The notes under the pieces: model-generated
What the model saw: only the letters and a program-made list of their open reading frames with translations
Database searches by the model: none
What the model was told of the DNA's origin: nothing
From: Cunninghamella blakesleeana
Taxonomy: Eukaryota > Mucoromycota > Mucoromycetes > Mucorales > Cunninghamellaceae
Assembly (NCBI GenBank): GCA_017871115.1
Contig: JAFCIZ010000005.1
Location: 3,341,501 to 3,405,500, forward strand
DNA: 64,000 nt
Reading direction: 5' to 3'
In this document: positions 1-64,000 of the stretch, piece after piece
Layout: each line of letters begins with the position of its first letter
Numbering within the stretch: position 1 is the stretch's first letter
Translations under genes and position numbers: made by a program

Positions 1-233
1 AAATATTTTTTTTTCCAACCGGACTAGCTTTTACGACAATATAAAATTAAGTCATATTTATTTTTTATATAAATTGTATCTTTATTAAAAATCAATTCAT
101 ATTTATATATATATATATATATATATATTGTTATAGTGATATTAAAAAAGTTATTTTGGATTCTTTTATACAAGTGATCATCCAATCAAAATAACTAAAA
201 AGTGAAAGAGTGAAAATTGAGTTTTAAAATAGG

Positions 234-268
<35 letters not shown>

Positions 269-1380
269 AATAGTAATATTTAAAAGATAGCAAGTAGCTA
301 ATATTTTAAGAAAAAAGAATTGTAATATGTTGTACTTTTATTCAAGTTGCAATTGTTACCTCTATTGATAAGCAAATCAAGCTGACCTATTTTTTTTAAA
401 GTGTATGGGAAAAATATAACATTAGAAGAGGATTCTATTTTTATAAATCTGAAAAAATATAAAAATTAGAGCTGTATAACTTCTTTTTCAGTTTTATTCT
501 CTTGTTTAATTCCCTAAGAATATTTAGATTGTTCTATTTGATGCTTTACCATTTATTATATTCTCATTTAAATGCTGGGACATTTTTTTGTGCATATATG
601 TATTGCCCTTATGTTTAGTATGTGGGCGTATTTGGTGCATATATGCATAAAAAATGATTCTTGATGCACACAAATACTTTTTTATTCACAAATCGTAAAG
701 TACTTGCGCTAAAAACTGATTCTGGAAAAATAAACATTTGCAATAATTTTTTTTTAAAATAAAATATCTAAGCTTAATGAATTTTTTTTTATTAAATTTT
801 ATTTTAATCAAAACAGCTGGAATTTTTCTGACTGTAAACTCTAAATTTGCAATAACAATTACCGAGATGATAATAAATGTTTAAAGGTGATATGTTGCTT
901 GACAAAATTCATATGGTATATAAAATTACTTTTAAATTCCGACCTTCATTATACGTCCATCTTTTTTTTATTTTGTTTATTTAGCATACAAGCCAAAACT
1001 TTAATGAAATAAAAAGCTTATCGGTCATTTTCATTAATAATAAAGGTAAATGAAAGTTGACTGAGAATAGTTTCAATATATGAATTTTTGTAATATAAAT
1101 ATATAATTATTAAAGAGAGCAAAATAAAATGATATTAAAAAAAAAAAATCATATTTTAAGAATAGGTTGATGAATTTTATCAATAACTCTTTAAGTTTTA
1201 AACATACTTTTTTATTTTTTTTTATTTTTGTTTTTGAAAAAAAGTAAACTAAATAATATTGTTATTAGATTTTGAAAAAGTAAATATTTAGGAAATCTTT
1301 TGTAGATCAATACTTATATTTATTTTTTTTTAATTTTGTTATTTTGGACTCTTTATTTCTAAAACTTGTTAGAAAAAAAA
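1..1380. other. AT-rich upstream spacer, no gene seen
   Basis: No credible coding segment is seen on either strand. The stretch holds a TA dinucleotide run near 105-130, a T33 run (235-267), and the promoter region of the kelch gene that starts at 1381. A small palindrome of the type TGCATATATGCA lies near 637-650. Confidence 0.6.
235..267. repeat. T33 homopolymer run
   Basis: This is an uninterrupted run of 33 T on the + strand in non-coding DNA. Similar runs recur across the window. Exact length is prone to sequencing error. Confidence 0.9.
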
Positions 1381-2580
1381 ATGATTAAAAAGCCATTGTA
1401 TATGATATTAGTATTAGTATTCTTGTCTAATTGGATTATAAATGTTTTGTGTCAAGATTTTCCTATTAAAAGAATATATCCAAGTAAGTTTGTTTATTTA
1501 GTAGTAAAATTCAAGCGAGCCAGTGATTTGATATATTATTAATACTATTATTTTATAAAAAAAAGTGTGCTCAACTATTGATGACATGTTGTATTGTTTT
1601 GGTGGAGCCATTAATGAAACCTTTGATGCGATCCATAACACTACGAACAGTCATATTGTTTTAAATTTAAAATTATATAATGGTTTCAATAATTTTAATT
1701 TCTCTATGGCCACATGGAATGAAACATCAGTTAAGGCTAACAATGGGACGTCTTCAATAAATCTGCCCCCATTAGCACTTGGAGCAAGTGCCTATGTAAA
1801 ATCAGATAACAGTTATATAATATATGGTGGTTATATTAATAATGATAATAAATCCAATCCTTATCCTTTTATAAAATATCAACCACAGTCCAATCAATGG
1901 ACTGTCTTACCTTCACCAGTTAATTACACGTAATATATACATATACAACTACTCTATTTATTGTTTTATGAATTAATTGATTTTAAAAATTCGCATGTTT
2001 GAATTTAGTGCAGATGGGACTATTGTTGATCTTGGAAATGGTAGCCTTTGGGCATGGGGAGGATTAGAGTAAAGCTTTATATAACTTTGTACAACAGTTT
2101 GATCGATATTATGTTATCAATATCTAATTAAATTTTAAACTTTTTAAATTGAAAAACTATAGTTATACAAACAATGAATCTTCCTATGGTGCGTTTAATA
2201 TATTTAATTATAATAATGTAAGTGTTTTTTATAATTGTAATTATGGGGGTTTTTTTTATATTTTTTCGACTAACAATAATGTATACTAGTTCACTTGGAG
2301 TCAACCTTTGACTTCTAATATGCCATTATCAAGATACGGACATACTGCCACTTTGGATACTAAAGGAATTATCTATATTATTGGTGGTTATATCCCCGCT
2401 TTAAATGATATTGCCGAAATAAAAGATATAATTACATTTAATAGTGCGACATTTCAATGGAATTCCATTCATGCCATTGTTAATGAAAACAAGAAAATAT
2501 ATAATAGAACTCATCATACTACAACATTAAGTAAATATATATATCATTAGAAAGTATTGTATTTTATATAGTATTCTTAT

Positions 2581-2616
<36 letters not shown>

Positions 2617-3509
2617 AAACTATAGTTCCAGATAGTAATTTATTAGTTATTTATGGAGGAATGAGAATTCTTGAAGGAAAAAGTAAAAACAGAAAGAATT
2701 AAATGTAGTCAAAATAAATTCAAGTAGTAATATAATTTATTATTATTATTATTATTATTATATATAGGGTACTATATGGGTGATGTATATTATATATTTG
2801 ACACTAAGAGTAATGTGTTTACTTTTGCGCCATTACCTGGTAGAGGCATTAGCAATTTTAGATATGGCCATTATGGTATAAATATATAAATATATAAGTA
2901 TATATATTATGTATTATTTCCAATTATTATATATATATTAATTTTATATTATTATTATTAGCTACAATCTATAACAAACATCTTGTTTTAGTTTTTGGAA
3001 ATAATAGCAACAAAAATAATTCATTTGCAGAAAGTATAAGTGCATTAAATATAGATGATCCTTATAAACCAACGTGGATAGCTAATGAAAATAAAATATC
3101 ATACGGTGAAATTGCAGCCATTGTTGTTGGCATTGTTTTTGGCATTGTAATATATATATATATTAAAAAAAAAAGAGAGAGAGAGGTTGTCATATTAATA
3201 CACTTTATTAAATAATTTTAGAGCGCCGTTATTGGATTATTCTTTTATATTAGGCATCGAAAAAGAAGACAAAGTAAAGCTTTTGTATTAGAAAAAGAAG
3301 ATCCAAGACGTCAGCAATTTGATAAACAGAATGAATCTAATAATACCAGTCAAGTTATTAAACCTTTTGATAGTGGAGAAAACGAAAAGTATGATTCGAT
3401 AAAGCCCAATGATAGTGAAGTGAATCATTTTTCGAGCACACTTTCTGATACCAATGAAACCAATGTACAAACTTTAATCACTGAAAGTACCAACAGCATA
3501 TTAACATAA
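1381..3509 (+). CDS. Kelch-repeat type I membrane protein, 9 exons
   Basis: Exons by splice signal and phase: 1381-1483, 1566-1929, 2009-2068, 2163-2217, 2290-2530, 2626-2682, 2768-2875, 2962-3146 and 3222-3509, giving about 486 residues. The N-terminus MIKKPLYMILVLVFLSNW looks like a signal peptide. Kelch-like blades follow, each with a Gly-Gly pair: YCFGGA, IIYGGY, WAWGGL, IYIIGGY, LVIYGG, LVFGNN. Together they suggest a six-bladed beta-propeller outside the cell. A single membrane helix (GEIAAIVVGIVFGISAVIG) runs into a basic RHRKRR stop-transfer and a Ser/Thr/Asn-rich cytoplasmic tail of about 75 residues. This layout is common among fungal kelch or galactose-oxidase-like cell-surface proteins. 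The ligand is unknown and no enzyme active site is evident. Every junction keeps frame, so the gene appears intact. Confidence 0.82.
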
Positions 3510-3922
3510 AGACTTGTTCATTTGATTATTATTGCACTATTTTATCAAAACAGTATATACAATATTACTTTTTATTTTATGAATAAACGGGAATTAAAAA
3601 TAACCAACTTGGCTTGTATTTTTTTATGTATGGAATAAACTCTATGAGGGAGATCTAGTAAGTATGAATCTCCTATTTTTCTTTTTTCTTGTATCTGTCT
3701 CACTTAACCTTATTTTATTGCATATAGTTTGTACTTGGAGACAAGTGGTTTGAATAGCTCCTTTGGCTCCCAAATTATGTGTGTGGCAATTTTTATTCTA
3801 TTATAAATATTGGTTGTTTTTTAATATTGTTTTCACTCTTCTTCTTTTTCTTGTATATATAAAAATATATACACATATTTTTTTTTTTATAAAAAAAAAA
3901 AAAAAGAAATATACAACAAAAA
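3510..3922. other. Spacer with promoter of the 3923 gene
   Basis: This 413-nt spacer separates the kelch gene from the next + strand gene. Its last part holds a TATATAAA box at 3856 and an A/T-tract leader. No coding sequence is seen. Confidence 0.6.
3856..3863 (+). promoter_or_regulatory. TATA box of small secreted gene
   Basis: The sequence TATATAAA lies 67 nt upstream of the ATG at 3923. It is followed by a T/A-tract leader, as expected for a TATA-type fungal promoter. Confidence 0.5.
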
Positions 3923-4225
3923 ATGAAATTTACAATTAGTCTTGTGACATTTCTTTCTTTCCTAACCCTTATCACAGCAGCACCTATAGCGTCAAATGAA
4001 CTTTTAGATTCAGAATTGGTTGCCCGTTCTTCAAATTTAGAACTTAGACAGAATTGTATAGATGAGAAACGAAATGGCGAGCGATCTCCTTGTAGCAATT
4101 TAATTGGTGGTAATAGTGGTGGGTCTGGAGTGCTTGGAAAACTCTTTGGAGGTAGTGGCAATGGTTCAAAAGGATTTGGAGGTGATGGTGGTGATGAAGA
4201 TAAAGAGGATGAATATACAAAATAA
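3923..4225 (+). CDS. Small secreted protein, 100 aa
   Basis: The gene has a single exon. The start MKFTISLVTFLSFLTLITAA is a typical signal peptide cleaved near residue 20. The mature part of about 80 residues has two Cys (around NCIDEK and PCSNL), a Gly/Ser-rich centre (GGNSGGSG) and an acidic end (DEDKEDEY). Basic pairs such as EKR could be processing sites, but there is no classic KR-punctuated repeat. A TATA box lies 67 nt upstream. No family is recognised. The antisense strand is also open over part of this gene, but the signal peptide and promoter favour this strand. Confidence 0.7.
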   Translation: MKFTISLVTFLSFLTLITAAPIASNELLDSELVARSSNLELRQNCIDEKRNGERSPCSNLIGGNSGGSGVLGKLFGGSGNGSKGFGGDGGDEDKEDEYTK

Positions 4226-5186
4226 TAATAATAATAATAATTAAAATTACCTCTATATTTTTTTTGAAATATAATAACGTTTTATCAAAATTCATTATTT
4301 TATTTCTAATTATTTTTATATAATCCTTGTTTAATCATTCATAAATCCATTTTCTCTTATAATAATTATAACGTAATAAATTTCATTAATTGAATTTTAC
4401 TCTTTTTCTTATTTGATTTTTAACCCCACTCATTTTCTCCATATTGTTTTTTTTTCTCTTTCTTTCTACTAGTCTCCTTAATAGAAGAAGACGAGAGATC
4501 CAGAATTTTCTTAATTAGGTATGGTCCCATTCAAAAATTATAATGGGCATACTTTTGATAGAATTTTGATCTGTTTACCATTCTCCTTTTTTTTGTTTAT
4601 ATATAATAAAACATATATGGCAGCTTTTTTTATTTTTTCTTAAAAAAAAAAAATTATTCCATTTGATATTATATATTTTAACATAGTAGAAACTATCTTT
4701 TTTTCATATTTTAAGGAAAAGGGGAAGGAAGAATATCTTGAATAGTGTTTTTTTTCATTAATATCATTATTATTATTGGTAGGAAAATAAACTTTTCGGT
4801 TTATTTTATTATACTATCTTAAAAAAAAAAATAGACTAGCCATAATTTAACAATTAAAAATTAGGATTATTTTTCAATTTTAATAATAACAATAATAATA
4901 ATAATAATAGTAAAAAGAACCATATATATATTTATATATACACCTAAATATCAAGTCACTCCTTTTAATGATGTATACTCCTTTACGTTAAAAGGAATTA
5001 ATTTCCTTTGGTATTCTATGATATTTGTTTTGAAAGTATATATCCCCTTTCTTATATATATTTTATTTAAGATATTATAATTATTATTTAAAAAACCATA
5101 GGTATTATATATAAACCCTTTCTTTCCTTTTTTCTTTCTTTCCTCTTTCCTTTTTTTTTTTTTTTTTATAACAGCAACATACATAT
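4226..5186. other. Spacer between two small secreted genes
   Basis: About 960 nt of AT-rich DNA with a T/A palindrome near 4635 and ATT/AAT trinucleotide runs near 4760 and 4885. The end holds the TATA box and pyrimidine-rich leader of the 5187 gene. No gene is seen. Confidence 0.6.
5108..5115 (+). promoter_or_regulatory. TATA box of 80-aa secreted gene
   Basis: TATATAAA lies 79 nt upstream of the ATG at 5187. A C/T-rich tract fills the space between them. Confidence 0.55.
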
Positions 5187-5429
5187 ATGAAAGCCAATAT
5201 CACCTTAATTACAATTATATATTATTTTGCATTTATAAAAGCAGCAGTTATTTATCAAAATAATAATTCACCAATTGAAAATAGGATAATTGGAACCACT
5301 GATAACAATCCTTTTGATGGCGGTCTAAGTTATTTATATGAAAAACGTGAAGAAAGAGAAGGAGAAGAAATTGAAAAGATTCCTGGATTTGGTGACAATA
5401 GTGATGATGATGAACATACTACAGATTAA
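5187..5429 (+). CDS. Tiny secreted acidic protein, 80 aa
   Basis: The gene has a single exon. The start MKANITLITIIYYFAFIKAA is a signal peptide resembling those of the - strand genes at 14438 and 17414 (MKAS-type). The mature part is about 60 residues and has no Cys. It contains one dibasic site (YEKREE) followed by an acidic Glu/Asp-rich tail ending DDDEHTTD. Kexin cleavage there would release a peptide of roughly 30 residues. The function is unknown. Confidence 0.65.
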   Translation: MKANITLITIIYYFAFIKAAVIYQNNNSPIENRIIGTTDNNPFDGGLSYLYEKREEREGEEIEKIPGFGDNSDDDEHTTD

Positions 5430-6244
5430 ATATATATAAAAAAAGTCTTTTTCAATTTTTGTATCATAATCGTTTTATTTTTTTATTTTTTTTATTGATT
5501 ATACATACATACATACACACATACACACACACAGACATACATACATACGTTTTAGTATAAAGGTATTAATAAAAAATATATAAATTAAAACCGTAGATAA
5601 TGCGTATATGGATTTTTTTTTTTAAATATTTATTAAGAAACATACAATGTCTCTAGACTTGACCTTGTATACTTCAAATTTAGTAAATGGTTATGCAGAA
5701 AGTAATAGAAAAAGAAAAGACTACAAAAGCTGAATTTCAATCCATTTTATTCTTCCATATATGAATTAATAATAATGTGTGGCTAAAGAGATCATTTTTA
5801 TTATGTTGTGGTTAATTGTAAAGAAAGAGTGAAGAAAGAATAAAGTTGTAAGCTCTGATTTACTTTGTTATTTGTTCCTTTTTTTAGAAATTGTTTCAAA
5901 GAAAAATAAAAAGACAGTGATTAATCTTTATACAAGTAACTGTAATTTTATCTCTTTATTGTATTATTAATAATATTATATTATATTATATAAAATAATC
6001 ATAATTAGCATAATCTACATAATAAAACTTTATTCTCTATACATACAATGAGCACGATAAAAAGAAAATGCTATGGTACTATTGAGCTTTGTATAATTCA
6101 AAGCCCGCTTTTTTTTATAAATTTTTTATTTCGTCCTTTTTTTTTCCCTCTTTTTTTTATACACTCTATTTTTTCTTTTTTTTCTTTTTTGGTGAATTAA
6201 ATTTTATTATTTAAATAGAATTAGAAAATATATTGATAGAAAGA
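5430..6244. other. Spacer with tetranucleotide microsatellite
   Basis: It contains a CATA/CACA microsatellite (about 5501-5548) and T-rich leader sequence before the palmitoyltransferase gene (6120-6190). No coding segment is seen. Confidence 0.6.
5501..5548. repeat. CATA/CACA microsatellite
   Basis: Imperfect repeats of CATA with an internal CACA stretch lie just downstream of the 80-aa secreted gene. Confidence 0.85.
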
Positions 6245-8867
6245 ATGACGGATACAGAAGATAAAAAACCTTTAATAAAAACCTTTGAAAAAGAAGAAAC
6301 ACAAGATGAAGAGGAAGATCTTTCATCTATTCGTCAGCCTACCGCCGTTTTACCGACAAATCAGGTCAGTCAAGAACAAGCTCAAGTGCATTTGCCTACC
6401 TCTCCACCACAAAGTAATAAATAAACAAATAAATATAAAAAAAAGAAAAAAGTTTTAATAACTTAAAAAGAGAGATAAAGAATATATTTACTGTAACGTA
6501 AACTAATACAAAATTATTATTATTATTATTATTTTAGTGATAAGCATATTTGAAGCAGCACAACAGGGCCAGTTTCAAACAATACGGCAATTACTTGATA
6601 CAAAACAAGCCAGTGTACATGATGTAGATGCACAAGGGGCTACAGCTTTACATTATGCAGCAGTAACGAGTGACATATGTACCAAGTATTTAATTGATCG
6701 AGGCTCGGAAATAGATCAACCAGCTGGAGAATTGCAAGCAACACCATTACACTGGGCAGCACGCCAAGGTAGACTCACTATCGTTCATCGTTTAATCAAA
6801 GAGGGGGCTAATCCATGTTTAAAAGATAATCAAGGGTTTAATGCATTACATTTAGCAGTTCACTCTGGCCAACCTATGGTGGTTCTTTATTTCTTATTTT
6901 TAAATCGATTGGATATAGATGCCGCCGATACCATTGGGGGCCATTCAGCTTTAATGTGGGCAGCTTATCATGGCCAACCTTTAATTTGTTCTTTATTATT
7001 GAAGTTTGGGGCAAATGTTCATGCAACTGATAATACAGGATTAACTCCTTTACATTGGGCTGTTGTACGTGGTCATAAAGGTTGTATACGTAAAATGCTG
7101 GAATATGGTGCTGATCCTGTTCATGCCCGTGATCAATCTGGAAAATCAGCTATGGATTTTGTTCATGAAAAAAAATTGGAAACTGTCTGGCAAAGGTCAG
7201 TTTTGGAGTTTGATATCGTTGCTGAAAATGATCCTAAATTAATGAAGCGTATTGGTCAATATCCTGGTTCAAAACCTCATATGAAAAAGGTATTTTTTTT
7301 TTCATTCTATTCATAAAAAAATATGAATAGAATCAAATAACAAGATAATTTTTATTCATGTATACTTGTTTTCCTTTTATTATTATAATATAAAAATAGA
7401 AAACCGTAAATACCATAATTTATTTCTTACCATTTATCGCATTGGGGATGGCATTAAAATGCTTATCTTTATTTTCTTGGTTTGTTGGTCTTCCTTTAGC
7501 TGTACTATGTTTTGTTGGTATGCATATCTTTATTGTTAAATACTTGATTCCCATTCCTCACAATGAAGCATTATGGAAAACACCTTACTTTTCTTGTATT
7601 TTTCAATCTTCCGCTTTTTGGGTATTAGTAACATGGACTTGTATATTGGTTCCACGTAATTTATTTATATATATTAAGGAAGAAAAAAGAAAAGGAAAGA
7701 TAAATTGTTATAGTATAGATATCTCATTCATTTTTTTTTATTAATGGTGATGATATATATACATACATATACATATACATATATAGATACGGCTTATATG
7801 ACAATGACACATATCGTCTTTATGTTTTGCTATACTATTGCTATTTATAATTTTTATCAAGCGGTGATGGCAGACCCAGGATTTATTAATAATGAACCAA
7901 GTAAAGAAGAGCAACACCAAATGGTCATGGATTTAGCTGATGAAAATAAATTGGATGTTCGACATTTTTGTGTCACCTGTTTAGTAAGTAAATATATAAA
8001 AAAGAAAGAGGGGGGAGTTATAAATAAAAATGTTGATAATTAAAATCTTATTTTTTTCTTTATATATAGATTAAAAAGCCTCTTCGATCGAAACATTGTA
8101 AAGTATGTAATCGATGTATAGCTAGATTTGATCATCATTGTCCATGGATTTATAATTGCATTGGTGTCAAAAATCATCGACCTTTTATGATTTTTGTTTT
8201 GACTATGGTGATTGCTATTATTGCATTTACATCCATCTCTTTTGAATATTTAGGTCAATTTTCCGGATTATACGAAGGTGGTTTAGAAGGTAGTTGTTTA
8301 TTGGGTGAAATTATTTGTGGTTATTTTGAATTTGATACATGGACATTGTCTTTAACAATTTGGGTTTTAATTCAATTATCATGGTCTCTCTTTTTATTGG
8401 GTGTACAATTATATCAAATTGCTGTAGCTACAACAACTAATGAAAGTGCTAATGCTCATCGTTATAGTTATATGAATCAAAATCAAAATAATAATACACT
8501 TCCTGTACATAGTAATGACTTAGCAACTGCCGCATCAATACCTACAACTGGCCATCATCATCATCATGGAGGAGGTGTAGCTGGATTTTTACCTTGTTTA
8601 CAATTGTTTGCTGGTGCAAGAGCATTACATCGTCATCGGAATCATCAAGGCAATCATAGAAATAAAAATCCTTTTGATCATGGATGTATTAAAAATTGTG
8701 TTGAATTTTGGACAGAAGAAATAGATTATCCTGACAAGAAAAAACAACCATCATCTCAACAACATCATTCAACATCATTTGTTAATTGGTATAAAGTATA
8801 TGATATAAATGATATAAATCAATATTCCAATAATAATAATAATAATACCTCCACTACTATTGTATGA
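6245..8867 (+). CDS. AKR1: Ankyrin-repeat DHHC palmitoyltransferase (Akr1 type)
   Basis: Exons 6245-6413, 6538-7289, 7400-7655, 7787-7983 and 8070-8867 give about 723 residues, close to yeast Akr1. An acidic N-terminus is followed by ankyrin repeats with clear motifs ([60 protein letters not shown]). Next come membrane segments, then the Cys-rich zinc-binding domain starting [17 protein letters not shown], with DHHC at about residues 479-482 (Cys482 the expected acyl-accepting residue). A TTNE motif (TTxE type) and a C-terminal NPFDHG segment are also typical. The family S-palmitoylates proteins at Golgi or endosomal membranes. The tail carries His, Gln and Asn runs. The start at 6245 is the first ATG in frame, preceded by a T-rich leader. 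Confidence 0.93.
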
Positions 8868-9173
8868 AAAATAATAATATTATATGTATGTATGTATGTA
8901 ACTGTTTGTGTAATTTTTTTTTCTTGCCTATATATATCCATTATCATTATTATAGTAATAAAATAATTAAATAAATAAAGTATATATATTTTAGAATTGA
9001 TTTTTTTTTTTTTTGCATAAAAAATGATACTTTTTAATTAAACTACTTTTTTTAAAATTCCGTTTTTTTTTCTAAAAAATTTCATTCATTTGCTTTTGAA
9101 TTTTTTTCTTTTTCTTCCTCCTAATTTTTTTATTATATATATTTAAATATATTTACACTCCTTATATAAAAAT
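8868..9173. other. Short T-rich spacer
   Basis: About 306 nt containing an ATGT microsatellite (near 8885) and T tracts that lead into the next gene. No gene is seen. Confidence 0.6.
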
Positions 9174-10267
9174 ATGGCAATATCAATACAAGTAGATGGA
9201 ATGAAACAATTATTAAAAGTAAATGAAATATATAATATAGTAAATATTATTACTAGATTATTTTTTAACTTGTATCTTTTTTATTATTATTATTTTTGTT
9301 ATTTAAAAAAAAGCATCCGCAATTTTATTGGTGGTGTGGTCATGTTTATTTCTTTATTAATTCCCTATTATATTTTATTTCAGTATTATCTTTTCATTCC
9401 AATGTGTTTTATTATCGTCAAGCTTATCTAGGTGCTTTATTATCTTATAGTATTGTCTCTTTTCGATCTATTGGAGTAAAAATAAATATAAATAAAATAT
9501 TAACAACAAAAAAAAATTCATCCTGGTAATATTAAACAAATGTTTTTTTTCCTTTCCTTAATTTTATTTTAATTAGATACCTCATCGATTTCAACTAGAT
9601 ATATTCCGTGATGAAAATATTCAATATTTAGCTTTGGCGTTTTATTGGTATTCATATCTTCCTATGATAGGTATATATAATAAGCAAAAAGGCAAATTAA
9701 AAGAAACGCGTGTCAATAACTATTCCTTATTTTTTTTTTATATCTATAGTTACATTAATACCATTTTTTGTTTATTCTATCTTTCATATACTTGATTATA
9801 CACAAAGTATTTTACTGCCAACAATCTTACCAACAACGTCAGCTACAACAGAAAATCATTCCATTGTCCATAAAATTAAAGATCAAATCAAACATATTGT
9901 TGAAGAAAAGAATGATCTTGCATTATATATCTCCGCTTATAGCGAAGTGGTATTGATTACGATACGCTTAATGGTTGGAATTTTATTATATCAAACATCT
10001 ATTTTAGCTTTTATTGTGTTTACACACTTTTTAAGGTTAAGGTACTTTGTATCACCTCATACACAGCATGCGCTTCATCAATCAACTTTACAATTGGATC
10101 ATTTTTTAGTACCTTCCGTTCATAATCAATTTCATCCTTCTGTACCTCGTTGGGTTACCAAATTTTATCTTTCCTTAAAAGATATAATAAGTCGTTATGG
10201 TGGTTCAATTCATCCTACAACTTCAACAGCATCAACGACAACTGCAAATGATCAACATCAAGAATAA
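9174..10267 (+). CDS. Pom33/TMEM33-family membrane protein, 4 exons
   Basis: Exons 9174-9218, 9314-9475, 9577-9670 and 9750-10267 give about 272 residues. Family signatures are the run SVLSFHSNVFYYRQAYLGAL, then RDENIQYLALAFYWY and LPMIVTLIPFFVYSIFHIL. These match the layout of TMEM33/Pom33 (Tts1/Per33) proteins, which shape tubular ER and help place nuclear pore complexes. Several hydrophobic segments fit a multi-pass ER or nuclear-envelope protein. The C-terminus is Thr/Ser/His-rich and not conserved. The 15-codon first exon is assigned because it keeps frame and has a GT donor at 9219; a different first exon cannot be ruled out. Confidence 0.83.
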
Positions 10268-10952
10268 CGGCAGGATATAGTACAAATAGATATATTCTAA
10301 ATAAGAACGACAATAATAGTAGTATAATCATCAATCATTTCATTTCATCCATTCTTTTTTTTTTTTTTTTTTTTTTTTTTTCAACTATATAATATCAATC
10401 AGTAAATAAATATAGGGTTTTTTTTATAGGAAAAAAGATGATTTGATTTTTGTACAATTATATGTAATTCAACTATTACGTGTGGAAGTCAAAGTTAAAG
10501 GTGCGTATTTATGGAAAGAGGAACAGAGTCATCGATAAAGAGAGAGAGGGAGAGAGAGAAAATGGTGCGGAGATGTACGATCATTAATTCCTATTAAATA
10601 TTAAACTTTAAAAAAAATGCTAATACTGTTTTTCATTGACATATTGTAATCTACCTTTTATAGTGAAGTGTTAGTAGCATATACTTTTACTTTCCCCTTA
10701 TTATATTTATTTTTATATCACGTTACGATTTTTATTTTTATTTTTATAACCTTTTATATATAATTATTATAGAGAAGAAATAAAGTTTCATTGGCAAATG
10801 AAAAAAATAAAAATATAAATAAGAATAACGTACATTAAAAATGTAAGTGTAACTATATTTTTAATAGAAAAAATAACCATATAAAAAGAACTTATTTTTC
10901 TTTTTTTTTCTTTTTTCTTCTTTTTCCCTTTAATTAATATATATTTTAAGAA
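10268..10952. other. Spacer with purine-rich and T-run DNA
   Basis: About 685 nt with a long T run near 10354-10380, a GA-rich patch near 10540-10560, and a pyrimidine-rich leader just before the ATG at 10953. No gene is seen. Confidence 0.6.
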
Positions 10953-12641
10953 ATGGTATCTTTTCTTTCAACAGCAATTGCTTTAACTAGTGGATTGCTA
11001 TTTTTTCAGCAACAACATGTGCTAGCTATGGATCCTCAAGAATGGTATCAACAGCATCCAGGTATGTCCAAAATTGCCAAGGTGGATCAAAATATACATC
11101 AAATTATGGATGAATTTGGTCGTGTCCGTTTCTTTCATGGTACAAATGTGGTTAAGAAATCCGAACCATGGTATCGATCCTTTGATTTTAATCCTGGTGA
11201 TTCCTTTGGATTACAAGATGTTCAAAATTTACAAAGATTAGGTGTTAATGCTGTTCGATTAGGTCATCATTGGGCTGGAAGTGAACCTGTTCGCGGTCAA
11301 TACAATCAAACGTTTTTAAATGTTCTAAAACAACAAACCAAGTTAGCTGAAGATCATGGTATTTATATTCTTGTTGATGTACATCAAGATGTATTAAGTT
11401 CAAGTCTATGTGGGCACGGGGTTCCAGATGTACGTAAAGATAAAATAATAAGATTGATTCATTATTTTTTTTTAATATGTAAATAACCTAATAATATATA
11501 TATTTATATATATGTATATCTGTAGTGGTTTGTAAAATCGGATTGGGTAGCTTCTTGGAAAAAATTTCCATTTCCACAAAAATTAAAGCCATTTAAAACA
11601 AATGATAAAGGTATACCATCTGAAAGTGATTGTAATTCAATTGATTGGTCTTTAAGTTATTTAAGTGTAGCAGTAGGAAATGCTTTTGGAAGATTATATA
11701 ATAATTATGACAATTTAGGGGATGCCTTTGCAAGTTATTGGAAAAAATTAGCTGAACAATATGTAGATACAACAAATATCTTGGGTTATAATTTATTAAA
11801 TGAACCTTGGGTAGGTGATACATGGGCAGATCCTACCAGCTTGATTCCAGGTATATATATAAAATATAGAAAAAAAAAAAAGGGAGGAGAGGGGAAGGGG
11901 TTATTTATTTAATACTTTTTATTATTATTTATATATATAGGTGTAGCTGACCATAAAAATATGGAAGGATTATGGAATCGAGCTTCTAAACAGATTCGTA
12001 CAGTAGATAACCATACATTAATTTGGTTTGAAGGTGCTACCTATGATATTTTATCAGGCTTTAACAATGTTCCCTTGGGGGATGGATCTAAAACAGTTCA
12101 TTCATTCCATTATTATAAACCTCCACAATTAGGTAGTTTAAGTAAAACTTTAGAAAATCGTCAAAAGGATAATAAGCGATTGAAAACAGCGGGTGTCATG
12201 ACTGAATTTACGTTTTGGATGGGAGATGATAAACAAATGGCGGATTTACAAACCAATGTCAATACTGCTGATCAATACATGGTATCATGGATGGGTTGGG
12301 CTTATGAAAATTTATATAATTATCAAACAAAGGAAATGTATCCTGTTTTAGCAAAACATTATAGCCGTGCTTATCCAAGCGCTGTAGCGGGAATTCCTAC
12401 TTCCTTCTTTTTCAATCCTTCCGATCAATCCTTCCAATTAGAATTTACTACGAAAAAATCAATCACGGCCCCAACAGAATTAATTTTACCAAAACCTACT
12501 TATCCTAATGGCTATAATGTTGCTTTTACACCAAAAGATGCTTTAATACCTTACCATGTAGACGATCGTACTTTGGCTTTGTTTACTGCTGAAAACGTAA
12601 AAGATAACCAACAAATTATAGTTACAATTCAAAAAAAATAA
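10953..12641 (+). CDS. Secreted GH5 endoglycoceramidase-like glycosidase
   Basis: Exons 10953-11429, 11526-11850 and 11941-12641 give about 500 residues. A signal peptide (about residues 1-25) precedes a GH5-type TIM barrel. Visible landmarks are FFHGTNVVKK, VNAVRLGHHW, ILVDVHQDV, the GVPDW segment split by intron 1, LLNEPW with the likely acid/base Glu near 252, and GVMTEFTF with the likely nucleophile Glu near 356. A C-terminal beta-sandwich-like part follows (SFFFNPSDQSF, then TELILPKPTYPNGY). The layout fits endoglycoceramidases and the related fungal glucocerebrosidases (EGCrP type), which cleave glucosylceramide. Which of these two activities it has cannot be decided here. Both introns keep phase and the gene appears intact. 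Confidence 0.87.
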
Positions 12642-13123
12642 TATCATAAAAAGTGACATTACTGTCCTCATTTTTTGTATGTAATACTACTACTACCTTT
12701 TATAAAAATAAAAATATTTAATGTAACTTTATTTGTTTTTTGATTTTTCCAAGAAAAATGATTCTTGTAACCATTCATAATATATATATAATTAAGAATA
12801 ATTTTCATAATTATATAGGATTGATCATCTCCTTTTTTTTTCGCAAGTATATTATTCATCCAGGGTGTATTTACATATAAAGAAGTAATACTAAAAGAGT
12901 AAATTTACTAATTATTTTACTTATAATTCCTTTAATTTATAAAATAATGTTGTCTTTTTTTTTATCTATAAGTATAAGCTACTTAAAAAAGTTAATAATA
13001 ATAATAAATAATATTCGTTTGTAATTTTATTTTATTTATAAAAACAGTAAACAATAAGATATAATAGCTAGTATAAAAGTTTTTTTTTTAAGTATATATA
13101 TAGGTAAGAAAAGAGATATTTAA
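12642..13123. other. Convergent 3' spacer
   Basis: This is the space between the 3' end of the glycosidase gene (+) and the 3' end of the 100-aa secreted gene (-). It is AT-rich with no gene seen. Confidence 0.6.
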
Positions 13124-13426
13124 TTATTTAGTATTAAGATCATCATAATAATCATCACTATTGGGTACTTCTTTTTCTCTTGATCTTGAAGAAGAACGTT
13201 CTTCATCACCATCTTCAGGATCATCATATTCATCTTTAGATTCTCCAGGAGCTCGTTTCATGTTCATAGGTTCTAAAATACGAGGTTGTTTACCACCATC
13301 CATAAAAGGACTGACACGATTATCCTTATAGCTACTTAATTGGACATCTTTTGAACCTAAAGGTGCTGCTTGTATTTGTATCATATAAGTAAATAAAGCG
13401 ATTGAAAAAAGACCTGTAAATTTCAT
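13124..13426 (-). CDS. Small secreted acidic protein, 100 aa
   Basis: The gene has a single exon on the - strand. The signal peptide begins MKFTGLFSIALFTYM and is cleaved after about QIQA. The mature chain of about 80 residues has no Cys. It contains one KR site (MNMKRAPG) that splits it into two roughly equal parts, followed by an acidic Ser/Arg-rich stretch (ERSSSRSREK) and a C-terminal DDYYDDLN. It is the first member of the long - strand run of secreted genes. No family is recognised. Confidence 0.68.
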   Translation of the reverse strand: MKFTGLFSIALFTYMIQIQAAPLGSKDVQLSSYKDNRVSPFMDGGKQPRILEPMNMKRAPGESKDEYDDPEDGDEERSSSRSREKEVPNSDDYYDDLNTK

Positions 13427-14437
13427 GTTAATAGTATATTTATATATTAATTAAGAATAATAAAAATAATAATAATAAAAAGAAAATAAAAAATAAAAAA
13501 ATAAAAATTAAACATTGTTTTATATATACTTTTTTTATTTTTATATATATATATATATATATTCTAAGGGAAAAAAGCAAAAGAAAAAAAGAGGGGTTTT
13601 TAGGAGTGGAGCATATAAAAAATAAAATGACAAGAATTACTGCTAAATGATTAGAGGAGTAAGAGGTAAAGGTCTCCTTATGTAGGAATAAAAACAAAAT
13701 ATCTTTTAAAGGTACTATTATTTAAAGAAGTAAGGGATTAAAAAAGAAAAAGAAAGCTACTTTTTGTTATATGACTTATCATCATCATTGACATTAAATA
13801 TTTTCTATTTTTCTTTTTTTTTAAAGCGTTTTTTAAATATATATTAATTTAGTTATTAAAAACCAAGAATGGTTCATAAAAAGATAGGCCAAAACTAAAA
13901 GATGATGACAAAGATAATAGTAGTAATTACTCTAATAAAAATTAATAACAATAAAATGTATTTCTTAGTATTCAATCATAATAAAAGAAGTAAAATATTT
14001 AATAAATATTCGTTTACAAATTTGTTTTATTTCAAAATAAAATGATCTTTTTTTCCTTATAATATATAATGGTAACATTTCTGGTAAAATTGGTTGCATC
14101 TCCTCCTCCTTATTATTATTTAAACATAATGTGTCAGTTTACAGTCTAATAGTAATAAAAAAACTTTTTATTTTTTATTTTTTTAAAAAAAAGCTAAATA
14201 ATCGTTTATATGTATGTATATTTTAAAAAAATGGAGAGAATGTAGCTAATGTATAAATGCATAAGTATTGATTCTAGCGTCCTTATCGTTATTTATTTAA
14301 CTATTTAGAAAATGAGTTTATTTAAAATAAGTAAATTTAAACCAAGTTGATTAAAAAATATATCATTATTGTATTTATTTATTTATTAAATTAATGAAGA
14401 ATATATTATTATTGGTGTTTAATTATTTTGATTATTT
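13427..14437. other. AT-rich spacer, no gene seen
   Basis: It holds A/T tracts, a TA repeat near 13545-13560 and the upstream region of the 13124-13426 gene. A hydrophobic antisense open frame (13440-13697) is low-complexity Phe/Leu/Ile/Lys from T-rich DNA and is not accepted as a gene. Confidence 0.55.
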
Positions 14438-14716
14438 TTATAATAAAGTGAGAAAAAAAAGGACTAAATGAACTTGGGAACCAACAACATTATTAGCGGC
14501 ATTTAAAAGGCAATCACAAGCTTCAGTATTGAGGTCTTCAATATTCCCAAGACATGTATTAAGATTAGTAGGATTATTAAGATAGCTTTCAACAGCAGTA
14601 GCAACAGGGCCTATAGTACCAGTAACACAGTCAAGGGCATTACTAAGATTAATAATTTGCATTCGAATAAAAGAAAATGATGATAATAATATTAATGTAA
14701 GAATACTAGCTTTCAT
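14438..14716 (-). CDS. Small secreted Cys-containing protein, 92 aa
   Basis: The gene has a single exon as read. MKASILTLILLSSFSFIRM is a signal peptide much like that of the 17414 gene. The mature part has four Cys (LDCVTG, NTCLGN and the CDC of EACDCL) in an Asn/Leu-rich helix-like context. The last 10 residues (HLVLFFLTLL) are hydrophobic, which is odd for a soluble secreted protein. They may mean a GPI-type signal, a missed 3' intron, or a degraded end. The function is unknown. Confidence 0.55.
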   Translation of the reverse strand: MKASILTLILLSSFSFIRMQIINLSNALDCVTGTIGPVATAVESYLNNPTNLNTCLGNIEDLNTEACDCLLNAANNVVGSQVHLVLFFLTLL

Positions 14717-14788
14717 AATGATTATAGTATATATAAATATATAGTGAATATCTATAATAAAAAAGAGTATTTATAATAAAACAAAATA

Positions 14789-14821
<33 letters not shown>

Positions 14822-15933
14822 CTATTTTCAAGGAAAGTTGCTAGATAATATAATAGTTTATATTTGAATTGTTGCCAAAAAAAATATAATTTTATTGTAT
14901 TTGCTTGTTCTGCATTTGAACCTTCAATATTACCTTTATCATTTAGACCAATTTATAGAGATAGTTAAGAAATATACTTTTTTTTTTTTACTTTGAGATC
15001 AAATAAATCGATTAATAAATAAAAACGAAAAAAGGGTCTCAGTCTGAGCATAGAGTAATTTTTTTAAAAAAAGATCTTGTTCCCAACCTTTGTAGATTAA
15101 ATAAATTTAATTTTAATTTTCTTTTAGAGTTGTCAAAATATAATGTAATTCTATTTTTTATTAAAATAGTATATATAACATGGCATTTTAAAATTATTTT
15201 CTATTGTTTTTAAAATAGCATTGAGCATAAAATATCTTATGAATTAAATGAGATAAGAGTGTATATCGCTAGTATAATTAACTACATTAGTTTTATAATC
15301 GACTTGGTTCTACTCTATTTTTTTTTTTTTTTCTTTAATAAATTGTTTTCGAACTACAGTGCATTAAACTTTTGCGAATACCAAATTGGCACCTTTAACG
15401 AGACTATCCTACCAATTTTAATTTTACAAGTTTTGAAAATGATATGTATAATGTAAATCATTTTATTAAAGAAATTAAGAATAGTTTAAACCTAATATTA
15501 TTTTTCAATAAGAGCGTCTTTAGGCTAGTCTTTTAACTATGTCTTGATTTTTCATATGATATTAAAATTAACTATTTGTTTAATATTGAAAAAAAAAAAT
15601 ATATCGGCTACTTAAATTCCTTTCTACCGCCCTGTTTTTTTTTTTGGTGTCGGCTTATATTAGCCGATTTGTTTTCAAAATAATTAAAGTCTTCCACAAA
15701 TTTACTTGAATATATACAGATGATCTCATAAAAAATATAACATGTAATGAGTAAAATCAAATAAAATAAAAATGAAGTAAAATTTTGAAACAAACTATGA
15801 AAAATAGTGTAGTGATTAACAATAGCTTTACAAAAAAAAAGTATATAGCCTTAAAAAAACATTGATGATTATGTCAGCATGAACTACTTCATTCAATAAT
15901 ATTGTTTCATTATGATATTAATAATATCTGGCT
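14717..15933. other. AT-rich spacer, no accepted gene
   Basis: A TA repeat lies near 14798-14821, and a short inverted repeat (TCGGCT, then TAGCCGA) near 15648-15664. A 65-codon + strand open frame (15259-15456) begins with a non-ATG codon and lacks recognisable features, so it is not called. Confidence 0.5.
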
Positions 15934-16800
15934 ATGAAGGATAAGTATAAAAAAATGAGTATATTATATGAATTTTTTGATTTCTTTTTTAATTTTACTT
16001 TATTTTTATTTTTTAAATTCTCTGATAAAATGATAACTTATGGTATTTCGACATTGGGTAAACCTATCGTCTTACAAGAAGGGAATGAAGGCGAATCACT
16101 TTTTCGTATAGCATTTATTTTATTTACATTTTTGCTGGAATTGTCAAATATTGGTTTTGCTATCCATTCTTTTATAAAATCCAAAAGCCTCATCCAATTT
16201 CGTTTTCCCTTTTTTCAAAAAGGAAAATACAATTCCTTACTTATTTTATTCACGTATCTTTTACATACAACGATACATACGTTTCATTATATGGATAATA
16301 TTCACCGTCCTGTAGCTTATTTTGAACCCAAATATTTATACCAAAAATACATTTTATCTACCATGGAAATCACCTTCTTTTTTAATTTCCCTTTGACTCT
16401 CTGTGGAATCTTTTTTATGAAAACACTATTTAAGAAAGGGTATGTAGATTATACTTATTTAGTCATGTATATCTGTTCCTCCCTCATGACATTGATGCAT
16501 TATCGTATCGAAAGTCCTTCCTTTTATTCTCCAAGCGTGAATTTTAGTATCACTGGTGAAGGTGTTTCTATTTTGTTATTGATCTGTGTTACCTTTATAA
16601 TAAGGCAAAAGCCTGAAAAAAAATATCACAAGTTGTTTATTGTCTTTTTCTTCTCTTTGATCATGTGCCTCTTGATTTTTTTCAACCTTGGCATTTGGTG
16701 GCTGTTGGTTTATCTATTCCTCTTTACAATGGTCATATTTAAATTAACAGAAGGTATTATGTATGAAAATTACGAAAAATTACCAACTTTTGAAAAATAA
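15934..16800 (+). CDS. Orphan multi-pass membrane protein, 288 aa
   Basis: The gene has a single exon. About seven hydrophobic segments are visible, near residues 12-32, 58-80, 98-115, 140-165, 170-190, 212-228 and 235-268. Between the third and fourth lies a distinctive polar motif, LLHTTIHTFHYMDN followed by HRPVAYFEP, with several His that could bind metal or haem. I do not recognise the family. It is the only + strand gene inside a 34-kb block of - strand secreted-protein genes. An alternative start is the internal Met at 15955. Codon use and length support a real gene. Confidence 0.72.
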   Translation: MKDKYKKMSILYEFFDFFFNFTLFLFFKFSDKMITYGISTLGKPIVLQEGNEGESLFRIAFILFTFLLELSNIGFAIHSFIKSKSLIQFRFPFFQKGKYNSLLILFTYLLHTTIHTFHYMDNIHRPVAYFEPKYLYQKYILSTMEITFFFNFPLTLCGIFFMKTLFKKGYVDYTYLVMYICSSLMTLMHYRIESPSFYSPSVNFSITGEGVSILLLICVTFIIRQKPEKKYHKLFIVFFFSLIMCLLIFFNLGIWWLLVYLFLFTMVIFKLTEGIMYENYEKLPTFEK

Positions 16801-17413
16801 ATGATTCTTAGATAGATTAGCTATATAAACATACATTAAATTATGATAAATGTGTTGCTATTATAAAGTCTATAATAAATGTTTTTTATATATCTAGAAT
16901 AAATAGGAAAGTATATGTTTGGTTAAAAAAATGTATAAATATATTTGTATATAAGGTAGTATTAGCTTTAATTATAAATGAGTTATACCATTTTCTTTTT
17001 TATAAAAAAATAAAATAAAAAGTATAATGATGTTGACTATCATAAATTGAAAATAGATGTTTCGGATAAATGCAAACCAAGCAGACATAATAAGCAATTA
17101 AAAAAATATCTATTTCAATTTTATTTTAATAATATATATATATATATATATATATATTGTAAATAATAAAAACAATAATAGTATGTAATAATAAAATTTT
17201 AACTAAAACAAATTATAATATTTATATATGTATAAAATAATTAATATATTCTGACAAAAAAGTATTGGGATAAACTATAGCATTAACATTTTGTGTAATA
17301 AATAAGTAAAAATAATAAATTTTGATATATGATTAAAATAGAATTGAAACTGAATTATACTTAAACATCGTTTATATAAATTTAAACAGTAGAATATTCA
17401 TAGCAGATTCGGA
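16801..17413. other. Convergent spacer, no gene seen
   Basis: This lies between the 3' ends of the membrane-protein gene (+) and the repeat-peptide gene (-). It contains a TA repeat near 17133-17158. Confidence 0.6.
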
Positions 17414-18085
17414 TTAAAGTTTGCCAAAATCTAAAAGATTACCTTCACCATCAGTTAAACCTTCAAGGATAGGAAGACCTGAATCAGAGAAACCAAGTAA
17501 ATCACCAATATCACGTTTGTCAAGATCTAAAAGATTACCTTCATCATCAGTTAAACCTTCAAGAATAGGAAGACCTGAATCAGAGAAACCAAGTAAGTCA
17601 CCAATATCACGTTTGTCAAAATCTAAAAGATTACCTTCACCATCAGTTAAACCTTCAAGAATAGGAAGACCTGAATCAGAGAAACCAAGTAAGTCGCCAA
17701 TATCACGTTTGTCAAAATCTAAAAGATTACCTTCACCATCAGTTAAACCTTCAAGGATAGGAAGACCTGAATCAGAGAAACCAAGTAAATCACCAATATC
17801 ACGTTTGTCAAGATCTAAAAGATTACCTTCATCATCAGTTAAACCTTCAAGAATAGGAAGACCTGAATCAGAGAAACCAAGTAAGTCACCAATATCACGT
17901 TTGTCAAAATCTAAAAGATTACCTTCACCATCAGTTAAACCTTCAAGAATAGGAAGACCTGAATCAGAGAAACCAAGTAAATCACCAATATCACGTCTCA
18001 TTTCTTTTTTCCCATTTCTAATGGGAGCAGCTTGAATATAAGAAACACAAGATAATAATACCAATGTAATAAGTGAAGCCTTCAT
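17414..18085 (-). CDS. Kexin-type secreted repeat-peptide precursor, 223 aa
   Basis: The gene has a single exon. The signal peptide starts MKASLITLVLLSCVSYIQ and is followed by a short basic spacer (GKKEMRR). Six back-to-back units of exactly 32 residues then run to the stop codon. Each unit starts DIGDLLGFSDSGLPILEG and the first five end in LDKR or FDKR; the last ends FGKL. Cleavage after each KR by a kexin-type protease in the Golgi would release near-identical acidic peptides of about 30 residues. This is the architecture of fungal Kex2-processed repeat proteins, a class that includes pheromone precursors and Ustilago repellents. Units differ only at two positions (GEG/DEG and FD/LD). No Cys is present in the units. 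The function is unknown, with signalling or surface-active peptides possible. Confidence 0.85.
   Translation of the reverse strand: MKASLITLVLLSCVSYIQAAPIRNGKKEMRRDIGDLLGFSDSGLPILEGLTDGEGNLLDFDKRDIGDLLGFSDSGLPILEGLTDDEGNLLDLDKRDIGDLLGFSDSGLPILEGLTDGEGNLLDFDKRDIGDLLGFSDSGLPILEGLTDGEGNLLDFDKRDIGDLLGFSDSGLPILEGLTDDEGNLLDLDKRDIGDLLGFSDSGLPILEGLTDGEGNLLDFGKL
17417..17992 (-). repeat. Six tandem 96-bp coding repeats
   Basis: Exactly six 96-bp units encode the 32-residue peptide of the precursor. Synonymous differences show a repeating three-unit order, so a 288-bp block appears to have been duplicated. The opposite strand stays open through all six units only because the repeat lacks stops there. 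Confidence 0.9.
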
Positions 18086-18761
18086 GATGGTGATTTATAT
18101 TATTATAATTAAGTAGGTATTATATAAAACCGTAAGAGAAAATAGTAATAATTATATAATGAAAAATTAAATAAATAAAGAGATGAAAAAAAGTGTCTGA
18201 ATTTGTTTGAATTTATATGTTTCTCTCAAAAATAAAAAAGAAGGTTTTGTGTATTCCCCCTTTTTTTTGGTCTTTTTTGGTCCTTTTTTTTAAAAAAAAA
18301 TTGAGAGGAGAAAAGGGAAATGAATTAGCATTAAAAAGACGATATATATATGTTTTTTTATACAAATAGAAGTATACAAATGCTTGAATATACGATTTCA
18401 ATTTATTATTATTATTATTATTTTAAACGTATCTATTATCAATTTAAAACATTGTAATTGTTATAATTTTAATGAAAAAAAGTGATCATAATGAATTATC
18501 ATTGAATAACATATTGGAACTCAGATGTTCTCGGTTTAGTGGAAGAGTGCATAAAAAAAGTAAGGGGAAAGAGGTATCTAACATTAAATCATTGTGTTTG
18601 TTTTGTTTTCAAAATAAAAAATCAATGTTTTTTTTATTATCACTCTTTTCCTATTTGTTTTTGATAACCTAACAATAAAAGTGATGCATTATCTAAACTC
18701 ATTACTGTTGGTGATGATGTTTTTTTAAAAAATAAGGATTACATATACATAAAGCATATTC

Positions 18762-18794
<33 letters not shown>

Positions 18795-19696
18795 GCAAGA
18801 AGTTTAAATAATAAATAATATATTATTTTTCTTTACTTAAACAATGTTTTATAAAATAACTTGAGTAAATAAAGATTTCTTTAAATGAAGCCATTTCATT
18901 ATATTATGATTCGATTTTTTTTTCCTGCTCCTTAAATGGCATTGAATAATAAAAAGGGAATATAGCATAATTATATAGGAGAAACAAAAGATACGAACTA
19001 TCCGCGTTATAGTTATATGAAATAAAAAAAAAAAAAGAAAAAACTTTGGTGCCTTTAGTATTTAAGGTCTAGAAGATAGTATGTATGCTCTCCTAGAAGT
19101 GATACGAGAAGGACCTTCAAATTACTATTATATATATTTATATGTAAACTAAATAAACAAATGATACCAAGGAGGGTATTCCGTAAATATGAAGGTAACA
19201 TAAGGTTATCATGATAATAATAAGTCTTATTCAGCCTATTAAAATGTACAGAGCATAAACAAAATGATGATCTTTTTTATTTTCTATATACAATACTAAG
19301 ATACCAAAAATAGACAGATTTTCTTTGCTTTTTTTAACTTCCGTTTAAGAAAAAAAAAAAGACAAAGGGGGAGAGGGGAGAAAGGGGAACTTTTATTCCA
19401 TCTCAATTTTTATTATATTTTATATTATGAATGACAAAAAATAATATATGATAATAATAATAATAAATATACTTTATTCTATGTTTAATATCTATTAGAG
19501 ATATTATGTTTTTGTTTTTGTTTCTAAATAAATAAATATACTTTTTATTTAAGTTTATATTAAAGTGTATATATAAAATAGAAATAGATACGGAAATAAC
19601 AATAATTAAAATAAAATAATAGATAAATTGTAATATATATGTATATGTATGGTTATTATTATTTTAAAAAAAAGGAATGACAATAATATTATTTTT
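18086..19696. other. AT-rich spacer, no accepted gene
   Basis: It contains the promoter of the repeat-peptide gene, ATT trinucleotide runs near 18405 and 18763-18793, and A/T tracts. A 66-codon open frame (18472-18672 +) has no signal peptide, motif or leader context and is not called. Confidence 0.5.
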
Positions 19697-20440
19697 TTAT
19701 GCTTCATATGAAGAACTACGTTGGTTACGATGCATTCTATCACTATCACGACCTTCACCACCTTCCCTATGACGGTCACCGCCACGTTCTTTACCATCGC
19801 TATGGCGTTCAACATCTTCATCATGGCTGACTTTACTTTCATAACGACCACGGGAGTCTTCATCACGACCACCTTCATCACGACCACCTTCATCACGATC
19901 ACCACCGCTCTCTCGACCTTCTCCACCATGTTCACGGCCACCATCACCACCACGTTCTTCACCACCACCACCACGTTCTTCACCGCGATCGCTACCACTT
20001 TCTCGACCTTCTCTACCATGTTCACGGCCACCATCACCACCACGTTCTTCACCGCGATCGCTACCGCTTTCTCGACCTTCTCTACCATGTTCACGGCCGC
20101 CATCACCGCCACGTTCTTCACCTCGATCGCTACCACTTCTTTGACCTTCTCTACCATGTTCACGGCCACCATCACCACCACGTTCTTCACCACCACCACC
20201 ACCACCACGTCCACGGCTTGATGTCTTTGTATTAGCTTTACCTAAAAGACCTAAGATACGATGACGCTTCTCCAATTCTGAAGAAGAAGAAATAGTGTGG
20301 TCGGTTAAAATATTATTAATGTTTTGATTTCTTTTCATAATTGTAATTGGGCTTGCTTCTACTTGATGTTGTTCATTTTGTAATAATGCTACTAGTAAAA
20401 GTGTTACACAGAACGTAATAGTTGTTATGCGTTTATACAT
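19697..20440 (-). CDS. Secreted Gly/Arg/Glu-repeat protein, 247 aa
   Basis: The gene has a single exon. The start MYKRITTITFCVTLLLVALL is a signal peptide ending near VEAS. Two KR sites follow (IMKRNQ and LEKRHR near residues 36 and 58), then a hydrophilic, strongly charged region. That region carries three full copies of a 23-residue unit (core EERGGDGGREHGREG) and a fourth diverged copy, from about residue 85. The tail is rich in RDEGG, HSDG and DRHREGG. The protein lacks Cys and hydrophobic core, so it is likely disordered and extracellular. GC-rich coding repeats make all frames appear open here; the signal peptide fixes this frame. The function is unknown. Confidence 0.7.
   Translation of the reverse strand: MYKRITTITFCVTLLLVALLQNEQHQVEASPITIMKRNQNINNILTDHTISSSSELEKRHRILGLLGKANTKTSSRGRGGGGGGEERGGDGGREHGREGQRSGSDRGEERGGDGGREHGREGRESGSDRGEERGGDGGREHGREGRESGSDRGEERGGGGEERGGDGGREHGGEGRESGGDRDEGGRDEGGRDEDSRGRYESKVSHDEDVERHSDGKERGGDRHREGGEGRDSDRMHRNQRSSSYEA
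19892..20188 (-). repeat. 69-bp coding tandem repeats
   Basis: Three near-perfect 69-bp units and a fourth degenerate unit, separated by a short EERGGGG insertion, encode the Gly/Arg/Glu repeats. Confidence 0.85.
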
Positions 20441-21139
20441 GATTATTTCTTTTATTTATTTATTATAATTATTATTTAAATATAAAAAATGAAGAAGAAG
20501 AAAAAAAAAGAAAAGATAAAGAAGAAATAGTATTAAATATATGAAGTTGAAAAAAAAAAAAACAAAAGAAAAGAAAAAGGAAAATAGAAAGAATGTCTTA
20601 TTTTTTACATGATAAAAATATACCTTTATAACGGAGATGATAAGAAAAAAAAAAAAAAAACTATTACTATTTTAAAGTATGTATTTAAAAAAATGATATA
20701 ATGAAATATAATATATTATAAAGGAATATGATATATTATAAAAGAATATAATATATATAAAAAAGGGATTAATAGGAGAAAAAAAAAATAAAGTGTTAAA
20801 GATCTACAGCTCCTATTTTTTTATCGAAGCTGTGGATTAAAAATAATATACCACCATTAGAAAAAAAAAAAAATAGGAGCGAAATATTAAGCTCTCTCTC
20901 CACTCTTTTTTTTTTTTTTAAACTTAGGAATAGAAAGAAGTTCTATGGAAGGGGATTTAAATGTTAAGAAAGATTAAGCAATGTTTATTAAATAACATAT
21001 ATCATTAGGAGATAGACTAATTTGGAATATTTGTCATAAAATGTATTAAAAAAAAGTACACCTGGGCATTTTTTTATCCAATTTTCGTTCCAAATCATAC
21101 AAAAAGAAGATAAAATGACTTCATCGATAAAACTTCACA

Positions 21140-21185
<46 letters not shown>

Positions 21186-24100
21186 GTAAGGATTTGATTT
21201 TTTTATAGAAAGAATAAAAAAAGATTATTGATTTTTTTTTAAAAACTAAATTAAATGTATATTAAAAAGAATTGTAGTTTTATTATTAGCATTCGTTATG
21301 CTTTAAAACAATTGTCACAGATATCACATTTGAATCATTTTCTCTATTTGAATAATATCGAAGGCATATCAAAGTGATATGTAAGAATCAATTATTTATT
21401 TTGAGTTAATACCATATATATATCGATACCTATTGTTTAATACTTTTATTATTATGACGATCAAAGATATTCTTTGCATCGGTATGATATCCGCATATTT
21501 TACATATTATTTTTTCTTTTTTTCTTTTTTAGGTTTATATTATGTATATATAATGGTCGAAATAATAATACATAATAGTAATAGTTAGTAAATTGAAAAC
21601 AGAAAAGTAAATTTGTTAGTTTACCCTTACGTTGTTGTGATCGGTGTGAATATGGTCTAGTGGCGCTTCTTCATTACTAAACCATTGCTTAAAGCCTTTC
21701 TACTAGCATATATAGGGATCATTTTTATTTAAATCAAGTTAAATTAAGATTTATAATCACAATCGTTATTTATAGTATATTATATGTAATAATGGACAAA
21801 AAAAATTCTTACATGTTTCCATTATTAATGGATGGCCGGTAATTGATATAATCTCAGAGTAAGATTCCGGAATAAGAAAATAAACAGTAAGCCAGATGTT
21901 AGAAAATGTATTTCAGGGTACTAAAATATAATAGGCTGAGTAAAACCACAGAAAAAACTAATAATCTATTAGAATAAGAACATAATGAATATTCTAACTT
22001 TAGTTTTTGATTGGTTCAGTTCTAAAAGTTTCGCTTTTAATACGCGTAAAAGGATCCTTACAATTATGGCATTAATTAAATATCTATAGAAAAAATAATA
22101 CTAATCACTAAATTCAAAACGTAATATGTACATTTCACATTTTACAGCTTATTATTTGATTTATCTTTTAACATTTTTAGACATTATAAATCTAGTATTT
22201 TCGTTTGTCAATAATCTGTTAGATGATAATATGGTTTAATAATTTTATTTATTAATAATAAATTTGATATGATAGATATACTTTGACTTTTCGATAAATA
22301 TGCTTATATTAAAAGTTTCGATACCATTCATTTATTAAAAAAAAAAAATAGAGTATTGTTTAAATAAAAATATTAATATCATTTTCAATAGCAATAACAA
22401 TAAAATATAATTAAAGCTCTTATTAAAAAGATTATAATATCGTATTAAATAAAAAATAACACTTTTACTAGATACTGTATACTTACAATGCTATTCTATG
22501 GTTGAGGTGATTCATATTATTCAATGCAAAGCTTTGAGTTATTTTCTGAATCAATATTGTCCATTTTTTTAAAAGTTTGGGAGATATCAAGTATTTATGA
22601 TCCAAGTAGATGGTTTTTTCTGTTTCCTTTTAGAGCCAATGAAAATATAAATTAATTTGGTGGGTTAATTTCTAGAATGTGCTATTCAAAAAATCATTTG
22701 CTGATCACTATTGCTATTAAAATTAAAATAATCATCGTTGCCACTGTTATTAGAATATATATACTGAGTATGAACCTTTTTTTTTTGTAAGATTCATTTT
22801 TTTCCAAAATAAAAATTGATTATCTCTTTCAAGGTAAGGATATCTTGGACATTTCAGATACTTAATAGAATAAATTAAATTTTTTAAATTAACTGTCGTA
22901 TGTACGTCATTTTAATATATTTATGTAAATATTAAGGAATAAAATCATTAATCTATATTTGAATATAGTATTGCAATAGACTGGGTGACAAAAAAAATGA
23001 GCGATTCCTTTTATTGGAAAATTTTTGTTTGTTTATTTTAGGCAATGCTTGTTTTGGATAAATTGCATTTATTTCGATTAAATGATGCGAGTATCGTAGA
23101 TAAAGTGATAAATTAGAGCCAAGAATATTTCCAAGGTAAAGTACTTTTTTTTTTTTAGAAAAAAAAAAAAAAAAAAGATGATAATAATTAAAAAACCACC
23201 CCTTGGATATCTTGACTATAATTTTATTGGAGACTATTTGTATTATTTTATTATACATATGACTTTTGCCAAGCTAATTTGTTAATTGTTGCTGTAGTTA
23301 TTATTATTGTTTATTTTTTTAGTGAATTTCTTTTTATCATATTAAATAGTTATATAAATAGATGTATGTTCTATGTAGATATATATAAAAAAAAAAAAAA
23401 AATAAGAGAAGAAAAGAAAAGGAAAAAAAATATTAAAACGCGTTTTTTTTTTTAAAAAAATGCTGGCTTTTAAAAGTATCTATATTTTGAAAAATACCAT
23501 TTGGTATGAGAAATGCTCGTATTTTACATATATGTGCGCCTTGAAATATTTTATTGCTTATTTCATTCTTTTATATTTACAAAAAATCATAAAATAAAAG
23601 GATTTTTTATTTTATTTTTTTGAAAGATACTTGTTTTATAAAATTTTATTTTTGTTCATATTGGGTATTATATATCCAAAACAATTTTTTTAATAGTAAA
23701 TAGTTATTATACCCTAATCCATCTTTTTTTTTATTGTCAATTTAAAGCTTTGGTAATTGTCTAATTATGTATTGTTTTTTTTTTTTTTTAATTTTTTAAA
23801 AAAAATCAAAACTGAAACTGTATCTACATATCAAATAAAATTTTCTTTTGTTCACTGACTCCATTATATTAATATTACTCGTAAAAACCTTGAGCATTTT
23901 CATAAAAAATCAGCAGTACATATTTTTTGAAAGACTATTATTGGTTTATTGTATATATTACTCTTCAAGAAGGTATATATGTAAAATATGACTGAATTGA
24001 AAAGTAATTGTATCTATGTACTTGTTATTTTTTTTACCATCATTGCTTTGACATAATAATACAATATAACAAAAGAGTTGTATTTACGTATATATAAAAT

Positions 24101-24325
24101 ATATTAAGGCGATTTCAGAAACATTTATTAAAATACATATGTAATTAGGACCAAATAAAAATACTTGTCATAAAAAGTAAAAAGATAATGGGTATTTTTC
24201 TTATTTAAAATGGCATTATTTTCTATAGATGAAGCTTATATTTTCAAACCTATTTTTTTAAAAAAATAAGATTTTTATATTCTTTTTTATTGTAAAATAA
24301 ACAAAAAATAAAATTGTTATTATTC
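20441..24325. other. 3.9-kb gene-free AT-rich region
   Basis: No gene is supported on either strand. The first part holds the promoter side of the 20440 gene, with AG-rich and TATA-like patches. A T41 run lies at 21142-21182. The section 21250-22760 has fewer homopolymers than its surroundings and could be decayed sequence, but I cannot recognise any family. T/A palindromes lie near 23443-23460. A 101-codon antisense frame (22953-23258) is low-complexity and not called. Confidence 0.5.
21142..21182. repeat. T41 homopolymer run
   Basis: Uninterrupted T run of about 41 nt in non-coding DNA; the longest homopolymer noticed in the window. Confidence 0.9.
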
Positions 24326-24844
24326 TTAGGCTTGATTCCTTCCAGAGAGGGCTATATCTATACTACTTAATCCGATTTGATTTGATAAATGTAAGTCCAT
24401 TACTACTAATTTAATACAATTACCTAAAGAGTTTGCAACCTGATGAGCTTTTGGGTCATCATCTTGTTCAAGTACATTTTCAATAATAAAGCGAGTATTT
24501 TCCACCAGCGAAGTTATATCTTGGAAACATAATGTATCAGGTATATAAATATCATTGTTATAATTACTATTAGCGATCAAAGTATCAAAGTGATTGGCAG
24601 TAGCAATGGTATTTCGTATTTTTGGATTGATTTTTTCTAATAATTCATAATCATAGCTTAATATAGTAGCCAAATTGGTTAGTGCTAATTTATAATTGAT
24701 GATATCTGATATTATTTTTGATCTAGATGATCCCATAATAGTATCCTTTTTGATAGAGTGCTCCATCAATGGTGATCCTTTAATCACTCTTAAAAATAAT
24801 GTTAATCCTATTAGAAGAAACATCAATATATATGAAGACTTCAT
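24326..24844 (-). CDS. Secreted helical protein with two Cys, 172 aa
   Basis: The gene has a single exon. The signal peptide is MKSSYILMFLLIGLTLFL, probably cleaved near VIKGSP. The mature part of about 148 residues is predicted mostly helical by its Leu/Ile/Asn pattern. It has two Cys (DTLCFQD and LGNCIKL) about 45 residues apart that could pair. It has no dibasic repeat structure and no Leu-Gly runs, so it is probably not a member of the 30-43 kb family. No family is recognised. Confidence 0.65.
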   Translation of the reverse strand: MKSSYILMFLLIGLTLFLRVIKGSPLMEHSIKKDTIMGSSRSKIISDIINYKLALTNLATILSYDYELLEKINPKIRNTIATANHFDTLIANSNYNNDIYIPDTLCFQDITSLVENTRFIIENVLEQDDDPKAHQVANSLGNCIKLVVMDLHLSNQIGLSSIDIALSGRNQA

Positions 24845-26138
24845 CCTTGCTATATAGATAAATAATTAATAAGTAAACAAATGAAAAAAAGAAATTAGAA
24901 AAAATTTATATTTTATATTTCTGTAGTTATAGAGTTTTACAAAAAAAAAAAATAGTCATCATCTCCTTAATAGCATTTTTACTGTCTCTCTCTCAACTCC
25001 TTTTATACAAAAAAAAAAAAAAAAGTAAAGCAGTATCATTAAAACGAGTATTTCAATCCATTTACTGTACAAAACAAACGATTTATTTTTTATGAAAAGA
25101 GGATAGAAAAAGTCATTTGAAGGATTAAGATTTCTTCTCCTTTTTTATTTTTTATCTTTTTACCCCACATTAAAAAGAATTTGAAAAATTGAAAATATCA
25201 TATCATACTTTAATTAAATTCATTATGCTACTACCCATACAATGATAAGTGCCTTTATTAAATTAATAAATGATTTTTTTTGTATAAATAAATTATTTTA
25301 TCCTGATAAATTTTTAAATGCTCGACTTTTTTTTTTTCTTGATTTAAAGCGTTAAGCTTAAAAAAATAACAAAAATTAAAGTTTATTTGATCCGATAAAG
25401 CTCACCTTCGACTTTCAATCATATGAAACACGGGTTTCTTTTTTTTTTCTCATTATTTACTTTCTAGTCTATATAGTTTATATGGTCTATATATATATAT
25501 ATTACTTTTAAATAATAACTATATAAAGAGAGAAAACTTTAACATTTTATAAAAATTCATTTTACTAGACTGTCTATTTAATTCCCCTCACCCCTTAATC
25601 TTAAAAAAAGGTAAATTTTTATTATTATTACTATGTATGTATGTATTTATTTTTATAATTTTATATATGTATATATGCTTTTACTGGTAGTCCAACTAAT
25701 ATATAAAAAAACAGCACTTTACTATGAATATACTTTGATAAAAATATATATGTATTTCAAAAAAAAGTTTTTTTTTCTAAAGTTTGTAAATAGTTGAATT
25801 AGAAATTAATTATACTTTAATTCACCAGTATAAGCAAAATACAAATCAACAGCGAACAGTGCATAGACAAAAGATGAAATTCAAAAGCTTAGATAACATG
25901 CGACAAAGGGTTAAAATTAATAATAAATAAGACAATGTAATGAATATAATAGACTATGGGAATAATCCAATAGAAATATATTATAATTTTTCTTAAATAT
26001 CATGCAATATGAATCATTTATTCTTGCATGTACCTTTTTTCTCTCTCTCTCTCACTCATGAATCAATATATGGATAATCAAAGAAAAAATAATAGACTGA
26101 AATTGGAAAAATTAAGGTGTTTATTAACATGAATACTG

Positions 26139-26170
<32 letters not shown>

Positions 26171-26317
26171 AACTAATAAACTAAGCTAGAAAATAAAATA
26201 AAATAAGCTAAAACAAAATAACTAAAAATCATTGAAAAAGGGAAACAAAATAAAAGCTATTAAAAAAATTGAACTAAAAAAAAAAAAAGGTATATAAATG
26301 ACTGAAAAATTAAATAC
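24845..26317. other. AT-rich spacer, no gene seen
   Basis: It contains A/T tracts, a CT repeat near 26040-26053 and an AAT microsatellite near 26146-26170. The upstream side of the 24844 gene lies at the left end. No coding segment is seen. Confidence 0.6.
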
Positions 26318-28007
26318 TTATGGTTTTAATTTTTTTAAAAATTCTTCATTAGCCTTTTCAATCATTTCTAAATAAGGAGTAGCAGCTTCCATACCATCTT
26401 GTTCCTTTAAATCCTTGATAGCTTTAGAAATATGGTCCAAGGCCATTAAAACCTTAGCAACGTTATCAGCCAATTTATTTAAATTCTCTTTATTATCTTC
26501 TTTTTGTTGTGAATGCTCTTGTTGTTCAATGTTAGGTAAATTCTTTGTGGTTAATTGGTCCATCGTTTTTACCAAATCATTGAAAAGGGCATTATTCTTA
26601 CCAATATCTGCTTTTTTTAATTCTTCAATAAATGGTTTGACTTGTTTAATATATTCTTCAATATCATTAGGTTGGATACCACCATTTTCATTATTTTGGT
26701 ATTGTTTTAATTCAGCTTCAGTTTTTTTATTGTCCATACTTTGATGATCTTCTGCATGAGAGGTACTAGCAGTATTATCAGATCCAGCAGTAATATCATT
26801 TGATTTAGTTGAATCATGGTGATAAGGATTGGTGGAAGTGCTTTGTACTAAAGTTGGTTGTTCTTGTTGTTTTTGTGAAGGTGATGATGCATGCATGGTT
26901 TGTAAAGAGGAAAGCATCATGCGAAGAGATAGTAAGAGAACTTTAGTATTTGGATCACTATCGGCGGCTAAGGTATTCAATTGATTTAATTCTTTAGAAA
27001 GCTGTTGAAGACGATGGCTACCGTTGGTACTACTTTTTTTTAATTGCTGGTGCAAGTTCTTCATTTTTGATACATATCGTCCGTTAATAGGTGTAGTGCC
27101 ATCTACTGGAGCTTGGGTATTGCTTTCACTACCTGGAACTTGATCATTACCAGTAGCAGGTGGTTCAGCGGGAGCAGCAGGATCTTTAGCTGGTGGTTCG
27201 GCAGGAGCAGCAGGATCTTTGGCAGGTGGTTCAGCGGGAGCAGCAGGATCTTTAGCTGGTGGTTCAGCAGGAGCGGCAGGATCTTTGGCTGGTGGTTCAG
27301 CAGGAGCAGCAGGATCTTTGGCAGGTGGTTCAGCAGGAGCAGCAGGATCTTTGGCTGGTGGTTCAGCAGGAGCAGCAGGATCTTTGGCAGGTGGTTCAGC
27401 AGGAGCAGCAGGATCTTTGGCAGGTGGTTCAGCGGGAGCAGCAGGATCTTTAGCTGGTGGTTCAGCAGGAGCAGCAGGGTCTTTGGCTGGTGGTTCAGCA
27501 GGTGTGGCTGGTGGTTTTTTATCCTGTTTTGGAGGAGTCTTTTTATTACCTAAAAGAAAAATACGTAAATATATTTAATATAAATAAAGTGACAATAAAT
27601 AACATCTTTTCCTTTATAGTATTATTATTACCAGCAGGGGGTTGTTTTGAAGAACCAAGACCAAGAGCGCCTAAAAGATCACTTACAAGTTCGCCTACTT
27701 CACCAACAATATCCGTAAGGATGCTTTTACCTTGCTCATTCAATATAAGTTTATTATTATCCAACTTGTCCAACTTATTATGATCATCATCATTCACAAA
27801 CATGGAAGAAGGTTGCTGGTGATCACGTTTTTCAAATGATTCTTTGGGTTGCATGAAATGAGTGGTTTCAAATTGGTTTGTTTGTTGATACAAAGTTCTG
27901 ATTTCATGATCGATAACATCTTTTGGAATACTAGTAGGTAAAGATTCTACTTGATGGTATATAATGACGCTGATCACGTAGAAATGCAAATAAGAGGATA
28001 TCTTCAT
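26318..28007 (-). CDS. Secreted Pro/Ala-repeat protein, 2 exons, 535 aa
   Basis: Exon 1 is 28007-27632 and exon 2 is 27549-26318, joined in phase across an 82-nt intron. A signal peptide (MKISSYLHFYVISVIIYH) is followed by a KR site (FEKRDH) and a Leu/Gly/Val amphipathic stretch (ILTDIVGEVGELVSDLLGAL) like those of the downstream cluster. The spliced second exon opens with a Pro/Lys segment, then ten copies of an 11-residue unit (AAPAEPPAKDP), a linker, and about 250 residues of Gln/Asn/Lys-rich, coiled-coil-like helix. The proline repeats suggest an extended stalk, as in cell-wall or adhesion proteins. No GPI signal is clear. The opposite strand is open through the repeats but lacks a start context. 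The function is unknown. Confidence 0.72.
27159..27488 (-). repeat. Ten 33-bp coding tandem repeats
   Basis: Ten 33-bp units encode the Pro/Ala/Glu/Lys 11-mer. Units differ by synonymous changes at a few fixed sites. A partial eleventh unit adjoins the high-coordinate end. Confidence 0.88.
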
Positions 28008-29807
28008 ATTACAGTGGTATTACAGTTACAAAGAAAAAATAACTAAAAGAAAGGAAATACAAAAGGGTACAAAAGAATAAAATATTAATAAAAGATGAAA
28101 ATAAAAAGAAAAGAAACAACGAAAAACGAAGGTTATATATACTCTTTTTTTTTTATAAGCATATTTTAAAATGATAAAAAAAATATCAATATTGTAAGTT
28201 ATACGTAAAAAGAGAGAAATCATATAAATTTTAGTTTTTACCATATTATATTGAAATTGTTACCGTTTTTATTTCTAATAAATTAAAATTTTAACCATAT
28301 CCTTTTTATTTTTCTGCATAAACACTACCGATTCTGTATTTTTTTTTTATTGCCCCTCTTTTTTATATATATATAGATTACTTATATAATCACTATTAGT
28401 TTAAACCAATTCAACTTGGTCCTTCTTTAAAATAGAAATAGATAAATAAATACAATAAAATAATAAAATAATAAATTATAATTATAATTGTATATATATA
28501 TATATATATATATTCCCATCTATATAAATATAACTCAGTAAAAATACTTTTATGACATCAGTTGCAGAATTAACTATATTAGAAATAGAAATTGATCAGT
28601 TAAACTGTAAACTACATTTTATTATCGGTATTGTTTATTATTAATATTAAATACTAAAATAGATGCTGTACGAGCTCGATTTTTTTTCTTTTTCTTTTTT
28701 TTCTTTTACTATCATTTAAACAAAATATTGTATTTTTATTTTACAATAGAAATGAAAAATAATCATAAAATATAAAAAAAAGTAAACATAATATTTTATG
28801 TTAATGATTAAATATACAGGCTAAAATCATTAATGGGTTTTTTTTAAATAATATCAACGTACTGGTTTCGTTACAATGATGAAATTACTTTTTTTCTTTT
28901 CCAAAAAAAAAAAAAAAAAATAATGATAAAAAAAGGATATCATGGTTTGATTCAAAAGAAAGGCTGTCCTTATTTTATTTTATATTCATTTTTTATTTAG
29001 TCATTTCATTTTTGTTTTAAACAAAAGGTTATTTGTGTTAGGCAATGCGTCCATCATCACCATCATCATATATATATATATAATGTGCTTATCTCATCAA
29101 ATATAATTATCATTAAAGATATTAATAAAGTAGGCGGAAAGAGAAAATAGCGAAAGGAGAGGGAAGGCTTTGGTTCACGCAGGAGGAAAAAAAATTGAAG
29201 TTTAACCTAGATATCCTTTTCTACTTTGTTTTCCCTGTTTTTCTTGAGAAAAAATAAAAAAAAAATAAAGTTGGTGCATAAAAATAAAAAAAATAGGAGA
29301 AAAACGATCTACACCAATCAGATTGAATATCAGCTATAGTTTCTTGGAGAAAAAAAAAAAAGAGTCCGTCTTAATTGAAATGAAGTTATTAATCACTTTT
29401 AAGATATATAAAATAATAATATTATATATTATAATATATTATATATGTTTATAATATATTGAAAAAAGTATAATGATTAAAAATGCTATTAACGATATTA
29501 AACAAATTTTAATATATATTATTTATTATATCGGTGTCAATTATTGTAAATAATCACGCAAGGTAAAATATTACTGAACTATTCATTTAAATTGAATTTT
29601 TTTAAAATAATAATTTTGAATAGTATTATTTATTATTATTAAAAATAAAAAAAGATATAATTATATAAAGATATTCTAACAAAGTATTAATAAAAAATTA
29701 AGTCAAACATGATATAAGTATATATTTTAAAACGATATTTAATAGTTATTTTATCATTTTTGAACAAATTCAATCGGATTATATAGAACTCTTCACACTA
29801 AGCATAA
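28008..29807. other. AT-rich spacer, no gene seen
   Basis: It holds TA repeats near 28493-28512 and 29066-29079 and several A runs. An ATATTCTAACA motif near 29673-29683, downstream of the 29808 gene, recurs after other members of the family. No coding sequence is seen. Confidence 0.55.
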
Positions 29808-30539
29808 TTAAACAATTCCACCAATCCCACCCGTACTAGAACCAACATCACCAACCAAATTTTGAAGCAAACATGAAGCAAGCTTAGTCACAGTTTTTAA
29901 AACGTTACAAAGTATACTATCATTGTTATCTATTCCAACATCCAGTAAAAGATTTTTAATAAGAGCAAGAACATTACTAATAAGTTCACCTTCATGGCTA
30001 TCATCCTTGGTACATGAGCCTTCGTTTTTTACCAATTTATTATCTTTATTAACAAAGTCAAAACTAATTCCTCTAGAACATAATAATTTTTGAAGAGCGC
30101 CTATTAAATCACTGGTATCATCTTCTCTAGAATCTTTATCGCCTTCATCATCGTCACCGTCACCAAAGATTTCTTTTAATACTTGAGTATCGTCGTCTAC
30201 AACATTACTTTTACCAGAAGCATTGCTACCACTACCACCAATAATACCGCTATTACTTGTACCATCACCAATACCAAGTAAACCAAGAAGACTTTGAATA
30301 AGATTATCTTCGCTTAAATTTATAAGTTCACCACCGGTTAAACCAATGCCCTTTTTAGTAAGAAGATCAAGTACTTCTTGTAAAAGTGAATCTACTAAAC
30401 CATCACGTTTCATTGAAGTAACTTGATAATTTATAGAGGTTACGTCAGCATTTTGGATAATATCAATGGGTCTAGCAGTGATTTGTTGAAAGAAATAAAT
30501 AGCAGTAGTAGCGCCAAAAGTGAAAAGACTTAGTCTCAT
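29808..30539 (-). CDS. Leu/Gly-rich secreted cluster protein 1, 243 aa
   Basis: The gene has a single exon. The start is set at the internal Met at 30539 (MRLSLFTFGATTAIYFFQQ), which matches the N-termini of the neighbouring paralogues; an in-frame Met 27 nt upstream would spoil the signal peptide. After a KR site (MKRDGL) comes a Leu-rich amphipathic segment, an acidic Asp/Glu stretch (DGDDDEGDKDSRED), a second Leu segment ending LQKLLCSRG, and a C-terminal segment with VLKTVTKLASCLLQNLV. Four Cys are visible. Unlike the other members, it ends GGIGGIV without the basic tail. The function is unknown. Confidence 0.72.
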   Translation of the reverse strand: MRLSLFTFGATTAIYFFQQITARPIDIIQNADVTSINYQVTSMKRDGLVDSLLQEVLDLLTKKGIGLTGGELINLSEDNLIQSLLGLLGIGDGTSNSGIIGGSGSNASGKSNVVDDDTQVLKEIFGDGDDDEGDKDSREDDTSDLIGALQKLLCSRGISFDFVNKDNKLVKNEGSCTKDDSHEGELISNVLALIKNLLLDVGIDNNDSILCNVLKTVTKLASCLLQNLVGDVGSSTGGIGGIV

Positions 30540-31739
30540 GATTGATATATAATTAGAATTACACAAAAAAAAGAAGTAAAAAAATTAAACATCATTATAG
30601 GGTTTATATATTTTACTTGGATCTTCATTTTTGGTAGGATTAAAACTTTAAGAAGTCTTTTTTTTTTTTCTCTTTTTCTCCTTTTTAATCTCTCCTTGTA
30701 CCTTTTTTTCTGTGTATTTCCCTCATTTCGCCTCTTTTTTTTTTTTTTTTTTATACCTTAATATGTATATTATATAGAAATTTATTTTATTCACTCCTTA
30801 TATATTTATGTTTTCTTATCGTACATAAAAAAATAAGAAAAAGGAAAAAGAAAAAAAAGAAAGAGATGGAAAGATGGAAAATATAATTAAATAAGTTAGT
30901 ATAATATTAATGTTAAACTATCGATTTTAAAATGTATTTTTTTTTAATTATGAAAAATAAAACAATCATAACTTATATATTCATATAAACTAAATAATTA
31001 TAATAGGTAATAAAAAATAGTTCATGTTATTCATTTTTGTAAATTTTATTAGATGCTTCATTATTTTTACAATCCATGCAAACGAATTTAAAATAAAAAT
31101 CGAAAGCTATTGTATATGGAAATAAATAGAGACTGAATAGTATTGGATTTGACCTTTAGTAGTATTTGATTAAATTTTGAATTTTCTTTGGAAAAATAAA
31201 AGTATTTAAATTGGCAAAATTTAGTACTTGTTAAATTCAAGCATTTATTTTCTTTTCAGTGATAGAATGGTTGTAAAAAGCAAAGAAATAAATATTATAT
31301 CAAATATAGATGATTTTTATATGAATTATCATTTAATATGTATGAACTTGTTAAAAATATTGGAATATAATTTTATAATGTATAAATATGATAATTGTAG
31401 AATAATTATATGTTATATTTTAATTTCATAAAGCTAAAGGCAAATATTAACAAACTTTTTTATGTTTTGGATTCTTTTTATTACAATTGTTATATATATA
31501 TATATATATATGTATATATAAAGACATTAGCTTTATACCCAATTGCTTTCGTATATAAATTGTTAATTTTTCTTATATAATCAAAATAATTATAAGTATA
31601 ATAGTTTATTAATATCGATAAAAAATAATAATTAAAAGAGTAATAAAAAAATGGAATCTAACATTTAAATAAAAAAAGATATCAAGATATTCAAACAAAA
31701 AGTAATTTTTTTTTTGATTTTTTATATGTATTTTGATTT
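30540..31739. other. Spacer between paralogues
   Basis: The part near 30600-30780 is pyrimidine-rich on the + strand and includes a TATA-like patch at 30604-30610. A TA repeat lies near 31491-31512. A 67-codon + strand frame (31228-31431) is AT-driven and not called. Confidence 0.5.
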
Positions 31740-32531
31740 TTATTGAAGGGCACGTCTTGCAAGGATAGCAGCTTTGATAGCTTCACGACGGATAATTTCA
31801 CGTTTAGTACCACCTAATCCACCAACAACGTTTCCAAGTATGCAGCCTACAATCTTTGTAACAGTTTGAAGAAGACCACCAACAAGACCATTTTCTTTAT
31901 CAAGGATTCCACCAGCAATGCCACCTTCACCGCCACCTAAGAGACCTTTCAAGATATTAAGTACTTTAGAGATGAGAGCATTGTCATGACCAGTACCTAC
32001 TTTCTTACATTCACGATCACCATTACCATCACTGTCGTTATGGTCTTCACGTTTGGTAAGATCATCATCATCTTGTAACTCCTTACCCTCTGAACATAAT
32101 AATTGATCAAGGGCAATCTTCAAATCAAGAAGATTTTGATCATCATTATCACTACCAAGAACAGAGCCAAGAAGGCGTTGAACTTCTTGAATAAGTTTAT
32201 CTAAATTTAAGTTTAAGAGATCACCATCAGTTAAACCAACAAGTTTTAAAACTTCATGTAGCAATTTTCCTAATCCATCATCGCCTAGTACTTCATTATC
32301 TCCACCTAACACACCATTGTCTTCACCTAACACACCGCCATCACCACCGCCTAAAATACCACCATCACGTTTAGTAAAATCAGAAAAAGTATGAGCATCT
32401 ACAGCTTCAGCTCCACTTAAACCTCGTTTAACAACAACACCATTGTTATCATGGTGAATTTGATTAGCTGTGGCTTGTTGAAGGAAACATAAAGCAGCGG
32501 CAGCACCGATTGTGAAAAGACTTAATTTCAT
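31740..32531 (-). CDS. Leu/Gly-rich secreted cluster protein 2, 263 aa
   Basis: The gene has a single exon. The signal peptide is MKLSLFTIGAAAALCFLQQ. KR sites lie near residues 35, 54, 160 and 244 (VVKRGL, FTKRDG, LTKRED, GTKREI). The chain alternates Gly/Asp repeats (GGDGGVLGEDNGVLGGDN) with Leu-rich amphipathic segments, an LLCSEG motif, an acidic stretch, and GLVGGLLQTVTKIVGCILG. It ends in a basic tail, REIIRREAIKAAILARR. The kexin-type spacing suggests cleavage into four or five peptides. The LLCxxG and LLQTVTK motifs are shared with the adjacent genes at 29808 and 33651. The function is unknown. Confidence 0.76.
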   Translation of the reverse strand: MKLSLFTIGAAAALCFLQQATANQIHHDNNGVVVKRGLSGAEAVDAHTFSDFTKRDGGILGGGDGGVLGEDNGVLGGDNEVLGDDGLGKLLHEVLKLVGLTDGDLLNLNLDKLIQEVQRLLGSVLGSDNDDQNLLDLKIALDQLLCSEGKELQDDDDLTKREDHNDSDGNGDRECKKVGTGHDNALISKVLNILKGLLGGGEGGIAGGILDKENGLVGGLLQTVTKIVGCILGNVVGGLGGTKREIIRREAIKAAILARRALQ

Positions 32532-33650
32532 GATTGAATATATAGTTGTTTATTTATTGATAATAATTAAAAAGAAGAAGAAATGAAAAAGAAACAAAAA
32601 AGGTTCATCGTTTATAAATCTTTTTTTCTTCCTTTTTTTTTTTGACAGTATTAACTATTAAACTTTACGCTACGCCTAATAATCCTTTATTTCCCTCTCT
32701 CTATTTTTCTATATAGTTTTCCCTCTTTTTTTTTTTTTTTTTTTTTTTACTGTTCCTATAAAATTCGTCTCCTTGATTATCTTATAGTTAATCCAATTTT
32801 TTTTTTTAAAAAAAAACCTCCCTATTTAAAGTAAGAGTAATAAATCATAAAACTAAAAAATTAAAGAAGACTGTTTATTATACTATACTATATTTTTTTA
32901 AAAATGAATATGGTTAAAATGAATTCTATAGTTAATATAAGAGTTTATTAATATCATTATTTTTATTCGATACTGAATCTAGGTTTTTGTATATATATAA
33001 CAATTTTTTGCAATAAAAGTATATAGCTTTATTTTTTAATTCTTGTAATTTTTTTTTTTTTTTTTTACAACAAAATTCTATAAAGATTTGTTTTTCCTTT
33101 GGCTCCTTTCATATTTTAGTGTCGATCTCATTCTCCTATTTTTTTTTTTTTTTTTTTTTTTCGAATACACGCATTTTTTTTATCAGTTTTCTTTTATTAC
33201 TATTGAAAATAATAGTAATACAAACACGAATTATAAATTTAAACTTTTATTTTTATTTTTTTATAAAGTAAGCAAGTATATAAATATGAAAATGATTAGT
33301 GAATACGTTTATTATAAATATTGATAAAGAGTGAGATTAGTTTTTACGAGGATGTACTTATTAAGTCCGCTTCAATGCAGTCTGGGTAACTAAAGAAAGG
33401 AGAAATGAAGAAATGGGAGAAAATGATTTGCTATAGCGTAGGAGTTTTTTTTAGGGACAAAAAAATTTTTTTTTATAAAAAGTAGCTCGGAAGCTACTCT
33501 TAAAAGATATAGTAAATATAATGATATTTTTGAATGTAATAATAGTAGTTTCATTTTATTAGAGGATAATATAACATAAAAAAAATATACTTGTTCATGT
33601 AATAGTAATATATAAATATATGGTTTAAAAAATAAAGTTTCCCCCTTTTT
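32532..33650. other. Spacer with TATA box and T runs
   Basis: It contains the TTTATAAA box at 32611, T runs near 32727-32748, a T11A9 palindrome (32797-32816) and a T run near 33140-33161. The 78-codon + strand frame at 33088 is low-complexity Phe/Leu and not called. Confidence 0.55.
32611..32618 (-). promoter_or_regulatory. TATA box of cluster protein 2 gene
   Basis: TTTATAAA lies 80 nt upstream of the start at 32531 on the coding strand. Confidence 0.45.
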
Positions 33651-34520
33651 TTAGGAGAGCTTGGACTTTTCAATTAAATTTTGAATAAGAGCACGGCGTA
33701 ATTGGCTGCGCTTTGCAGGGCTTGTATTGCTATTAGTTACAGGTAATTTAGAAATAGAAGGAGGAGGAAGAGAAGGACCAAGGACAGAAGTGACTACTTT
33801 TGTAATAGTTTGCAATACATTAGGGACAAGACCTTTTGTTCCTTGGCCATTTGTTAAAAGGTTTTTCACTAGACCAAGAACTTGTCCAAGTAGGTCAAAG
33901 TTAGGATTATTAGAAGCAATAGCGCATTTACCATTCACGGTACCACTACTGCTACCGCTGCCTTCATCATCATTTTCATTTTCATTATCATTATCATTGC
34001 TTGATGTTTCCCGTTTTGTTATATCATCATCATCATCATCATCTTCGCCATCCATATCTAATTTACCAGATAAATTTTCATCATGTCCCTTATTACATAA
34101 AACTTGATCTACTGCACCTATTAAAGTTCGAAGTAGGCTAATCAAGGAAGTATCACCAAGTACTTCATGATCGGTATTAAGTTTAGTCATATGGCCAGTT
34201 AATTCATCAATTAAAGTATTTAAATTCAACACCTCATTAGGGTTGATGCCTAATCCGATTTGTTCGAGAAGATCTGTTACTGTTTTTAATAAACCTTGAA
34301 CAACATGAAGGCTGCCGTCCTTATTATTCATAATGGTAGTATTAACAGGATCCTTTACCACTTCATTGGATTGTCTTTTCACATTTTTGCTTTTGAATGT
34401 AGAATCTAAAGTAGACGGTGAATAGATCAAACCATCAGATGAAGGTTGAGTTTCATACGCATTTATTTTATGTAATAAACATAAAATGAACGAACCAAGA
34501 ATAAAAAAGTGAATTTTCAT
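33651..34520 (-). CDS. Leu/Gly-rich secreted cluster protein 3, 289 aa
   Basis: The gene has a single exon. The signal peptide is MKIHFFILGSFILCLLHK, cleaved near KINAYE. KR sites lie near residues 48 (NVKRQS), 170 (ITKRET) and 270 (PAKRSQ). The middle part carries Leu-rich segments (VVQGLLKTVTDLLEQIGLG), a VLCNKG motif, a seven-Asp run and an Asn/Asp/Glu-rich stretch. The C-terminal part repeats the family pattern (NVLQTITKVVTSVLG) and ends in a basic tail, SQLRRALIQNLIEKSKLS. It is closest in layout to the 31740 gene. The function is unknown. Confidence 0.75.
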   Translation of the reverse strand: MKIHFFILGSFILCLLHKINAYETQPSSDGLIYSPSTLDSTFKSKNVKRQSNEVVKDPVNTTIMNNKDGSLHVVQGLLKTVTDLLEQIGLGINPNEVLNLNTLIDELTGHMTKLNTDHEVLGDTSLISLLRTLIGAVDQVLCNKGHDENLSGKLDMDGEDDDDDDDITKRETSSNDNDNENENDDEGSGSSSGTVNGKCAIASNNPNFDLLGQVLGLVKNLLTNGQGTKGLVPNVLQTITKVVTSVLGPSLPPPSISKLPVTNSNTSPAKRSQLRRALIQNLIEKSKLS

Positions 34521-35755
34521 AATGATAGATTATAGAGCTGGAAGAAGAGAAATGAAAAAATAAAAAAGAAAAAGAGAAAGATATAAAAATATAACGATAA
34601 ATTTATTGTTATTCATTAATAAAAGAGTTGTCAAATTGATAAACATGAAACTCTAAAATGAGTTAGGTTTTTTATAATATATTATATTACTCCTTTGATC
34701 TCCCTTTTTTGCTTTAGTAGTAGTAGTGGTAGTAGTAGTGGTAGTAGTTTATTGATTATTTCATTTTATATTTATACTATTATTATTATTATCATCAAGT
34801 ATATTAAAAATAATATAAATACGTGCATATATTCTATTAATTTTATATTATTTATTATTTTATTTTATTTAAAATAAATTAATTGATTTTACAATCACTA
34901 AAATAAATATAATAATATGTGGAGAAAAAAAAAATTAAAAAGAGCTTAAAAATCAAAAAGCAAGATCAATAAACAAATTTAGTAAAACAGTTTATTTTTC
35001 ATCATTATTAAGGCAAGTCAATGATAACCTCATATATAATCTCCTTATTAAATAAACGTTTTGCTAATTTTTTTCTTTCTTTCCATAAAAAGAAAAAAAA
35101 TGATGAGAGATTATCGTCACATTTGACGAAAATATTATAAAATCATATATTTATCTAATAAATCTTTAAAAAAAACATGATAATTATAATAGTAGGAAAA
35201 AAAAAATATCTTGACTAGAAAAATGAAATTTGGTTGTATATTGTAATAGTGAGAGTGAATAAATTGGTTAATATATTATACCTCCTTAAAAAAATTTTAT
35301 ACATTGTATTTGATACCGGTGCAAGTAAAAAAAATATATGGAAAATAGTAATAAATAAATACATAAGATATAGATAATAAAATCGGAGATTACAATGAAA
35401 AATAAAAAAGGAATAGGTTATATAAATTGCATAAATGAATTTAACCAAAATAGTAGAGTTTTCTTTTTATTTTTTTCTTTCATTGTTATTTTAATAAGGT
35501 TTAGTTTAAAACAAAAATAATCAATCATATATTTTTTATTATAATAAGAAAATAAAACGTATTCTAACAATTAAAAGAGAAAATAATGGCTAATAAAAAA
35601 ACATAAAATAATAATTATAAAAGTATACTCATCACATAATATTATAAAGTAATATAAAAAATAAAATAAAATAAAAACTGCTTAGCCATATTAAATAATA
35701 AATTAAAAAAAAAAATGAAGATATTTTTCATATTAAGATTTTTCTTTCTTTTTTT
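34521..35755. other. Spacer between paralogues
   Basis: It holds a TAG/TGG trinucleotide patch near 34716-34748, AT-rich DNA, and an ATTCTAACA motif near 35562-35570 downstream of the 35756 gene. No gene is accepted. Confidence 0.5.
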
Positions 35756-36547
35756 TTAGTTAGCACGTTTAACGAAATTACGACGTAAGAGGCTACGTTT
35801 TTGAGTAATACCATCAAGATGAGTAAGTTTAGTACCACCAAGTATTTCAGACAAGAGATTACCAATGGCTTTAAGAAGTTTACAGAGAACATTTTCACCA
35901 GAAATGTCGCCCTTTAAAATAGTTTGAATAAGTTCAAGGATCTTTTGAACAATGTTTAAGTCAAGGCCTGTAGGCTCACAAGAATTACCACCAGTAAGTT
36001 TATGACCTTCCAAAATACCGGTTAAATCTAATTCAAGACCTAAACATTTCAAGAGGTTTTCTACCAATTCCAATAATTGATGGACAAGACCTAAAAGACC
36101 GTGATCTTCTAAAAGACCATCACCTAAAAGTTCTTCAATGGTTTCACCTAAATCAAGACCGATATGTTCTAAATCTAAATGTAAAATATCAAGGTCTAAT
36201 AATCCAGAACCATGACCAATGCCAATTAAACAACTCTTATCGAGACCTAAAAGTTGATGAATCAAATTCACAACACTTTTTAATAAACCATCTACCAATA
36301 CTTTTACTTCAATAACAATATGATCTAAACCAAGATCAATTCCACTACCGTCACCACCACAGGAAGATTCAGATGAACATTCACATGACCCACATCCACC
36401 TCCACCAAGACCTAAATCAAGACCACGGGCAGCGATATCAACTTCACTAGCACTGGTAGATATACTAGAACCAATTTGGTTAGCAAAAGTTTGTTGTTGT
36501 AAAGCACATAAAGCAATAGCACCAAGAGCAATAATACTGAATTTCAT
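35756..36547 (-). CDS. Leu/Gly-rich secreted cluster protein 4, 263 aa
   Basis: The gene has a single exon. The signal peptide is MKFSIIALGAIALCALQQQ. It differs from its neighbours by a Cys-rich N-terminal patch (GGGCGSCECSSESSCGG, five Cys) and by many LGLDL/HLDLEHIGLDL-type segments with regular Leu/Asp/His. Further single Cys lie in SCLIGIG, LLKCLGL, NSCEPTG and NVLCKLL. The C-terminus has a QKR site followed by a short basic tail, SLLRRNFVKRAN. The Cys patch could be a metal site or disulfide knot. A TATAAATA box lies 163 nt upstream. The function is unknown. Confidence 0.75.
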   Translation of the reverse strand: MKFSIIALGAIALCALQQQTFANQIGSSISTSASEVDIAARGLDLGLGGGGCGSCECSSESSCGGDGSGIDLGLDHIVIEVKVLVDGLLKSVVNLIHQLLGLDKSCLIGIGHGSGLLDLDILHLDLEHIGLDLGETIEELLGDGLLEDHGLLGLVHQLLELVENLLKCLGLELDLTGILEGHKLTGGNSCEPTGLDLNIVQKILELIQTILKGDISGENVLCKLLKAIGNLLSEILGGTKLTHLDGITQKRSLLRRNFVKRAN

Positions 36548-39247
36548 TTTGAGTATATAGATAGAGGAGGAGATATTAAATTATAAAAAAATAAAAAAAA
36601 TGTAATATTATAAATATTAAAATTAAAAGTGAATTATATGAAAAAGGATTAAAAAGAGAATAATGAAAAAAAGAAAAAAAAAATGAAAACAGCAGTTAAA
36701 AGATGGTTGTATTTATATTAAAAAAAATTAAAGGTAATACAACCAAGTTCCTTTATTTTACAAGAAGTTCCCCCTCGATTTTTCTTTCCTTCCTTTTTTT
36801 TTTTTTTTTTTACTTACTCCTATTCTAGATTCTTCCCCTTTTCTTTACTTTTCTTTTTTTTTCTTTCTTTCTTTACTACTTCCACAGTCCCATTTTCATT
36901 AACAAGTGGTTATATATAGTACTTTTCATTTATTGAAAGCTCCCTATGCATAGGATGCGTAACTGTTGTTGTTGTTGGCTATTATTGATTTTTATTGAGT
37001 AACTATTACAGATGAATTAAAAAAAAAAGGAATCCTCATGATAAATTATTATATACATATACTCACTATAAAAAAAAGCAAATAGTTTTATTTTACTTAC
37101 TATAAAGAATAACTTACGATGGAAAGATATATATGTAAAAGATTTATCTCGTATTTTTTTTTGTTTACTGTTGCTTTTATTGACATGAGTTGTGATACTT
37201 GGAATTAAACTTTATTTATCACTACGGTAACTATTTGACCTCTACCAACCAATGAACTTCTCACTTACTTAAAAAAAGGAAATTATAGGAACTCAAAAAT
37301 AATTTTTATTTTATTCATCTTTTTTTTATAAAAGGTAATCATTATATATTAGTGCTTCTGTCTTTTTACATATATCTATATCTATATACCGGTTTAACAA
37401 TCAAAAAATTGCTCATTTTTATATAATCGTAAAGTTAGTTATTGATCAGTATAGAAAATAAATTGGAATAAAATAACTGAGTTTTAATCAACGATTTTCA
37501 TTATGGATATAAATATTTATTTGAAAATAGCAAATAAATAAATAAATGCATACATAAAAAAGATTTAAATGTAATATTAATTGATATATATATTATTATT
37601 ATGATTATTAAAATTTTAAAGTAAAATTGATTTATAACGGATTGTAACTCAAAAAAAGAATAAAAGTAAAGGATTTCATTATGAGTAAAAAAAAAAAACA
37701 TGTTTTTCGTTTTTTTTGTTTAAATAGTATACCTAAATTCACAATTGATATAAAAGAAAAAAAAAAAAAAAGCGCTCACAATTTGTTAACATTAAATGGT
37801 AGGGGATTTTGTACTTTTTCGCATTTTTTCTTTCAGAAAGTGGAGAAGGAGAGAATGAAGGGATTTTCTCTCTCCTATGATTCTTAAATGATATCAAATG
37901 CCATTTGCTATGTACTTACAAAAACAAATGCTCAAGTTAGCTGTTGATATAAATGATTGCTTTGATAGTATCTTTCCTCTTTCCCCTTTATTTTCTATCT
38001 GTTTAAATCTCCTTATGTGTATGCATTACTATTTGTATATATATTTATTAGTTTTCGAAATTATATGTGCATTTTACAATAAAATAAAAATAGACCAAGT
38101 ATTAAAATAATAATACCTGATTATAAAAAAAAAAAAAACCTTAAAGTATATACCTAACATAAAAGCCTATAATCCGGAAGAGTCCAAAAATGAAAAAAGA
38201 AGTGGATCTAATACATTTAGGATACAAGAAAGTTGATATAAAATTGATCGTCTTTTTTTATTTTTTTTTACTCTTTCTTTTCTTTTTAAAATAAATAAAT
38301 AAATAAAAATATTTTTTGATTTTCTTTTTCTACAATTTATCAAGTTTTTATTTATATTTATTTACTTTAATAGAATTCAATCATTTACTAATAAAACAAT
38401 AATTTATTGCTCGATTTGCCCATTAATATTCTTTACTATGACTGCTCTTCATATCAAAATTTTCTTTTCAATAATTTATTTTATATTTTATAAATTTATA
38501 TAGACAAGTATGTAATGTTGCAAAATAAATTATATACAAACTGATGAAAAATATTGAATTAAGGTTGCATGATCCAAGGTCATTATAGAATAAAAGAGAA
38601 ATAGTGATGAACAATTAAAAATAGAAAATAGAAAAAAAAAGGTCTTCAGGAATAGACGATATTTATATGTTATGTAGTTTGATATATACATATGAGCTGG
38701 TAAAAATAGTGGAGTATGTGCGTAGGATAACATAATATATAGTTGAAATATTTGAAATATAAAAATAAAATTAAACTTGGAAGGAAATGTTAGAGTATTA
38801 ATGAATTATGAATGACAAAATATGAAATAATTTTTTATTTTTAATCATATATAAATTCCTAGTTTTCTTAATAATAATAATATCATTCCACAATGCCATG
38901 ATTGTTTTACAGATGTAGAAAAAAGAGCAATTTGAGATTTCTATTAAAGCAAAAATATTATATTATATAAATCATAATAAAATATGCAGATATCTGCATA
39001 GATGCAACATGTCAAAATTTTTAAAATATCATTATTTTTTTAAAATAAAATTAACTAATAGTTGAATATGTTTTTATTGATGGCGAAGAAAAAAGTATTC
39101 TTACAGTTTTATGTAAAATAAAATGAAAATAATTAAATAGAAATATTAAAAAAGCTAATGTAAAATAAAAAATAAAAAGATATCATATTTTTTCACGTTA
39201 AAAATTAATAAATAAATGGTATATAAAAGAAGGATCCAATCATTAAT
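36548..39247. other. 2.7-kb spacer, no accepted gene
   Basis: It holds the TATA box at 36710, C/T-rich tracts near 36780-36875, and A/T-rich DNA. Short open frames at 37681, 37898 (+) and 38530 (-) are low-complexity or lack any signal, and I do not call them. Just before 39248, a block of about 100 nt resembles the same region downstream of the 42030 gene. Confidence 0.5.
36710..36717 (-). promoter_or_regulatory. TATA box of cluster protein 4 gene
   Basis: TATAAATA on the - strand lies 163 nt upstream of the start at 36547, followed by a purine-rich (+ strand) leader. Confidence 0.45.
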
Positions 39248-40036
39248 TTAGAGAGCAGAACGTCTTTCAATGGCGCGCTTGATTAAAGCACGACGTAAAG
39301 CACCAGCCTTGGTACCTTCACCTTTGACAACACCACCAAGTAAGGCATCAACAATATCAAGAACAGGCTTAAGAATACCTTCAAGACCAGTTCCTTCCAA
39401 AAGACCTTGAACTTTTTCAAGAAGACCTTTAACAACGCCAAGATCAATTTTTTTAAGAGCACCACCAGCAACATCTGGAGTGACACCACGTTTCGAAGCA
39501 CTACCAATTGAACCAACAAGCTCACCAACAAGATCTTCAAGTGCAGAGAGGTCGACAATATCACCAAGACCTAATGAGTCTAAAAGTTTAAGCAAAGTAC
39601 TGAGAAGGTCTGTCACTGTTTCCAATAATTCACCAACAAGACCACCTTCATCAAGGAGAGATCTAACAGCATCAACAAGACCACCAAGTAATTTATCAAG
39701 GTTGAGAAGCTTGGTAATATCAAGGAGGCCAGATGAACCAGTAGTACCTTCTAAACTATTAACTGTTTCTAATAATTCATCCACAGTGCTATTGATTTCT
39801 ACTGGAGCTTCACGTTTAGCTGTTCCTGAAATATTAACTGAGTCTTCAGCAGCGGGCCCAAGGAGTTTATCAGCAGGTAAACCACCAAGAACTTTAGTAT
39901 CTGTATCAGTAACGCTCCCAGTAACTCCATTAGTAGCTCCATTAGTAACTTCATTGCCTAATGGGGAAGGTCTAGCTTGAGTTTGCTGTAATAAACATAA
40001 AGCAACTGTACTAATAACAAAAAGGCTGAATTTCAT
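39248..40036 (-). CDS. Leu/Gly-rich secreted cluster protein 5, 262 aa
   Basis: The gene has a single exon. The signal peptide is MKFSLFVISTVALCLLQQ. KR sites lie near residue 74 (TAKREA) and 182 (SASKRGV). Between them is a long, almost continuous amphipathic Leu stretch with the family motif GLVGELLETVTDLLSTLLK. The last segment has VVKGLLEKVQGLLEGTG and ends ALRRALIKRAIERRSAL. The mature protein has no Cys. It is clearly the sister of the 42030 gene, sharing signal peptide, KR positions, tail and 3' flank, so the two arose by a recent local duplication. The function is unknown. Confidence 0.78.
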   Translation of the reverse strand: MKFSLFVISTVALCLLQQTQARPSPLGNEVTNGATNGVTGSVTDTDTKVLGGLPADKLLGPAAEDSVNISGTAKREAPVEINSTVDELLETVNSLEGTTGSSGLLDITKLLNLDKLLGGLVDAVRSLLDEGGLVGELLETVTDLLSTLLKLLDSLGLGDIVDLSALEDLVGELVGSIGSASKRGVTPDVAGGALKKIDLGVVKGLLEKVQGLLEGTGLEGILKPVLDIVDALLGGVVKGEGTKAGALRRALIKRAIERRSAL

Positions 40037-40151
40037 ATTGAATAGAATATTAAGTAGGAATAATTAAAAATAAAATAAAAAGAGATTATAAAAGATAATG
40101 ATAATAATGAAAAAAATAAAAGAAAACGAAAACGAAATGAAAAATAGCTTA

Positions 40152-40159
40152 TATTTATA
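40152..40159 (-). promoter_or_regulatory. TATA box of cluster protein 5 gene
   Basis: TATAAATA on the - strand lies 116 nt upstream of the start at 40036. The sister gene has the same box at 43069-43076. Confidence 0.5.
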
Positions 40160-41520
40160 GTTGAACAGAAATAAAATGAATGATGATGATGATGATTTAA
40201 AAAGTTAGATTCTATGCTTTAACCCCTTATTTTTTTATTATTTTTCGTCTTTTTTTCAAACTCATTTTGTTCATCAGGTTAAGTTAAGAGAGATTCTTAA
40301 TTTTTTACATTTTCTTCGCCATAGGGTTATAAGGAGATTGTAGCTGTGTAACTATACTTTTCATGTACCTTTTGTGTCTGAATTATCAACTTAAGGCTGA
40401 TGAATCGCTTTAATAGGAGTAAAAACTCAAGTTAAATAGATGGGAGTTTGAAAAAAAATAAATCATATACATACGTTTATCTGTAGATCTTTTTTTTTTT
40501 TTTATCAAGTTATATTGATTTTTTTTATACACAACTACTTTTTATTGCTACTATTATCATATATTAATTAAATAGTAAAAAGAATAATAATAGTTTGCAT
40601 TATTATATGGAAAGCTAATTTTTAATGATCTCTTTTTTTTTTTTTTTGATTGGTATAGTTCAAATTGATTTTCACTAATAAACTAGTGAAAGGTACCGAA
40701 TCAGGGTCGCATAATTTTAAAAATTAAAGATAAATTCAGAATAAATAAATAAATGATGATAAAGATTTCTTATAAAGGTAATCATATTGTAAATAAATAA
40801 ATAACAATGATCTTTAGAAACAAATGATTTTCATATACAGAAAGCCCCAGGACTTGTCTGTAACACTTATACAGAGGTATAATTACTCAAAAAAAAAAAA
40901 AAAGTATAAAAACTGAGCATGGTTATGTATAGAGCTATTATATGTATTATTAAAACAAAAAGTAATTTGAAATATAATTGTTATCTTAATAAAACAAAAG
41001 TGTAAAATCAATAAGGTTTTAAAGTCCATCTAATGCGGGATATCCAAAAAAGTAAACGAACACCTTCAATAACCATAAGTAAAATCAGACGAGCCATTAG
41101 TATTCATCAAGATAATTTCCACTAGTAAAACCTTAAAAACCGGATGAAAATATAAATATTATATTCCTTTCCTTATTGCTAATGGTCAATATCTATATTA
41201 ATGGGTGGATTGGGTTAAATGATAGCAAGTACAAAGTAATACGCCCATTAATAACAATCTAAGCTGAATTTCAAATTTCTAAATTGATTCCTAGACAGGT
41301 GGTTTTTTTTTATATGTACATAATATTTTGATATCGATGATGCACATAAACGTTGTTTAAATAAGAATGGGAATAAAATAAATAAATAAAATAGGGGTAA
41401 TTTATAATTTACAATTCTGATTATTTTTTTAATCATTTACAAGCCTTATATTTTATAATTTTTTTTAATAAAAATAGTTATTATTTATACATATAACACC
41501 ACTTACAGCTTTAATGATAG

Positions 41521-41521
<1 letters not shown>

Positions 41522-41561
<40 letters not shown>
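41522..41561. repeat. (TA)20 microsatellite
   Basis: Perfect TA dinucleotide run of 40 nt in the spacer; a second shorter run follows near 41597. Confidence 0.95.
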
Positions 41562-41568
<7 letters not shown>

Positions 41569-42029
41569 AATAAAGAATAGATTGAAGTTTCAAGATAATA
41601 TATATATATATATATATATTTACAGAATAATGAAGTATGGTAATAAGTCTGCATGTTTTTATGATCTACATACATGTTACATTTCAGAAGAATTAAAAAG
41701 GAAATAAAATGATCGTTTGTTTAATTTTTTTTTTTAAAAAAACAAATATATGGTTATATTTTTATTATTAGAGAAGAAAAAAAATAGAAAGTAAAAAAAA
41801 AAATATTCTAACAGTTATAAAATAAAATAGTAAAAATAATAATAGTTAAAATAAAGGCTAATACAAAATAAATAAAAAAAAATATACTTTGTCACATAAA
41901 AATATTGTTTTCATAATAAAATAATAAAAAAAAAAAAATGGATTTGCATAATTTTTTTTTTCTTTTTCAAGAATTAGCCAAATAAATAATTAAGTAAATG
42001 GTATATAAAGAAAGGGTTCAATCATTAAT

Positions 42030-42938
42030 TTAGAGAGCAGCACGTCTTTCAATGGCACGTTTGATTAAAGCACGTCGTAATGCACCAGTATTGGCAGCAC
42101 CACCACTAGTAACACCACCAAGTAAGCCCTTGACAAGGTCAAGAACGCTCTTAAGAAGGCCACCAAGGAGACCATCAATGGGACCTCCCTTACCAGAACT
42201 AGTAAGGCCACTTAAAATAGTTTTGATTTTTTCAAGGACACCTTTAACAGCATCAATATTAACAGTTTTAGAATTACCGCCAGTAATACCTGTAGTGGCG
42301 CCACGTTTAGCAATACCGCCAGCTGAACCGAGAAGGTCATCAAGAACAGCACTAAGGTCAGCAACATCACTAATACCAAGTAAATCTAAAAGTTCAAGCA
42401 CAGCTTCAAGAAGTCCTGTCACTGTTTTTAATAATCCACCAACAAGACCATCTTCTTTAAGGAGGGATCTAACAGTATCAACAATACCACCAACTAAACC
42501 TTTAAGGTTAAGCCCGACAATATCAATTGCACCAACTGTACCAGGAAGGTCTTCTAATAAACCATCAATTTCTTCCAATATACTACCTACAAGTTCATCA
42601 AGACCTAATAAATCACGTTTGGCTTGATTTTTGGTATCACCAACATCTTGGCCAGTTGAATCGCCAATATTATTTTCACCATCAACTGGAGCAACAGCAG
42701 AACCGCTACCTCCTTTACCAACAACAGTGTTACTTTCGTCACCAATAACACCGTTACCAACATTACCAGCATCAGTATTACCACCAAGTAAACCACCAGC
42801 AAGATCAGTAACAGGCTTAAGGGCTCCACCAGTAACACCTCCAGTTAAATCTTGGCTACCTCCTACTAATGGAGAAGCTTGACTTTGTTGTAATAAACAT
42901 AAGGCAACAGCACTAATAGCGAAAAGACTGAATTTCAT
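42030..42938 (-). CDS. Leu/Gly-rich secreted cluster protein 6, 302 aa
   Basis: The gene has a single exon. The signal peptide is MKFSLFAISAVALCLLQQ. The N-terminal third is Gly/Val/Asn-rich (LAGGLLGGNTDAGNVGNG). A KR site (NQAKRDLLG, near residue 107) opens an amphipathic domain with GLVGGLLKTVTGLLEAVLE. A second KR (GIAKRGA, near 213) opens the last domain. It ends ALRRALIKRAIERRAAL, differing from the 39248 tail by one residue. The mature part has no Cys. Compared with its sister, the N-terminal Gly-rich segment is about 35 residues longer. The function is unknown. Confidence 0.78.
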   Translation of the reverse strand: MKFSLFAISAVALCLLQQSQASPLVGGSQDLTGGVTGGALKPVTDLAGGLLGGNTDAGNVGNGVIGDESNTVVGKGGSGSAVAPVDGENNIGDSTGQDVGDTKNQAKRDLLGLDELVGSILEEIDGLLEDLPGTVGAIDIVGLNLKGLVGGIVDTVRSLLKEDGLVGGLLKTVTGLLEAVLELLDLLGISDVADLSAVLDDLLGSAGGIAKRGATTGITGGNSKTVNIDAVKGVLEKIKTILSGLTSSGKGGPIDGLLGGLLKSVLDLVKGLLGGVTSGGAANTGALRRALIKRAIERRAAL

Positions 42939-44968
42939 ATTGAATATAATATTAAAATAGAATAATTAAAAAAAGAATTAATAATAAAGAAAAAGAAAGA
43001 TTATAAAAGAAAGATGATATTAATAATAATGAAAAGAAAAAAAAAAAAAAGAAATGAAAAATGGTTTATATTTATAATTGAAAATAAAATGATGAAACGT
43101 AAAAGGCAATGTAAATGAAAGACAGCAAGTCCAAACGCTATAAAAAGTTAGTTTCTATACTCTCTCTCTCTCTCCCTTTGCTTTAATCCCTTACTTTTTC
43201 AAACTCCTTTTACATAAAAGTTGATGAACTATTATAATAGGAGTAAAAAATAAAAAAGATCAAGCAAGTCGATCTTTATTATTTTCATAATAATTTCTGC
43301 TTTCTTTTATAATTCAAACATTTCAAAAAAAAAAAAAAAAGGATCTTTATAATTAATATACTTTATTATCATTTATTTATTGAGTAAAATAATAATAATA
43401 ATTACAATAATTATAATAGTAACAATAATAATATGATCATGATAATGTATTATTAAATGAAATACTTTTTTTTTATTTTTCTATGATAACTGATTTGTTA
43501 AGTTTTATATTTATTTATTTATTTTACATGTGGCAATACTTTTTAAGGTTATTTAAATTTCTTTTTTTTTTTTTTTTTTTTTTTTTCAAAGGGGGTATAT
43601 AGATGACTGATTTCTATAAACCTAGGATCATCAAAAAAAAAAAAAAAAGAAAAACGGGAGAAAAAGTATATGTAAGGGGGAGAAAATATAAACTGAGAAT
43701 AAAAGCAATATCTTTTTTTCTGTAGAGTAATTTAGATAGAATAGTGAAATTGTTATTATAAAATAGAAAAAAGGATTATAATATATATTATTATTATCTT
43801 AAAAGTTGATAATAAAAAAGAATAAAAAACTCCTATTTTATTTAGCTTGATAACAGACAATGAACTATTTTATTACCGTTATATATGCTTGTCATTAAAA
43901 TATCTCGACATTTGCATAAAAAATTGTAATTCCTCCAGTTACACAATACGTTTTGCTAACAATACAATGAAGCATCATTTATCTTAATAATCATTTATAA
44001 AAAATAAAAAAACGAGAAAGAAAAAGCAACACCATCAAAAGTTATAGTAATAGTAACTATTTTACAGAAAAAGAAATGTACTATTATGAATTTATAAAAT
44101 AATAAGCACTTTTTCTCCCTCTTTTCTTCTTTTTTTACCTCGTTTTGATAATCCTAAACAACTTTTTTTAGTTTGTTCAACAAAAAACTCCTTAAATGAC
44201 CGTGAACCAACTTTTTTTTTTTGCCCACTTTATTATTATTTTGTATAATATATTACGATGATGATGCTGATAAAGGTGATAACCTGCCGTTTTTGATAGC
44301 CATTTGTAAACATGATACTTTTATGAATAAAAAGTTTATTAATAATATATATATAAAGAAAGCAAAATGATTACAGATGTTCATTCTTCATAGTATAATC
44401 TAAAATGATGACGATAATTTAAGGAAAATGATAATAATGATAATAACAAAGGGGAAAGTTTAAAACAATTAAAGGATTACTGTGAGGACAAAAAGAAAAT
44501 CGAGAATGGTGGCAAATAAATAAATAAAATCACATCTTGTATCTGCACGTTATTATTTATTTATCTTTACTTTTTACCCCAATATATTGATGTACCTCCT
44601 TGCTATGTATGATTCATTTTATATAAAGTAAATTTTATTTTACAGAATATCGTATTGATTACACTTATATGTATATACATATAAATATGAACATAATGAG
44701 AATAAAATATGGTAATAATATTCTTCTTAGGTTCCTTTTTTAGGTCATCATTGTACCTATCTATGTATATAAAAGTTTTATTTTTTTTTAAAAAAAAATA
44801 AAAGTGGGATCCATAGTATTGGTTTTTTTTATGAAAACAACTTTTTTTGATCCGATCATTTTTTCTGTTATGAAATGATATAGTTTATAAAATTCTAATT
44901 ATAATCAACACAGTTATTAGAATCAATAATGAATAATATTAAATAAATTATCATCACAGTGGATCCTA

Positions 44969-44999
<31 letters not shown>

Positions 45000-45439
45000 A
45001 CGCGAGTGCTTTCATTTTTTTGAAAAAAAGAACCATATAAATAATTAAAAAAGATAACGATATAAGAATAAGTAAACATTTTTTTATATATAGAAATCAT
45101 TGTTATATTAATCTTATTGTATCAAGAAAAAAGAAAAACAGCTCTATAGATGATTTTTATTTTAAAAAAAAACAACAATTTTAAATATTAGGTCAAAAAG
45201 TAAACTTTGCTGAATGATATACACTAATAAATCTACTTGTATTTTAGATATAGATTAGAATAGGTTCAAAATAAATATAAATGGATTATTTCTATTTTTC
45301 TTGTTATTACATTGCAGTTTTTTTTTAAAAAAAAATAAAGCCTATGGTTGAATAAAAGATCATTAAGTACAAAGTTAAATAGAGTCAAAAAGTAAAATAA
45401 TAAATCCTTGTTTTTTTTTTTTTTTTTTTTTCGTTATAT

Positions 45440-45470
<31 letters not shown>

Positions 45471-46337
45471 ATGGTATTTATCAGTTGGTTTTTCTGGAGA
45501 AAAAAGTATTTAATATAGTTTGGTAATCAAAGGCTCGTTTCGTATAATATTCAAACTTATAATTTTCAATTAAATAGCACAGCTTTTCATTTGGTAATAG
45601 TAGCTCTATTATTTATTTTAGGTTATTTTTAATTGTATGCTTTTAAAATATAATTGTTGTTTTAGGTGAAAATATAATATTATATCTATTTATTTTTCTG
45701 AAATTTATATTATACTAGTTATTATTTTTTTTATTTTTATTTTTTCGATCAATCATATTCCTTTTTGAATACTTTTCGACCAATAATAATCAAAGAAACT
45801 AAATTAATATTATTTTATCAAGAATTCTCACTTATCTACTTATAAATATATACGTTTAACAGGTTTTGATAATTGTATGCAAACAAAAAAAAATAAAGTA
45901 TTATTATATAAATACGATTTCATTTTTATTGATTTTATTTTAATAATTCTTTTCCATCTATTTTTTTTTTTTTTTTTTTTCGTGTAATGCGTTTTTGATA
46001 ACTATTTATAAAAATCTACGCATGCACAAGAAAAAAAAACCATGATATAATAACCTATTAAAGTACTTAACATTTTATAAAAAAGGGAAATCATTAAACT
46101 TGGTACAGATGTTATTTTTGGTATAGTTAAAAAATATATATTTATTAATTTTTATTTCTAAATAGGTATTTTTAAAACAATTTCATAAATTTATTATTAT
46201 TAAAAAATATAATAGTGGGATTGATGGGGTAAAAAAGGAAGAAATACAAAAATAAATTTTTTTTTATAAAAAAAATAGATGGTACAGTTATTTAATTATT
46301 ATTATTAAAAAAAAAGAGAGGAAACAAAGATTTGCAT
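42939..46337. other. 3.4-kb gene-free AT-rich region
   Basis: No gene is supported. It contains the TATA box at 43069, a CT repeat near 43157-43172, T runs near 43561-43586 and 45410-45431, TnAn palindromes at 44781-44798, 44969-44998 and 45318-45335, and a short GT run near 45458-45470. Confidence 0.55.
43069..43076 (-). promoter_or_regulatory. TATA box of cluster protein 6 gene
   Basis: TATAAATA on the - strand lies 131 nt upstream of the start at 42938. It sits in sequence similar to that upstream of the sister gene. Confidence 0.5.
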
Positions 46338-47432
46338 TTAAGCAAGTTTCAATTGCTTAGCAACAGAGAGAGGAAGAGCAAGCTTATCAGTCAATTGAGT
46401 AACTTGGAGACCTTGGAGGTTGATTAAAGAAGTAACAGGGATTTGAGAGAGGTTACCTTTGGTGACGGTAGCAACAGTTTCAAGAACGGTACCCTTGATC
46501 AAGTTAGTAGGAATGCTAATGACACTACCTTCAACAGAGGAGATGAGACCACCATCAACAACGTGGAGTTGAGAGACGGTAACGGTAACAGTGTTCTTGA
46601 CTTCAGCAGCAAGACCAAAGACAGTGGTAACAGTACCACCAGCAAGAGCTTCAACTTCACCAACGAGGCCACTAGCAACTCCTTGGATTTGACCAACAAG
46701 ACCACCAACAAGACCGCCAGCAACACCGCCATCAGTAGTAGAGGTAATTTGAACGACTTGGGTTAAAGTGGTTTGAACAAAGGATAAGTTTTGTTGTAAA
46801 TCAGCAGGTAAAGCAGTGATACCGCCAACTTTGCTAATGGTAACTTGGACGACATTTAAGGCACTAGTGACATCACCAGCATTTAATTTAGCGAGAACCT
46901 TGTTAGGAAGAGATTGTAATTGAGCTTGGACCTTTTGAGTTAAATCACCAGAGCTAATAAGAGTAGTTACTTGAGTCAAAACAGTAGGGACAGAAATGAG
47001 TTGAGCTTGTAAAGCGGAAGGAAGAGTCTTGAGAACAGTTTGTAATTGTTGAGGTAAAGAAGTTAATTCAGTTGGAAGAGTAGCAAGTTTGTTCAAGAGG
47101 CCAGAAGGTAAACCTTGGATTTGAGTAGGTAAATCAGCTAAAGCCTTTTGAACAGTTTGAGGTAAACCGGAAATGACATTAACTAATTGAGTAGGGTCAT
47201 TGAGAACAGCCAAGACTTGATCTTGAACGTCAGCAGGTAAAGCTTGGATTTCGGAAAAGATAGCAGTGACGCTTAAAAGGTGAGTGATGTTATTTAAACC
47301 GGGTAAAACAAGAACGGCACCAGCATCAGCTTTAAGGTTAGCTTTAGCAGAGGCATGACGAGCAGTAAGAGGAGCACCTTGAGCACTCATTAACATGGCA
47401 GCAGCAATAACAGCAAGGGTAGAGAAACGCAT
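46338..47432 (-). CDS. Secreted Leu-Pro-rich helical protein, 364 aa
   Basis: The gene has a single exon. The signal peptide is MRFSTLAVIAAAMLMSAQG. The first half of the mature chain is a series of short helices separated by Leu-Pro (QALPADVQ, SGLPQTVQ, ADLPTQIQGLPSGL, ATLPTELTSLPQQL, KTLPSALQ), spaced about 8-15 residues. The middle is Val/Gly/Thr-rich (GGLVGGLVGQIQG, AEVKNTVTVTVSQ). The mature part has no Cys and no KR cleavage sites, so it differs from the genes to its left. Base composition is visibly less AT-biased than its neighbours, which may reflect high expression. It could be an abundant cell-surface or amphipathic coat protein. No family is recognised. Confidence 0.75.
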   Translation of the reverse strand: MRFSTLAVIAAAMLMSAQGAPLTARHASAKANLKADAGAVLVLPGLNNITHLLSVTAIFSEIQALPADVQDQVLAVLNDPTQLVNVISGLPQTVQKALADLPTQIQGLPSGLLNKLATLPTELTSLPQQLQTVLKTLPSALQAQLISVPTVLTQVTTLISSGDLTQKVQAQLQSLPNKVLAKLNAGDVTSALNVVQVTISKVGGITALPADLQQNLSFVQTTLTQVVQITSTTDGGVAGGLVGGLVGQIQGVASGLVGEVEALAGGTVTTVFGLAAEVKNTVTVTVSQLHVVDGGLISSVEGSVISIPTNLIKGTVLETVATVTKGNLSQIPVTSLINLQGLQVTQLTDKLALPLSVAKQLKLA

Positions 47433-48982
47433 CTTTGTAATAATAATAATAAAAAGTGTTTAAAGGAAAGTTGAGGGGTTGTTAAAAAAAAAAGCTTTTT
47501 TTAAAGGAAAGTAAATAAAATAAGATTGGATTGAATTAATAAAGAAGAAAAAAATAAAAAATAAAATCCAACTTTTTTTTCTTTTTATATGATTTTGATT
47601 TTTTTTTTTTACTTGATCTGCGGAGCTTTTTTTAATATGAATAGATAGATGTGTTACATACAATTTTAATATTAAAAAAAAAAAAAGTGAACACAAAGCT
47701 AACTGCATACAAAATTTGAACTAAGGTTTTCTACATCATCTTTTTTTTTTAATATATTGGCTTCTTTTTAATTAAATTTCCTTTTTTCATAGATCACGAT
47801 AGGATTTCAATCTTTTTTTAAATAAGATATATATATGTAAGTGTATATAATGAAAGAAATCAATCGATTAATTCATTTATATTTATATTTAATGTTATAT
47901 AGTTTATTTATTTTTTTAAAAAAAATACAATAGAATAACAATAGTGAATAAATAAAAGCCTTTTCGCCCGCTCAGTTGTCCTCCATCTCTCATATAACAA
48001 ACATGGATATACTTTATTAAACCTCGTGTTTCTCTGAATGAAAAAGGGAATGGGCTTTTTTAACCTAAAGCTCTTTTTCTCATAAAATACTAATTGTATT
48101 AATCTTTCAGAATTTTTTTTGAATTACAGATAAATCGTGTAACTATTCCTGTATCTCCAGTTAAAATTATATTAAAAGTAGATCTTTTTTTCATTTTATT
48201 CCTAATTTTTAACCAATCAAAAAATAATACCTCTCAAAGATATAATTTTTAATTTATAAAAAAAAAAAAAGTACGTTTACAGATAAAAGATTTTTTTATA
48301 AAGATAAAATAATCAAAATAAGTTTCTAGATTTTTTTCATTATTATTAGTATGTATTTATAAAAAAAACTAGATTTTTTTTCTTTTTTTTTGGTTGGGGC
48401 GAATAGTAAAGTTTTATTAATATCATGCTCTTCATTACTAAAAAAGTAACCCACTGGAAAAAAAGAGACATATTTATATTAAAAAAAAAAGGCTGCATAA
48501 ACAACAGTAAATGAAAAAAGAATACATAGAGTTATTACTATCACTATTTTTTTTTATTCTTTTTTCGTTGAATACCTCGAGGTTACACTTGAAGAAAAAG
48601 TAAGTTATCCTTTGATTACTTATTTTCCATATCTGGATAACTATGCTTTTAACGGTAAAGATTAGTTTTATATATAAGTTAAGACTCTTTTTTTTTTTTT
48701 TACAAGATATTAAAATTTTTATTGTTACAAAAATTAATAACGATTTTTTTCTTTTCTTCTTCGTATTATTTATTATTTATGTTGATGATGATATCATTTA
48801 TAATAATGATTTGTTTCCTTTGTTATAAGTTGAAGTCGGATATTAAACGGATTTCTATTTTAGTAAATTGGTGGCAAGTTTCTTAAAAATTTTAATTGAC
48901 ATTTTTTTTTTTTCAACAACCTTAAATTTTTCACATTATATCATTACATGCATTACAGTGCATTTTAAACTAACAACAGATC

Positions 48983-49013
<31 letters not shown>

Positions 49014-49314
49014 ATATTCCATTATTTTAACATTTGGAATGTTCGATTACTGGTTTTAGTGATAAGATTTATTCAATTTATGTCACTAAAACTTTAAAAA
49101 AATCATATTCACGATCCCTTACTGGTCGCTGCTAATTTTTTTCAAGAAATAGGTAATAATAACAATAACAATAATAACAATAATAGTAATAATAATAATA
49201 ATAATTATAGTAATGGTAATAGTAGTGATAATAGTAGTAATAGTAGTTGTAATAATAATGTGAAGAAACATACTAATAATAAATATGCTAATAATAAATA
49301 ATAATTAATGTGAT
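47433..49314. other. AT-rich spacer, no accepted gene
   Basis: It includes a T/A palindrome near 47908-47926, a T27 run (48983-49009) and an AAT/AAC trinucleotide patch near 49155-49310 directly downstream of the kinase stop. Short Phe/Ile-rich frames at 48643 and 48868 are T-run artefacts. Confidence 0.5.
48983..49009. repeat. T27 homopolymer run
   Basis: Uninterrupted T run in non-coding DNA. Confidence 0.9.
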
Positions 49315-52452
<3,138 letters not shown>

Positions 52453-53776
52453 TCTTTATTTATTTTTTCTAAAATTATTGTCGTATTAATTTTTAAACAA
52501 AAGATATTCTTTTTCTTAATGTATATATAAAAAAAAGAATATAATTATATGTTATAAGAAAAATACTAAAGAGGAAGAAAAAGGAGAGAAAAAAAATTTG
52601 AATTTTTTTATTAAAATTTAAGTTCCGATTTTTTTTTCATTGGCTCTACTGTTTTCAATAACAATAAATAAATAAATAAATAAATAAATAAACAAATAAA
52701 AGCTAATTAAATGACTTTTTTTATTAAAAAAAAAAAAAAAAAGAGATATAAAAAAGTAATACACTCTGCTATTGATCGCCATTTTATAATCGAATAATAT
52801 ATACTTTTTTAACTATCAAGCAGTAATAACCTCATCAAAAATTACTTTATCTCAGTGTAAAAAATGGATAAAAACAATTTGAGGTGTTTCATTATAATAG
52901 ACAAAAAAAATTACGGATTGTACATTACACTATAGCAATCCAATTACTATTTTTTTTAAACGACTTATGCATTTTTAGTTACTACTACCATTATAACAGG
53001 CGAAAAATTATAGGTTGTATAGTGGAAAAAAAAGTTGTAAGCATATGAAAATTGTAGTTATAAAAACCATTTTAAACTGATATATCAAATACAGCATATA
53101 TCCTTTTTTAGAAAATATTTGATTTACAAAATTATTCTTATGAAAAAAAGTTAATAATAATAATAAAAAATAAATCAAGTAATTTATATAAAAAATATAA
53201 GTTCGTCAGTAATTATTGTAAATAGATCTTTTCAGTAAAAAAGAAAATAAAAAATAGTTTTAAATAAAATATACTGTGTTTTTTTTACTAGATATTTATA
53301 AAATGTCAGGATTAAGTAATCATCTATTCACCCTTTTATATTAAAATACATTTTTTTGCCATTATTATCATTATTTTAAACATATAAATATTATATTAAG
53401 ATCATTTATATTCATGTATGTATAAAAATATGAAAATGATGTATGTGAACATAATTATTATTATTATTTTTAAGAAAATAATACTGTTGCCTGCTCTTCT
53501 ATTTTAGGAAGGATTAATAAAGTTTTTTTTTTTTTTTTTTTTTTCATGGAAAATATATACTCTATTATTACACTTTCTAGATTCTTGCCACCAAATATAA
53601 ATAAATAAGGTTTTGTTATGGTCAAAAAAATATTATCCGTTTATTATAATAAAAGAAAAATTCATGGAAATTGTTATTAGTGAATGTATTCCCACGTAAA
53701 AATAAAATAAAATAAAGTTACGGCAGCTTTATATTTGACTTAAAATATAGTATTTTACATATATTTTAACTCAAAA

Positions 53777-53809
<33 letters not shown>

Positions 53810-54152
53810 AATCTATGCGTGTATATGCTTCAATAATAAAAATAGGTATTTATATAAAAAAAAATATAAAAAAAATAAAAAATTTCATATGAAATAATAT
53901 ATATTTGTATATTTTAATATGAATAATACTCACATTCCTTAAATATGGACCACCTTCTTTCTTATTTTTTTTTTTTTCAGCCAATGATTTTCGACCGATT
54001 AATTGGTACACGAATTCAAATTAAGTTAAAAAAATATTATATGCCCATTTTTTTTAAAGGTACCTTAATTTTTTTACCTTTTTTTTTTCTTTCTTTATTT
54101 CTTTTTTTTTTTTCACTCTTTTTCTTTTCATAAAATAATAAAAATAGTAAAC
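52453..54152. other. Divergent promoter region, no gene seen
   Basis: It separates the kinase (-) from the first fatty alcohol oxidase (+). AAAT tetranucleotide repeats lie near 52665-52690, a T run near 53523-53544 and a TA run near 53788-53808. A pyrimidine-rich leader (54063-54128) precedes the ATG at 54153. Confidence 0.6.
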
Positions 54153-56185
54153 ATGCCAAAAGTTGATGCTTTAGTGGTTCGTTCGGAGTTAACCAAAGAA
54201 CAATTAAAAACATTACAAGCAGTGATAGACACCTATATTAATAAACTTGATGAAAAGTCAGAACAAGAATTAGTTGAACGTTTTAAAGGGGATAAGTTTG
54301 TTACAGAAGAACAGGTACGTTTAATGGCATCTATTGATCCTCATTATTTAAAAACATATGCTAGTCAACATAATCAACGAGATCCTTCTTGGTCACCTTT
54401 ATATGAAGCTTTACGTACTTTAGGTCGTACCACTAGTCAAGAAAAACGAGATGAATTCTATACTTTGCTTTCCCTTTTAGGAAGTGCTTATGGTATGGGG
54501 TTATTAAGCCGTGGTGCCTATTGGCGCCCTCTTTCTGATTTAACCTTAAAAGAACGTGAAGCCTTTTTACTCGGTTTACAGCAATCCATTTTACCTCCTT
54601 TAAGAGCTATTTATCGTGGTTTAACTGGTTTGGTCATGGCCTCTGTTTATTTTCCCGTTGAAAGTCAACCTTTACAACAAGCTCTTGGGTTCCCTGCTAG
54701 AGACCCTATTCGATCCGTTCCTGATTATGAACCTCCTTATGGTACACCCGATCGTTTACACATGTTAACCTTGAATGAACTTGAACAAAAAAAGGAATTA
54801 AAATACGATGTAGTAGTTGTAGGATCAGGTGGTGGGGTAAGTTAATTGTATAAAAATAATAGCATTAAAAGTTGAATGTTTATTGAATGTTTTCTTTTTT
54901 TATTGTATTTATATAAAATAGGGTGGTGTAGCTGCTCATGAATTAGCTGCTGCTGGGAAATCTGTATTAGTTATTGAAAAAGGAAATTATTACCATGAAA
55001 CTGATTTTGATTTATGTGAAGCAAAAGCTTTTGAAAATATGTATGAAAAAGGAACCGTATTTCCTTCCACTGATGGTTCTCTTGGTGTTTTAGCTGGAAC
55101 TGTTTGGGGTGGTTCAACAACAGTAAACTGGTCAGCTTCATTAAAGGTATATATATATGTATATATATTTAACTAAAGGATTAAGGGATATATAATAGAA
55201 TATCATAATATTTGAGTATATATATATAAAGGAGAAATGTTTGTACTCATTTATTTTTTTATTTTATATACATATGTATATATATATTATAGCCTCAGCA
55301 TTTTGTTAGAGAAGAATGGGCTAAACAAGGATTAACTCATTTTATTACGCCTAAGGTAATCAGTCTTTTTTTTTTTTAATATATATATGTATAATCAACA
55401 TCAAAATCACAGTCATAAAATAAAATAGAAATAATAGATGGTTAAAAAAAATTATTCATTATTTCTATTATTATTTTTTTCCTTCATATTTGATAGTTTA
55501 CAGAACAATTAGAAAAAGTAGGTAAAATGATTGGTGCAGAAACTTCAGGAATTCAACACTCGGTACCTAATCAAATTTTATTAGATGGATGCAAGTAAGT
55601 GATACAATAGTATATTTATATATAACTTGATCATTTTACTTAATATTTTTCGTTTCATTTTTCATATTTTTAAATTAGAAAACTTGGTTATCATTATGAT
55701 AATATACCTCAAAATACAAGTGGTAGACGTCACCAATGCCATTATTGCTTTGCAGGATGTCGTGATGGGGTTAAAAACGGAACAATGAATTCTTGGTTAC
55801 GTGAAGCAGAAAAATATGGAGCACAATTTTTAGATCGTACTAATGTTCTTCGTGTATTAACTGATAAAAAGAAGAAAAATAAAGCCATTGGTGTAGAGTG
55901 TGTTGTTCATGGTGGAAAGAAATTAAATATTTATGCTGATAAAGTGGTTGTTTCTGCTGGATCCTTGTACTCTCCTCGCATTTTATTAAAAAGTGGATTG
56001 AAAAATCCTAATATCGGTCAACATTTACATGTTCACCCAGTTGCTGGTGTCATTGGTAGATTTGATGATCGTGTAGTTGATCCTTGGTCAAGCTCAATCA
56101 TGACTGCAATCAGTTGTGCTGTAGAAAATGTAGATGGAGATCATTATGGTTGTAAAATTGAAGTACCAGTGTTACATCCAGGTAG

Positions 56186-56239
<54 letters not shown>

Positions 56240-56976
56240 TAATACCTACCCACATCGCCTATATCTACCTTTTTTTTTCTTTTAATATAGGTTTATTCTC
56301 TGCACTTGTTCCTTGGAGAGGAGCTAAGCAACATAAAGAAACCATGCTTCATTATCGACAATTTGTACCATTAATTGCTCTTACACGTGATAAAGATTCC
56401 GTTGGATCGGTTAGTTACGATGATGAAGGTATTGTCAATGTTGATTTTAAATTATCAAAGCATGACGCCCGCTCTATGATGGAAGGTATGATTGCTTGTT
56501 CTCGTATTTTAGTTGCTGAAGGTGCTCGTGAAATTCATACAACCAATCCTCGTATTCCTGTCTTTAAATTTAAACCTGAAGAACCTTCTGATGTCACAAA
56601 TCCTCGTTTTATTGCTTGGTTAAATGATGCTCGACGTATTGGTGTACCTGATATGGTATCCACTGCTCATTTAATGGGAACAAAGTAAGCATATATATAT
56701 ATAATTAAAATAATATAATCATAGTCTATAAATATATATTTATTTATTTTTTCTCTTTTTTCTTTTTCTCCTAGCCGTATGGGTGTATCTCCAAAAACAT
56801 CCGTTGTTAAACCTACTGGTGAAACGTGGGAAGTGAAAGATCTTTATGTTGCAGATGCATCTATATTCCCTACTTCAACAGGTGTTAATCCTATGTTTAC
56901 CACTATGACTTTAGCTGTTCATGTAGCTAATAGTATTATTGAAAAGGATACCAATAAGAATGCTTCAAAATTATAA
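54153..56976 (+). CDS. Long-chain fatty alcohol oxidase 1 (GMC family, SKL end)
   Basis: Exons 54153-54836, 54922-55146, 55293-55355, 55497-55594, 55679-56181, 56291-56684 and 56775-56976 give about 722 residues, the usual length for this family. The N-terminal helical domain typical of fatty alcohol oxidases (about 1-215) precedes the FAD-binding Rossmann segment (VVVGSGGG joined across intron 1 to GGVAAHELAAAG, then SVLVIEKG). Other motifs are WGGSTTVNW, HYCFAGCRDG, GSLYSPRILL, and the C-terminal HLMGTNRMG, VKDLYVADASIFPTS and GVNPM. It would oxidise long-chain alcohols to aldehydes with H2O2 release. The C-terminus is SKL, a canonical PTS1, so peroxisomal location is expected. Intron 5 holds an AAT microsatellite. 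Confidence 0.9.
56188..56236. repeat. AAT microsatellite inside an intron
   Basis: About 16 AAT units lie in intron 5 of fatty alcohol oxidase 1. If read through they would encode poly-Asn, but the flanking splice sites restore frame and the paralogues lack the insert. Confidence 0.85.
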
Positions 56977-57677
56977 AAGAACATAAAGTGTAATTATAAA
57001 TACGTTCATTGTTTTTTAATTTAATTTTGTAAAATATATCACTACCACTACGACTATTAATAAACACTAATAATAATATATACTTTTTTTTTATTAAAAT
57101 AAATGGACAGATAATATATTATAAAAGGGTTTTTTTATTTATAAATGTAAAGATACAATTACTCTTGCTTTTTTTTTAATAGTAATAATAGCAATAATTA
57201 GTGTTTATTATATTATTTTTATTTTTTTATTTTATTCTTGTGCTTGACCAGTAATAAGAATCGACATCATTTGAACAATTATATTCAAAACGATAAATTC
57301 TATTAGTTATATATTTCTTTGATTCATTTTTAAAGTAAATGATATTTTTTTTTTCTTTTTTCTTTTTCTTTTTTTTTTTTTTAAAAAAAAGCATGCTTAG
57401 CTTTATTTATATTTATATTTATATTTATTTTATAGTTGTGTTATTTTTATGATTGTTGAATAAACTTATCCAATGACATAAATAGGTTTTAAATCGTTTT
57501 TTCCCTTAAATATGTAAAGGTGCATGAAAAAAAGTATAAATATTTATACTTTTAAAAATGTTTTTTATTTCTATTTACTTTTATTTTTTCCAAAAATCAT
57601 TTCTCTCTCGTATTTTTTTTTTTTATTCTTTTCTATTCATCAATTTTTTATTTTATTTTATTTTATTTTAAATAAAA
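56977..57677. other. Tandem spacer, no gene seen
   Basis: This is the 3' end of oxidase 1 and the promoter of oxidase 2. It holds a T14A8 palindrome (57369-57390) and a T-rich leader (57600-57670). Confidence 0.6.
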
Positions 57678-58546
57678 ATGGAATTGGATTCAACTCAAAA
57701 AGAGACATTTGATGCTATTTTAAATACTTTTTTACGTGAATTAACGCCAGAAGAAACTAGCATCTTGATAAAAGATTTGGAAAAATACCCTACTTTAACA
57801 AAAGAACAAATAGAGCAAGTAGCCAAAACTAGCTGTAAGACATTTTTACCTGATTTTAATGTTATGGATCAAGCAATCGCGTTTTTACATAGTGTGATGC
57901 CTGAAAAGGATAAACAAGATAAAATCAAAACCATTCTTTCTTTATTATCCTCTTCTTATGGGGTAATATTATTAAGTCAAGGTTCTTTTTTTAAACCTTT
58001 TGTTCAATTATCTGTACAAGAAAAGGAAGCCTTTTTACAAAATTGGCGTCAATCTAGATTCCTTACCTTACAATCTCTTTATCGTTTATTTGCCAATTTA
58101 ACATGGAGTCAAACTTACCAACGTCCTGAATCTGATCCTTATTTATTATCTCCAATTGGATATCCTAAAATGGACCCTATTCGTCAATTATCAGATAATA
58201 AAACAGAAAATGAACAACTCTATACACCTACTTCTAATAAATACAGTAATAATTACCCACCTCGTTTACCCATTTTATCACCAAATGATGATATATTAAA
58301 TCAAGAATTCGATGCAATTATAGTTGGTTCAGGGTGTGGGGGAGGCGTCATAGCTGCTAAATTAGCCAAAGCAGGCCAATCCGTCTTGGTAATAGAAAAA
58401 GGTCCTTATCTTCATGAAACAGATTTTCATTTATCAGAGTTAGGCACAAGACAAACATATGAACGTGGATACTTTTTTAGTACAGAAGGTGATACATTGA
58501 CGCTTTTTGCTGGTAGTTTAATAGGGGTAATTTATTTATTTATTTA

Positions 58547-58589
<43 letters not shown>

Positions 58590-60240
58590 CTTATTCACTT
58601 TTGATTTTTATTTTGTATTATGTATAGGGTGGTTCTACAATTAATTATTTGGCAAGTTTAAAATTACCTCATTATGTTAGAGAAGATTGGGCGAAACAAG
58701 GGTTGACCTACTTTACATCTAAAAGAGTAAGCTTTTATTTTGATATTTTTTATATCATAAAAAAAGAGATATAAATGAATGAATGGATTATTTTTTTTTT
58801 TTATTTTTTTTTTTAAAAAAAAAAATAGTTTAGTAGGGATATTGAAATTGTTAGTGAGAGAATTGGCGTATCCACTGAAGGAGTTCATTTTATAGGTGCC
58901 AATAAATTATTAAGAGAAGGTTGTAGGTACGTAATGTTGTTTCTTCTAAAATAAAAATAATGCACCGATGCTTATAATACATCTTTCTTTTTTTTTTACT
59001 TTTTATTTTAAAAAAATAAATAAATAAAAACAATAAAAAAAAATAGTAATCTTGGCTATCATCATGGAGTCATACCCCAAAATACAGGGGGCTATGTACA
59101 TAATTGCCATTGGTGCTTTTGTGGTTGTAAAGATGGTATTAAAAATGGATCTATGAATACTTGGTTAAGAGATTGTGTTGAACATGGAGGTCATATTATT
59201 GATCAAACCAAAGTAACTCGTGTCATTATTAAAAATAAAAAAGCTGTTGGAGTAGAATGCTTTTTAAAATCCGAGGATGGGAAACCAAGAGAAAAAAGAA
59301 TCATTCATGCTAAAAAAGTTATTGTCAGTGGTGGATCCTTACAATCACCTGGTATTCTTATACGTAGTGGATTAAAAAATAAAAACATTGGCCAACATTT
59401 AAAATTACACCCTTCATTAAGTGTATTTGGCTACTACCGTGACATAACAGATTGTTATAAAGGACCTTTGATGGCGGCTTATTCAAATGTTGTCACTAAT
59501 AGAGATGGCAATCATTATGGTGCTATTTTAGAAAGTATGAGTAGTCATGCAGGTTTAAATGCTATGAGTACTCCTTGGTATGGAAGTTTGGATCATAAAA
59601 GAACCATGTTAAAATATCGTTATGGTGCACCCATTATCATATTGGTAAGAGAAAAGGATTCAACTGGATATCTTTCTTATGATGATGATCCAAATGGTGA
59701 AACAGATCGAATGAAAGTATATCATCATTTCTCGGATTTTGATAAGCAATCCCTAAAGGAAGGAATCATAGCTTCTGCCAAAATATTAGTTGCTTCTGGC
59801 GCTCGTGAAATAAGAACCATGCAATTAACTGTGCCTCCTTTTGTTTTTAATGATGATGAAGAAAGTGAAGTAAATAACCCAAGATTTATGAAATGGTTAG
59901 AATTGGTCCAAAATCAAGATATTCAAACGCCTATCACTCCTCACATTATGGGTACCTGGTAATGATTAATATATCTATATCTATATATCTATCTATCTAT
60001 ATAGAAATATTTATATTAAATACATCTTTTTTTTATATTCTACATAGTCGAATGGGAATATCACCAAAAAATTCTGTCGTTAAACCTACTGGTGAAACCT
60101 GGGAAATAGATAATTTGTATGTTAGTGATGCATCAGTTTTTCCATCATGTTCTGCTGTTAACCCTTCTTTAACTATCTACAGTTTATCTTTACACATTGC
60201 TGATTGTATATTGGAAAAAGATTCCAACAAGGCTGTTTAA
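57678..60240 (+). CDS. Long-chain fatty alcohol oxidase 2 (GMC), no SKL
   Basis: Exons 57678-58526, 58628-58726, 58829-58926, 59047-59958 and 60048-60240 give about 716 residues. Domain order is as in oxidase 1: FAD motif IVGSGCGGGVIAAKLAKAG, VLVIEKGPY, GGSTINYLA, WCFCGCKDG, SGGSLQSPGIL, HIMGTCRMG and SAVNPS. The intron in the Rossmann motif of oxidase 1 is absent, and a different intron splits LIG from GGST. The C-terminus reads KDSNKAV and lacks SKL; compared with the paralogues, the last codons carry a small insertion and deletion that bring an early stop. It may therefore be cytosolic, or on its way to losing function. Otherwise the frame is intact. Confidence 0.88.
58550..58586. repeat. 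AT microsatellite inside an intron
   Basis: An AT dinucleotide run fills most of intron 1 of fatty alcohol oxidase 2. Confidence 0.9.
59122..59383 (+). other. 262-nt tract identical to 62697-62958
   Basis: Read base by base, this part of oxidase 2 exon 4 is identical to the reverse complement of 62697-62958 in oxidase 3. The sequence on either side differs at once. It is a likely gene conversion tract. Confidence 0.85.
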
Positions 60241-60855
60241 AATATTCAAGTATTATCTATATGATTATATAAAAGGGTATTTTATTTTATTTTTTGGAAT
60301 TATAAGCTATTTACCGTAAATATTGTTTATTTTTTCTTTATTATTATTTGGTTACATATTCTCCGTATATATAATGAAAATATAAAAATAAAATTATAAG
60401 TATTAATAAAACTTTTTTTTTTTAATCTGGCAAATAGTTTTTTATGCATCTAATAAAAATATTCAGAGTAAAAAAAAAAAATGATAATGAAGTTAATTCT
60501 TGATTACTGTTTTTTTAATACTAGTAAATATATGATTCTGATCTTGCCTGAAAGTAAGTATGCATGCATAAGCTAAATAATAAAAAAAGTGATTAGCATG
60601 CTAGAAAGTTCATGTATAGCACTAAAAAATATGATTCCTTAAAATAGCGATTTTTATTGTGTTATTTTAGAATATAAAATATTAATAACAGAAAATATGG
60701 CTAAATAACGAAGAGGTATAAACTAGCATAATATATATATATATATATATTTAATAATGTTAATTATTTGCCGTAAACAAAATATAATTATAGAAAAAAA
60801 ATAATGTTTCTTGGGAATACAGAAAAGAAAAAGACTAAGTAAAATGGATTATTCC
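60241..60855. other. Convergent spacer, no gene seen
   Basis: AT-rich DNA between oxidase 2 (+) and the cysteine-rich gene (-), with a TA run near 60730-60750. Confidence 0.6.
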
Positions 60856-61317
60856 CTACTGATTTTGAGACTGTGTAGAAGGTTTAGTTTCCAAACAAGT
60901 TGTATTAGTGTCAAGCTTGCAATTTTCTTTTTTAATTACTGCTTCATAAGTACTTTGGAAACCTAATAATTTCTTTCTTTCTGTTTCTGTTGTACATGTT
61001 TCAACCACAGGATGCATTTTCTTACCAGGATAATTACCCAAAGGACAATCTGTAATAATAGAATCTAAATCACATAACAGGGCTGCGTAGGTATCTTGAT
61101 GGCATTTGCAGGTTGAAGAATAACCTTCCATATCTTCACCAGAACACGCTGTTATATTTCCATTTTAATTGTAGGATATAAATTCTTTACTACCAAATAA
61201 TGAGTCTACAGCATTTACACATTTTTCATCATTTGGATAATCATTTAAACAAGTAGCGTTAAATTGAGTAGAGTATGTAACAAAACTAATAAGAGCAATC
61301 AAAAGCTGAAGTTTCAT
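60856..61317 (-). pseudogene. Cys-rich small secreted protein, in-frame stop
   Basis: A signal-peptide start (MKLQLLIALISFVTYST) at 61317 and the downstream part (60856-61131 and just above) lie in the same frame, but a TAA codon at 61165-61167 interrupts them after about 50 codons. The downstream part has regular Cys (STCKCHQD, LLCDLD, TDCPLG, ETCTTE, ENCKLD, TTCLE), and the whole would have about ten Cys. This suggests a disulfide-rich secreted protein. A possible 42-nt intron (GTAAAG to CAG) would remove the stop without changing frame, but it would be much shorter than other introns here. So it is either a recent pseudogene, a sequencing error, or a gene with a tiny intron. The family is not recognised. 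Confidence 0.6.
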
Positions 61318-61845
61318 TTTTAATTTTTTTTTTTTTTTGATGAATAAAATAAAGAAGAAAAGTTGAATGTATTAGAGATTTCATTCTCTATTTTATGTAT
61401 GCATAAAAACTTAGGTGATGTTCTTTGCATTTTTGTTATTAGGGATGTACTTCTGAGTTAGAATTATGGCTTTTTTTCAAAAGATATCATCTTTTATATA
61501 TATGTAACCCTAAACTTCTAATTATAGTGGTTTAACTTTTACTTTTAGGAAAAAAAGTAGGGGCGATGATAAAAATTGTGTTGATCTTTAGTATTTATTG
61601 CCACAAATAAAATAAAGTTAATACTTTCTTTTAATAAACAAATATCATAAATTCGTTTTTATTAGTCATATTAAAAAGATTGAGAAATCAAAGAATTCTT
61701 GTATGTATTATGATGAAAGAAAATGTTTTTTTTTATTTATATTTATTTTTCATCTTGTTTGTACTAACTCATTTATTTATTTAGTTATTATTCTTGATAT
61801 ATATGAAAAGTAAATAAAAAAAATTATAGCAATATATATAAGTAA
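61318..61845. other. Spacer, no gene seen
   Basis: It holds the promoter side of the Cys-rich gene and the 3' flank of oxidase 3. It is AT-rich without coding features. Confidence 0.6.
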
Positions 61846-64000
61846 TTATAACTTTGAAGCATTCTTGTTGGTATCTTTTTCTAAAATACAATCAGCAATA
61901 TGTAAAGATAAACTATAGATAGTTAAAGCTGGGTTAACACCTGAACATGATGGAAAGACTGACGCATCACTAACATACAAATTATCTATTTCCCAGGTTT
62001 CGCCAGTAGGTTTAACGACAGAATTTTTTGATGATATACCCATTCGACCTAAAATTGAATGAATAAAAGATTAATATATATCTATTTATTTTTTTATTTA
62101 TTTTTTATTTTATTAAACATACAAGTGCCCATAATGTGAGGAGTAACAGGAGTAGGAGCTTCCTGGCTTTGTGCTAATTCTAACCATTTCATAAATCTTG
62201 GGTTGTTCACTTCACTTGGTTCATCCTCTTTAAACACAAATGGTGGTACTTTTAAATGTGATGTTCTGATTTCACGAGCACCTGCTGCCACAAATATTTT
62301 AGCCGATGCCACGATACCTGCATTTAAAGATTGTTTATCATGGTCCGATAACTTGTATTGAATTTCCATCACATCACTCTCACCCCCATCCTTATTATCA
62401 AATACAAGATACCCAGTTGATGTTTTATTTCTTGCTACTGTAATTAAAGCTGCGCAATACCTATATTTTAACATTGTCTTTTTATGATCCAAACTACCAT
62501 ACCAAGGAAAACTAATAGCATTCAAACCGGCATGGGAGGCCATGGACTCCACTTTGGCGCCAAAATGATCCCCATCACGATTCGCTACCACATCGGTATA
62601 CATTGTCATCATGGCTGCTTTATGACTATCCACCACTTGATTAAAAAATCCAAAGGTATTAATACAAGGATGAACTTTTAAATGTTGTCCGATATGTTTA
62701 TTTTTTAATCCACTACGTATAAGAATACCAGGTGATTGTAAGGATCCACCACTGACAATAACTTTTTTAGCATGAATGATTCTTTTTTCTCTTGGTTTCC
62801 CATCCTCGGATTTTAAAAAGCATTCTACTCCAACAGCTTTTTTATTTTTAATAATGACACGAGTTACTTTGGTTTGATCAATAATATGACCTCCATGTTC
62901 AACACAATCTCTTAACCAAGTATTCATAGATCCATTTTTAATACCATCTTTACAACCAGCGAAGCAATAATGACAGTCATGTTGATATCCGCCTGTATTT
63001 TGTGGAATGGCTTCATAATGAAATCCTAAATTTCTATAATATAAATATAGTATAATAATGATAATAATAATGTATAAATATATATAAGCAAAGTTACTTT
63101 TGCCATTCTATTTCCTATTTTATCTTTGTCTTTTTTTAAATAAAATAAAAATAAAAATAAAAATACATTACCTACAGCCTTCAGCTAATATTTTTCCAGA
63201 ACCAGTATGAGTAACCCCTTCAGTAGAAGCACCGATCCTTTCACTGGCAATTTCAATATCTCTTGTAAACTATCAACGTTATTTTATTTTTTTAAAAAAA
63301 TAAAATAAAAATGATTAATTATCCATTATTTATCATTTATTTTTATTTTTTCATAATATTTTATTGTTCATTTTTTCTCTTTTTTAAAAAAATACCTTTT
63401 TAGAAGTAAAATAAGATAATCCCAGTTTTGCCCATTCTTCTCTGACATAGTGAGGCAAAGGCAAAGTTGCCAAATAATTGATAGAAGAACCACCCTACAT
63501 ATACAATACAAAATTGGAATCAGGAGTATATATTAATATTTTTTTTTTTTAAATATATTTACTTATATATATAATAAACCATTAAATTACTTACCCCAAT
63601 CAAATTACCAGCAACAAATCCTAACGAACCATCATCACTTGAAAAAAAAGTTCCACGCTCATACGTTTGTTTTGCACCCAATTCTGATAAATAAAACTCT
63701 GATTCATGAATATAAGGACCTTTTTCTATTACCAAGACGGATTGACCCGCTTTGGCTAATTTAGCTGCTGTGACACCACCGCCTGGACCACTTCCAATGA
63801 CTATAGCGTCGAATTCTTGATTTAATATATCATCATTTGGTGATAAAATGGGTAAACGAGGTGGGTATTGATTGTCGTATTTATTAGAAGTAGGTGTATA
63901 GAGTTGTTCATTTTCTGTTTTATTATCTGATAATTGACGAATAGGGTCCATTTTAGGATATCCAATTGGAGATAATAAATAAGGATCAGATTCAGGACGT
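61846..64000 (-). CDS. Long-chain fatty alcohol oxidase 3 (GMC), 5' end cut
   Basis: Exons 64000-63595 (continues beyond the window), 63494-63396, 63269-63172, 63033-62123 and 62048-61846. The visible part starts near the end of the N-terminal domain and includes the FAD motif (VIGSGPGGGVTAAKLAKAG), VLVIEKGPY, GGSSINYLA, HYCFAGCKDG, SGGSLQSPGIL, HIMGTCRMG and SGVNPA. The C-terminus is KDTNKNASKL, the same as oxidase 1, so a PTS1 is present. Intron positions match oxidase 2, its closest relative, but the last intron's boundaries are shifted by one base. It faces oxidase 2 tail to tail. Confidence 0.88.
62697..62958 (-). other. 262-nt tract identical to 59122-59383
   Basis: This is the oxidase 3 copy of the identical tract. 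The bases just outside it differ from oxidase 2 (GCT versus TGT before it, CATATC versus AACATT after it). Confidence 0.85.

Follow-up and report, generated by a model that had tools for sequence, protein, structure and literature searches.

A dense block of secreted-type genes in Cunninghamella blakesleeana, centred on a tandem family of probable kexin-processed precursors

Introduction

What does a fungus of the Mucorales gain from a run of 13 genes for secreted-type proteins, all on one strand? To our knowledge, few secreted or surface proteins of the Mucorales have a known role. The run lies mid-contig (3.34–3.41 of 5.87 Mb) in the 31.9-Mb genome of Cunninghamella blakesleeana, in a stretch of 64,000 nucleotides that was analysed whole and is called the window here. 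An earlier note, made from the letters alone, had described positions 13,124–47,432 of the window as a co-oriented cluster and had seen in it a specialised, probably kexin-processed secretory locus.

Clusters of secreted-protein genes are already known in fungi, as are precursors built to be cut. There are relevant systems of three kinds, (i) KEX2-processed repeat proteins (KEPs), defined by a signal peptide and at least three tandem repeats of at least eight residues between KR, KK, RK or RR, none longer than 100, and averaging 9.15 per strain in Mucoromycota (PMC7329392), (ii) Rep1 and Hum3 of Ustilago maydis, secreted precursors whose amphipathic units are separated by Kex2 sites, with twelve repeats of 34–55 residues and amyloid-like fibrils in the case of Rep1 (PMC4617103), (iii) cluster 19A of U. 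maydis, a run of novel secreted-protein genes for 24 effectors that is tied to plant colonisation (PMC4081774).

Results

Gene content and setting

The block holds the 14 genes found (Table 1), 13 on the minus strand and one on the plus strand. The earlier note had this layout right, a lone plus-strand membrane protein interrupting the run. Of its 13 minus-strand genes, 12 are single open frames and the remaining one (26318–28007) is spliced with an 82-nt intron. Its list of unrelated sequence types stands in that there are several families, with the correction that the 13 genes fall into eight, six of the genes forming one tandem array. Apart from a weak match between g2 and g3 (E 0.001) that starts inside the signal peptide, the families show no clear relation. 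The strand bias is 13 of 14 by gene but 8 of 9 by family, the membrane protein included (two-sided sign test, ∼0.04), and the same-strand order of families is weakly unexpected.

Table 1. Features of the block, with positions in the window
Feature	Position	Strand	Description
g1	13124..13426	-	100-aa secreted-type protein, signal score 8.66; acidic after KR at residue 57
g2	14438..14716	-	92-aa secreted-type protein, signal score 8.12, 4 Cys, no KR
Orphan	15934..16800	+	288 aa, multi-pass membrane protein by sequence; no Pfam match
g3	17414..18085	-	Putative KEX2-processed repeat protein, six 32-aa units
g4	19697..20440	-	247-aa secreted-type Gly/Arg/Glu repeat protein, signal score 11.28; two KR before the repeat
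g5	24326..24844	-	172-aa secreted-type protein, signal score 11.84, no KR
g6	26318..28007	-	535-aa secreted-type protein, two exons, KR at residue 60
g6 intron	27550..27631	-	82-nt GT...AG; joins the exons into one frame
g7, LG	29808..30539	-	243 aa, no tail, one KR; 81% to P0005 of C. echinulata
g8, LG	31740..32531	-	263 aa, KR at 35, 54, 160, 243, related tail; homologue P0002 of C. echinulata, 79% identical
g9, LG	33651..34520	-	289 aa, KR at 48, 169, 270
g10, LG	35756..36547	-	263 aa, 9 Cys, KR near C-terminus only
g11, LG	39248..40036	-	262 aa, KR at 74, 182, 253, dibasic tail; 70% to P0003 of C. echinulata
g12, LG	42030..42938	-	302 aa, KR at 107, 211, 293, dibasic tail; homologues: 97% to record P0001, 59% to P0004 of C. 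echinulata
g13	46338..47432	-	364-aa secreted-type Leu-Pro protein, no KR

Scoring the stretches between these genes by codon use turned up two segments of 18 codons and nothing more; this approach would miss genes with unusual codon use, for example that of the plus-strand membrane protein (peak 19-residue hydropathy 2.82), whose own score is negative. Coding density is 281 bp per kb, lower than the 463 and 329 of the two 100-kb flanks. A retrotransposon island lies 17–66 kb to the left.

Secretion signals

Signal peptides were scored with a heuristic of our own, a stand-in for SignalP with a pass at 7.5. The earlier note had seen one on all 13 proteins; 12 score at least 7.5, and the exception is g7 (29808), at 5.28, whose N-terminus nonetheless aligns with those of its paralogues. 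The heuristic is unspecific, and outside the block also passes an ankyrin ORF (6876–7316) and a DHHC-like ORF (8187–8867). One study put the share of annotated fungal proteins that have a signal peptide at 7.7% (PMC7329392).

By this measure 12 of the 14 kept ORFs in the block are secreted-type (3.48 per 10 kb), compared with 4 of 37 (0.40 per 10 kb) in the left 100-kb flank, 10 of 48 (1.00 per 10 kb) in the right one and 0 of 11 at window positions 47500–64000; the controls, all on one contig, are both flanks plus the window outside the block. The dense array that had been claimed is borne out, and by comparison with these controls the block stands above background in secreted-protein genes, as clusters of the 19A type do. 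Like cluster 19A, it is a series of genes whose secreted products are novel; unlike 19A, it includes a tandem family rich in Kex2 sites and is linked to no host. The left border is soft because the adjoining ∼13 kb is also rich in secreted-type genes: 6 of 7 ORFs pass at 1–13000 (4.62 per 10 kb), three of the six being the ankyrin ORF, the DHHC-like ORF and an unclear ORF at 9971. On the plus strand this stretch carries secreted-type genes at 3923–4225 and 5187–5429 and a GH5 gene at 10953–12641.

When the tandem family is counted once, 8 of 9 families in the block are secreted-type, compared with 20 of the 103 ORFs that lie outside it. The chance of this is ∼4e-6 at the flank rate (14/85) and ∼1.5e-5 at the all-outside rate (20/103), figures that apply to a block chosen after the fact.

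Dibasic sites and the LG family

A KR pair is present after residue 22 in 10 of the 13 genes, the exceptions being 14438 (g2), 24326 (g5) and 46338 (g13), which agrees with the earlier note's impression that most genes carry such sites, but the excess over chance is confined to the tandem array g7–g12. The block has 21 KR in all, where shuffling within each protein gives 5.0 (with g3, the repeat protein, taken as one unit), and 16 of the 21 are in this array. Five of its six genes, g8–g12, each show an excess (p 0.0015–0.0175); g7 and every gene outside the array, taken singly, show none (p 0.18–0.46, or no KR). In 84 control ORFs outside the block there are 118 KR against 77.4 in shuffles. 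The genome has two genes of kexin type, each with an S8 and a P domain.

Judged by their sequences, the six tandem genes are one family, called LG here, which appears to be new. In 9 of 13 LG sequences, homologues included, both internal KR sites are present, and the KR sites delimit two candidate chains, A (98–121 residues between sites) and B (71–101 residues). This arrangement is absent from g7, P0005, g10 and P0007. All nine two-site sequences have an acidic chain A, its net charge running from −3 to −18; for chain B the range is −2 to +7, and five of the nine are net-positive. The periodicity of LG proteins is helical rather than beta: the helical moment lies above that of shuffled sequences in most LG genes (z 3.4 for g12, 3.2 for g11, 2.4 for g10, 2.1 for g7 and 1.8 for g8), but not in g9 (z 0.5). 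Profiles of chain A and chain B, each built from six sequences of the g11/g12 type, align by hhalign over 21 columns with a score of 29.0 and a probability of 63%, and the best of 200 column-shuffled controls scored 19.2; on this profile evidence, the A and B chains of that type share a helix.

Proteins of the g11/g12 type end in a nearly fixed dibasic tail, with pairs spaced five residues apart. In four comparisons between this type and its homologues, the signal peptide is 77–100% identical, the 15-residue tail 93–100% and the rest 31–73%; such divergence of the middle is weak between g8 and P0002 (66–85%) and between g7 and P0005 (78–87%). The idea that the tail is an amphipathic antimicrobial helix was rejected: its moment is 0.04, and 99% of shuffles are equal or higher.

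The other genes

The g3 protein carries six units, DIGDLLGFSDSGLPILEGLTDGEGNLLDFDKR or slight variants of it; five of them end in KR and one in RR, and they are encoded by a 96-bp tandem DNA repeat (6.0 copies, 96% match). With a signal score of 10.75 by the heuristic and at least three repeats of eight or more residues between Kex2 sites, it answers to the definition of a KEP, its cutting by Kex2 being predicted from sequence. It is the only one of the 13 genes shown to qualify; LG proteins, with at most two related units (A and B) against the three or more repeats of KEPs, fall outside. The g6 protein has an eleven-residue Pro/Ala repeat (33-bp DNA repeat, 10.4 copies) followed by a C-terminal part of helical periodicity (helix moment z 3.2).

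Relatives and database matches

Protein searches scored capped lists of 7997, 7992 and 7992 candidates, with queries from block genes other than g1, g2, g4, g5 and g6. Among the candidates scored, LG relatives are C. echinulata proteins and one further record; g13 is well conserved (94% to record P0008, 83% to P0009 of C. echinulata), and for g3 none of the 7992 scored candidates reached E ≤ 0.01. Two neighbour pairs are apparently kept in C. echinulata. That the homologues are from Cunninghamella fits the Mucoromycota origin suggested earlier. The N-terminus of g1 weakly resembles a secreted-type ORF of the left flank (37% over 54 aa, E 4e-5).

Genome searches with g1, g2, g3, g13 and the plus-strand membrane protein each found the query itself only. 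Across all genome queries (these five, g5, g6 exon 1, g8, g12 and the g12 tail), the matches outside the block are weak ones of g5 and g6: ten for g5 (E 9e-4 to 0.06), taken as chance because three of the loci (L031, L032, L035) show transposon-like frames by eye, and one for g6 exon 1 (E 0.011). The search is insensitive, g12 having found g11 only and g8 having found g7 only (E 0.07), so that distant LG genes may exist elsewhere in the genome.

No block protein matches Pfam at the cut-off, the best sub-threshold match being CENP-O (E 0.0026) on the second-exon ORF of g6; that gene was scanned as a first-exon ORF with intron read-through and a second-exon ORF (26318–27064), the Pro/Ala repeat left out. 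In the same scanned proteins there is no Pfam hydrophobin match at E ≤ 1. Six hydrophobin gene matches lie elsewhere in the genome, and on that ground the block as a simple hydrophobin substitute was rejected. The seven of the 13 proteins compared with NCBIfam, a prokaryotic library, have no match there. Profile searches of the PDB gave weak matches, some of them to designed or repeat proteins; these (lowest E 0.0036 for LG and 0.037 for g13) were put down to composition. Structure predictions for g12 and g13 are of very low confidence (mean pLDDT 33.9 and 36.1). In the literature, the few wordings tried found nothing on such a cluster or on small secreted proteins of Cunninghamella.

Upstream regions

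In a word scan of 13 block and 83 control upstream regions, some words were marginally enriched, but no motif is clearly common to the promoters. The word AGGAGTAA (or its complement) is upstream of 5 of 13 block genes against 1 of 83 controls (p 1e-4, 150 words of that length tested), and ATTAAAAAG of 7 of 13 against 3 of 83 (p 1.4e-5, 96 words of that length tested). The latter enrichment survives correction for its word list, but is not called a motif because LG upstream regions are paralogous and the DNA is AT-rich. TATA-like words precede 8 of 13 block genes and 42 of 83 controls.

Discussion

Gene density, the KR excess of the LG genes, the KEP-like g3, the kexin-type genes and the apparent neighbour pairs in C. 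echinulata make a secretory locus with kexin processing probable, in a block whose left border is soft. The locus is best described as a cluster of secreted precursor genes centred on the tandem array of six LG genes. The signal peptide would take each LG precursor into the secretory pathway, where kexin would cut it after KR in the late Golgi. The commoner LG form would yield a propeptide, the acidic Leu/Gly-rich chain A and chain B, and the dibasic tail, where present, would be cut into small pieces. The amphipathic helices of A and B would most likely assemble at an air–water or wall surface.

Our preferred, still tentative reading is that this is a Cunninghamella-level locus whose processed peptides are surface-active and form a coat on hyphae or spores, much as the Kex2-released repellent peptides of Ustilago do. 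The same coat or secretion would perhaps also be fed by g3, the repeat precursor, and by the KR-headed genes g1, g4 and g6. By description, LG precursors resemble Rep1 and Hum3 in having amphipathic units divided by Kex2 sites; they differ from Rep1 in carrying one or two longer helical chains (71–121 residues) and, in some members, a dibasic tail. The proposed secreted, surface-active role is also that of hydrophobins, and the six hydrophobin genes elsewhere leave no coat gap to fill, which counts against a coat. So do the helical rather than beta periodicity (Rep1 fibrils being amyloid-like), the non-amphipathic tail, the lack of A and B in g7, P0005, g10 and P0007 and of a helix signal in g9, the weakly diverging middles of g8 and g7, the three of 13 genes without KR, the chance-level KR counts outside LG and the want of a clear promoter motif. 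A bolder version of the coat is improbable in our estimate: LG as a new, Cunninghamella-specific two-chain system beside hydrophobins, in which one precursor yields an acidic and an often basic amphipathic chain that co-assemble outside the cell, and the tail of the g11/g12 type docks kexin or serves sorting.

It is rather unlikely, if still to be taken seriously, that the genes have no common function, the block being a fast-evolving, gene-poor stretch in which one tandem-expanded family sits beside orphan secreted genes and the layout is a by-product. The low coding density, the eight families without clear relation, the retrotransposon island, the want of a clear promoter motif and the lesser groupings of secreted-type ORFs that occur in each flank and directly to the left are all consistent with this, whereas the share of secreted-type families (8 of 9) and the conservation of g13 and of apparent neighbour pairs in C. 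echinulata argue for more than coincidence.

Less probable is a weapon, with LG chains and g3 peptides acting on the membranes of competing microbes. Ends held fixed while the mature parts diverge, as in the g11/g12 type, would suit this role, as would the amphipathic helices of most LG genes and the pairing of acidic A chains with often net-positive B chains; but at 71–121 residues the chains exceed the usual length of such peptides, and strong acidity is the rule for chain A. That g3, and perhaps pieces of LG, are Kex2-released peptide hormones or pheromones is doubtful: g3 has the repeat structure of a KEP, and among the products of repeat precursors cut by Kex2 are alpha-type pheromones of Ascomycota (PMC6339444), but g3 found no relative among the candidates scored and LG chains are long and variable.

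The locus is one compact, deletable target, and the LG family makes clear predictions, namely KR-cut chains of set length and a tail that should matter for processing. If the coat reading is true, an early-diverging fungus would have a helix-based surface protein system beside its hydrophobins. If it is false, the block would still be a lineage-level cluster of secreted-protein genes, and one from outside the plant pathogens, whose clusters of this kind are the best described.

A non-random cluster of secreted-type genes

The thirteen minus-strand genes called in the block by the earlier note (g1-g13, numbered by rising coordinate) are all genuine, one of them with an intron. Seven of them are types that show no clear relation, and the other six genes form a single tandem family (LG, g7-g12), in which the other members are 23-51% identical to g12. 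Between g2 and g3 there is a weak match (E 0.001) that starts within the signal peptide. With the LG array taken as a single unit, the excess of secreted genes persists under each control used; on that count the shared strand, put forward as a co-oriented array, becomes weak evidence. The home-made signal-peptide heuristic that labels ORFs 'secreted-type' yields false positives, and the 13 kb directly left of the block scores as high as the block itself (six of seven ORFs secreted-type, three of these six being false or unclear), so that the excess is better described as spanning about 3.9-47.4 kb, the strand changing near 13 kb. The cluster of secreted-type genes is real and non-random.

The genome comprises 31,936,959 bases in 12 contigs. 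With 5,874,162 bases in contig C5 and the window at 3341501-3405500, the locus is far from any contig end; G+C content in the window is 21-35% (2-kb steps). The neighbourhood contains further gene groups (see table). The retrotransposon-like island carries genes for reverse transcriptase and integrase as well as a chromo-domain element; of five ORFs scanned there, four matched. Its gene sets are repeated, some copies being 99-100% identical, and it could be a centromere-like region.

Features of the locus, its flanks and the hydrophobin group (window coordinates unless a contig is named)
Feature	Position	Strand	Remarks
Block, g1-g13	13124-47432	-
LG genes g7, g8, g9, g10, g11, g12	29808, 31740, 33651, 35756, 39248, 42030	-
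Secreted-type GH5 gene	10953-12641	+	Pfam Cellulase and GH5 C-terminal domain
Close GH5 paralogue, right flank	139913 to about 141660		89% and 79% in the two ORFs that match
Smaller left-hand group	-84140 to -81371		three secreted-type ORFs, one weakly related to g1
Smaller right-hand group	128374 to 137446		three secreted-type ORFs, two related to each other
Oxidoreductase gene copies	54153-64000		three related copies, one inverted; two ORFs scanned: one GMC oxidoreductase match, one FAD-binding models
LTR-retrotransposon-like island	C5:3275549-3324680		L007-L012; 17-66 kb left of window
Hydrophobin (PF01185) matches	C1:7185319-7197829		L046-L048; six over cut-off within 12.5 kb

Anatomy of the LG precursors

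Two internal KR sites (dibasic Kex2 sites) frame two chains, A and B, in nine of the 13 LG sequences compared: g8, g9, g11, g12 and the database relatives P0001-P0004 and P0006. The arrangement is absent from g7, P0005, g10 and P0007. Chain A has 98-121 residues and a net charge of -3 to -18; chain B, measured up to the last KR and hence including part of the tail, has 71-101 residues and a charge of -2 to +7 (positive in five of nine). Hydrophobic periodicity is helical in most LG proteins, g9 excepted. For the g11/g12 type, profiles of A and B built from six sequences (g12, g11, P0001, P0003, P0004, P0006) align over 21 columns with a score of 29.0 and a probability of 63%, while none of 200 column-shuffled controls scored higher than 19.2. 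This supports the origin of one helix of A and B from an old duplication; a second common helix is seen by eye only.

The dibasic C-terminal tail is more uniform. Sequences of the g11/g12 type (g11, g12, P0001, P0003, P0004, P0006, P0007) end in the 15 residues RRALIKRAIERR(A/S)AL, P0006 having one A to T change, and in four comparisons 14 or 15 of the 15 are identical where the middle parts reach 31-73%. Related forms end g8 and P0002, and partial forms g9 and g10; g7 and P0005 are the LG sequences compared that lack the tail. Its dibasic pairs are spaced five residues apart, it is not amphipathic, and a search of this genome found it in g12 and g11 only.

Relatives and apparent neighbour pairs

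The LG protein search returned at least seven proteins at E<=0.001 (7997 candidates scored), six of the seven labelled C. echinulata (Cunninghamella echinulata). For g13, one C. echinulata protein and one from another record were found, and on these relatives the genome is taken to be that of a Cunninghamella, order Mucorales. Genes g8 and g7 match P0002 (79%) and P0005 (81%), which have consecutive locus numbers (272946, 272945) and are both listed on a contig of 5229; g12 and g11 match P0004 (59%) and P0003 (70%), with locus numbers 272435 and 272436 and a listed contig of 6651. Given the consecutive numbers and shared contig sizes in the records, rather than contig sequence, g8/g7 and g12/g11 are read as neighbour pairs kept in C. 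echinulata. P0006, P0007 and the g13 relative P0009 are all listed on a contig of 3,581,431 bases, which suggests that LG and g13 share one chromosome in the relative. Conservation of g13 is much higher, at 94% and 83% to its two relatives found. P0004 and P0006, both labelled C. echinulata, are merely 48% identical: either they are different paralogues or one record bears the wrong species name.

A hydrophobin group elsewhere in the genome

A role of LG as a substitute for absent hydrophobins is rejected, as the genome has six matches to the PF01185 search profile over cut-off. The three loci read have open frames of 113-115 residues with a signal-like start, eight core Cys by eye and Pfam E of 1e-18 to 4e-18; for the one searched, the best solved relative is 2nbh (E 3e-14). 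Such a group is unexpected in a Mucorales genome because reports place hydrophobins almost exclusively in Dikarya: according to PMC6784888 they had been described solely there until that paper added Caulochytrium and one Mortierella protein. PMC8926845 found no evidence of hydrophobins in Rhizopus microsporus, and among the literature matches listed there was no report of a hydrophobin group in a Mucorales genome.

Probable kexin processing and a working model

Two genes in the genome are of the kexin type, having exons for a subtilase and for a P domain. Among the other block genes, g3 has six 32-residue units and falls under the rule for KEX2-processed repeat proteins published in PMC7329392. 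A KR at 57-60 of g1, g4 and g6 could mark a candidate propeptide end; KR counts in these three are not above chance. No KR occurs in g13.

From the anatomy of LG, the simplest route would be a signal peptide, then kexin cutting, then release of amphipathic chains. Among working models the repellent Rep1 comes closest: PMC4617103 describes it as Kex2-cut into amphipathic peptides that form fibrils on hyphae. The LG units differ from those of Rep1 in number, length and helical character, so LG may be said to work like Rep1, with no claim of membership.

Pfam, protein, NCBIfam and PDB profile searches matched LG to no described family, and its function is inferred. Both secreted-gene clusters and repeat precursors cut by Kex2 belong to known kinds, of which the LG precursor, with its two chains and in some members a fixed dibasic tail, is a variant.
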